Source of the DNA: Antedon bifida
Lineage: Eukaryota; Echinodermata; Crinoidea; Comatulida; Antedonidae
Direction: 5' to 3'
Assembly: GCA_963402885.1 (NCBI GenBank)
Contig: OY727102.1
Coordinates: 10,478,001-10,542,000 of the forward strand
Length of the DNA: 64,000 nucleotides
Below are positions 1 through 64,000 of the stretch, in pieces. Position numbers and translations under genes: made by a program. The notes beneath the pieces are model-generated. The model was not told the origin of the DNA. It saw only the letters and a list, made by a program, of their open reading frames with translations, and made no database searches. Position 1 is the first letter of the stretch. Each line of letters begins with the position of its first letter.

Positions 1-56
1 AATTTTTCACACAAAACATCAAAGTGTGCAGAATAGCTTCAAATCGCATTTGGAGA

Positions 57-144
57 CGTTTCAGACCATTTTGTGATTTTCGAAAAAACTTGTTAACATA
101 AAAACACCAAAGTGCTAAGAATAGCTTCAAATCGCATTTGGAGA
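57..144. repeat. Monomer A1 (first of an A-A pair)
   Basis: This sub-type of A has GTGCTAAG where the standard copy has GTGCTTAG. This copy also has CGTTTCAGACC in the left box, a marker shared with 3009, 4338, 27067, 28999 and 59145. In the AA pairs I checked, the first monomer carries CTAAG and the second CTTAG. A form of it with AACAAC in place of AACACC (for example 1133 and 2669) stands alone before B. Confidence 0.88.
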
Positions 145-232
145 CATTTTAGACCATTTTGTTATTTTCGAAAAATCTTGTTAACATAAAAACACCAAAG
201 TGCTTAGAATAGCTTCAAATCGCATTTGGAGA
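145..232. repeat. Monomer A2 (second of an A-A pair), GTTATTTT form
   Basis: It starts CATTTTAGACC instead of CGTTTTAGACC, a CG to CA change, and has TGTTATTTTCG in place of TGTGATTTTCG. This copy also has AAAAATCTTG. It always follows an A1-type end and is followed by B in the copies walked. A sister form with a longer T run is at 1561. Confidence 0.88.
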
Positions 233-397
233 CGTTTTAGACCATTTTGTGATTTTCGAAAAAACTTGGTTACAGAAAAACATCAAAGTGCTTAAAATAT
301 AATTAGAAACCGTTTTAGACCATTTTGAGCAATTCGATAAAACTTTTTACACAAAAACATCAAAGAGCACAAAATAGCTTAATATCGTATTTAAAAA

Positions 398-485
398 CGT
401 TTTAGACCATTTTGTGATTTTCGAAAAAACTTGTTAACATAAAAACACCAAAGTGCTTAGAATAGCTTCAAATCGCATTTGGAGA
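398..485. repeat. Monomer A, reference copy (88 bp)
   Basis: The left half is the shared box followed by TGTGATTTTCGAAAAAACTT, then GTTAACATAA, ACACCAAAGTGCTTAG, and a right third ending CAAATCGCATTTGGAGA. It holds two perfect dyads, TTTTCGAAAA and TGTTAACA, five bases apart, and a short CAAAT-CGC-ATTTG inverted repeat. C and G are equal at 14 each (32% G+C), and there are three CpG sites. A follows C, D, D' or another A, and precedes A or B. Other classes align with it along their length, so all four probably descend from one ancestor. Confidence 0.95.
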
Positions 486-563
486 CGTTTTAGACCATTT
501 TGTGATTTTCGAAAAAACTTGGTTACACAAAAACATCAAAGTGCTTAAAATCTCATTATAAAC
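486..563. repeat. Monomer B, GGTTACACA / CATTATAAAC form (78 bp)
   Basis: The left third matches A up to TTTTCGAAAAAACTT, then GGTTACACA replaces GTTAACATA, destroying the TGTTAACA dyad. The right third (TTAAAATCTCATTATAAAC) is 10 bp shorter than in A, about one helical turn. Every B in 1-28,090 is followed directly by C. This sub-form is found after A monomers. Confidence 0.93.
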
Positions 564-650
564 CGTTTTAGACCATTTTGAGCAATTCGATAAAACTTTT
601 CACACAAAAACATCAAAGAGCACAAAATAGCTTAATATCGTATTTAAAAA
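564..650. repeat. Monomer C, reference copy (87 bp)
   Basis: After the shared box it reads GAGCAATTCGATAAAACTTT, TCACACAAAAACATC, AAAGAGCACAAAATAGC and TTAATATCGTATTTAAAAA. The TTTTCGAAAA dyad of A and B is absent. C is always preceded by B (or an A/B hybrid), with one exception at 35048. It ends every module. U1 holds 83 C monomers by my walk. A sub-form with TTTTTACAC, as at 311, follows B copies of the TATAATTA or TCTAATTA type. Confidence 0.94.
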
Positions 651-737
651 CGTTTTAGACCATTTTGAGCATTTCGACAAAAATTTTTCACACAAAACAT
701 CAAAGTGTGCAGAATAGCTTCAAATCGCATTTGGAGA
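651..737. repeat. Monomer D, reference copy (87 bp)
   Basis: Left half: shared box, GAGCATTTCGACAAAAA, TTTTTCACACAAAACATC. Right half: AAAGTGTGCAG, then the same AATAGCTTCAAATCGCATTTGG end as A. D therefore looks like a C-type left half joined to an A-type right half. It opens modules DBC, DABC and DAABC. Variants include TTGTTCAC (for example 6796), AAAATTTTCAC (5272) and CTACAAAAA with GTGTACAG (5524). Confidence 0.94.
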
Positions 738-901
738 CGTTTTAGACCATTTGTGATTTTCGAAAAAACTTGGTTACAGAAAAACACCAAAGTGCTTAAA
801 ATCTCATTAGAAACCGTTTTAGACCATTTTGAGCAATTCGATAAAACTTTTCACACAAAAACATCAAAGAGCACAAAATAGCTTAATATCGTATTTAAAA
901 A

Positions 902-988
902 CGTTTTAGACCATTTTGAGCATTTCGACAAAAATTATTCCCACAAAACATCAAAGTGTGCAGAATAGCTTCAAATCGCATTTGGAGA
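902..988. repeat. Monomer D', TTATTCCCAC form (87 bp)
   Basis: Identical to D except that TTATTCCCACAAAAC replaces TTTTTCACACAAAAC in the middle. In U1, D' stands at 1814, 2242, 2582, 3855, 4932, 6456, 8201, 9650, 9990, 15706, 16891, 17231, 26300, 26640 and 27912. Each time it is followed by A, never directly by B, whereas plain D may precede either. Confidence 0.93.
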
Positions 989-1076
989 CGTTTTAGACCA
1001 TTTTGTGATTTTCGAAAAAACTTGTTAACATAAAAACACCAAAGTGCTTAGAATAGCTTCAAATCGCATTTGGAGA

Positions 1077-1132
1077 CGTTATTCCCACAAAACATCAAAG
1101 TGTGCAGAATAGCTTCAAATCGCATTTGGAGA
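1077..1132. repeat. Truncated D' (56 bp), U0/U1 boundary marker
   Basis: The monomer reads CGTT joined straight to ATTCCCACAAAAC. A 31-bp stretch (most of the shared box plus GAGCATTTCGACAAAAATT) is missing compared with D' at 902. A two-base TT is shared at the break. It is one of few indels that are out of monomer register. I use it to phase the mega-units. Confidence 0.9.
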
Positions 1133-1385
1133 CATTTTAGACCATTTTGTGATTTTCGAAAAAACTTGTTAACATAAAAACAACAAAGTGCTAAGAATAG
1201 CTTCAAATCGCATTTGGAGACGTTTTAGACCATTTTGTGATTTTCGAAAAAACTTGGTTACACAAAAACATCAAAGTGCTTAAAATCTCATTATAAACCG
1301 TTTTAGACCATTTTGAGCAATTCGATAAAACTTTTCACACAAAAACATCAAAGAGCACAAAATAGCTTAATATCGTATTTAAAAA

Positions 1386-1813
1386 CGTTTTATACCATTT
1401 TGAGCATTTCGACATAAATTTTTCACACAAAACATCAAAGTGTGCAGAATAGCTTCAAATCGCATTTGGAGACGTTTTAGACCATTTTGTGATTTTCGAA
1501 AAAACTTGTTAACATAAAAACACCAAAGTGCTAAGAATAGCTTCAAATCGCATTTTGAGACATTTTAGACCATTTTGTTTTTTTCGAAAAAACTTGTTAA
1601 CATAAAAACACCAAAGTGCTTAGAATAGCTTCAAATCGCATTTGGAGACGTTTTAGACCATTTTGTGATTTTCGAACAAACTTGGTTACAGAAAAACATC
1701 AAAGTGCTTAAAATCTCATTAGAAACCGTTTTAGACTATTTTGAGCAATTCGATAAAACTTTTCACACAAAAACATCAAAGAGCACAAAATAGCTTAATA
1801 TCGTATTTAAAAA
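1386..1813. repeat. Module DAABC, example (428 bp)
   Basis: D at 1386 (with TATACC and CGACATAAA), A1 at 1473, A2 at 1561, B at 1649 (TCGAACAAAC), C at 1727 (GACTATTTTG). It is the longest regular module. The markers in this copy recur together at 38503-38930 and 60474-60901. Confidence 0.92.
1561..1648. repeat. Monomer A2, T-run form
   Basis: Second monomer of an AA pair with TGTTTTTTTCG in place of TGTTATTTTCG. The monomer before it ends CATTTTGAGA rather than CATTTGGAGA, so the variant spans the joint. The same form occurs at 6203, 6971, 9397, 11514, 12490, 22994 and 23422 and in their U2, U3 and U4 counterparts. At 7947 the T run is one base longer, making that copy 89 bp. Confidence 0.87.
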
Positions 1814-2241
1814 CGTTTTAGACCATTTTGAGCATTTCGACAAAAATTATTCCCACAAAACATCAAAGTGTGCAGAATAGCTTCAAATCGCATTTGGAGA
1901 CATTTTAGACCATTTTGTGATTTTCGAAAAAACTTGTTAACATAAAAACACCAAAGTGCTAAGAATAGCTTCAAATCGCATTTTGAGACATTTTAGACCA
2001 TTTTGTTATTTTCGAAAAAACTTGTTAACATAAAAACACCAAAGTGCTTAGAATAGCTTCAAATCGCATTTGGAGACGTTTTAGACCATTTTGTGATTTT
2101 CGAAAAAACTTGGTTACAGAAAAACACCAGAGTGCTTAAAATCTCATTAGAAACCGTTTTAGACCATTTTGAGCAATTCGATAAAACTTTTCACACAAAA
2201 ACATCAAAGAGCACAAAATAGCTTAATATCGTATTTAAAAA

Positions 2242-2581
2242 CGTTTTAGACCATTTTGAGCATTTCGACAAAAATTATTCCCACAAAACATCAAAGTGTG
2301 CAGAATAGCTTCAAATCGCATTTGGAGACGTTTTAGACCATTTTGTGATTTTCGAAAAAACTTGTTAACATAAAAACACCAAAGTGCTTAGAATAGCTTC
2401 AAATCGCATTTGGAGACGTTTTAGACCATTTTGTGATTTTCGAAAAAACTTGGTTACAGAAAAACATCAAAGTGCTTAAAATCTCATTAGAAACCGTTTT
2501 AGACCATTTTGAGCAATTCGATAAAACTTTTCACACAAAAACATCAAAGAGCACAAAATAGCTTAATATCGTATTTAAAAA
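2242..2581. repeat. Module D'ABC, example (340 bp)
   Basis: D' at 2242, A at 2329, B at 2417, C at 2495. A second D'ABC follows at 2582. Tandem pairs also lie at 9650-10329 and 16891-17570 and at their counterparts in the other mega-units. Confidence 0.93.
2417..2494. repeat. Monomer B, GGTTACAGA / CATTAGAAAC form (78 bp)
   Basis: It differs from the copy at 486 by CAGA for CACA and by TTAGAAAC for TTATAAAC. The B monomers I checked after D and after A2 are of this form; single A monomers can precede either form. A 77-bp version with one T missing (CCATTTGTG) lies at 738, 17658, 27748 and 59826. A 79-bp version with an extra A lies at 18426 and 24279. Confidence 0.9.
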
Positions 2582-4029
2582 CGTTTTAGACCATTTTGAG
2601 CATTTCGACAAAAATTATTCCCACAAAACATCAAAGTGTGCAGAATAGCTTCAAATCGCATTTGGAGACATTTTAGACCATTTTGTGATTTTCGAAAAAA
2701 CTTGTTAACATAAAAACAACAAAGTGCTAAGAATAGCTTCAAATCGCATTTGGAGACGTTTTAGACCATTTTGTGATTTTCGAAAAAACTTGGTTACACA
2801 AAAACATCAAAGTGCTTAAAATCTCATTATAAACCGTTTTAGACCATTTTGAGCAATTCGATAAAACTTTTCACACAAAAACATCAAAGAGCACAAAATA
2901 GCTTAATATCGTATTTAAAAACGTTTTATACCATTTTGAGCATTTCGACATAAATTTTTCACACAAAACATCAAAGTGTGCAGAATAGCTTCAAATCGCA
3001 TTTGGAGACGTTTCAGACCATTTTGTGATTTTCGAAAAAACTTGTTAACATAAAAACACCAAAGTGCTAAGAATAGCTTCAAATCGCATTTGGAGACATT
3101 TTAGACCATTTTGTTATTTTCGAAAAATCTTGTTAACATAAAAACACCAAAGTGCTTAGAATAGCTTCAAATCGCATTTGGAGACGTTTTAGACCATTTT
3201 GTGATTTTCGAAAAAACTTGGTTACAGAAAAACATCAAAGTGCTTAAAATATAATTAGAAACCGTTTTAGACCATTTTGAGCAATTCGATAAAACTTTTT
3301 ACACAAAAACATCAAAGAGCACAAAATAGCTTAATATCGTATTTAAAAACGTTTTAGACCATTTTGTGATTTTCGAAAAAACTTGTTAACATAAAAACAC
3401 CAAAGTGCTTAGAATAGCTTCAAATCGCATTTGGAGACGTTTTAGACCATTTTGTGATTTTCGAAAAAACTTGGTTACACAAAAACATCAAAGTGCTTAA
3501 AATCTCATTATAAACCGTTTTAGACCATTTTGAGCAATTCGATAAAACTTTTCACACAAAAACATCAAAGAGCACAAAATAGCTTAATATCGTATTTAAA
3601 AACGTTTTAGACCATTTTGAGCATTTCGACAAAAATTTTTCACACAAAACATCAAAGTGTGCAGAATAGCTTCAAATCGCATTTGGAGACGTTTTACACC
3701 ATTTTGTGATTTTCGAAAAAACTTGGTTACAGAAAAACACCAAAGTGCTTAAAATCTCATTAGAAACCGTTTTAGACCATTTTGAGCAATTCGATAAAAC
3801 TTTTCACACAAAAACATCAAAGAGCACAAAATAGCTTAATATCGTATTTAAAAACGTTTTAGACCATTTTGAGCATTTCGACAAAAATTATTCCCACAAA
3901 ACATCAAAGTGTGCAGAATAGCTTCAAATCGCATTTGGAGACGTTTTAGACCATTTTGTGATTTTCGAAAAAACTTGTTAACATAAAAACACCAAAGTGC
4001 TTAGAATAGCTTCAAATCGCATTTGGAGA

Positions 4030-4085
4030 CGTTATTCCCACAAAACATCAAAGTGTGCAGAATAGCTTCAAATCGCATTTGGAGA
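4030..4085. repeat. Truncated D', second copy in U1
   Basis: Same joint as at 1077, 2,953 bp downstream. It is followed by an A/B hybrid instead of A and B, which separates it from the boundary copies. Confidence 0.9.
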
Positions 4086-4163
4086 CATTTTAGACCATTT
4101 TGTGATTTTCGAAAAAACTTGTTAACATAAAAACAACAAAGTGCTTAAAATCTCATTATAAAC
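4086..4163. repeat. A/B hybrid monomer (78 bp)
   Basis: The left part is an A2-like start (CATTTTAG) with GTTAACATAAAAACAACAAAGTGC. The right part is B (TTAAAATCTCATTATAAAC). Compared with 1133-1298 (A then B) exactly 88 bp are missing, and the joint falls in the CAAAGTGC box common to A and B. Counterparts: 30076-30153, 41203-41280 and 63174-63251. Confidence 0.9.
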
Positions 4164-5271
4164 CGTTTTAGACCATTTTGAGCAATTCGATAAAACTTTT
4201 CACACAAAAACATCAAAGAGCACAAAATAGCTTAATATCGTATTTAAAAACGTTTTATACCATTTTGAGCATTTCGACATAAATTTTTCACACAAAACAT
4301 CAAAGTGTGCAGAATAGCTTCAAATCGCATTTGGAGACGTTTCAGACCATTTTGTGATTTTCGAAAAAACTTGTTAACATAAAAACACCAAAGTGCTAAG
4401 AATAGCTTCAAATCGCATTTGGAGACATTTTAGACCATTTTGTTATTTTCGAAAAATCTTGTTAACATAAAAACACCAAAGTGCTTAGAATAGCTTCAAA
4501 TCGCATTTGGAGACGTTTTAGACCATTTTGTGATTTTCGAAAAAACTTGGTTACAGAAAAACATCAAAGTGCTTAAAATATAATTAGAAACCGTTTTAGA
4601 CCATTTTGAGCAATTCGATAAAACTTTTTACACAAAAACATCAAAGAGCACAAAATAGCTTAATATCGTATTTAAAAACGTTTTAGACCATTTTGTGATT
4701 TTCGAAAAAACTTGTTAACATAAAAACACCAAAGTGCTTAGAATAGCTTCAAATCGCATTTGGAGACGTTTTAGACCATTTTGTGATTTTCGAAAAAACT
4801 TGGTTACACAAAAACATCAAAGTGCTTAAAATCTCATTATAAACCGTTTTAGACCATTTTGAGCAATTCGATAAAACTTTTCACACAAAAACATCAAAGA
4901 GCACAAAATAGCTTAATATCGTATTTAAAAACGTTTTAGACCATTTTGAGCATTTCGACAAAAATTATTCCCACAAAACATCAAAGTGTGCAGAATAGCT
5001 TCAAATCGCATTTGGAGACGTTTTAGACCATTTTGTGATTTTCGAAAAAACTTGTTAACATAAAAACACCAAAGTGCTTAGAATAGCTTCAAATCGCATT
5101 TGGAGACGTTTTAGACCATTTTGTGATTTTCGAAAAAACTTGGTTACAGAAAAACATCAAAGTGCTTAAAATCTCATTAGAAACCGTTTTAGACCATTTT
5201 GAGCAATTCGATAAAACTTTTCACACAAAAACATCAAAGAGCACAAAATAGCTTAATATCGTATTTAAAAA

Positions 5272-5523
5272 TGTTTTAGACCATTTTGAGCATTTCGACA
5301 AAAAATTTTCACACAAAACATCAAAGTGTGCAGAATAGCTTCAAATCGCATTTGGAGACGTTTTAGACCATTTTGTGATTTTCGAAAAAACTTGGTTACA
5401 GAAAAACATCAAAGTGCTTAAAATCTCATTAGAAACCGTTTTAGACCATTTTGAGCAATTCGATAAAACTTTTCACACAAAAACATCAAAGAGCACAAAA
5501 TAGCTTAATATCGTATTTAAAAA
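5272..5523. repeat. Module DBC, example (252 bp)
   Basis: D at 5272, B at 5359, C at 5437. The first base of this D is T instead of C (ATGTTTTAG), a CG to TG change kept in U2 at 31262 and in U3 at 42389. Three DBC modules stand in tandem at 10330-11085. Confidence 0.92.
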
Positions 5524-5775
5524 CGTTTTAGACCATTTTGAGCATTTCTACAAAAATTTTTCACAAAAAACATCAAAGTGTACAGAATAGCTTCAAATCG
5601 CATTTGGAGACGTTTTAGACCATTTTGTGATTTTCGAAAAAACTTGGTTACAGAAAAACATCAAAGTGCTTAAAATCTCATTAGAAACCGTTTTAGACCA
5701 TTTTGAGCAATTCGATAAAACTTTTCACACAAAAACATCAAAGAGCACAAAATAGCTTAATATCGTATTTAAAAA

Positions 5776-5862
5776 CGTTTTAGACCATTTTGAGCATTTC
5801 TACAAAAATTTTTCACAAAAAACACCAAAGTGCTTAGAATAGCTTCAAATCGCATTTGGAGA
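5776..5862. repeat. D/A hybrid monomer, only in U1
   Basis: D-like left half (CTACAAAAATTTTTCAC) joined at ACACCAAAGTGC to an A right half (TTAGAATAGC). With the B and C before it, it accounts for the 164 bp that U2 (about 31,600) and U3 (about 42,750) lack: 78+87+87 bp in place of one 88-bp A. Confidence 0.88.
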
Positions 5863-7223
5863 CGTTTTAGACCATTTTGTGATTTTCGAAAAAACTTGGT
5901 TACACAAAAACATCAACGTGCTTAAAATCTCATTATAAACCGTTTTAGACCATTTTGAGCAATTCGATAAAACTTTTCACACAAAAACATCAAAGAGCAC
6001 AAAATAGCTTAATATCGTATTTAAAAACGTTTTAGACCATTTTGAGCATTTCGACAAAAATTTTTCACACAAAACATCAAAGTGTGCAGAATAGCTTCAA
6101 ATCGCATTTGGAGACGTTTTAGACCATTTTGTGATTTTCGAAAAAACTTGTTAACATAAAAACACCAAAGTGCTAAGAATAGCTTCAAATCGCATTTTGA
6201 GACATTTTAGACCATTTTGTTTTTTTCGAAAAAACTTGTTAACATAAAAACACCAAAGTGCTTAGAATAGCTTCAAATCGCACTTGGAGACGTTTTAGAC
6301 CATTTTGTGATTTTCGAAAAAACTTGGTTACAGAAAAACATCAAAGTGCTTAAAATCTCATTAGAAACCGTTTTAGACCATTTTGAGCAATTCGATAAAA
6401 CTTTTCACACAAAAACATCAAAGAGCACAAAATAGCTTAATATCGTATTTAAAAACGTTTTAGACCATTTTGAGCATTTCGACAAAAATTATTCCCACAA
6501 AACATCAAAGTGTGCAGAATAGCTTCAAATCGCATTTGGAGACGTTTTAGACCATTTTGTGATTTTCGAAAAAACTTGTTAACATAAAAACACCAAAGTG
6601 CTTAGAATAGCTTCAAATCGCATTTAGAGACGTTTTAGACCATTTTCTGATTTTCGAAAAAACTTGGTTACACAAAAACATCAAAGTGCTTAAAATATCA
6701 TTATAAACCGTTTTAGACCATTTTGAGCAATTCGATAAAACTTTTCACACAAAAACATCAAAGAGCACAAAATAGCTTAATATCGTATTTAAAAACGTTT
6801 TAGACCATTTTAAGCATTTCGACAAAAATTGTTCACACAAAACATCAAAGTGTGCAGAATAGCTTCAAATCGCATTTGGAGACGTTTTAGACCATTTTGT
6901 GATTTTCGAAAAAACTTGTTAACATAAAAACACCAAAGTGCTAAGAATAGCTTCAAATCGCATTTTGAGACATTTTAGACCATTTTGTTTTTTTCGAAAA
7001 AACTTGTTAACATAAAAACACCAAAGTGCTTAGAATAGCTTCAAATCGCATTTGGAGACGTTTTAGACGATTTTGTGATTTTCGAAAAAACTTGGTTACA
7101 GAAAAACATCAAAGTGCTTAAAATCTCATTATAAACCGTTTTAGACCATTTTGAGCAATTCGATAAAACTTTTCACACAAAAACATCAAAGAGCACAAAA
7201 TAGCTTAATATCGTATTTAAAAA

Positions 7224-7343
7224 CGTTTTAGACCATTTTGAGCATTTCTACAAAAAATTTTCACAAAAAACATCAAATCGCAAAAAAAAATTTTCACAAA
7301 AAACATCAAAGAGCACAAAATAGCTTAATATCGTATTTAAAAA
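7224..7343. repeat. D/C hybrid with 33-bp internal duplication (120 bp)
   Basis: The start is D (GAGCATTTCTAC), the end is C (AAAGAGCACAAAATAGC). Inside, TTTTCACAAAAAACATCAAA occurs twice, at 7258 and 7291, 33 bp apart, with TCGC plus an A run between. It is followed by D at 7344, so it fills a C position without a preceding B. Confidence 0.9.
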
Positions 7344-8113
7344 CGTTTTAGACGATTTTGAGCATTTCGACAAAAATTTTTCACACAAAACATCAAAGTG
7401 TGCAGAATAGCTTCAAATCGCATTTGGAGACGTTTTAGACCATTTTGTGATTTTCGAAAAAACTTGTTAACATAAAAACACCAAAGTGCTAAGAATAGCT
7501 TCAAATCGCATTTGGAGACATTTTAGATCATTTTGTTATTTTCGAAAAAACATGTTAACATAAAAACACCAAAGTGCTTAGAATAGCTTCAAATCGCATT
7601 TGGAGACGTTTTAGACCATTTTGTGATTTTCGAAAAAACTTGGTTACAGGAAAACATCAAAGTGCTTAAAATCTCATTAGAAACCGTTTTAGACCATTTT
7701 GAGCAATTCGATAAAACTTTTCACACAAAAACATCAAAGAGCACAAAATAGCTTAATATCGTATTTAAAAACGTTTTAGACCATTTTGAGCATTTCGACA
7801 AAAATTGTTCACACAAAACATCAAAGTGTGCAGAATAGCTTCAAATCGCATTTGGAGACGTTTTAGACCATTTTGTGATTTTCGAAAAAACTTGTTAACA
7901 TAAAAACACCAAAGTGCTAAGAATAGCTTCAAATCGCATTTTGAGACATTTTAGGCCATTTTGTTTTTTTTCGAAAAAACTTGTTAACATAAAAACACCA
8001 AAGTGCTTAGAATAGCTTCAAATCGCATTTGGAGACGTTTTAGACCATTTTGTGATTTTCGAACAAACTTGGTTACAGAAAAACATCAAAGTGCTTAAAA
8101 TCTCATTAGAAAC

Positions 8114-8200
8114 CGTTTTAGACCATTTTGAGCAATTTGATAAAATTTTTGACACAAAAACATCAAAGAGCACAAAATAGCTTAATATCGTATTTAAAAA
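8114..8200. repeat. Variant monomer C* (source of the 70-codon frame)
   Basis: C with GCAATTTGATAAAATTTTTGACAC in place of the usual form, with three changes close together: TTCG to TTTG, AACTTT to AATTTT, and CACAC to GACAC. The last turns a TGA into TCA in one minus-strand frame. Other copies: 12656, 33940, 35048, 45034 and 49488. Each except 35048 sits between a B carrying TCGAACAAAC and a D or D'. Confidence 0.9.
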
Positions 8201-9649
8201 CGTTTTAGACCATTTTGAGCATTTCGACAAAAATTATTCCCACAAAACATCAAAGTGTGCAGAATAGCTTCAAATCGCATTTGGAGACGTTTTAGACCAT
8301 TTTGTGATTTTCGAAAAAACTTGTTAACATAAAAACACCAAAGTGCTTAGAATAGCTTCAAATCGCATTTGGAGACGTTTTAGACCATTTTGTGATTTTC
8401 GAAAAAACTTGGTTACAGAAAAACATCAAAGTGCTTAAAATCTCATTAGAAACCGTTTTAGACCATTTTGAGCAATTCGATAAAACTTTTCACACAAAAA
8501 CATCAAAGAGCACAAAATAGCTTAATATCGTATTTAAAAACGTTTTAGACCATTTTGAGCATTTCGACAAAAAATGTTCACACAAAACATCAAAGTGTGC
8601 AGAATAGCTTCAAATCGCATTTGGAGACGTTTTAGACCATTTTGTGATTTTCGAAAAAACTTGTTAACATAAAAACACCAAAGTGCTAAGAATAGCTTCA
8701 AATCGCATTTGGAGACATTTTAGACCATTTTGTTATTTTCGAAAAATCTTGTTAACATAAAAACACCAAAGTGCTTAGAATAGCTTCAAATCGCATTTGG
8801 AGACGTTTTAGACCATTTTGTGATTTTCGAAAAAACTTGGTTACAGAAAAACATCAAAGTGCTTAAAATATAATTAGAAACCGTTTTAAACCATTTTGAG
8901 CAATTCGATAAAACTTTTTACACAAAAACATCAAAGAGCACAAAATAGCTTAATATCGTATTTAAAAACGTTTTAGACCATTTTGTGATTTTCAAAAGAA
9001 CTTGTTAACATAAAAACACCAAAGTGCTTAGAATAGCTTCAAATCGCATTTGGAGACGTTTTAGACCATTTTGTGATTTTCGAAAAAACTTGGTTACACA
9101 AAAACATTAAAGTGCTTAAAATCTCATTATAAACCGTTTTAGACCATTTTGAACAATTCGATAAAACTTTTCACACAAAAACATCAAAGAGCACAAAATA
9201 GCTTAATATCGTATTTAAAAACGTTTTAGACCATTTTGAGCATTTCGACAAACATTTTTCACACAAAACATCAAAGTTTGCAGAATAGCTTCAAATCGCA
9301 TTTGGAGACGTTTTAGACCATTTTGTGATTTTCGAAAAAACTTGTTAACATAAAAACACCAAAGTGCTAAGAATAGCTTCAAATCGCATTTTGAGACATT
9401 TTAGACCATTTTGTTTTTTTCGAAAAAACTTGTTAACATAAAAACACCAAAGTGCTTAGAATAGCTTCAAATCGCACTTGGAGACGTTTTAGACCATTTT
9501 GTGATTTTCGAAAAAACTTGGTTACAGAAAAACATCAAAGTGCTTAAAATCTCATTAGAAACCGTTTTAGACCATTTTGAGCAATTCGATAAAACTTTTC
9601 ACACAAAAACATCAAAGAGCACAAAATAGCTTAATATCGTATTTAAAAA

Positions 9650-10329
9650 CGTTTTAGACCATTTTGAGCATTTCGACAAAAATTATTCCCACAAAACATC
9701 AAAGTGTGCAGAATAGCTTCAAATCGCATTTGGAGACGTTTTAGACCATTTTGTGATTTTCGAAAAAACTTGTTAACATAAAAACACCAAAGTGCTTAGA
9801 ATAGCTTCAAATCGCATTTAGAGACGTTTTAGACCATTTTGTGATTTTCGAAAAAACTTGGTTACAGAAAAACATCAAAGTGCTTAAAATCTCATTAGAA
9901 ACCGTTTTAGACCATTTTGAGCAATTCGATAAAACTTTTCACACAAAAACATCAAAGAGCACAAAATAGCTTAATATCGTATTTAAAAACGTTTTAGACC
10001 ATTTTGAGCATTTCGACAAAAATTATTCCCACAAAACATCAAAGTGTGCAGAATAGCTTCAAATCGCATTTGGAGACGTTTTAGACCATTTTGTGATTTT
10101 CGAAAAAACTTGTTAACATAAAAACACCAAAGTGCTTAGAATAGCTTCAAATCGCATTTGGAGACGTTTTAGACCATTTTGTGATTTTCGAAAAAACTTG
10201 GTTACAGAAAAACATCAAAGTGCTTAAAATCTCATTAGAAACCGTTTTAGACCATTTTGAGCAATTCGATAAAACTTTTCACACAAAAACATCAAAGAGC
10301 ACAAAATAGCTTAATATCGTATTTAAAAA
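9650..10329. repeat. Tandem pair of D'ABC modules (2 x 340 bp)
   Basis: Units at 9650 and 9990, near-identical, then DBC at 10330. Counterparts at about 36,584 in U2 and 46,570 in U3. Confidence 0.88.
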
Positions 10330-11173
10330 CGTTTTAGACCATTTTGAGCATTTCGACAAAAAATGTTCACACAAAACATCAAAGTGTGCAGAATAGCTTC
10401 AAATCGCATTTGGAGACGTTTTAGACCATTTTGTGATTTTCGAAAAAACTTGGTTACAGAAAAACATCAAAGTGCTTAAAATCTCATTAGAAACCGTTTT
10501 AGACCATTTTGAGCAATTCGATAAAACTTTTCACACAAAAACATCAAAGAGCACAAAATAGCTTAATATCGTATTTAAAAACGTTTTAGACCATTTTGAG
10601 CATTTCTACAAAAAATTTTCACAAAAAACATCAAAGTGTACAGAATAGCTTCAAATCGCATTTGGAGACGGTTTAGACCATTTTGTGATTTTCGAAAAAA
10701 CTTGGTTACAGAAAAACATCAAAGTGCTTAAAATCTCATTAGAAACCGTTTTAGACCATTTTGAGCAATTCGATAAAACTTTTAACACAAAAACATCAAA
10801 GAGCACAAAATAGCTTAATATCGTATTTTAAAACGTTTTAGACCATTTTGAGCATTTCGACAAAAATTTTTCACACAAAACATCACAGTGTGCAGAATAG
10901 CTTCAAATCGCATTTCGAGACGTTTTAGACCATTTTGTGATTTTCGAAAAAACTTGGTTACAGAAAAACACCAAAGTGCTTAAAATCTCATTAGAAACCG
11001 TTTTAGACCATTTTGAGCAATTCGATAAAACTTTTCACACAAAAACATCAAAGAGCACAAAATAGCTTAATATCGTATTTAAAAACGTTTTAGACCATTT
11101 TGTGATTTTCGAAAAAACTTACTAACATAAAAACACCAAAGTGCTTAGAATAGCTTCAAATCGCATTTGGAGA

Positions 11174-12764
11174 CGTTTTAGACCATTTTCTGATTTTCGA
11201 AAAAACTTGGTTACACAAAAACATCAAAGTGCTTAAAATATCATTATAAACCGTTTTAGACCATTTTGAGCAATTCGATAAAACTTTTCACACAAAAACA
11301 TCAAAGAGCACAAAATAGCTTAATATCGTATTTAAAAACGTTTTAGACCATTTTAAGCATTTCGACAAAAATTGTTCACACAAAACATCAAAGTGTGCAG
11401 AATAGCTTCAAATCGCATTTGGAGACGTTTTAGACCATTTTGTGATTTTCGAAAAAACTTGTTAACATAAAAACACCAAAGTGCTAAGAATAGCTTCAAA
11501 TCGCATTTTGAGACATTTTAGACCATTTTGTTTTTTTCGAAAAAACTTGTTAACATAAAAACACCAAAGTGCTTAGAATAGCTTCAAATCGCATTTGGAG
11601 ACGTTTTAGACGATTTTGTGATTTTCGAAAAAACTTGGTTACAGAAAAACATCAAAGTGCTTAAAATCTCATTATAAACCGTTTTAGACCATTTTGAGCA
11701 ATTCGATAAAACTTTTCACACAAAAACATCAAAGAGCACAAAATAGCTTAATATCGTATTTAAAAACGTTTTAGACCATTTTGAGCATTTCTACAAAAAA
11801 TTTTCACAAAAAACATCAAATCGCAAAAAAAAATTTTCACAAAAAACATCAAAGAGCACAAAATAGCTTAATATCGTATTTAAAAACGTTTTAGACGATT
11901 TTGAGCATTTCGACAAAAATTTTTCACACAAAACATCAAAGTGTGCAGAATAGCTTCAAATCGCATTTGGAGACGTTTTAGACCATTTTGTGATTTTCGA
12001 AAAAACTTGTTAACATAAAAACACCAAAGTGCTAAGAATAGCTTCAAATCGCATTTGGAGACATTTTAGATCATTTTGTTATTTTCGAAAAAACATGTTA
12101 ACATAAAAACACCAAAGTGCTTAGAATAGCTTCAAATCGCATTTGGAGACGTTTTAGACCATTTTGTGATTTTCGAAAAAACTTGGTTACAGAAAAACAT
12201 CAAAGTGCTTAAAATCTCATTAGAAACCGTTTTAGACCATTTTGAGCAATTCGATAAAACTTTTCACACAAAAACATCAAAGAGCACAAAATAGCTTAAT
12301 ATCGTATTTAAAAACGTTTTAGACCATTTTGAGCATTTCGACAAAAATTGTTCACACAAAACATCAAAGTGTGCAGAATAGCTTCAAATCGCATTTGGAG
12401 ACGTTTTAGACCATTTTGTGATTTTCGAAAAAACTTGTTAACATAAAAACACCAAAGTGCTAAGAATAGCTTCAAATCGCATTTTGAGACATTTTAGACC
12501 ATTTTGTTTTTTTCGAAAAAACTTGTTAACATAAAAACACCAAAGTGCTTAGAATAGCTTCAAATCGCATTTGGAGACGTTTTAGACCATTTTGTGATTT
12601 TCGAACAAACTTGGTTACAGAAAAACATCAAAGTGCTTAAAATCTCATTAGAAACCGTTTTAGACCATTTTGAGCAATTTGATAAAATTTTTGACACAAA
12701 AACATCAAAGAGCACAAAATAGCTTAATATCGTATTTAAAAACGTTTTAGACCATTTTGAGCAT
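11174..12764. repeat. Local direct duplication, copy 2
   Basis: Partner of 6,631-8,222. It differs by a 7-T rather than 8-T run in A2 and by CAGAAAA rather than CAGGAAAA near 12,190. U3 carries it at about 48,094-49,596, less 88 bp. It is absent from U2 because of the 16.8-kb deletion. Confidence 0.85.
11767..11886. repeat. D/C hybrid with 33-bp internal duplication, second copy
   Basis: Counterpart of 7224 at offset 4,543, within the 1.6-kb local duplication. Same length and same internal repeat. Confidence 0.9.
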
Positions 12765-12829
12765 TTCGACAAAAAAATTTCACAAAAAACATCAAAGTGC
12801 TTAGAATAGCTTCAAATCGCATTTGGAGA
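12743..12829. repeat. D/A hybrid monomer
   Basis: D left half with CGACAAAAAAATTTCAC, joined at ACATCAAAGTGC to an A right half (TTAGAATAGC); 87 bp. It lies at the right edge of the 1.6-kb local duplication. U3 copy: 49575-49661. Confidence 0.88.
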
Positions 12830-12994
12830 CGTTTTAGACCATTTTGTGATTTTCGAAAAAACTTGGTTACACAAAAACATCAAAGTGCTTAAAATCTCAT
12901 TATAAACCGTTTTAGACCATTTTGAGCAATTCGATAAAACTTTTCACACAAAAACATCAAAGAGCACAAAATAGCTTAATATCGTATTTAAAAA

Positions 12995-13081
12995 CGTTTT
13001 ATACCATTTTGAGCATTTCGACATAAATTTTTCACACAAAACACCAAAGTGCTAAGAATAGCTTCAAATCGCATTTGGAGA
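12995..13081. repeat. D/A1 hybrid monomer
   Basis: D left half (TATACC, CGACATAAATTTTTCAC) joined at ACACCAAAGTGC to an A1 right half (TAAGAATAGC), followed by A2. It stands for D plus A1 reduced to one monomer. U3 copy: 49827-49913. Confidence 0.88.
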
Positions 13082-14266
13082 CATTTTAGACCATTTTGTT
13101 ATTTTCGAAAAAACTTGTTAACATAAAAACACCAAAGTGCTTAGAATAGCTTCAAATCGCATTTGGAGACGTTTTAGACCACTTTGTGATTTTCGAAAAA
13201 ACTTGGTTACAGAAAAACATCAAAGTGCTTAAAATCTAATTAGAAACCGTTTTAGACCATTTTGAGCAATTCGATAAAACTTTTTACACAAAAACATCAA
13301 AGAGCACAAAATAGCTTAATATCGTATTTAAAAACGTTTTAGACCATTTTGTGATTTTCGAAAAAACTTGTTAACATAAAAACACAAAAGTGCTTAGAAT
13401 AGCTTCAAATCGCATTTGGAGACGTTTTAGACCATTTTGTGATTTTCGAAAAAACTTGGTTACACAAAAACATCAAAGTGCTTAAAATCTCATTATAAAC
13501 CGTTTTAGACCATTTTGAACAATTCGATAAAACTTTTCACACAAAAACATCAAAGAGCACAAAATAGCTTAATATCGTATTTAAAAACGTTTTAGACCAT
13601 TTTGAGCATTTCGACAAAAATTTTTCACACAAAACATCAAAGTGTGCAGAATAGCTTCAAATCGCATTTAGAGACGTTTTAGACCATTTTGTGATTTTCG
13701 AAAAAACTTGTTAACATAAAAACACCAAAGTGCTTAGAATAGCTTCAAATCGCATTTGGAGACGTTTTAGACCATTTTGTGATTTTCGAAAAAACTTGGT
13801 TACAGAAAAACATCAAAGTGCTTAAAATCTCATTAGAAACCGTTTTAGACCATTTTGAGCGATTCGACAAAACTTTTCACACAAAAACATCAAAGAGCAC
13901 AAAATAGCTTAATATCGTATTTAAAAACGTTTTAGACCATTTTGAGCATTTCGACAAAAAATTTTCACACAAAACATCAAAGTGTGCAGAATAGCTTCAA
14001 ATCGCATTTGGAGACGTTTTAGACCATTTTGTGATTTTCGAAAAAACTTGGTTACAGAAAAACATCAAAGTGCTTAAAATCTCATTAGAAACCGTTTTAG
14101 ACCATTTTGAGCAATTCGATAAAACTTTTCACACAAAAACATCAAAGAGCACAAAATAGCTTAATATCGTATTTAAAAACGTTTTAGACCATTTTGAGAA
14201 TTTCGACAAAAAATTTTCACAAAAAACATCAAAGTGTACAGAATAGCTTCAAATCGCATTTGGAGA

Positions 14267-15249
14267 CGTTTTAGACCATTTTGTGATTTTCGAAAAAACT
14301 TGTTAACATAAAAACACCAAAGTGCTTAGAATAGCTTCAAATCGCATTTGGAGACGTTTTAGACCATTTTGTGATTTTCGAAAAAACTTGGTTACACAAA
14401 AACATCAAAGTGCTTAAAATCTCATTATAAACCGTTTTAGACCATTTTGAGCAATTCGATAAAACTTTTCACACAAAAACATCAAAGAGCACAAAATAGC
14501 TTAATATCGTATTTAAAAACGTTTTAGACCATTTTGAGCATTTCGACAAAAATTTTTCACACAAAACATCAAAGTGTGCAGAATAGCTTCAAATCGCATT
14601 TGGAGACGTTTTAGACCATTTTGTGATTTTCGAAAAAACTTGGTTACAGAAAAACACCAAAGTGCTTAAAATCTCATTAGAAACCGTTTTAGACCATTTT
14701 GAGCAATTCGATAAAACTTTTCACACAAAAACATCAAAGAGCACAAAATAGCTTAATATCGTATTTAAAAACGTTTTAGACCATTTTGTGATTTTCGAAA
14801 AAACTTACTAACATAAAAACACCAAAGTGCTTAGAATAGCTTCAAATCGCATTTGGAGACGTTTTAGACCATTTTCTGATTTTCGAAAAAACTTGGTTAC
14901 ACAAAAACATCAAAGTGCTTAAAATCTCATTATAAACCGTTTTAGACCATTTTGAGCAATTCGATAAAACTTTTCACACAAAAACATCAAAGAGCACAAA
15001 ATAGCTTAATATCGTATTTAAAAACGTTTTAGACCATTTTAAGCATTTCGACAAAAATTGTTCACACAAAACATCAAAGTGTGCAGAATAGCTTCAAATC
15101 GCATTTGGAGACGTTTTAGACCATTTTGTGATTTTCGAAAAAACTTGTTAACATAAAAACACTAAAGTGCTTAGAATAGCTTCAAATCGCATTTGGAGAC
15201 GTTTTAGACCATTTTGTGATTTTCGAACAAACTTGGTTACAGAAAAACA
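14267..15249. repeat. Direct duplication at 1,526 bp, copy 1
   Basis: Matches 15,793-16,775, module for module: ABC, DBC, ABC with ACTTACTAAC, D with TTTTAAGC, A with ACACTAAAG. The left edge falls inside a D (GTGTACAG here, GTGTGCAG in copy 2). The right edge is the B/A hybrid at 15200. U3 carries the pair at +36,832. Confidence 0.83.
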
Positions 15250-15287
15250 TCAAAGTGCTTAGAATAGCTTCAAATCGCATTTGGAGA
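15200..15287. repeat. B/A hybrid monomer (88 bp)
   Basis: B left half (TCGAACAAACTTGGTTACAG) joined at ACATCAAAGTGC to an A right half (TTAGAATAGC), then a normal B at 15288. It lies where the 1,526-bp repeat ends and looks like its crossover product. U3 copy: 52032-52119. Confidence 0.9.
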
Positions 15288-15792
15288 CGTTTTAGACCAT
15301 TTTGTGATTTTCGAAAAAACTTGGTTACAGAAAAACATCAAAGTGCTTAAAATATAATTAGAAACCGTTTTAGACCATTTTGAGCAATTCGATAAAACTT
15401 TTTACACAAAAACATCAAAGAGCACAAAATAGCTTAATATCGTATTTAAAAACGTTTTAGACCATTTTGTGATTTTCGAAAAAACTTGTTAACATAAAAA
15501 CACCAAAGTGCTTAGAATAGCTTCAAATCGCATTTGGAGACGTTTTAGACCATTTTGTGATTTTCGAAAAAACTTGGTTACACAAAAACATCAAAGTGCT
15601 TAAAATCTCATTATAAACCGTTTTAGACCATTTTGAGCAATTCGATAAAACTTTTCACACAAAAACATCAAAGAGCACAAAATAGCTTAATATCGTATTT
15701 AAAAACGTTTTAGACCATTTTGAGCATTTCGACAAAAATTATTCCCACAAAACATCAAAGTGTGCAGAATAGCTTCAAATCGCATTTGGAGA

Positions 15793-16775
15793 CGTTTTAG
15801 ACCATTTTGTGATTTTCGAAAAAACTTGTTAACATAAAAACACCAAAGTGCTTAGAATAGCTTCAAATCGCATTTGGAGACGTTTTAGACCATTTTGTGA
15901 TTTTCGAAAAAACTTGGTTACACAAAAACATCAAAGTGCTTAAAATCTCATTATAAACCGTTTTAGACCATTTTGAGCAATTCGATAAAACTTTTCACAC
16001 AAAAACATCAAAGAGCACAAAATAGCTTAATATCGTATTTAAAAACGTTTTAGACCATTTTGAGCATTTCGACAAAAATTTTTCACACAAAACATCAAAG
16101 TGTGCAGAATAGCTTCAAATCGCATTTGGAGACGTTTTAGACCATTTTGTGATTTTCGAAAAAACTTGGTTACAGAAAAACACCAAAGTGCTTAAAATCT
16201 CATTAGAAACCGTTTTAGACCATTTTGAGCAATTCGATAAAACTTTTCACACAAAAACATCAAAGAGCACAAAATAGCTTAATATCGTATTTAAAAACGT
16301 TTTAGACCATTTTGTGATTTTCGAAAAAACTTACTAACATAAAAACACCAAAGTGCTTAGAATAGCTTCAAATCGCATTTGGAGACGTTTTAGACCATTT
16401 TCTGATTTTCGAAAAAACTTGGTTACACAAAAACATCAAAGTGCTTAAAATCTCATTATAAACCGTTTTAGACCATTTTGAGCAATTCGATAAAACTTTT
16501 CACACAAAAACATCAAAGAGCACAAAATAGCTTAATATCGTATTTAAAAACGTTTTAGACCATTTTAAGCATTTCGACAAAAATTGTTCACACAAAACAT
16601 CAAAGTGTGCAGAATAGCTTCAAATCGCATTTGGAGACGTTTTAGACCATTTTGTGATTTTCGAAAAAACTTGTTAACATAAAAACACTAAAGTGCTTAG
16701 AATAGCTTCAAATCGTATTTGGAGACGTTTTAGACCATTTTGTGATTTTCGAACAAACTTGGTTACAGAAAAACA
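15793..16775. repeat. Direct duplication at 1,526 bp, copy 2
   Basis: Partner of 14,267-15,249. It differs in the A at 16638, which ends with AATCGTATTTGG, and in having an intact B at 16726 where copy 1 has the B/A hybrid. Confidence 0.83.
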
Positions 16776-16890
16776 TCAAAGTGCTTAAAATCTCATTAGA
16801 AACCGTTTTAGACCATTTTGAGCAATTCGATAAAACTTTTCACACAAAAACATCAAAGAGCACAAAATAGCTTAATATCGTATTTAAAAA

Positions 16891-17570
16891 CGTTTTAGAC
16901 CATTTTGAGCATTTCGACAAAAATTATTCCCACAAAACATCAAAGTGTGCAGAATAGCTTCAAATCGCATTTGGAGACGTTTTAGACCATTTTGTGATTT
17001 TCGAAAAAACTTGTTAACATAAAAACACCAAAGTGCTTAGAATAGCTTCAAATCGCATTTGGAGACGTTTTAGACCATTTTGTGATTTTCGAAAAAACTT
17101 GGTTACAGAAAAACATCAAAGTGCTTAAAATCTCATTAGAAACCGTTTTAGACCATTTTGAGCAATTCGATAAAACTTTTCACACAAAAACATCAAAGAG
17201 CACAAAATAGCTTAATATCGTATTTAAAAACGTTTTAGACCATTTTGAGCATTTCGACAAAAATTATTCCCACAAAACATCAAAGTGTGCAGAATAGCTT
17301 CAAATCGCATTTGGAGACGTTTTAGACCATTTTGTGATTTTCGAAAAAACTTGTTAACATAAAAACACCAAAGTGCTTAGAATAGCTTCAAATCGCATTT
17401 GGAGACGTTTTAGACCATTTTGTGATTTTCGAAAAAACTTGGTTACAGAAAAACATCAAAGTGCTTAAAATCTCATTAGAAACCGTTTTAGACCATTTTG
17501 AGCGATTCGACAAAACTTTTCACACAAAAACATCAAAGAGCACAAAATAGCTTAATATCGTATTTAAAAA
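16891..17570. repeat. Tandem pair of D'ABC modules (2 x 340 bp)
   Basis: Units at 16891 and 17231, followed by D at 17571. The second C (17484) has GAGCGATTCGACAAAAC. Counterpart in U3 at 53723-54402. Confidence 0.87.
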
Positions 17571-17734
17571 CGTTTTAGACCATTTTGAGCATTTCGACAA
17601 AAAATTTTCACACAAAACATCAAAGTGTGCAGAATAGCTTCAAATCGCATTTGGAGACGTTTTAGACCATTTGTGATTTTCGAAAAAACTTGGTTACAGA
17701 AAAACACCAAAGTGCTTAAAATCTCATTAGAAAC

Positions 17735-18932
17735 CGTTTTAGACCATTTTGAGCAATTCGATAAAACTTTTCACACAAAAACATCAAAGAGCACAAAATA
17801 GCTTAATATCGTATTTAAAAACGTTTTAGACCATTTTGAGCATTTCGACAAAAATATTTCACAAAAAACATCAAAGTGCTTAGAATAGCTTCAAATCGCA
17901 TTTGGAGACATTTTAGACCATTTTGTGATTTTCGAAAAAACTTGTTAACATAAAAACACCAAAGTGCTAAGAATAGCTTCAAATCGCATTTGGAGACATT
18001 TTAGACCATTTTGTGATTTTCGAAAAAACTTGTTAACATAAAAAAACCAAAGTGCTAAGAATAGCTTCAAATCGCATTTGGAGACATTTTAGACCATTTT
18101 GTTATTTTCGAAAAAACTTGTTAACATAAAAACACCAAAGTGCTTAGAATAGCTTCAAATCGCATTTGGCGACGTTTTAGACCATTTTGTGATTTTCGAA
18201 AAAACTTGGTTACAGAAAAACATCAAAGTGCTTAAAATCTAATTAGAAACCGTTTTAGACCATTTTGAGCAATTCGATAAAACTTTTTACACAAAAACAT
18301 CAAAGAGCACAAAATAGCTTAATATCGTATTTAAAAACGTTTTAGACCATTTTGTGATTTTCGAAAAAACTTGTTAACATAAAAACACCAAAGTGCTTAG
18401 AATAGCTTCAAATCGCATTTGGAGACGTTTTAGACCATTTTGTGATTTTCGAAAAAAACTTGGTTACACAAAAACATCAAAGTGCTTAAAATCTCATTAT
18501 AAACCGTTTTAGACCATTTTGAGCAATTCGATAAAACGTTTCACACAAAAACATCAAAGAGCACAAAATAGCTTAATATCGTATTTAAAAACGTTTTAGA
18601 CCATTTTGTGATTTTCGAAAGAACTTGTTAACATAAAAACACCAAAGTGCTTAGAATAGCTTCAAATCGCATTTGGAGACGTTTTAGACCATTTTGTGAT
18701 TTTCGAAAAAACTTGGTTACAGAAAAACATCAAAGTGCTTAAAATCTAATTATAAACCGTTTTAGACCATTTTGAGCAATTCGATAAAACTTTTTACACA
18801 AAAACATCAAAGAGCACAAAATAGCTTAATATCGTATTTAAAAACGTTTTAGACCATTTTGTGATTTTCGAAAAAACTTGTTAACATAAAAACACCAAAG
18901 TGCTTAGAATAGCTTCAAATCGCATTTGGAGA
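17735..18932. repeat. Direct duplication at 5,853 bp, copy 1
   Basis: Matches 23,588-24,785 with the same rare markers in the same order: AAAAATATTTCAC in the D/A hybrid, an AACATAAAAAAACC A monomer, ATTTGGCGACG, the 79-bp B, AAAACGTTTCAC in C, and CGAAAGAAC in A. Confidence 0.86.
17822..17908. repeat. D/A hybrid followed by three A monomers
   Basis: D left half with AAAAATATTTCAC, joined at ACATCAAAGTGC to an A right half. Three A monomers follow (17909, 17997, 18085), the first two of A1 type and the last of A2 type. Copies of the hybrid: 20283-20369, 23675-23761 and 55840-55926; the 20283 and 55840 copies are followed by two A monomers, not three. Confidence 0.87.
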
Positions 18933-20623
18933 CGTTTTAGACCATTTTGTGATTTTCGAAAAAACTTGGTTACAGAAAAACATCAAAGTGCTTAAAATCT
19001 CATTAGAAACCGTTTTAGACCATTTTGAGCAATTCGATAAAACTTTTCACACAAAAACATCAAAGAGCACAAAATAGCTTAATATCGTATTTAAAAACGT
19101 TTTAGACCATTTTGAGAATTTCGACAAAAAATTTTCACAAAAAACATCAAAGTGTACAGAATAGCTTCAAATCGCATTTGGAGACGTTTTAGACCATTTT
19201 GTGATTTTCGAAAAAACTTGTTAACATAAAAACACCAAAGTGCTTAGAATAGCTTCAAATCGCATTTGGAGACGTTTTAGACCATTTTGTGATTTTCGAA
19301 AAAACTTGGTTACACAAAAACATCAAAGTGCTTAAAATCTCATTATAAACCGTTTTAGACCATTTTGAGCAATTCGATAAAACTTTTCACACAAAAACAT
19401 CAAAGAGCACAAAATAGCTTAATATCGTATTTAAAAACGTTTTAGACCATTTTGAGCATTTCGACAAAAATTTTTCACACAAAACATCAAAGTGTGCAGA
19501 ATAGCTTCAAATCGCATTTGGAGACGTTTTAGACCATTTTGTGATTTTCGAAAAAACTTGGTTACAGAAAAACACCAAAGTGCTTAAAATCTCATTAGAA
19601 ACCGTTTTAGACCATTTTGAGCAATTCGATAAAACTTTTCACACAAAAACATCAAAGTGCACAAAATAGCTTAATATCGTATTTAAAAACGTTTTAGACC
19701 ATTTTGTGATTTTCGAAAAAACTTACTAACATAAAAACACCAAAGTGCTTAGAATAGCTTCAAATCGCATTTGGAGACGTTTTAGACCATTTTCTGATTT
19801 TCGAAAAAACTTGGTTACACAAAAACATCAAAGTGCTTAAAATCTCATTATAAACCGTTTTAGACCATTTTGAGCAATTCGATAAAACTTTTCACACAAA
19901 AACATCAAAGAGCACAAAATAGCTTAATATCGTATTTAAAAACGTTTTAGACCATTTTGAGCATTTCTACAAACATTTTTCACAAAAAACATCAAAGTGT
20001 ACAGAATAGCTTCAAATCGCATTTGGAGACGTTTTAGACCATTTTGTGATTTTCGAAAAAACTTGTTAACATAAAAACACTAAAGTGCTTAGAATAGCTT
20101 CAAATCGCATTTGGAGACGTTTTAGACCATTTTGTGATTTTCGAACAAACTTGGTTACAGAAAAACATCAAAGTGCTTAAAATCTCATTAGAAACCGTTT
20201 TAGACCATTTTGAGCAATTCGATAAAACTTTTCACACAAAAACATCAAAGAGCACAAAATAGCTCAATATCGTATTTAAAAACGTTTTAGACCATTTTGA
20301 GCATTTCGACAAAAATATTTCACAAAAAACATCAAAGTGCTTAGAATAGCTTCAAATCGCATTTGGAGACATTTTAGACCATTTTGTGATTTTCGAAAAA
20401 ACTTGTTAACATAAAAACACCAAAGTGCTAAGAATAGCTTCAAATCGCATTTGGAGACATTTTAGACCATTTTGTTATTTTCGAAAAAACTTGTTAACAT
20501 AAAAACACCAAAGTGCTTAGAATAGCTTCAAATCGCATTTGGAGACGTTTTAGACCATTTTGTGATTTTCGAAAAAACTTGGTTACAGAAAAACATCAAA
20601 GGGCTTAAAATCTAATTAGAAAC

Positions 20624-22312
20624 CGTTTTAGACCATTTTGAGCAATTCGATAAAACTTTTTACACAAAAACATCAAAGAGCACAAAATAGCTTAATATCG
20701 TATTTAAAAACGTTTTAGACCATTTTGTGATTTTCGAAAAAACTTGTTAACATAAAAACACCAAAGTGCTTAGAATAGCTTCAAATCGCATTTGGAGACG
20801 TTTTAGACCATTTTGTGATTTTCGAAAAAACTTGGTTACACAAAAACATCAAAGTGCTTAAAATCTCATTATAAACCGTTTTAGACCATTTTGAGCAATT
20901 CGATAAAACTTTTCACACAAAAACATCAAAGAGCACAAAATAGCTTAAAATCGTATTTAAAAACGTTTTAGACCATTTTGTGATTTTCGAAAAAACTTGT
21001 CAACATAAAAACACCAAAGTGCTTAGAATAGCTTCAAATCGCATTTGGAGACGTTTTAGACCATTTTGTGATTTTCGAAAAAACTTGGTTACAGAAAAAC
21101 ATCAAAGTGCTTAAAATCTCATTAGAAACCGTTTTAGACCATTTTGAGCAATTCGATAAAACTTTTCACACAAAAACATCAAAGAGCACAAAATAGCTTA
21201 ATATCGTATTTAAAAACGTTTTAGACCATTTTGAGCATTTCGACAAAAATTATTCCCACAAAACACCAAAGTGCTTAGAATAGCTTCAAATCGCATTTGG
21301 AGACGTTTTAGACCATTTTGTGATTTTCGAAAAAACTTGGTTACAGAAAAACATCAAAGTGCTTAAAATCTCATTAGAAACCGTTTTAGACCATTTTCAG
21401 CAATTCGATAAAACTTTTCACACAAAAACATCAAAGAGCACAAAATAGCTTAATATCGTATTTAAAAACGTTTTAGACCATTTTGAGCATTTCGACAAAA
21501 AATTTTCACACAAAACATCAAAGTGTGCAGAATAGCTTCAAATCGCATTTGGAGACGTTTTAGACCATTTTGTGATTTTCGAAAAAACTTGGTTACAGAA
21601 AAACATCAAAGTGCTTAAAATCTCATTAGAAACCGTTTTAGACCATTTTGAGCAATTCGATAAAACTTTTCACACAAAAACATCAAAGAGCACAAAATAG
21701 CTTAATATCGTATTTAAAAACGTTTTAGACCATTTTGAGCATTTCTACAAAAAATTTTCACAAAAAACATCAAAGTGTACAGAATAGCTTCAAATCGCAT
21801 TTGGAGACGTTTTAGACCATTTTGTGATTTTCGAAAAAACTTGTTAACATAAAAACACCAAAGTGCTTAGAATAGCTTCAAATCGCATTTGGAGACGTTT
21901 TAGACCATTTTGTGATTTTCGAAAAAACTTGGTTACACAAAAACATCAAAGTGCTTAAAATCTCATTATAAACCGTTTTAGACCATTTTGAGCAATTCGA
22001 TAAAACTTTTCACACAAAAACATCAAAGAGCACAAAATAGCTTAATATCGTATTTAAAAACGTTTTAGACCATTTTGAGCATTTCGACAAAAATTTTTCA
22101 CACAAAACATCAAAGTGTGCAGAATAGCTTCAAATCACATTTGGAGACGTTTTAGACCATTTTGTGATTTTCGAAAAAACTTGGTTACAGAAAAACACCA
22201 AAGTGCTTAAAATCTCATTAGAAACCGTTTTAGACCATTTTGAGCAATTCGATAAAACTTTTCACACAAAAACATCAAAGAGCACAAAATAGCTTAATAT
22301 CGTATTTAAAAA
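20624..22312. repeat. Direct duplication at 3,987 bp, copy 1
   Basis: Matches 24,611-26,299. Shared markers: CTTAAAATCG in C (20877 and 24864), CTTGTCAAC in A (20964 and 24951), and the D'/A hybrid (21217 and 25204). Private to this copy are TTTTCAGCAATT in the C at 21382 and AATCACATTTGG at 22,137. In U3 the equivalent 3,987-bp period is reduced to 506 bp. Confidence 0.84.
21217..21303. repeat. D'/A hybrid monomer
   Basis: D' left half (TTATTCCCACAAAAC) joined at ACACCAAAGTGC to an A right half, followed directly by B. Second copy at 25204-25290. U3 has two ABC modules at 57280-57785 where the 25204 copy would be. Confidence 0.88.
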
Positions 22313-23587
22313 CGTTTTAGACCATTTTGTGATTTTCGAAAAAACTTGTTAACATAAAAACACCAAAGTGCTTAGAATAGCTTCAAATCGCATTTGGAGA
22401 CGTTTTAGACCATTTTGTGATTTTCGAAAAAACTTGGTTACACAAAAACATCAAAGTGCTTAAAATCTCATTATAAACCGTTTTAGACCATTTTGAGCAA
22501 TTCGATAAAACTTTTCACACAAAAACATCAAAGAGCACAAAATAGCTTAATATCGTATTTAAAAACGTTTTAGACCATTTTGTGATTTTCGAAAGAACTT
22601 GTTAACATAAAAACACCAAAGTGCTTAGAATAGCTTCAAATCGCATTTGGAGACGTTTTAGACCATTTTGTGATTTTCGAAAAAACGTGGTTACACAAAA
22701 ACATCAAAGTGCTTAAAATCTCATTATAAACCGTTTTAGACCATTTTGAACAATTCGATAAAACTTTTCACACAAAAACATCAAAGAGCACAAAATAGCT
22801 TAATATCGTATTTAAAAACGTTTTAGACCATTTTGAGCATTTCGACAAAAATTTTTCACACAAAACATCAAAGTGTGCAGAATAGCTTCAAATCGCATTT
22901 GGAGACGTTTTAGACCATTTTGTGATTTTCGAAAAAACTTGTTAACATAAAAACACCAAAGTGCTAAGAATAGTTTCAAATCGCATTTTGAGACATTTTA
23001 GACCATTTTGTTTTTTTCGAAAAAACTTGTTAACATAAAAACACCAAAGTGCTTAGAATAGCTTCAAATCGCATTTGGAGACGTTTTAGACCATTTTGTG
23101 ATTTTCGAAAAAACTTGGTTACAGAAAAACATCAAAGTGCTTAAAATCTCATTATAAACCGTTTTAGACCATTTTGAGCAATTCGATAAAACTTTTCACA
23201 CAAAAACATCAAAGAGCACAAAATAGCTTAATATCGTATTTAAAAACGTTTTAGACCATTTTGAGCATTTCGACAAAAATTGTTCACACAAAACATCAAA
23301 GTGTGCAGAATAGCTTCAAATCGTATTTGGAGACGTTTTAGACCATTTTGTGATTTTCGAAAAAACTTGTTAACATAAAAACACCAAAGTGCTAAGAATA
23401 GCTTCAAATCGCATTTTGAGACATTTTAGACCATTTTGTTTTTTTCGAAAAAACTTGTTAACATAAAAACACCAAAGTGCTTAGAATAGCTTCAAATCGC
23501 ATTTGGAGACGTTTTAGACCATTTTGTGATTTTCGAACAAACTTGGTTACAGAAAAACATCAAAGTGCTTAAAATCTCATTAGAAAC

Positions 23588-24785
23588 CGTTTTAGACCAT
23601 TTTGAGCAATTCGATAAAACTTTTCACACAAAAACATCAAAGAGCACAAAATAGCTTAATATCGTATTTAAAAACGTTTTAGACCATTTTGAGCATTTCG
23701 ACAAAAATATTTCACAAAAAACATCAAAGTGCTTAGAATAGCTTCAAATCGCATTTGGAGACATTTTAGACCATTTTGTGATTTTCGAAAAAACTTGTTA
23801 ACATAAAAACACCAAAGTGCTAAGAATAGCTTCAAATCGCATTTGGAGACATTTTAGACCATTTTGTGATTTTCGAAAAAACTTGTTAACATAAAAAAAC
23901 CAAAGTGCTAAGAATAGCTTCAAATCGCATTTGGAGACATTTTAGACCATTTTGTTATTTTCGAAAAAACTTGTTAACATAAAAACACCAAAGTGCTTAG
24001 AATAGCTTCAAATCGCATTTGGCGACGTTTTAGACCATTTTGTGATTTTCGAAAAAACTTGGTTACAGAAAAACATCAAAGTGCTTAAAATCTAATTAGA
24101 AACCGTTTTAGACCATTTTGAGCAATTCGATAAAACTTTTTACACAAAAACATCAAAGAGCACAAAATAGCTTAATATCGTATTTAAAAACGTTTTAGAC
24201 CATTTTGTGATTTTCGAAAAAACTTGTTAACATAAAAACACCAAAGTGCTTAGAATAGCTTCAAATCGCATTTGGAGACGTTTTAGACCATTTTGTGATT
24301 TTCGAAAAAAACTTGGTTACACAAAAACATCAAAGTGCTTAAAATCTCATTATAAACCGTTTTAGACCATTTTGAGCAATTCGATAAAACGTTTCACACA
24401 AAAACATCAAAGAGCACAAAATAGCTTAATATCGTATTTAAAAACGTTTTAGACCATTTTGTGATTTTCGAAAGAACTTGTTAACATAAAAACACCAAAG
24501 TGCTTAGAATAGCTTCAAATCGCATTTGGAGACGTTTTAGACCATTTTGTGATTTTCGAAAAAACTTGGTTACAGAAAAACATCAAAGTGCTTAAAATCT
24601 AATTATAAACCGTTTTAGACCATTTTGAGCAATTCGATAAAACTTTTTACACAAAAACATCAAAGAGCACAAAATAGCTTAATATCGTATTTAAAAACGT
24701 TTTAGACCATTTTGTGATTTTCGAAAAAACTTGTTAACATAAAAACACCAAAGTGCTTAGAATAGCTTCAAATCGCATTTGGAGA
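23588..24785. repeat. Direct duplication at 5,853 bp, copy 2
   Basis: Partner of 17,735-18,932, with the same rare monomer variants including the 79-bp B at 24279. Confidence 0.86.
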
Positions 24786-26299
24786 CGTTTTAGACCATTT
24801 TGTGATTTTCGAAAAAACTTGGTTACACAAAAACATCAAAGTGCTTAAAATCTCATTATAAACCGTTTTAGACCATTTTGAGCAATTCGATAAAACTTTT
24901 CACACAAAAACATCAAAGAGCACAAAATAGCTTAAAATCGTATTTAAAAACGTTTTAGACCATTTTGTGATTTTCGAAAAAACTTGTCAACATAAAAACA
25001 CCAAAGTGCTTAGAATAGCTTCAAATCGCATTTGGAGACGTTTTAGACCATTTTGTGATTTTCGAAAAAACTTGGTTACAGAAAAACATCAAAGTGCTTA
25101 AAATCTCATTAGAAACCGTTTTAGACCATTTTGAGCAATTCGATAAAACTTTTCACACAAAAACATCAAAGAGCACAAAATAGCTTAATATCGTATTTAA
25201 AAACGTTTTAGACCATTTTGAGCATTTCGACAAAAATTATTCCCACAAAACACCAAAGTGCTTAGAATAGCTTCAAATCGCATTTGGAGACGTTTTAGAC
25301 CATTTTGTGATTTTCGAAAAAACTTGGTTACAGAAAAACATCAAAGTGCTTAAAATCTCATTAGAAACCGTTTTAGACCATTTTGAGCAATTCGATAAAA
25401 CTTTTCACACAAAAACATCAAAGAGCACAAAATAGCTTAATATCGTATTTAAAAACGTTTTAGACCATTTTGAGCATTTCGACAAAAAATTTTCACACAA
25501 AACATCAAAGTGTGCAGAATAGCTTCAAATCGCATTTGGAGACGTTTTAGACCATTTTGTGATTTTCGAAAAAACTTGGTTACAGAAAAACATCAAAGTG
25601 CTTAAAATCTCATTAGAAACCGTTTTAGACCATTTTGAGCAATTCGATAAAACTTTTCACACAAAAACATCAAAGAGCACAAAATAGCTTAATATCGTAT
25701 TTAAAAACGTTTTAGACCATTTTGAGCATTTCTACAAAAATTTTTCACAAAAAACATCAAAGTGTACAGAATAGCTTCAAATCGCATTTGGAGACGTTTT
25801 AGACCATTTTGTGATTTTCGAAAAAACTTGTTAACATAAAAACACCAAAGTGCTTAGAATAGCTTCAAATCGCATTTGGAGACGTTTTAGACCATTTTGT
25901 GATTTTCGAAAAAACTTGGTTACACAAAAACATCAAAGTGCTTAAAATCTCATTATAAACCGTTTTAGACCATTTTGAGCAATTCGATAAAACTTTTCAC
26001 ACAAAAACATCAAAGAGCACAAAATAGCTTAATATCGTATTTAAAAACGTTTTAGACCATTTTGAGCATTTCGACAAAAATTTTTCACACAAAACATCAA
26101 AGTGTGCAGAATAGCTTCAAATCGCATTTGGAGACGTTTTAGACCATTTTGTGATTTTCGAAAAAACTTGGTTACAGAAAAACACCAAAGTGCTTAAAAT
26201 CTCATTAGAAACCGTTTTAGACCATTTTGAGCAATTCGATAAAACTTTTCACACAAAAACATCAAAGAGCACAAAATAGCTTAATATCGTATTTAAAAA
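24611..26299. repeat. Direct duplication at 3,987 bp, copy 2
   Basis: Partner of 20,624-22,312. The D at 25708 has CAAAAATTTTTCAC where copy 1 has CAAAAAATTTTCAC, a one-base change. Confidence 0.84.
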
Positions 26300-28090
26300 C
26301 GTTTTAGACCATTTTGAGCATTTCGACAAAAATTATTCCCACAAAACATCAAAGTGTGCAGAATAGCTTCAAATCGCATTTGGAGACGTTTTAGACCATT
26401 TTGTGATTTTCGAAAAAACTTGTTAACATAAAAACACCAAAGTGCTTAGAATAGCTTCAAATCGCATTTGGAGACGTTTTAGACCATTTTGTGATTTTCG
26501 AAAAAACTTGGTTACAGAAAAACATCAAAGTGCTTAAAATCTCATTAGAAACCGTTTTAGACCATTTTGAGCAATTCGATAAAACTTTTCACACAAAAAC
26601 ATCAAAGAGCACAAAATAGCTTAATATCGTATTTAAAAACGTTTTAGACCATTTTGAGCATTTCGACAAAAATTATTCCCACAAAACATCAAAGTGTGCA
26701 GAATAGCTTCAAATCGCATTTGGAGACATTTTAGACCATTTTGTGATTTTCGAAAAAACTTGTTAACATAAAAACAACAAAGTGCTAAGAATAGCTTCAA
26801 ATCGCATTTGGAGACGTTTTAGACCATTTTGTGATTTTCGAAAAAACTTGGTTACACAAAAACATCAAAGTGCTTAAAATCTCATTATAAACCGTTTTAG
26901 ACCATTTTGAGCAATTCGATAAAACTTTTCACACAAAAACATCAAAGAGCACAAAATAGCTTAATATCGTATTTAAAAACGTTTTATACCATTTTGAGCA
27001 TTTCGACATAAATTTTTCACACAAAACATCAAAGTGTGCAGAATAGCTTCAAATCGCATTTGGAGACGTTTCAGACCATTTTGTGATTTTCGAAAAAACT
27101 TGTTAACATAAAAACACCAAAGTGCTAAGAATAGCTTCAAATCGCATTTGGAGACATTTTAGACCATTTTGTTATTTTCGAAAAATCTTGTTAACATAAA
27201 AACACCAAAGTGCTTAGAATAGCTTCAAATCGCATTTGGAGACGTTTTAGACCATTTTGTGATTTTCGAAAAAACTTGGTTACAGAAAAACATCAAAGTG
27301 CTTAAAATATAATTAGAAACCGTTTTAGACCATTTTGAGCAATTCGATAAAACTTTTTACACAAAAACATCAAAGAGCACAAAATAGCTTAATATCGTAT
27401 TTAAAAACGTTTTAGACCATTTTGTGATTTTCGAAAAAACTTGTTAACATAAAAACACCAAAGTGCTTAGAATAGCTTCAAATCGCATTTGGAGACGTTT
27501 TAGACCATTTTGTGATTTTCGAAAAAACTTGGTTACACAAAAACATCAAAGTGCTTAAAATCTCATTATAAACCGTTTTAGACCATTTTGAGCAATTCGA
27601 TAAAACTTTTCACACAAAAACATCAAAGAGCACAAAATAGCTTAATATCGTATTTAAAAACGTTTTAGACCATTTTGAGCATTTCGACAAAAATTTTTCA
27701 CACAAAACATCAAAGTGTGCAGAATAGCTTCAAATCGCATTTGGAGACGTTTTAGACCATTTGTGATTTTCGAAAAAACTTGGTTACAGAAAAACACCAA
27801 AGTGCTTAAAATCTCATTAGAAACCGTTTTAGACCATTTTGAGCAATTCGATAAAACTTTTCACACAAAAACATCAAAGAGCACAAAATAGCTTAATATC
27901 GTATTTAAAAACGTTTTAGACCATTTTGAGCATTTCGACAAAAATTATTCCCACAAAACATCAAAGTGTGCAGAATAGCTTCAAATCGCATTTGGAGACG
28001 TTTTAGACCATTTTGTGATTTTCGAAAAAACTTGTTAACATAAAAACACCAAAGTGCTTAGAATAGCTTCAAATCGCATTTGGAGACGTT
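24698..28090. repeat. U1 monomer map, part 5
   Basis: Starts: ABC 24698, 24951; D'/A hybrid 25204 then BC; DBC 25456; DABC 25708; DBC 26048; D'ABC 26300, 26640; DAABC 26980; ABC 27408; DBC 27661 (B of 77 bp at 27748); D' 27912, A 27999. From about 25,740 it matches U3 at +32,078. From 27,011 it matches bases 1-1,080. Confidence 0.87.
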
Positions 28091-28142
28091 ATTCCCACAA
28101 AACATCAAAGTGTGCAGAATAGCTTCAAATCGCATTTGGAGA
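28087..28142. repeat. Truncated D', U1/U2 boundary marker
   Basis: Same joint as at 1077. Here it is followed by three A monomers (28143, 28231, 28319) before B. Confidence 0.9.
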
Positions 28143-28406
28143 CATTTTAGACCATTTTGTGATTTTCGAAAAAACTTGTTAACATAAAAACACCAAAGTG
28201 CTAAGAATAGCTTCAAATCGCATTTTGAGACATTTTAGACCATTTTGTGATTTTCGAAAAAACTTGTTAACATAAAAACACCAAAGTGCTAAGAATAGCT
28301 TCAAATCGCATTTTGAGACATTTTAGACCATTTTGTTATTTTCGAAAAAACTTGTTAACATAAAAACACCAAAGTGCTTAGAATAGCTTCAAATCGCATT
28401 TGGAGA
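28143..28406. repeat. A1-A1-A2 run at the start of U2
   Basis: Three A monomers (28143, 28231, 28319) follow the truncated D'. The first two end GTGCTAAG, the third has TGTTATTTTCG and GTGCTTAG. U1 has only two in the related module at 1901-2076, so one A1 has been added. The 768 bp lying between 1133 and 1901 in U1 are missing here. Confidence 0.86.
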
Positions 28407-30019
28407 CGTTTTAGACCATTTTGTGATTTTCGAAAAAACTTGGTTACAGAAAAACATCAAAGTGCTTAAAATCTCATTAGAAACCGTTTTAGACCATTTT
28501 GAGCAATTCGATAAAACTTTTCACACAAAAACATCAAAGAGCACAAAATAGCTTAATATCGTATTTAAAAACGTTTTAGACCATTTTGAGCATTTCGACA
28601 AAAATTATTCCCACAAAACATCAAAGTGTGCAGAATAGCTTCAAATCGCATTTGGAGACATTTTAGACCATTTTGTGATTTTCGAAAAAACTTGTTAACA
28701 TAAAAACAACAAAGTGCTAAGAATAGCTTCAAATCGCATTTGGAGACGTTTTAGACCATTTTGTGATTTTCGAAAAAACTTGGTTACACAAAAACATCAA
28801 AGTGCTTAAAATCTCATTATAAACCGTTTTAGACCATTTTGAGCAATTCGATAAAACTTTTCACACAAAAACATCAAAGAGCACAAAATAGCTTAATATC
28901 GTATTTAAAAACGTTTTATACCATTTTGAGCATTTCGACATAAATTTTTCACACAAAACATCAAAGTGTGCAGAATAGCTTCAAATCGCATTTGGAGACG
29001 TTTCAGACCATTTTGTGATTTTCGAAAAAACTTGTTAACATAAAAACACCAAAGTGCTAAGAATAGCTTCAAATCGCATTTGGAGACATTTTAGACCATT
29101 TTGTTATTTTCGAAAAATCTTGTTAACATAAAAACACCAAAGTGCTTAGAATAGCTTCAAATCGCATTTGGAGACGTTTTAGACCATTTTGTGATTTTCG
29201 AAAAAACTTGGTTACAGAAAAACATCAAAGTGCTTAAAATATAATTAGAAACCGTTTTAGACCATTTTGAGCAATTCGATAAAACTTTTTACACAAAAAC
29301 ATCAAAGAGCACAAAATAGCTTAATATCGTATTTAAAAACGTTTTAGACCATTTTGTGATTTTCGAAAAAACTTGTTAACATAAAAACACCAAAGTGCTT
29401 AGAATAGCTTCAAATCGCATTTGGAGACGTTTTAGACCATTTTGTGATTTTCGAAAAAACTTGGTTACACAAAAACATCAAAGTGCTTAAAATCTCATTA
29501 TAAACCGTTTTAGACCATTTTGAGCAATTCGATAAAACTTTTCACACAAAAACATCAAAGAGCACAAAATAGCTTAATATCGTATTTAAAAACGTTTTAG
29601 ACCATTTTGAGCATTTCGACAAAAATTTTTCACACAAAACATCAAAGTGTGCAGAATAGCTTCAAATCGCATTTGGAGACGTTTTACACCATTTTGTGAT
29701 TTTCGAAAAAACTTGGTTACAGAAAAACACCAAAGTGCTTAAAATCTCATTAGAAACCGTTTTAGACCATTTTGAGCAATTCGATAAAACTTTTCACACA
29801 AAAACATCAAAGAGCACAAAATAGCTTAATATCGTATTTAAAAACGTTTTAGACCATTTTGAGCATTTCGACAAAAATTATTCCCACAAAACATCAAAGT
29901 GTGCAGAATAGCTTCAAATCGCATTTGGAGACGTTTTAGACCATTTTGTGATTTTCGAAAAAACTTGTTAACATAAAAACACCAAAGTGCTTAGAATAGC
30001 TTCAAATCGCATTTGGAGA

Positions 30020-30075
30020 CGTTATTCCCACAAAACATCAAAGTGTGCAGAATAGCTTCAAATCGCATTTGGAGA
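30020..30075. repeat. Truncated D', second copy in U2
   Basis: Same joint, 1,933 bp after the U2 boundary copy. The spacing in U1, U3 and U4 is 2,953 bp. The 1,020-bp difference equals the net loss of 768 and 340 bp plus a gain of 88 bp in U2. Confidence 0.9.
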
Positions 30076-33049
30076 CATTTTAGACCATTTTGTGATTTTC
30101 GAAAAAACTTGTTAACATAAAAACAACAAAGTGCTTAAAATCTCATTATAAACCGTTTTAGACCATTTTGAGCAATTCGATAAAACTTTTCACACAAAAA
30201 CATCAAAGAGCACAAAATAGCTTAATATCGTATTTAAAAACGTTTTATACCATTTTGAGCATTTCGACATAAATTTTTCACACAAAACATCAAAGTGTGC
30301 AGAATAGCTTCAAATCGCATTTGGAGACGTTTCAGACCATTTTGTGATTTTCGAAAAAACTTGTTAACATAAAAACACCAAAGTGCTAAGAATAGCTTCA
30401 AATCGCATTTGGAGACATTTTAGACCATTTTGTTATTTTCGAAAAATCTTGTTAACATAAAAACACCAAAGTGCTTAGAATAGCTTCAAATCGCATTTGG
30501 AGACGTTTTAGACCATTTTGTGATTTTCGAAAAAACTTGGTTACAGAAAAACATCAAAGTGCTTAAAATATAATTAGAAACCGTTTTAGACCATTTTGAG
30601 CAATTCGATAAAACTTTTTACACAAAAACATCAAAGAGCACAAAATAGCTTAATATCGTATTTAAAAACGTTTTAGACCATTTTGTGATTTTCGAAAAAA
30701 CTTGTTAACATAAAAACACCAAAGTGCTTAGAATAGCTTCAAATCGCATTTGGAGACGTTTTAGACCATTTTGTGATTTTCGAAAAAACTTGGTTACACA
30801 AAAACATCAAAGTGCTTAAAATCTCATTATAAACCGTTTTAGACCATTTTGAGCAATTCGATAAAACTTTTCACACAAAAACATCAAAGAGCACAAAATA
30901 GCTTAATATCGTATTTAAAAACGTTTTAGACCATTTTGAGCATTTCGACAAAAATTATTCCCACAAAACATCAAAGTGTGCAGAATAGCTTCAAATCGCA
31001 TTTGGAGACGTTTTAGACCATTTTGTGATTTTCGAAAAAACTTGTTAACATAAAAACACCAAAGTGCTTAGAATAGCTTCAAATCGCATTTGGAGACGTT
31101 TTAGACCATTTTGTGATTTTCGAAAAAACTTGGTTACAGAAAAACATCAAAGTGCTTAAAATCTCATTAGAAACCGTTTTAGACCATTTTGAGCAATTCG
31201 ATAAAACTTTTCACACAAAAACATCAAAGAGCACAAAATAGCTTAATATCGTATTTAAAAATGTTTTAGACCATTTTGAGCATTTCGACAAAAAATTTTC
31301 ACACAAAACATCAAAGTGTGCAGAATAGCTTCAAATCGCATTTGGAGACGTTTTAGACCATTTTGTGATTTTCGAAAAAACTTGGTTACAGAAAAACATC
31401 AAAGTGCTTAAAATCTCATTAGAAACCGTTTTAGACCATTTTGAGCAATTCGATAAAACTTTTCACACAAAAACATCAAAGAGCACAAAATAGCTTAATA
31501 TCGTATTTAAAAACGTTTTAGACCATTTTGAGCATTTCTACAAAAATTTTTCACAAAAAACATCAAAGTGTACAGAATAGCTTCAAATCGCATTTGGAGA
31601 CGTTTTAGACCATTTTGTGATTTTCGAAAAAACTTGTTAACATAAAAACACCAAAGTGCTTAGAATAGCTTCAAATCGCATTTGGAGACGTTTTAGACCA
31701 TTTTGTGATTTTCGAAAAAACTTGGTTACACAAAAACATCAACGTGCTTAAAATCTCATTATAAACCGTTTTAGACCATTTTGAGCAATTCGATAAAACT
31801 TTTCACACAAAAACATCAAAGAGCACAAAATAGCTTAATATCGTATTTAAAAACGTTTTAGACCATTTTGAGCATTTCGACAAAAATTTTTCACACAAAA
31901 CATCAAAGTGTGCAGAATAGCTTCAAATCGCATTTGGAGACGTTTTAGACCATTTTGTGATTTTCGAAAAAACTTGTTAACATAAAAACACCAAAGTGCT
32001 AAGAATAGCTTCAAATCGCATTTTGAGACATTTTAGACCATTTTGTTTTTTTCGAAAAAACTTGTTAACATAAAAACACCAAAGTGCTTAGAATAGCTTC
32101 AAATCGCACTTGGAGACGTTTTAGACCATTTTGTGATTTTCGAAAAAACTTGGTTACAGAAAAACATCAAAGTGCTTAAAATCTCATTAGAAACCGTTTT
32201 AGACCATTTTGAGCAATTCGATAAAACTTTTCACACAAAAACATCAAAGAGCACAAAATAGCTTAATATCGTATTTAAAAACGTTTTAGACCATTTTGAG
32301 CATTTCGACAAAAATTATTCCCACAAAACATCAAAGTGTGCAGAATAGCTTCAAATCGCATTTGGAGACGTTTTAGACCATTTTGTGATTTTCGAAAAAA
32401 CTTGTTAACATAAAAACACCAAAGTGCTTAGAATAGCTTCAAATCGCATTTAGAGACGTTTTAGACCATTTTCTGATTTTCGAAAAAACTTGGTTACACA
32501 AAAACATCAAAGTGCTTAAAATATCATTATAAACCGTTTTAGACCATTTTGAGCAATTCGATAAAACTTTTCACACAAAAACATCAAAGAGCACAAAATA
32601 GCTTAATATCGTATTTAAAAACGTTTTAGACCATTTTAAGCATTTCGACAAAAATTGTTCACACAAAACATCAAAGTGTGCAGAATAGCTTCAAATCGCA
32701 TTTGGAGACGTTTTAGACCATTTTGTGATTTTCGAAAAAACTTGTTAACATAAAAACACCAAAGTGCTAAGAATAGCTTCAAATCGCATTTTGAGACATT
32801 TTAGACCATTTTGTTTTTTTCGAAAAAACTTGTTAACATAAAAACACCAAAGTGCTTAGAATAGCTTCAAATCGCATTTGGAGACGTTTTAGACGATTTT
32901 GTGATTTTCGAAAAAACTTGGTTACAGAAAAACATCAAAGTGCTTAAAATCTCATTATAAACCGTTTTAGACCATTTTGAGCAATTCGATAAAACTTTTC
33001 ACACAAAAACATCAAAGAGCACAAAATAGCTTAATATCGTATTTAAAAA

Positions 33050-33169
33050 CGTTTTAGACCATTTTGAGCATTTCTACAAAAAATTTTCACAAAAAACATC
33101 AAATCGCAAAAAAAAATTTTCACAAAAAACATCAAAGAGCACAAAATAGCTTAATATCGTATTTAAAAA
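33050..33169. repeat. D/C hybrid with 33-bp internal duplication, U2 copy
   Basis: Counterpart of 7224 at +25,826. Confidence 0.9.
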
Positions 33170-33939
33170 CGTTTTAGACGATTTTGAGCATTTCGACAAA
33201 AATTTTTCACACAAAACATCAAAGTGTGCAGAATAGCTTCAAATCGCATTTGGAGACGTTTTAGACCATTTTGTGATTTTCGAAAAAACTTGTTAACATA
33301 AAAACACCAAAGTGCTAAGAATAGCTTCAAATCGCATTTGGAGACATTTTAGATCATTTTGTTATTTTCGAAAAAACATGTTAACATAAAAACACCAAAG
33401 TGCTTAGAATAGCTTCAAATCGCATTTGGAGACGTTTTAGACCATTTTGTGATTTTCGAAAAAACTTGGTTACAGGAAAACATCAAAGTGCTTAAAATCT
33501 CATTAGAAACCGTTTTAGACCATTTTGAGCAATTCGATAAAACTTTTCACACAAAAACATCAAAGAGCACAAAATAGCTTAATATCGTATTTAAAAACGT
33601 TTTAGACCATTTTGAGCATTTCGACAAAAATTGTTCACACAAAACATCAAAGTGTGCAGAATAGCTTCAAATCGCATTTGGAGACGTTTTAGACCATTTT
33701 GTGATTTTCGAAAAAACTTGTTAACATAAAAACACCAAAGTGCTAAGAATAGCTTCAAATCGCATTTTGAGACATTTTAGGCCATTTTGTTTTTTTTCGA
33801 AAAAACTTGTTAACATAAAAACACCAAAGTGCTTAGAATAGCTTCAAATCGCATTTGGAGACGTTTTAGACCATTTTGTGATTTTCGAACAAACTTGGTT
33901 ACAGAAAAACATCAAAGTGCTTAAAATCTCATTAGAAAC

Positions 33940-35047
33940 CGTTTTAGACCATTTTGAGCAATTTGATAAAATTTTTGACACAAAAACATCAAAGAGCACA
34001 AAATAGCTTAATATCGTATTTAAAAACGTTTTAGACCATTTTGAGCATTTCGACAAAAATTATTCCCACAAAACATCAAAGTGTGCAGAATAGCTTCAAA
34101 TCGCATTTGGAGACGTTTTAGACCATTTTGTGATTTTCGAAAAAACTTGTTAACATAAAAACACCAAAGTGCTTAGAATAGCTTCAAATCGCATTTGGAG
34201 ACGTTTTAGACCATTTTGTGATTTTCGAAAAAACTTGGTTACAGAAAAACATCAAAGTGCTTAAAATCTCATTAGAAACCGTTTTAGACCATTTTGAGCA
34301 ATTCGATAAAACTTTTCACACAAAAACATCAAAGAGCACAAAATAGCTTAATATCGTATTTAAAAACGTTTTAGACCATTTTGAGCATTTCGACAAAAAA
34401 TGTTCACACAAAACATCAAAGTGTGCAGAATAGCTTCAAATCGCATTTGGAGACGTTTTAGACCATTTTGTGATTTTCGAAAAAACTTGTTAACATAAAA
34501 ACACCAAAGTGCTAAGAATAGCTTCAAATCGCATTTGGAGACATTTTAGACCATTTTGTTATTTTCGAAAAATCTTGTTAACATAAAAACACCAAAGTGC
34601 TTAGAATAGCTTCAAATCGCATTTGGAGACGTTTTAGACCATTTTGTGATTTTCGAAAAAACTTGGTTACAGAAAAACATCAAAGTGCTTAAAATATAAT
34701 TAGAAACCGTTTTAAACCATTTTGAGCAATTCGATAAAACTTTTTACACAAAAACATCAAAGAGCACAAAATAGCTTAATATCGTATTTAAAAACGTTTT
34801 AGACCATTTTGTGATTTTCAAAAGAACTTGTTAACATAAAAACACCAAAGTGCTTAGAATAGCTTCAAATCGCATTTGGAGACGTTTTAGACCATTTTGT
34901 GATTTTCGAAAAAACTTGGTTACACAAAAACATTAAAGTGCTTAAAATCTCATTATAAACCGTTTTAGACCATTTTGAACAATTCGATAAAACTTTTCAC
35001 ACAAAAACATCAAAGAGCACAAAATAGCTTAATATCGTATTTAAAAA
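33940..35047. repeat. 1,108-bp tandem duplication in U2, copy 1
   Basis: Thirteen monomers: C*, D', A, B, C, D, A, A, B, C, A, B, C, whose lengths sum to exactly 1,108 bp. It is present once in U1 (8,114-9,221) and in U3, twice in U2. Markers such as TTCAAAAGAAC and ACATTAAAGTGC appear in both copies. Confidence 0.92.
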
Positions 35048-36155
35048 CGTTTTAGACCATTTTGAGCAATTTGATAAAATTTTTGACACAAAAACATCAA
35101 AGAGCACAAAATAGCTTAATATCGTATTTAAAAACGTTTTAGACCATTTTGAGCATTTCGACAAAAATTATTCCCACAAAACATCAAAGTGTGCAGAATA
35201 GCTTCAAATCGCATTTGGAGACGTTTTAGACCATTTTGTGATTTTCGAAAAAACTTGTTAACATAAAAACACCAAAGTGCTTAGAATAGCTTCAAATCGC
35301 ATTTGGAGACGTTTTAGACCATTTTGTGATTTTCGAAAAAACTTGGTTACAGAAAAACATCAAAGTGCTTAAAATCTCATTAGAAACCGTTTTAGACCAT
35401 TTTGAGCAATTCGATAAAACTTTTCACACAAAAACATCAAAGAGCACAAAATAGCTTAATATCGTATTTAAAAACGTTTTAGACCATTTTGAGCATTTCG
35501 ACAAAAAATGTTCACACAAAACATCAAAGTGTGCAGAATAGCTTCAAATCGCATTTGGAGACGTTTTAGACCATTTTGTGATTTTCGAAAAAACTTGTTA
35601 ACATAAAAACACCAAAGTGCTAAGAATAGCTTCAAATCGCATTTGGAGACATTTTAGACCATTTTGTTATTTTCGAAAAATCTTGTTAACATAAAAACAC
35701 CAAAGTGCTTAGAATAGCTTCAAATCGCATTTGGAGACGTTTTAGACCATTTTGTGATTTTCGAAAAAACTTGGTTACAGAAAAACATCAAAGTGCTTAA
35801 AATATAATTAGAAACCGTTTTAAACCATTTTGAGCAATTCGATAAAACTTTTTACACAAAAACATCAAAGAGCACAAAATAGCTTAATATCGTATTTAAA
35901 AACGTTTTAGACCATTTTGTGATTTTCAAAAGAACTTGTTAACATAAAAACACCAAAGTGCTTAGAATAGCTTCAAATCGCATTTGGAGACGTTTTAGAC
36001 CATTTTGTGATTTTCGAAAAAACTTGGTTACACAAAAACATTAAAGTGCTTAAAATCTCATTATAAACCGTTTTAGACCATTTTGAACAATTCGATAAAA
36101 CTTTTCACACAAAAACATCAAAGAGCACAAAATAGCTTAATATCGTATTTAAAAA
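35048..36155. repeat. 1,108-bp tandem duplication in U2, copy 2
   Basis: It starts with C* placed directly after a C, the only C-to-C joint I found in the window. The crossover falls in CGTTTTAGACCATTTTGAGCA, which C and D share, so it arose between the start of C* and the start of a D. I saw no difference between the two copies, which suggests a recent event. Confidence 0.92.
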
Positions 36156-38193
36156 CGTTTTAGACCATTTTGAGCATTTCGACAAACATTTTTCACACAA
36201 AACATCAAAGTTTGCAGAATAGCTTCAAATCGCATTTGGAGACGTTTTAGACCATTTTGTGATTTTCGAAAAAACTTGTTAACATAAAAACACCAAAGTG
36301 CTAAGAATAGCTTCAAATCGCATTTTGAGACATTTTAGACCATTTTGTTTTTTTCGAAAAAACTTGTTAACATAAAAACACCAAAGTGCTTAGAATAGCT
36401 TCAAATCGCACTTGGAGACGTTTTAGACCATTTTGTGATTTTCGAAAAAACTTGGTTACAGAAAAACATCAAAGTGCTTAAAATCTCATTAGAAACCGTT
36501 TTAGACCATTTTGAGCAATTCGATAAAACTTTTCACACAAAAACATCAAAGAGCACAAAATAGCTTAATATCGTATTTAAAAACGTTTTAGACCATTTTG
36601 AGCATTTCGACAAAAATTATTCCCACAAAACATCAAAGTGTGCAGAATAGCTTCAAATGGCATTTGGAGACGTTTTAGACCATTTTGTGATTTTCGAAAA
36701 AACTTGTTAACATAAAAACACCAAAGTGCTTAGAATAGCTTCAAATCGCATTTAGAGACGTTTTAGACCATTTTGTGATTTTCGAAAAAACTTGGTTACA
36801 GAAAAACATCAAAGTGCTTAAAATCTCATTAGAAACCGTTTTAGACCATTTTGAGCAATTCGATAAAACTTTTCACACAAAAACATCAAAGAGCACAAAA
36901 TAGCTTAATATCGTATTTAAAAACGTTTTAGACCATTTTGAGCATTTCGACAAAAATTATTCCCACAAAACATCAAAGTGTGCAGAATAGCTTCAAATCG
37001 CATTTGGAGACGTTTTAGACCATTTTGTGATTTTCGAAAAAACTTGTTAACATAAAAACACCAAAGTGCTTAGAATAGCTTCAAATCGCATTTGGAGACG
37101 TTTTAGACCATTTTGTGATTTTCGAAAAAACTTGGTTACAGAAAAACATCAAAGTGCTTAAAATCTCATTAGAAACCGTTTTAGACCATTTTGAGCAATT
37201 CGATAAAACTTTTCACACAAAAACATCAAAGAGCAAAAATAGCTTAATATCGTATTTAAAAACGTTTTAGACCATTTTGAGCATTTCGACAAAAAATGTT
37301 CACACAAAACATCAAAGTGTGCAGAATAGCTTCAAATCGCATTTGGAGACGTTTTAGACCATTTTGTGATTTTCGAAAAAACTTGGTTACAGAAAAACAT
37401 CAAAGTGCTTAAAATCTCATTAGAAACCGTTTTAGACCATTTTGAGCAATTCGATAAAACTTTTCACACAAAAACATCAAAGAGCACAAAATAGCTTAAT
37501 ATCGTATTTAAAAACGTTTTAGACCATTTTGAGCATTTCTACAAAAAATTTTCACAAAAAACATCAAAGTGTACAGAATAGCTTCAAATCGCATTTGGAG
37601 ACGGTTTAGACCATTTTGTGATTTTCGAAAAAACTTGGTTACAGAAAAACATCAAAGTGCTTAAAATCTCATTAGAAACCGTTTTAGACCATTTTGAGCA
37701 ATTCGATAAAACTTTTAACACAAAAACATCAAAGAGCACAAAATAGCTTAATATCGTATTTTAAAACGTTTTAGACCATTTTGAGCATTTCGACAAAAAT
37801 TTTTCACACAAAACATCACAGTGTGCAGAATAGCTTCAAATCGCATTTCGAGACGTTTTAGACCATTTTGTGATTTTCGAAAAAACTTGGTTACAGAAAA
37901 ACACCAAAGTGCTTAAAATCTCATTAGAAACCGTTTTAGACCATTTTAAGCAATTCGATAAAACTTTTCACACAAAAACATCAAAGAGCACAAAATAGCT
38001 TAATATCGTATTTAAAAACGTTTTAGACCATTTTGAGCATTTCGACAAAAATTATTCCCACAAAACATCAAAGTGTGCAGAATAGCTTCAAATCGCATTT
38101 GGAGACGTTTTAGACCATTTTGTGATTTTCGAAAAAACTTGTTAACATAAAAACACCAAAGTGCTTAGAATAGCTTCAAATCGCATTTGGAGA

Positions 38194-38249
38194 CGTTATT
38201 CCCACAAAACATCAAAGTGTGCAGAATAGCTTCAAATCGCATTTGGAGA
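38194..38249. repeat. Truncated D', U2/U3 boundary marker
   Basis: Same joint as at 1077, followed as in U1 by the AACAAC form of A. Confidence 0.9.
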
Positions 38250-41146
38250 CATTTTAGACCATTTTGTGATTTTCGAAAAAACTTGTTAACATAAAAACAA
38301 CAAAGTGCTAAGAATAGCTTCAAATCGCATTTGGAGACGTTTTAGACCATTTTGTGATTTTCGAAAAAACTTGGTTACACAAAAACATCAAAGTGCTTAA
38401 AATCTCATTATAAACCGTTTTAGACCATTTTGAGCAATTCGATAAAACTTTTCACACAAAAACATCAAAGAGCACAAAATAGCTTAATATCGTATTTAAA
38501 AACGTTTTATACCATTTTGAGCATTTCGACATAAATTTTTCACACAAAACATCAAAGTGTGCAGAATAGCTTCAAATCGCATTTGGAGACGTTTTAGACC
38601 ATTTTGTGATTTTCGAAAAAACTTGTTAACATAAAAACACCAAAGTGCTAAGAATAGCTTCAAATCGCATTTTGAGACATTTTAGACCATTTTGTTTTTT
38701 TCGAAAAAACTTGTTAACATAAAAACACCAAAGTGCTTAGAATAGCTTCAAATCGCATTTGGAGACGTTTTAGACCATTTTGTGATTTTCGAACAAACTT
38801 GGTTACAGAAAAACATCAAAGTGCTTAAAATCTCATTAGAAACCGTTTTAGACTATTTTGAGCAATTCGATAAAACTTTTCACACAAAAACATCAAAGAG
38901 CACAAAATAGCTTAATATCGTATTTAAAAACGTTTTAGACCATTTTGAGCATTTCGACAAAAATTATTCCCACAAAACATCAAAGTGTGCAGAATAGCTT
39001 CAAATCGCATTTGGAGACATTTTAGACCATTTTGTGATTTTCGAAAAAACTTGTTAACATAAAAACACCAAAGTGCTAAGAATAGCTTCAAATCGCATTT
39101 TGAGACATTTTAGACCATTTTGTTATTTTCGAAAAAACTTGTTAACATAAAAACACCAAAGTGCTTAGAATAGCTTCAAATCGCATTTGGAGACGTTTTA
39201 GACCATTTTGTGATTTTCGAAAAAACTTGGTTACAGAAAAACACCAGAGTGCTTAAAATCTCATTAGAAACCGTTTTAGACCATTTTGAGCAATTCGATA
39301 AAACTTTTCACACAAAAACATCAAAGAGCACAAAATAGCTTAATATCGTATTTAAAAACGTTTTAGACCATTTTGAGCATTTCGACAAAAATTATTCCCA
39401 CAAAACATCAAAGTGTGCAGAATAGCTTCAAATCGCATTTGGAGACGTTTTAGACCATTTTGTGATTTTCGAAAAAACTTGTTAACATAAAAACACCAAA
39501 GTGCTTAGAATAGCTTCAAATCGCATTTGGAGACGTTTTAGACCATTTTGTGATTTTCGAAAAAACTTGGTTACAGAAAAACATCAAAGTGCTTAAAATC
39601 TCATTAGAAACCGTTTTAGACCATTTTGAGCAATTCGATAAAACTTTTCACACAAAAACATCAAAGAGCACAAAATAGCTTAATATCGTATTTAAAAACG
39701 TTTTAGACCATTTTGAGCATTTCGACAAAAATTATTCCCACAAAACATCAAAGTGTGCAGAATAGCTTCAAATCGCATTTGGAGACATTTTAGACCATTT
39801 TGTGATTTTCGAAAAAACTTGTTAACATAAAAACAACAAAGTGCTAAGAATAGCTTCAAATCGCATTTGGAGACGTTTTAGACCATTTTGTGATTTTCGA
39901 AAAAACTTGGTTACACAAAAACATCAAAGTGCTTAAAATCTCATTATAAACCGTTTTAGACCATTTTGAGCAATTCGATAAAACTTTTCACACAAAAACA
40001 TCAAAGAGCACAAAATAGCTTAATATCGTATTTAAAAACGTTTTATACCATTTTGAGCATTTCGACATAAATTTTTCACACAAAACATCAAAGTGTGCAG
40101 AATAGCTTCAAATCGCATTTGGAGACGTTTCAGACCATTTTGTGATTTTCGAAAAAACTTGTTAACATAAAAACACCAAAGTGCTAAGAATAGCTTCAAA
40201 TCGCATTTGGAGACATTTTAGACCATTTTGTTATTTTCGAAAAATCTTGTTAACATAAAAACACCAAAGTGCTTAGAATAGCTTCAAATCGCATTTGGAG
40301 ACGTTTTAGACCATTTTGTGATTTTCGAAAAAACTTGGTTACAGAAAAACATCAAAGTGCTTAAAATATAATTAGAAACCGTTTTAGACCATTTTGAGCA
40401 ATTCGATAAAACTTTTTACACAAAAACATCAAAGAGCACAAAATAGCTTAATATCGTATTTAAAAACGTTTTAGACCATTTTGTGATTTTCGAAAAAACT
40501 TGTTAACATAAAAACACCAAAGTGCTTAGAATAGCTTCAAATCGCATTTGGAGACGTTTTAGACCATTTTGTGATTTTCGAAAAAACTTGGTTACACAAA
40601 AACATCAAAGTGCTTAAAATCTCATTATAAACCGTTTTAGACCATTTTGAGCAATTCGATAAAACTTTTCACACAAAAACATCAAAGAGCACAAAATAGC
40701 TTAATATCGTATTTAAAAACGTTTTAGACCATTTTGAGCATTTCGACAAAAATTTTTCACACAAAACATCAAAGTGTGCAGAATAGCTTCAAATCGCATT
40801 TGGAGACGTTTTACACCATTTTGTGATTTTCGAAAAAACTTGGTTACAGAAAAACACCAAAGTGCTTAAAATCTCATTAGAAACCGTTTTAGACCATTTT
40901 GAGCAATTCGATAAAACTTTTCACACAAAAACATCAAAGAGCACAAAATAGCTTAATATCGTATTTAAAAACGTTTTAGACCATTTTGAGCATTTCGACA
41001 AAAATTATTCCCACAAAACATCAAAGTGTGCAGAATAGCTTCAAATCGCATTTGGAGACGTTTTAGACCATTTTGTGATTTTCGAAAAAACTTGTTAACA
41101 TAAAAACACCAAAGTGCTTAGAATAGCTTCAAATCGCATTTGGAGA

Positions 41147-41202
41147 CGTTATTCCCACAAAACATCAAAGTGTGCAGAATAGCTTCAAATCGCATTTGGA
41201 GA
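41147..41202. repeat. Truncated D', second copy in U3
   Basis: Counterpart of 4030 at +37,117, followed by the A/B hybrid at 41203. Confidence 0.9.
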
Positions 41203-44176
41203 CATTTTAGACCATTTTGTGATTTTCGAAAAAACTTGTTAACATAAAAACAACAAAGTGCTTAAAATCTCATTATAAACCGTTTTAGACCATTTTGAGC
41301 AATTCGATAAAACTTTTCACACAAAAACATCAAAGAGCACAAAATAGCTTAATATCGTATTTAAAAACGTTTTATACCATTTTGAGCATTTCGACATAAA
41401 TTTTTCACACAAAACATCAAAGTGTGCAGAATAGCTTCAAATCGCATTTGGAGACGTTTCAGACCATTTTGTGATTTTCGAAAAAACTTGTTAACATAAA
41501 AACACCAAAGTGCTAAGAATAGCTTCAAATCGCATTTGGAGACATTTTAGACCATTTTGTTATTTTCGAAAAATCTTGTTAACATAAAAACACCAAAGTG
41601 CTTAGAATAGCTTCAAATCGCATTTGGAGACGTTTTAGACCATTTTGTGATTTTCGAAAAAACTTGGTTACAGAAAAACATCAAAGTGCTTAAAATATAA
41701 TTAGAAACCGTTTTAGACCATTTTGAGCAATTCGATAAAACTTTTTACACAAAAACATCAAAGAGCACAAAATAGCTTAATATCGTATTTAAAAACGTTT
41801 TAGACCATTTTGTGATTTTCGAAAAAACTTGTTAACATAAAAACACCAAAGTGCTTAGAATAGCTTCAAATCGCATTTGGAGACGTTTTAGACCATTTTG
41901 TGATTTTCGAAAAAACTTGGTTACACAAAAACATCAAAGTGCTTAAAATCTCATTATAAACCGTTTTAGACCATTTTGAGCAATTCGATAAAACTTTTCA
42001 CACAAAAACATCAAAGAGCACAAAATAGCTTAATATCGTATTTAAAAACGTTTTAGACCATTTTGAGCATTTCGACAAAAATTATTCCCACAAAACATCA
42101 AAGTGTGCAGAATAGCTTCAAATCGCATTTGGAGACGTTTTAGACCATTTTGTGATTTTCGAAAAAACTTGTTAACATAAAAACACCAAAGTGCTTAGAA
42201 TAGCTTCAAATCGCATTTGGAGACGTTTTAGACCATTTTGTGATTTTCGAAAAAACTTGGTTACAGAAAAACATCAAAGTGCTTAAAATCTCATTAGAAA
42301 CCGTTTTAGACCATTTTGAGCAATTCGATAAAACTTTTCACACAAAAACATCAAAGAGCACAAAATAGCTTAATATCGTATTTAAAAATGTTTTAGACCA
42401 TTTTGAGCATTTCGACAAAAAATTTTCACACAAAACATCAAAGTGTGCAGAATAGCTTCAAATCGCATTTGGAGACGTTTTAGACCATTTTGTGATTTTC
42501 GAAAAAACTTGGTTACAGAAAAACATCAAAGTGCTTAAAATCTCATTAGAAACCGTTTTAGACCATTTTGAGCAATTCGATAAAACTTTTCACACAAAAA
42601 CATCAAAGAGCACAAAATAGCTTAATATCGTATTTAAAAACGTTTTAGACCATTTTGAGCATTTCTACAAAAATTTTTCACAAAAAACATCAAAGTGTAC
42701 AGAATAGCTTCAAATCGCATTTGGAGACGTTTTAGACCATTTTGTGATTTTCGAAAAAACTTGTTAACATAAAAACACCAAAGTGCTTAGAATAGCTTCA
42801 AATCGCATTTGGAGACGTTTTAGACCATTTTGTGATTTTCGAAAAAACTTGGTTACACAAAAACATCAACGTGCTTAAAATCTCATTATAAACCGTTTTA
42901 GACCATTTTGAGCAATTCGATAAAACTTTTCACACAAAAACATCAAAGAGCACAAAATAGCTTAATATCGTATTTAAAAACGTTTTAGACCATTTTGAGC
43001 ATTTCGACAAAAATTTTTCACACAAAACATCAAAGTGTGCAGAATAGCTTCAAATCGCATTTGGAGACGTTTTAGACCATTTTGTGATTTTCGAAAAAAC
43101 TTGTTAACATAAAAACACCAAAGTGCTAAGAATAGCTTCAAATCGCATTTTGAGACATTTTAGACCATTTTGTTTTTTTCGAAAAAACTTGTTAACATAA
43201 AAACACCAAAGTGCTTAGAATAGCTTCAAATCGCACTTGGAGACGTTTTAGACCATTTTGTGATTTTCGAAAAAACTTGGTTACAGAAAAACATCAAAGT
43301 GCTTAAAATCTCATTAGAAACCGTTTTAGACCATTTTGAGCAATTCGATAAAACTTTTCACACAAAAACATCAAAGAGCACAAAATAGCTTAATATCGTA
43401 TTTAAAAACGTTTTAGACCATTTTGAGCATTTCGACAAAAATTATTCCCACAAAACATCAAAGTGTGCAGAATAGCTTCAAATCGCATTTGGAGACGTTT
43501 TAGACCATTTTGTGATTTTCGAAAAAACTTGTTAACATAAAAACACCAAAGTGCTTAGAATAGCTTCAAATCGCATTTAGAGACGTTTTAGACCATTTTC
43601 TGATTTTCGAAAAAACTTGGTTACACAAAAACATCAAAGTGCTTAAAATATCATTATAAACCGTTTTAGACCATTTTGAGCAATTCGATAAAACTTTTCA
43701 CACAAAAACATCAAAGAGCACAAAATAGCTTAATATCGTATTTAAAAACGTTTTAGACCATTTTAAGCATTTCGACAAAAATTGTTCACACAAAACATCA
43801 AAGTGTGCAGAATAGCTTCAAATCGCATTTGGAGACGTTTTAGACCATTTTGTGATTTTCGAAAAAACTTGTTAACATAAAAACACCAAAGTGCTAAGAA
43901 TAGCTTCAAATCGCATTTTGAGACATTTTAGACCATTTTGTTTTTTTCGAAAAAACTTGTTAACATAAAAACACCAAAGTGCTTAGAATAGCTTCAAATC
44001 GCATTTGGAGACGTTTTAGACGATTTTGTGATTTTCGAAAAAACTTGGTTACAGAAAAACATCAAAGTGCTTAAAATCTCATTATAAACCGTTTTAGACC
44101 ATTTTGAGCAATTCGATAAAACTTTTCACACAAAAACATCAAAGAGCACAAAATAGCTTAATATCGTATTTAAAAA

Positions 44177-44263
44177 CGTTTTAGACCATTTTGAGCATTT
44201 CTACAAAAAATTTTCACAAAAAACATCAAAGAGCACAAAATAGCTTAATATCGTATTTAAAAA
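44177..44263. repeat. D/C hybrid without the 33-bp duplication (87 bp)
   Basis: Counterpart of 7224 in U3. It goes straight from TTTTCACAAAAAACATCAAA to GAGCAC, so one 33-bp copy is absent. It is either the ancestral form or a clean contraction back to a full-length 87-bp monomer. Confidence 0.9.
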
Positions 44264-47200
44264 CGTTTTAGACGATTTTGAGCATTTCGACAAAAATTTT
44301 TCACACAAAACATCAAAGTGTGCAGAATAGCTTCAAATCGCATTTGGAGACGTTTTAGACCATTTTGTGATTTTCGAAAAAACTTGTTAACATAAAAACA
44401 CCAAAGTGCTAAGAATAGCTTCAAATCGCATTTGGAGACATTTTAGATCATTTTGTTATTTTCGAAAAAACATGTTAACATAAAAACACCAAAGTGCTTA
44501 GAATAGCTTCAAATCGCATTTGGAGACGTTTTAGACCATTTTGTGATTTTCGAAAAAACTTGGTTACAGGAAAACATCAAAGTGCTTAAAATCTCATTAG
44601 AAACCGTTTTAGACCATTTTGAGCAATTCGATAAAACTTTTCACACAAAAACATCAAAGAGCACAAAATAGCTTAATATCGTATTTAAAAACGTTTTAGA
44701 CCATTTTGAGCATTTCGACAAAAATTGTTCACACAAAACATCAAAGTGTGCAGAATAGCTTCAAATCGCATTTGGAGACGTTTTAGACCATTTTGTGATT
44801 TTCGAAAAAACTTGTTAACATAAAAACACCAAAGTGCTAAGAATAGCTTCAAATCGCATTTTGAGACATTTTAGGCCATTTTGTTTTTTTTCGAAAAAAC
44901 TTGTTAACATAAAAACACCAAAGTGCTTAGAATAGCTTCAAATCGCATTTGGAGACGTTTTAGACCATTTTGTGATTTTCGAACAAACTTGGTTACAGAA
45001 AAACATCAAAGTGCTTAAAATCTCATTAGAAACCGTTTTAGACCATTTTGAGCAATTTGATAAAATTTTTGACACAAAAACATCAAAGAGCACAAAATAG
45101 CTTAATATCGTATTTAAAAACGTTTTAGACCATTTTGAGCATTTCGACAAAAATTATTCCCACAAAACATCAAAGTGTGCAGAATAGCTTCAAATCGCAT
45201 TTGGAGACGTTTTAGACCATTTTGTGATTTTCGAAAAAACTTGTTAACATAAAAACACCAAAGTGCTTAGAATAGCTTCAAATCGCATTTGGAGACGTTT
45301 TAGACCATTTTGTGATTTTCGAAAAAACTTGGTTACAGAAAAACATCAAAGTGCTTAAAATCTCATTAGAAACCGTTTTAGACCATTTTGAGCAATTCGA
45401 TAAAACTTTTCACACAAAAACATCAAAGAGCACAAAATAGCTTAATATCGTATTTAAAAACGTTTTAGACCATTTTGAGCATTTCGACAAAAAATGTTCA
45501 CACAAAACATCAAAGTGTGCAGAATAGCTTCAAATCGCATTTGGAGACGTTTTAGACCATTTTGTGATTTTCGAAAAAACTTGTTAACATAAAAACACCA
45601 AAGTGCTAAGAATAGCTTCAAATCGCATTTGGAGACATTTTAGACCATTTTGTTATTTTCGAAAAATCTTGTTAACATAAAAACACCAAAGTGCTTAGAA
45701 TAGCTTCAAATCGCATTTGGAGACGTTTTAGACCATTTTGTGATTTTCGAAAAAACTTGGTTACAGAAAAACATCAAAGTGCTTAAAATATAATTAGAAA
45801 CCGTTTTAAACCATTTTGAGCAATTCGATAAAACTTTTTACACAAAAACATCAAAGAGCACAAAATAGCTTAATATCGTATTTAAAAACGTTTTAGACCA
45901 TTTTGTGATTTTCAAAAGAACTTGTTAACATAAAAACACCAAAGTGCTTAGAATAGCTTCAAATCGCATTTGGAGACGTTTTAGACCATTTTGTGATTTT
46001 CGAAAAAACTTGGTTACACAAAAACATTAAAGTGCTTAAAATCTCATTATAAACCGTTTTAGACCATTTTGAACAATTCGATAAAACTTTTCACACAAAA
46101 ACATCAAAGAGCACAAAATAGCTTAATATCGTATTTAAAAACGTTTTAGACCATTTTGAGCATTTCGACAAACATTTTTCACACAAAACATCAAAGTTTG
46201 CAGAATAGCTTCAAATCGCATTTGGAGACGTTTTAGACCATTTTGTGATTTTCGAAAAAACTTGTTAACATAAAAACACCAAAGTGCTAAGAATAGCTTC
46301 AAATCGCATTTTGAGACATTTTAGACCATTTTGTTTTTTTCGAAAAAACTTGTTAACATAAAAACACCAAAGTGCTTAGAATAGCTTCAAATCGCACTTG
46401 GAGACGTTTTAGACCATTTTGTGATTTTCGAAAAAACTTGGTTACAGAAAAACATCAAAGTGCTTAAAATCTCATTAGAAACCGTTTTAGACCATTTTGA
46501 GCAATTCGATAAAACTTTTCACACAAAAACATCAAAGAGCACAAAATAGCTTAATATCGTATTTAAAAACGTTTTAGACCATTTTGAGCATTTCGACAAA
46601 AATTATTCCCACAAAACATCAAAGTGTGCAGAATAGCTTCAAATCGCATTTGGAGACGTTTTAGACCATTTTGTGATTTTCGAAAAAACTTGTTAACATA
46701 AAAACACCAAAGTGCTTAGAATAGCTTCAAATCGCATTTAGAGACGTTTTAGACCATTTTGTGATTTTCGAAAAAACTTGGTTACAGAAAAACATCAAAG
46801 TGCTTAAAATCTCATTAGAAACCGTTTTAGACCATTTTGAGCAATTCGATAAAACTTTTCACACAAAAACATCAAAGAGCACAAAATAGCTTAATATCGT
46901 ATTTAAAAACGTTTTAGACCATTTTGAGCATTTCGACAAAAATTATTCCCACAAAACATCAAAGTGTGCAGAATAGCTTCAAATCGCATTTGGAGACGTT
47001 TTAGACCATTTTGTGATTTTCGAAAAAACTTGTTAACATAAAAACACCAAAGTGCTTAGAATAGCTTCAAATCGCATTTGGAGACGTTTTAGACCATTTT
47101 GTGATTTTCGAAAAAACTTGGTTACAGAAAAACATCAAAGTGCTTAAAATCTCATTAGAAACCGTTTTAGACCATTTTGAGCAATTCGATAAAACTTTTC

Positions 47201-48686
47201 ACACAAAAACATCAAAGAGCACAAAATAGCTTAATATCGTATTTAAAAACGTTTTAGACCATTTTGAGCATTTCGACAAAAAATGTTCACACAAAACATC
47301 AAAGTGTGCAGAATAGCTTCAAATCGCATTTGGAGACGTTTTAGACCATTTTGTGATTTTCGAAAAAACTTGGTTACAGAAAAACATCAAAGTGCTTAAA
47401 ATCTCATTAGAAACCGTTTTAGACCATTTTGAGCAATTCGATAAAACTTTTCACACAAAAACATCAAAGAGCACAAAATAGCTTAATATCGTATTTAAAA
47501 ACGTTTTAGACCATTTTGAGCATTTCTACAAAAAATTTTCACAAAAAACATCAAAGTGTACAGAATAGCTTCAAATCGCATTTGGAGACGGTTTAGACCA
47601 TTTTGTGATTTTCGAAAAAACTTGGTTACAGAAAAACATCAAAGTGCTTAAAATCTCATTAGAAACCGTTTTAGACCATTTTGAGCAATTCGATAAAACT
47701 TTTAACACAAAAACATCAAAGAGCACAAAATAGCTTAATATCGTATTTTAAAACGTTTTAGACCATTTTGAGCATTTCGACAAAAATTTTTCACACAAAA
47801 CATCACAGTGTGCAGAATAGCTTCAAATCGCATTTCGAGACGTTTTAGACCATTTTGTGATTTTCGAAAAAACTTGGTTACAGAAAAACACCAAAGTGCT
47901 TAAAATCTCATTAGAAACCGTTTTAGACCATTTTGAGCAATTCGATAAAACTTTTCACACAAAAACATCAAAGAGCACAAAATAGCTTAATATCGTATTT
48001 AAAAACGTTTTAGACCATTTTGTGATTTTCGAAAAAACTTACTAACATAAAAACACCAAAGTGCTTAGAATAGCTTCAAATCGCATTTGGAGACGTTTTA
48101 GACCATTTTCTGATTTTCGAAAAAACTTGGTTACACAAAAACATCAAAGTGCTTAAAATATCATTATAAACCGTTTTAGACCATTTTGAGCAATTCGATA
48201 AAACTTTTCACACAAAAACATCAAAGAGCACAAAATAGCTTAATATCGTATTTAAAAACGTTTTAGACCATTTTAAGCATTTCGACAAAAATTGTTCACA
48301 CAAAACATCAAAGTGTGCAGAATAGCTTCAAATCGCATTTGGAGACGTTTTAGACCATTTTGTGATTTTCGAAAAAACTTGTTAACATAAAAACACCAAA
48401 GTGCTAAGAATAGCTTCAAATCGCATTTTGAGACATTTTAGACCATTTTGTTTTTTTCGAAAAAACTTGTTAACATAAAAACACCAAAGTGCTTAGAATA
48501 GCTTCAAATCGCATTTGGAGACGTTTTAGACGATTTTGTGATTTTCGAAAAAACTTGGTTACAGAAAAACATCAAAGTGCTTAAAATCTCATTATAAACC
48601 GTTTTAGACCATTTTGAGCAATTCGATAAAACTTTTCACACAAAAACATCAAAGAGCACAAAATAGCTTAATATCGTATTTAAAAA

Positions 48687-48806
48687 CGTTTTAGACCATT
48701 TTGAGCATTTCTACAAAAAATTTTCACAAAAAACATCAAATCGCAAAAAAAAATTTTCACAAAAAACATCAAAGAGCACAAAATAGCTTAATATCGTATT
48801 TAAAAA
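48687..48806. repeat. D/C hybrid with 33-bp internal duplication, second U3 copy
   Basis: Counterpart of 11767 at +36,920. U3 therefore holds both the long and the short allele. Confidence 0.9.
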
Positions 48807-48893
48807 CGTTTTAGACGATTTTGAGCATTTCGACAAAAATTTTTCACACAAAACATCAAAGTGTGCAGAATAGCTTCAAATCGCATTTGGAGA

Positions 48894-48981
48894 CGTTTTA
48901 GACCATTTTGTGATTTTCGAAAAAACATGTTAACATAAAAACACCAAAGTGCTTAGAATAGCTTCAAATCGCATTTGGAGA
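48894..48981. repeat. A1/A2 hybrid: 88-bp loss in U3
   Basis: U1 has A1 at 11974 and A2 at 12062. U3 has one A with an A1 start (CGTTTTAG, TGTGATTTTCG) and an A2 right part (AACATGTTAAC, GTGCTTAG). Exactly one 88-bp period is missing, with the joint between the TTTTCGAAAA run and ACATG. Confidence 0.9.
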
Positions 48982-51900
48982 CGTTTTAGACCATTTTGTG
49001 ATTTTCGAAAAAACTTGGTTACAGAAAAACATCAAAGTGCTTAAAATCTCATTAGAAACCGTTTTAGACCATTTTGAGCAATTCGATAAAACTTTTCACA
49101 CAAAAACATCAAAGAGCACAAAATAGCTTAATATCGTATTTAAAAACGTTTTAGACCATTTTGAGCATTTCGACAAAAATTGTTCACACAAAACATCAAA
49201 GTGTGCAGAATAGCTTCAAATCGCATTTGGAGACGTTTTAGACCATTTTGTGATTTTCGAAAAAACTTGTTAACATAAAAACACCAAAGTGCTAAGAATA
49301 GCTTCAAATCGCATTTTGAGACATTTTAGACCATTTTGTTTTTTTCGAAAAAACTTGTTAACATAAAAACACCAAAGTGCTTAGAATAGCTTCAAATCGC
49401 ATTTGGAGACGTTTTAGACCATTTTGTGATTTTCGAACAAACTTGGTTACAGAAAAACATCAAAGTGCTTAAAATCTCATTAGAAACCGTTTTAGACCAT
49501 TTTGAGCAATTTGATAAAATTTTTGACACAAAAACATCAAAGAGCACAAAATAGCTTAATATCGTATTTAAAAACGTTTTAGACCATTTTGAGCATTTCG
49601 ACAAAAAAATTTCACAAAAAACATCAAAGTGCTTAGAATAGCTTCAAATCGCATTTGGAGACGTTTTAGACCATTTTGTGATTTTCGAAAAAACTTGGTT
49701 ACACAAAAACATCAAAGTGCTTAAAATCTCATTATAAACCGTTTTAGACCATTTTGAGCAATTCGATAAAACTTTTCACACAAAAACATCAAAGAGCACA
49801 AAATAGCTTAATATCGTATTTAAAAACGTTTTATACCATTTTGAGCATTTCGACATAAATTTTTCACACAAAACACCAAAGTGCTAAGAATAGCTTCAAA
49901 TCGCATTTGGAGACATTTTAGACCATTTTGTTATTTTCGAAAAAACTTGTTAACATAAAAACACCAAAGTGCTTAGAATAGCTTCAAATCGCATTTGGAG
50001 ACGTTTTAGACCACTTTGTGATTTTCGAAAAAACTTGGTTACAGAAAAACATCAAAGTGCTTAAAATCTAATTAGAAACCGTTTTAGACCATTTTGAGCA
50101 ATTCGATAAAACTTTTTACACAAAAACATCAAAGAGCACAAAATAGCTTAATATCGTATTTAAAAACGTTTTAGACCATTTTGTGATTTTCGAAAAAACT
50201 TGTTAACATAAAAACACAAAAGTGCTTAGAATAGCTTCAAATCGCATTTGGAGACGTTTTAGACCATTTTGTGATTTTCGAAAAAACTTGGTTACACAAA
50301 AACATCAAAGTGCTTAAAATCTCATTATAAACCGTTTTAGACCATTTTGAACAATTCGATAAAACTTTTCACACAAAAACATCAAAGAGCACAAAATAGC
50401 TTAATATCGTATTTAAAAACGTTTTAGACCATTTTGAGCATTTCGACAAAAATTTTTCACACAAAACATCAAAGTGTGCAGAATAGCTTCAAATCGCATT
50501 TAGAGACGTTTTAGACCATTTTGTGATTTTCGAAAAAACTTGTTAACATAAAAACACCAAAGTGCTTAGAATAGCTTCAAATCGCATTTGGAGACGTTTT
50601 AGACCATTTTGTGATTTTCGAAAAAACTTGGTTACAGAAAAACATCAAAGTGCTTAAAATCTCATTAGAAACCGTTTTAGACCATTTTGAGCGATTCGAC
50701 AAAACTTTTCACACAAAAACATCAAAGAGCACAAAATAGCTTAATATCGTATTTAAAAACGTTTTAGACCATTTTGAGCATTTCGACAAAAAATTTTCAC
50801 ACAAAACATCAAAGTGTGCAGAATAGCTTCAAATCGCATTTGGAGACGTTTTAGACCATTTTGTGATTTTCGAAAAAACTTGGTTACAGAAAAACATCAA
50901 AGTGCTTAAAATCTCATTAGAAACCGTTTTAGACCATTTTGAGCAATTCGATAAAACTTTTCACACAAAAACATCAAAGAGCACAAAATAGCTTAATATC
51001 GTATTTAAAAACGTTTTAGACCATTTTGAGAATTTCGACAAAAAATTTTCACAAAAAACATCAAAGTGTACAGAATAGCTTCAAATCGCATTTGGAGACG
51101 TTTTAGACCATTTTGTGATTTTCGAAAAAACTTGTTAACATAAAAACACCAAAGTGCTTAGAATAGCTTCAAATCGCATTTGGAGACGTTTTAGACCATT
51201 TTGTGATTTTCGAAAAAACTTGGTTACACAAAAACATCAAAGTGCTTAAAATCTCATTATAAACCGTTTTAGACCATTTTGAGCAATTCGATAAAACTTT
51301 TCACACAAAAACATCAAAGAGCACAAAATAGCTTAATATCGTATTTAAAAACGTTTTAGACCATTTTGAGCATTTCGACAAAAATTTTTCACACAAAACA
51401 TCAAAGTGTGCAGAATAGCTTCAAATCGCATTTGGAGACGTTTTAGACCATTTTGTGATTTTCGAAAAAACTTGGTTACAGAAAAACACCAAAGTGCTTA
51501 AAATCTCATTAGAAACCGTTTTAGACCATTTTGAGCAATTCGATAAAACTTTTCACACAAAAACATCAAAGAGCACAAAATAGCTTAATATCGTATTTAA
51601 AAACGTTTTAGACCATTTTGTGATTTTCGAAAAAACTTACTAACATAAAAACACCAAAGTGCTTAGAATAGCTTCAAATCGCATTTGGAGACGTTTTAGA
51701 CCATTTTCTGATTTTCGAAAAAACTTGGTTACACAAAAACATCAAAGTGCTTAAAATCTCATTATAAACCGTTTTAGACCATTTTGAGCAATTCGATAAA
51801 ACTTTTCACACAAAAACATCAAAGAGCACAAAATAGCTTAATATCGTATTTAAAAACGTTTTAGACCATTTTAAGCATTTCGACAAAAATTGTTCACACA

Positions 51901-54900
51901 AAACATCAAAGTGTGCAGAATAGCTTCAAATCGCATTTGGAGACGTTTTAGACCATTTTGTGATTTTCGAAAAAACTTGTTAACATAAAAACACTAAAGT
52001 GCTTAGAATAGCTTCAAATCGCATTTGGAGACGTTTTAGACCATTTTGTGATTTTCGAACAAACTTGGTTACAGAAAAACATCAAAGTGCTTAGAATAGC
52101 TTCAAATCGCATTTGGAGACGTTTTAGACCATTTTGTGATTTTCGAAAAAACTTGGTTACAGAAAAACATCAAAGTGCTTAAAATATAATTAGAAACCGT
52201 TTTAGACCATTTTGAGCAATTCGATAAAACTTTTTACACAAAAACATCAAAGAGCACAAAATAGCTTAATATCGTATTTAAAAACGTTTTAGACCATTTT
52301 GTGATTTTCGAAAAAACTTGTTAACATAAAAACACCAAAGTGCTTAGAATAGCTTCAAATCGCATTTGGAGACGTTTTAGACCATTTTGTGATTTTCGAA
52401 AAAACTTGGTTACACAAAAACATCAAAGTGCTTAAAATCTCATTATAAACCGTTTTAGACCATTTTGAGCAATTCGATAAAACTTTTCACACAAAAACAT
52501 CAAAGAGCACAAAATAGCTTAATATCGTATTTAAAAACGTTTTAGACCATTTTGAGCATTTCGACAAAAATTATTCCCACAAAACATCAAAGTGTGCAGA
52601 ATAGCTTCAAATCGCATTTGGAGACGTTTTAGACCATTTTGTGATTTTCGAAAAAACTTGTTAACATAAAAACACCAAAGTGCTTAGAATAGCTTCAAAT
52701 CGCATTTGGAGACGTTTTAGACCATTTTGTGATTTTCGAAAAAACTTGGTTACACAAAAACATCAAAGTGCTTAAAATCTCATTATAAACCGTTTTAGAC
52801 CATTTTGAGCAATTCGATAAAACTTTTCACACAAAAACATCAAAGAGCACAAAATAGCTTAATATCGTATTTAAAAACGTTTTAGACCATTTTGAGCATT
52901 TCGACAAAAATTTTTCACACAAAACATCAAAGTGTGCAGAATAGCTTCAAATCGCATTTGGAGACGTTTTAGACCATTTTGTGATTTTCGAAAAAACTTG
53001 GTTACAGAAAAACACCAAAGTGCTTAAAATCTCATTAGAAACCGTTTTAGACCATTTTGAGCAATTCGATAAAACTTTTCACACAAAAACATCAAAGAGC
53101 ACAAAATAGCTTAATATCGTATTTAAAAACGTTTTAGACCATTTTGTGATTTTCGAAAAAACTTACTAACATAAAAACACCAAAGTGCTTAGAATAGCTT
53201 CAAATCGCATTTGGAGACGTTTTAGACCATTTTCTGATTTTCGAAAAAACTTGGTTACACAAAAACATCAAAGTGCTTAAAATCTCATTATAAACCGTTT
53301 TAGACCATTTTGAGCAATTCGATAAAACTTTTCACACAAAAACATCAAAGAGCACAAAATAGCTTAATATCGTATTTAAAAACGTTTTAGACCATTTTAA
53401 GCATTTCGACAAAAATTGTTCACACAAAACATCAAAGTGTGCAGAATAGCTTCAAATCGCATTTGGAGACGTTTTAGACCATTTTGTGATTTTCGAAAAA
53501 ACTTGTTAACATAAAAACACTAAAGTGCTTAGAATAGCTTCAAATCGTATTTGGAGACGTTTTAGACCATTTTGTGATTTTCGAACAAACTTGGTTACAG
53601 AAAAACATCAAAGTGCTTAAAATCTCATTAGAAACCGTTTTAGACCATTTTGAGCAATTCGATAAAACTTTTCACACAAAAACATCAAAGAGCACAAAAT
53701 AGCTTAATATCGTATTTAAAAACGTTTTAGACCATTTTGAGCATTTCGACAAAAATTATTCCCACAAAACATCAAAGTGTGCAGAATAGCTTCAAATCGC
53801 ATTTGGAGACGTTTTAGACCATTTTGTGATTTTCGAAAAAACTTGTTAACATAAAAACACCAAAGTGCTTAGAATAGCTTCAAATCGCATTTGGAGACGT
53901 TTTAGACCATTTTGTGATTTTCGAAAAAACTTGGTTACAGAAAAACATCAAAGTGCTTAAAATCTCATTAGAAACCGTTTTAGACCATTTTGAGCAATTC
54001 GATAAAACTTTTCACACAAAAACATCAAAGAGCACAAAATAGCTTAATATCGTATTTAAAAACGTTTTAGACCATTTTGAGCATTTCGACAAAAATTATT
54101 CCCACAAAACATCAAAGTGTGCAGAATAGCTTCAAATCGCATTTGGAGACGTTTTAGACCATTTTGTGATTTTCGAAAAAACTTGTTAACATAAAAACAC
54201 CAAAGTGCTTAGAATAGCTTCAAATCGCATTTGGAGACGTTTTAGACCATTTTGTGATTTTCGAAAAAACTTGGTTACAGAAAAACATCAAAGTGCTTAA
54301 AATCTCATTAGAAACCGTTTTAGACCATTTTGAGCGATTCGACAAAACTTTTCACACAAAAACATCAAAGAGCACAAAATAGCTTAATATCGTATTTAAA
54401 AACGTTTTAGACCATTTTGAGCATTTCGACAAAAAATTTTCACACAAAACATCAAAGTGTGCAGAATAGCTTCAAATCGCATTTGGAGACGTTTTAGACC
54501 ATTTTGTGATTTTCGAAAAAACTTGGTTACAGAAAAACATCAAAGTGCTTAAAATCTCATTAGAAACCGTTTTAGACCATTTTGAGCAATTCGATAAAAC
54601 TTTTCACACAAAAACATCAAAGAGCACAAAATAGCTTAATATCGTATTTAAAAACGTTTTAGACCATTTTGAGAATTTCGACAAAAAATTTTCACAAAAA
54701 ACATCAAAGTGTACAGAATAGCTTCAAATCGCATTTGGAGACGTTTTAGACCATTTTGTGATTTTCGAAAAAACTTGTTAACATAAAAACACCAAAGTGC
54801 TTAGAATAGCTTCAAATCGCATTTGGAGACGTTTTAGACCATTTTGTGATTTTCGAAAAAACTTGGTTACACAAAAACATCAAAGTGCTTAAAATCTCAT

Positions 54901-56520
54901 TATAAACCGTTTTAGACCATTTTGAGCAATTCGATAAAACTTTTCACACAAAAACATCAAAGAGCACAAAATAGCTTAATATCGTATTTAAAAACGTTTT
55001 AGACCATTTTGAGCATTTCGACAAAAATTTTTCACACAAAACATCAAAGTGTGCAGAATAGCTTCAAATCGCATTTGGAGACGTTTTAGACCATTTTGTG
55101 ATTTTCGAAAAAACTTGGTTACAGAAAAACACCAAAGTGCTTAAAATCTCATTAGAAACCGTTTTAGACCATTTTGAGCAATTCGATAAAACTTTTCACA
55201 CAAAAACATCAAAGTGCACAAAATAGCTTAATATCGTATTTAAAAACGTTTTAGACCATTTTGTGATTTTCGAAAAAACTTACTAACATAAAAACACCAA
55301 AGTGCTTAGAATAGCTTCAAATCGCATTTGGAGACGTTTTAGACCATTTTCTGATTTTCGAAAAAACTTGGTTACACAAAAACATCAAAGTGCTTAAAAT
55401 CTCATTATAAACCGTTTTAGACCATTTTGAGCAATTCGATAAAACTTTTCACACAAAAACATCAAAGAGCACAAAATAGCTTAATATCGTATTTAAAAAC
55501 GTTTTAGACCATTTTGAGCATTTCTACAAACATTTTTCACAAAAAACATCAAAGTGTACAGAATAGCTTCAAATCGCATTTGGAGACGTTTTAGACCATT
55601 TTGTGATTTTCGAAAAAACTTGTTAACATAAAAACACTAAAGTGCTTAGAATAGCTTCAAATCGCATTTGGAGACGTTTTAGACCATTTTGTGATTTTCG
55701 AACAAACTTGGTTACAGAAAAACATCAAAGTGCTTAAAATCTCATTAGAAACCGTTTTAGACCATTTTGAGCAATTCGATAAAACTTTTCACACAAAAAC
55801 ATCAAAGAGCACAAAATAGCTTAATATCGTATTTAAAAACGTTTTAGACCATTTTGAGCATTTCGACAAAAATATTTCACAAAAAACATCAAAGTGCTTA
55901 GAATAGCTTCAAATCGCATTTGGAGACATTTTAGACCATTTTGTGATTTTCGAAAAAACTTGTTAACATAAAAACACCAAAGTGCTAAGAATAGCTTCAA
56001 ATCGCATTTGGAGACATTTTAGACCATTTTGTTATTTTCGAAAAAACTTGTTAACATAAAAACACCAAAGTGCTTAGAATAGCTTCAAATCGCATTTGGA
56101 GACGTTTTAGACCATTTTGTGATTTTCGAAAAAACTTGGTTACAGAAAAACATCAAAGGGCTTAAAATCTAATTAGAAACCGTTTTAGACCATTTTGAGC
56201 AATTCGATAAAACTTTTTACACAAAAACATCAAAGAGCACAAAATAGCTTAATATCGTATTTAAAAACGTTTTAGACCATTTTGTGATTTTCGAAAAAAC
56301 TTGTTAACATAAAAACACCAAAGTGCTTAGAATAGCTTCAAATCGCATTTGGAGACGTTTTAGACCATTTTGTGATTTTCGAAAAAACTTGGTTACACAA
56401 AAACATCAAAGTGCTTAAAATCTCATTATAAACCGTTTTAGACCATTTTGAGCAATTCGATAAAACTTTTCACACAAAAACATCAAAGAGCACAAAATAG
56501 CTTAAAATCGTATTTAAAAA

Positions 56521-57026
56521 CGTTTTAGACCATTTTGTGATTTTCGAAAAAACTTGTCAACATAAAAACACCAAAGTGCTTAGAATAGCTTCAAATCGCA
56601 TTTGGAGACGTTTTAGACCATTTTGTGATTTTCGAAAAAACTTGGTTACAGAAAAACATCAAAGTGCTTAAAATCTAATTATAAACCGTTTTAGACCATT
56701 TTGAGCAATTCGATAAAACTTTTTACACAAAAACATCAAAGAGCACAAAATAGCTTAATATCGTATTTAAAAACGTTTTAGACCATTTTGTGATTTTCGA
56801 AAAAACTTGTTAACATAAAAACACCAAAGTGCTTAGAATAGCTTCAAATCGCATTTGGAGACGTTTTAGACCATTTTGTGATTTTCGAAAAAACTTGGTT
56901 ACACAAAAACATCAAAGTGCTTAAAATCTCATTATAAACCGTTTTAGACCATTTTGAGCAATTCGATAAAACTTTTCACACAAAAACATCAAAGAGCACA
57001 AAATAGCTTAAAATCGTATTTAAAAA
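56521..57026. repeat. 506-bp double ABC repeat in U3
   Basis: A with CTTGTCAAC stands at 56521 and again at 57027; C with CTTAAAATCG stands at 56434 and 56940. In U1 these markers are 3,987 bp apart. U3 keeps the left marker of one U1 copy and the right neighbours of the other, so 3,481 bp have been removed by exchange between the two. Confidence 0.87.
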
Positions 57027-57279
57027 CGTTTTAGACCATTTTGTGATTTTCGAAAAAACTTGTCAACATAAAAACACCAAAGTGCTTAGAATAGCTTCAA
57101 ATCGCATTTGGAGACGTTTTAGACCATTTTGTGATTTTCGAAAAAACTTGGTTACAGAAAAACATCAAAGTGCTTAAAATCTCATTAGAAACCGTTTTAG
57201 ACCATTTTGAGCAATTCGATAAAACTTTTCACACAAAAACATCAAAGAGCACAAAATAGCTTAATATCGTATTTAAAAA

Positions 57280-57785
57280 CGTTTTAGACCATTTTGTGAT
57301 TTTCGAAAAAACTTACTAACATAAAAACACCAAAGTGCTTAGAATAGCTTCAAATCGCATTTGGAGACGTTTTAGACCATTTTGTGATTTTCGAAAAAAC
57401 TTGGTTACAGAAAAACATCAAAGTGCTTAAAATCTCATTAGAAACCGTTTTAGACCATTTTGAGCAATTCGATAAAACTTTTCACACAAAAACATCAAAG
57501 AGCACAAAATAGCTTAATATCGTATTTAAAAACGTTTTAGACCATTTTGTGATTTTCGAAAAAACTTACTAACATAAAAACACCAAAGTGCTTAGAATAG
57601 CTTCAAATCGCATTTGGAGACGTTTTAGACCATTTTGTGATTTTCGAAAAAACTTGGTTACAGAAAAACATCAAAGTGCTTAAAATCTCATTAGAAACCG
57701 TTTTAGACCATTTTGAGCAATTCGATAAAACTTTTCACACAAAAACATCAAAGAGCACAAAATAGCTTAATATCGTATTTAAAAA
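57280..57785. repeat. Two tandem ABC modules with ACTTACTAAC
   Basis: Units at 57280 and 57533, 253 bp apart. Both A monomers carry ACTAAC in place of GTTAAC, which breaks the TGTTAACA dyad. U1 has a D'/A hybrid, B, C, D, B, C here (25204-25707), 2 bp shorter overall. Confidence 0.87.
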
Positions 57786-60164
57786 CGTTTTAGACCATTT
57801 TGAGCATTTCTACAAAAATTTTTCACAAAAAACATCAAAGTGTACAGAATAGCTTCAAATCGCATTTGGAGACGTTTTAGACCATTTTGTGATTTTCGAA
57901 AAAACTTGTTAACATAAAAACACCAAAGTGCTTAGAATAGCTTCAAATCGCATTTGGAGACGTTTTAGACCATTTTGTGATTTTCGAAAAAACTTGGTTA
58001 CACAAAAACATCAAAGTGCTTAAAATCTCATTATAAACCGTTTTAGACCATTTTGAGCAATTCGATAAAACTTTTCACACAAAAACATCAAAGAGCACAA
58101 AATAGCTTAATATCGTATTTAAAAACGTTTTAGACCATTTTGAGCATTTCGACAAAAATTTTTCACACAAAACATCAAAGTGTGCAGAATAGCTTCAAAT
58201 CGCATTTGGAGACGTTTTAGACCATTTTGTGATTTTCGAAAAAACTTGGTTACAGAAAAACACCAAAGTGCTTAAAATCTCATTAGAAACCGTTTTAGAC
58301 CATTTTGAGCAATTCGATAAAACTTTTCACACAAAAACATCAAAGAGCACAAAATAGCTTAATATCGTATTTAAAAACGTTTTAGACCATTTTGAGCATT
58401 TCGACAAAAATTATTCCCACAAAACATCAAAGTGTGCAGAATAGCTTCAAATCGCATTTGGAGACGTTTTAGACCATTTTGTGATTTTCGAAAAAACTTG
58501 TTAACATAAAAACACCAAAGTGCTTAGAATAGCTTCAAATCGCATTTGGAGACGTTTTAGACCATTTTGTGATTTTCGAAAAAACTTGGTTACAGAAAAA
58601 CATCAAAGTGCTTAAAATCTCATTAGAAACCGTTTTAGACCATTTTGAGCAATTCGATAAAACTTTTCACACAAAAACATCAAAGAGCACAAAATAGCTT
58701 AATATCGTATTTAAAAACGTTTTAGACCATTTTGAGCATTTCGACAAAAATTATTCCCACAAAACATCAAAGTGTGCAGAATAGCTTCAAATCGCATTTG
58801 GAGACATTTTAGACCATTTTGTGATTTTCGAAAAAACTTGTTAACATAAAAACAACAAAGTGCTAAGAATAGCTTCAAATCGCATTTGGAGACGTTTTAG
58901 ACCATTTTGTGATTTTCGAAAAAACTTGGTTACACAAAAACATCAAAGTGCTTAAAATCTCATTATAAACCGTTTTAGACCATTTTGAGCAATTCGATAA
59001 AACTTTTCACACAAAAACATCAAAGAGCACAAAATAGCTTAATATCGTATTTAAAAACGTTTTATACCATTTTGAGCATTTCGACATAAATTTTTCACAC
59101 AAAACATCAAAGTGTGCAGAATAGCTTCAAATCGCATTTGGAGACGTTTCAGACCATTTTGTGATTTTCGAAAAAACTTGTTAACATAAAAACACCAAAG
59201 TGCTAAGAATAGCTTCAAATCGCATTTGGAGACATTTTAGACCATTTTGTTATTTTCGAAAAATCTTGTTAACATAAAAACACCAAAGTGCTTAGAATAG
59301 CTTCAAATCGCATTTGGAGACGTTTTAGACCATTTTGTGATTTTCGAAAAAACTTGGTTACAGAAAAACATCAAAGTGCTTAAAATATAATTAGAAACCG
59401 TTTTAGACCATTTTGAGCAATTCGATAAAACTTTTTACACAAAAACATCAAAGAGCACAAAATAGCTTAATATCGTATTTAAAAACGTTTTAGACCATTT
59501 TGTGATTTTCGAAAAAACTTGTTAACATAAAAACACCAAAGTGCTTAGAATAGCTTCAAATCGCATTTGGAGACGTTTTAGACCATTTTGTGATTTTCGA
59601 AAAAACTTGGTTACACAAAAACATCAAAGTGCTTAAAATCTCATTATAAACCGTTTTAGACCATTTTGAGCAATTCGATAAAACTTTTCACACAAAAACA
59701 TCAAAGAGCACAAAATAGCTTAATATCGTATTTAAAAACGTTTTAGACCATTTTGAGCATTTCGACAAAAATTTTTCACACAAAACATCAAAGTGTGCAG
59801 AATAGCTTCAAATCGCATTTGGAGACGTTTTAGACCATTTGTGATTTTCGAAAAAACTTGGTTACAGAAAAACACCAAAGTGCTTAAAATCTCATTAGAA
59901 ACCGTTTTAGACCATTTTGAGCAATTCGATAAAACTTTTCACACAAAAACATCAAAGAGCACAAAATAGCTTAATATCGTATTTAAAAACGTTTTAGACC
60001 ATTTTGAGCATTTCGACAAAAATTATTCCCACAAAACATCAAAGTGTGCAGAATAGCTTCAAATCGCATTTGGAGACGTTTTAGACCATTTTGTGATTTT
60101 CGAAAAAACTTGTTAACATAAAAACACCAAAGTGCTTAGAATAGCTTCAAATCGCATTTGGAGA

Positions 60165-60220
60165 CGTTATTCCCACAAAACATCAAAGTGTGCAGAATAG
60201 CTTCAAATCGCATTTGGAGA
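60165..60220. repeat. Truncated D', U3/U4 boundary marker
   Basis: Counterpart of 1077 at +59,088. Confidence 0.9.
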
Positions 60221-63200
60221 CATTTTAGACCATTTTGTGATTTTCGAAAAAACTTGTTAACATAAAAACAACAAAGTGCTAAGAATAGCTTCAAATCGCA
60301 TTTGGAGACGTTTTAGACCATTTTGTGATTTTCGAAAAAACTTGGTTACACAAAAACATCAAAGTGCTTAAAATCTCATTATAAACCGTTTTAGACCATT
60401 TTGAGCAATTCGATAAAACTTTTCACACAAAAACATCAAAGAGCACAAAATAGCTTAATATCGTATTTAAAAACGTTTTATACCATTTTGAGCATTTCGA
60501 CATAAATTTTTCACACAAAACATCAAAGTGTGCAGAATAGCTTCAAATCGCATTTGGAGACGTTTTAGACCATTTTGTGATTTTCGAAAAAACTTGTTAA
60601 CATAAAAACACCAAAGTGCTAAGAATAGCTTCAAATCGCATTTTGAGACATTTTAGACCATTTTGTTTTTTTCGAAAAAACTTGTTAACATAAAAACACC
60701 AAAGTGCTTAGAATAGCTTCAAATCGCATTTGGAGACGTTTTAGACCATTTTGTGATTTTCGAACAAACTTGGTTACAGAAAAACATCAAAGTGCTTAAA
60801 ATCTCATTAGAAACCGTTTTAGACTATTTTGAGCAATTCGATAAAACTTTTCACACAAAAACATCAAAGAGCACAAAATAGCTTAATATCGTATTTAAAA
60901 ACGTTTTAGACCATTTTGAGCATTTCGACAAAAATTATTCCCACAAAACATCAAAGTGTGCAGAATAGCTTCAAATCGCATTTGGAGACATTTTAGACCA
61001 TTTTGTGATTTTCGAAAAAACTTGTTAACATAAAAACACCAAAGTGCTAAGAATAGCTTCAAATCGCATTTTGAGACATTTTAGACCATTTTGTTATTTT
61101 CGAAAAAACTTGTTAACATAAAAACACCAAAGTGCTTAGAATAGCTTCAAATCGCATTTGGAGACGTTTTAGACCATTTTGTGATTTTCGAAAAAACTTG
61201 GTTACAGAAAAACACCAGAGTGCTTAAAATCTCATTAGAAACCGTTTTAGACCATTTTGAGCAATTCGATAAAACTTTTCACACAAAAACATCAAAGAGC
61301 ACAAAATAGCTTAATATCGTATTTAAAAACGTTTTAGACCATTTTGAGCATTTCGACAAAAATTATTCCCACAAAACATCAAAGTGTGCAGAATAGCTTC
61401 AAATCGCATTTGGAGACGTTTTAGACCATTTTGTGATTTTCGAAAAAACTTGTTAACATAAAAACACCAAAGTGCTTAGAATAGCTTCAAATCGCATTTG
61501 GAGACGTTTTAGACCATTTTGTGATTTTCGAAAAAACTTGGTTACAGAAAAACATCAAAGTGCTTAAAATCTCATTAGAAACCGTTTTAGACCATTTTGA
61601 GCAATTCGATAAAACTTTTCACACAAAAACATCAAAGAGCACAAAATAGCTTAATATCGTATTTAAAAACGTTTTAGACCATTTTGAGCATTTCGACAAA
61701 AATTATTCCCACAAAACATCAAAGTGTGCAGAATAGCTTCAAATCGCATTTGGAGACATTTTAGACCATTTTGTGATTTTCGAAAAAACTTGTTAACATA
61801 AAAACAACAAAGTGCTAAGAATAGCTTCAAATCGCATTTGGAGACGTTTTAGACCATTTTGTGATTTTCGAAAAAACTTGGTTACACAAAAACATCAAAG
61901 TGCTTAAAATCTCATTATAAACCGTTTTAGACCATTTTGAGCAATTCGATAAAACTTTTCACACAAAAACATCAAAGAGCACAAAATAGCTTAATATCGT
62001 ATTTAAAAACGTTTTATACCATTTTGAGCATTTCGACATAAATTTTTCACACAAAACATCAAAGTGTGCAGAATAGCTTCAAATCGCATTTGGAGACGTT
62101 TCAGACCATTTTGTGATTTTCGAAAAAACTTGTTAACATAAAAACACCAAAGTGCTAAGAATAGCTTCAAATCGCATTTGGAGACATTTTAGACCATTTT
62201 GTTATTTTCGAAAAATCTTGTTAACATAAAAACACCAAAGTGCTTAGAATAGCTTCAAATCGCATTTGGAGACGTTTTAGACCATTTTGTGATTTTCGAA
62301 AAAACTTGGTTACAGAAAAACATCAAAGTGCTTAAAATATAATTAGAAACCGTTTTAGACCATTTTGAGCAATTCGATAAAACTTTTTACACAAAAACAT
62401 CAAAGAGCACAAAATAGCTTAATATCGTATTTAAAAACGTTTTAGACCATTTTGTGATTTTCGAAAAAACTTGTTAACATAAAAACACCAAAGTGCTTAG
62501 AATAGCTTCAAATCGCATTTGGAGACGTTTTAGACCATTTTGTGATTTTCGAAAAAACTTGGTTACACAAAAACATCAAAGTGCTTAAAATCTCATTATA
62601 AACCGTTTTAGACCATTTTGAGCAATTCGATAAAACTTTTCACACAAAAACATCAAAGAGCACAAAATAGCTTAATATCGTATTTAAAAACGTTTTAGAC
62701 CATTTTGAGCATTTCGACAAAAATTTTTCACACAAAACATCAAAGTGTGCAGAATAGCTTCAAATCGCATTTGGAGACGTTTTACACCATTTTGTGATTT
62801 TCGAAAAAACTTGGTTACAGAAAAACACCAAAGTGCTTAAAATCTCATTAGAAACCGTTTTAGACCATTTTGAGCAATTCGATAAAACTTTTCACACAAA
62901 AACATCAAAGAGCACAAAATAGCTTAATATCGTATTTAAAAACGTTTTAGACCATTTTGAGCATTTCGACAAAAATTATTCCCACAAAACATCAAAGTGT
63001 GCAGAATAGCTTCAAATCGCATTTGGAGACGTTTTAGACCATTTTGTGATTTTCGAAAAAACTTGTTAACATAAAAACACCAAAGTGCTTAGAATAGCTT
63101 CAAATCGCATTTGGAGACGTTATTCCCACAAAACATCAAAGTGTGCAGAATAGCTTCAAATCGCATTTGGAGACATTTTAGACCATTTTGTGATTTTCGA

Positions 63201-64000
63201 AAAAACTTGTTAACATAAAAACAACAAAGTGCTTAAAATCTCATTATAAACCGTTTTAGACCATTTTGAGCAATTCGATAAAACTTTTCACACAAAAACA
63301 TCAAAGAGCACAAAATAGCTTAATATCGTATTTAAAAACGTTTTATACCATTTTGAGCATTTCGACATAAATTTTTCACACAAAACATCAAAGTGTGCAG
63401 AATAGCTTCAAATCGCATTTGGAGACGTTTCAGACCATTTTGTGATTTTCGAAAAAACTTGTTAACATAAAAACACCAAAGTGCTAAGAATAGCTTCAAA
63501 TCGCATTTGGAGACATTTTAGACCATTTTGTTATTTTCGAAAAATCTTGTTAACATAAAAACACCAAAGTGCTTAGAATAGCTTCAAATCGCATTTGGAG
63601 ACGTTTTAGACCATTTTGTGATTTTCGAAAAAACTTGGTTACAGAAAAACATCAAAGTGCTTAAAATATAATTAGAAACCGTTTTAGACCATTTTGAGCA
63701 ATTCGATAAAACTTTTTACACAAAAACATCAAAGAGCACAAAATAGCTTAATATCGTATTTAAAAACGTTTTAGACCATTTTGTGATTTTCGAAAAAACT
63801 TGTTAACATAAAAACACCAAAGTGCTTAGAATAGCTTCAAATCGCATTTGGAGACGTTTTAGACCATTTTGTGATTTTCGAAAAAACTTGGTTACACAAA
63901 AACATCAAAGTGCTTAAAATCTCATTATAAACCGTTTTAGACCATTTTGAGCAATTCGATAAAACTTTTCACACAAAAACATCAAAGAGCACAAAATAGC
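60169..64000. repeat. Start of mega-unit U4 (cut by the window end)
   Basis: It matches U1 1,081-4,912 at a constant offset of 59,088, with no difference that I could find by eye. It includes the DAABC markers at 60474, the CACCAGAGTGC variant at 61,212, the TTTTACACC variant in B at 62778, the second truncated D' at 63118 and the A/B hybrid at 63174. The window ends inside a C monomer. Confidence 0.88.
63118..63173. repeat. Truncated D', second copy in U4
   Basis: Counterpart of 4030 at +59,088, followed by the A/B hybrid at 63174. Confidence 0.9.

Follow-up and report, generated by a model that had tools for sequence, protein, structure and literature searches.

Overlapping segmental duplications as the probable origin of a centromere-type satellite array in Antedon bifida

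The window analysed here, a stretch of 64,000 bp, is satellite DNA throughout. It lies at 10,478,001-10,542,000 of contig C15, which is 21.7 Mb long in a genome of 315.6 Mb and 27 contigs. We put the probability at roughly 0.8 that the window forms the young and homogeneous core of an array of centromere type on C15 that is growing by overlapping segmental duplications. The ancestral unit would be a tetramer of diverged monomers, A-B-C-D, common to several chromosomes, in which C was multiplied or B or C was lost. Stretches of tens of such modules may then have been duplicated recently, in tandem or nearby, through out-of-register sister exchange or break-induced replication. The expected outcome would be one module order recurring in blocks that measure 10-33 kb, vary irregularly in length and carry few substitutions.

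Dynamic-programming decomposition divides the window into 757 monomers of four classes, A (197 copies), B (155), C (209) and D (196), with lengths of 87, 87, 88 and 78 bp. Because no base is left unassigned by this procedure, goodness of fit is what tests it. The class forms are 69-84% alike, and copies within a class are almost identical (median identity to the class form 0.97-1.00); the commonest A monomer occurs in 104 exact copies. Just 16 of the 757 monomers are less than 85% identical to their own class, all of them shortened copies located at two joints that recur. Decomposition by core motif, tried first, had left 228 of 1,726 pieces unresolved, and dynamic programming was used in its place.

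Monomers are ordered into modules that begin with A and finish with D, with a variable middle of B and C. ABCD (51), ABCCD (46), ACD (44) and ABD (40) make up 181 of the 198 modules, mostly with lengths of 340, 428, 253 and 252 bp, respectively; the other 17 take other forms. The monomer after D is always A in the window (195 of 195), and over the 166 kb decomposed it is A in 488 of 496 cases. Diverged monomers in a fixed order, present in near-identical copies, characterise a higher-order-repeat (HOR) satellite. The 171-bp monomer of alpha satellite is not found here, where monomers measure 87, 87, 88 and 78 bp. No gene or transposon stretch was seen in the window, and a search of the E. coli collection gave no match.

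The best conserved part of the monomer is a 17-base stretch at its start, TTTTAGACCATTTTGTG. Its mean conservation is 0.945, compared with 0.868 overall and 0.915 for the next separate conserved stretch, in a set of 276 distinct monomers from C1, C11 and the C15 edges, from which monomers outside 70-92 bp or below 75% were dropped. This stretch could be a candidate protein-binding box, such as a CENP-B box. A text search of the literature for the conserved 15-mer, its reverse complement and a 22-base stretch gave no match, which does not imply that the satellite is undescribed; among the titles found, we recognised none as treating this satellite family.

The array on C15 starts near 10.42 Mb. 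Its left flank (10,400,001 to about 10,420,000) is a different satellite of 186 bp with a 372-bp double unit. A 372-bp centromeric satellite occurs in the hydrozoan Hydractinia; none of the titles returned by our literature search concerned it. In the sequence read at 10,420,001-10,435,000, roughly the first 10 kb of the array is inverted; the orientation then flips and stays constant to 10.60 Mb. C runs are abundant at this left edge. A 10-kb sample at 10.806-10.816 Mb is still satellite; between 10.600 and 10.806 Mb matches to it occur in places, and the sequence to the right of 10.600 Mb was read at the sample only. Within this stretch, at 10.614-10.740 Mb, match pairs recur at distances of 118,019 and 124,111 bp, three at each, which suggests a separate duplication layer to the right of the window.

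The left edge is older than the core. Copies of 2-kb tiles were sought within the 180 kb compared (10.42-10.60 Mb), with the left edge as the edge examined. Of seven tiles at 10.420-10.446 Mb, five have a best other copy at 92-94% and two have none. From 10.456 Mb on, 30 of 36 tiles are at least 99% identical to their best other copy, 23 of them at 100%; the remaining six reach only 95.1-98.9%.

The same satellite family is present on other contigs. An 8-kb sample from C1 and a 10-kb sample from C11 have the same A-D grammar, with median identities to the C15 forms of 93% and 99%, respectively. In the genome as a whole there are 55,344 occurrences of the 17-base core; from the sample density, we estimate that this corresponds to about 6-10 Mb of satellite. 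Among the matches listed (100 of 55,344 for the core and 100 of 494 for a rare core variant), positions cluster on C1, C7, C8, C9, C11 and C15. The 100 listed places of the rare variant, given in contig order, form one domain each on C1 (21.2 Mb), C7 (19.7-20.9 Mb), C8 (24.7-24.9 Mb) and C9 (12.1-12.5 Mb). On C11, the matches listed lie at 11.94-12.24 Mb, and nine pairs, at 12.145 and 12.238 Mb, are exactly 93,392 bp apart. Long block duplication is therefore not special to C15.

From its sequence, we infer that the array may be the working centromere. It could instead be a pericentromeric or non-centromeric satellite block away from the kinetochore site, a reading that we regard as rather unlikely. 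In its favour, the centromere assignment is sequence-based, the 186/372-bp satellite adjoins the array on the left, and the rare core variant, in a list that follows contig order and stops before the later contigs (100 of 494 places), is found on C1, C7, C8 and C9 and on none of C2-C6, short of a demonstrated genome-wide spread. However, on each of six contigs the listed matches fall in a single domain; the exceptions are two of the first 100 of 55,344 core matches, which lie on C1 outside its domain. The domain also lies well inside the contig on C1, C11 and C15, and the pairing of a young core with an older left edge is likewise at odds with such a block.

Long-range order within the window is marked by two joints at which monomers are shortened. 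These joints, the array itself and the longest exact repeat are as follows.

1..64000, + strand: satellite array with all monomers in the same orientation, part of the C15 array (decomposition and matches)
1069..1134, + strand: joint with a B monomer truncated to 66 bp (decomposition)
Starts at 4022, 28079, 30012, 38186, 41139, 60157 and 63110, + strand: other copies of the same truncated-B joint (decomposition)
7226..7345, + strand: second landmark joint, a D monomer cut to 52 bp followed by an A monomer cut to 68 bp (decomposition)
11769, 33052 and 48689, + strand: other copies of the second landmark joint (decomposition)
12081..17672, + strand: longest exact repeat within the window, 5,592 bp, equal to 48,913-54,504 (exact matching)

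The joint points of the truncated B fall at 1,080, 4,033, 28,090, 30,023, 38,197, 41,150, 60,168 and 63,121, eight sites in the window and 14 in the 200 kb read. Bases 1-1,080 recur without a difference (1080/1080) at 27,011 and 59,089, and bases 1-4,912 equal 59,089-64,000 exactly. An earlier note on this DNA had described four monomer classes, modules of 252-428 bp, this recurrence of the first 1,080 bases and a shared joint at 1077, 28087, 38194 and 60165. Decomposition and exact matching bear out these observations, placing the joint at 1,080, 28,090, 38,197 and 60,168 and adding four more window sites.

Chance recurrence is ruled out by shuffles of module order, in both repeat cover and module lag. 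Exact repeats of at least 2 kb cover 78% of the window (0.778), compared with 0 in 20 shuffles, and those of at least 1 kb cover 88%, compared with 0.9% (highest 6.9%; n = 20). For repeats of at least 500 bp the cover is 95% (0.954); because shuffles already reach 0.605 on average (60.5%; n = 20), the case against chance rests on the longer repeats. The strongest module lag, 114 modules (about 37 kb), pairs identical modules at a fraction of 0.40, compared with a highest value of 0.17 in 200 shuffles. At 81 modules (about 27 kb) the fraction is 0.10, inside the shuffle range, in a single-lag test that is weakened by indels. Since repeat cover far exceeds that of shuffles, module order has been copied across long distances. 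Strings of HOR variants that recur above shuffles are what marks a superHOR, and such strings are present here.

Long diagonals continue outside the window, which the earlier note had named as support for its mega-unit. The closest long match in the 180 kb compared (10.42-10.60 Mb) spans 12,402 bp at 99.97% identity with an offset of 74,551. At offsets of 59,087 and 60,406, window positions -3,545 to 20,091 match 55,542 to 80,495 at about 99%. Several duplication offsets coexist, of about 9.9, 36.8, 59.1, 65.8 and 74.6 kb. Such diagonals would be expected both of a true mega-unit and of blocks duplicated recently, and so do not tell the two apart.

Counting units from joint to joint and numbering them from the start of the window gives seven successive units, the last incomplete at the end of the sequence read.

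U1, 1..27010, + strand: 27,010 bp, 320 monomers, 85 A-led modules
U2, 27011..37117, + strand: 10,107 bp, 120 monomers; its nearest relative by alignment, U5, lies beyond the window
U3, 37118..59088, + strand: 21,971 bp, 260 monomers; first 10.3 kb nearly the same as in U6 and U7, both beyond the window
U4, 59089..64000 in the window, + strand: 32,947 bp in all, 391 monomers, running beyond the window
U5, start 92,036 (window count), right of the window: 9,735 bp, 115 monomers
U6, start 101,771 (window count), right of the window: 9,899 bp, 117 monomers
U7, start 111,670 (window count), right of the window: at least 10,331 bp, 122 monomers, end cut

Constant length in successive copies, the mark of a regular mega-unit, is absent: the seven units range from 9,735 to 32,947 bp, a 3.4-fold spread (9.7-32.9 kb). 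Their lengths, 27.0, 10.1 and 22.0 and then 32.9, 9.7, 9.9 and at least 10.3 kb, rule out the regular period of about 22-27 kb that the earlier note had proposed. Its estimate of some 83 modules per mega-unit comes close for U1, which holds 85 A-led modules. Of its three tiers, the monomer and the module hold, also in the C1 and C11 samples. The third tier holds as a recurring order; it fails as a nested period because unit lengths vary 3.4-fold, relationships skip neighbours and several duplication offsets coexist.

The relationships among units were taken from affine alignments of their first 10.4 kb or less, in 21 pairs; a greedy walker between units had jumped among paralogous modules, and affine alignment was used instead. 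U6 and U7 share 9,899 identical bases with no substitution and one 88-bp gap, the length of one monomer, and represent a clean 9.9-kb tandem duplication. U3 and U7 have 10,328 identical bases and two substitutions, U3 and U6 also differ by two, and U2 and U5 have 8,964 identical bases, two substitutions and three length changes. The remaining 17 of the 21 pairs carry 10-58 substitutions. Nearest relatives are thus often non-adjacent, U3 being closest to U6 and U7 and U2 to U5, and parts of U2-U3 match parts of U5-U7, 66-75 kb away, with one mismatch in 5,015 bp and three in 12,402 bp. Substitution counts depend on the alignment: U1 and U3 differ by 16 over 10 kb in the affine alignment and by one over 21.7 kb when eight breaks are skipped, including replaced tracts of 26/27 and 43/44 bases.

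Length changes between units are mostly in register with the monomers. In a list that omits one-base gaps and the 44/43 replacements, 12 of 16 distinct length differences (680, 340, 164, 427, 253, 88, 176, 252, 768, 1108, 87 and 341 bp) can be composed of monomer lengths to within 1 bp, compared with 30% expected; the other four are 33, 120, 97 and 70 bp. The pattern is consistent with in-register exchange or replication slippage, from which those four lengths depart. Near-identity over 12,402 bp (99.97%), together with length differences that are in register in 12 of 16 cases, is what segmental duplication inside a satellite array leaves behind. Overlapping recent duplications of this kind explain the recurring order without a third-order unit. 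We infer that the copies arose through sister exchange or break-induced replication, and selection probably does not maintain a mega-unit.

The units also offer a counterpoint to duplication alone: seven in succession have the joint in common and follow the same order for about 10 kb, which would also be expected of a mega-unit. A true third-order repeat, or superHOR, would be built from a mega-unit near 10 kb long, sometimes extended by a further part, that was amplified as a whole with its order kept. In addition to the joint in seven successive units, the kilobase to its left is exactly that of U1 in U2, U4 and U5; U5, U6 and U7 measure 9.7, 9.9 and at least 10.3 kb, and the last two of these form a clean tandem duplication. 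However, the shortest unit measures 9.7 kb and the longest 32.9 kb, the units most alike often lie apart (U2-U5, U3-U6/U7), several duplication offsets coexist, and in U3, U6 and U7 exact identity with U1 extends only 249 bases to the left of the joint. We therefore hold it to be distinctly improbable that this is a third-order repeat as such. The corresponding claim, that a non-alpha satellite has had a mega-unit of 115-391 monomers block-amplified seven times in a row, is equally doubtful.

Random growth can produce similar recurrence in a toy simulation, in which runs of 1-120 modules were duplicated or deleted at random with no unit favoured and no mutation (chosen parameters, guards on lengths and array size, 100 runs per setting). 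With 60-300 events, the median top lag was 0.26-0.31, cover reached at least 0.75 in 58-80% of runs, and two or more long lags exceeded 10% in 82-95%. Only 9% of runs with 20 events and 35% of those with 40 reached a cover of 0.75. The top lag in the window, 0.40, exceeds the simulated medians, and its cover is 0.78 (2 kb); the window would thus fall on the high side of the simulation, yet not out of line with it. Under these settings, the simulation indicates only that no special mechanism would be required.

Contig C1 starts with TTAGGG repeats (all 100 places listed for the TTAGGN pattern lie at its start), so the assembly extends to at least one telomere; the telomere-type patterns TTTAGGG (plant) and TTAGG (insect) had no match in the genome. 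It is very unlikely that haplotypes or overlapping reads set in tandem by the assembler made some of the copies: near-perfect copies of 10-12 kb, such as the 12,402-bp match and U6-U7, are the hardest case for assembly, but most unit pairs carry several length changes, mostly in register, C11 also has matches repeated at one long distance, and the telomere repeats of C1 speak for good assembly there.

Block duplication of irregular length, which we favour for this array, is an ordinary growth route for such DNA. The array offers a natural record of how centromere-type arrays may grow, with near-identical duplicates of at least 10 kb that have gained and lost monomer-sized pieces. Such arrays could be used to measure structural turnover against point mutation, because length changes outnumber substitutions in two of the closest pairs (one to none in U6-U7, three to two in U2-U5). 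They also carry a warning, that long diagonals in a satellite dot-plot alone do not prove a third-order period. If a third-order repeat were nevertheless real, its mega-unit of 115-391 monomers would exceed in monomer number the 59mer described in PMC11276891.

HORs, superHORs and layered expansions have been described for primates (PMC8336445, PMC11276891, PMC12321929). The array is a member of the HOR class and works like these primate systems; it is not alpha satellite. In human alpha satellite, superHORs are cases in which HOR variants themselves recur in order (CentromereArchitect, PMC8336445). With the human HORs and superHORs as outlined there, our array shares diverged monomers, a nested tandem repeat and a recurring order of variants, whereas its monomers are 78-88 bp rather than 171 bp, fall into four classes and form blocks of 115-391 monomers of varying length. 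The orangutan 59mer alpha-satellite HOR is present in eight copies, of which six are canonical 59mers and two are 56mer variants, with about 0.1% divergence between them, and is called the largest in primates (PMC11276891). The likeness lies in the very long unit, a 59mer coming to about 10 kb by our arithmetic; in contrast to the six of eight orangutan copies with one canonical length, the units here have no common length. Layered expansions, as summarised in a review (PMC12321929), resemble the C15 array in their young homogeneous core and older edge and in growth by recombination or replication repair; they differ in that the array described here is known from its sequence, with the left edge as the edge read.
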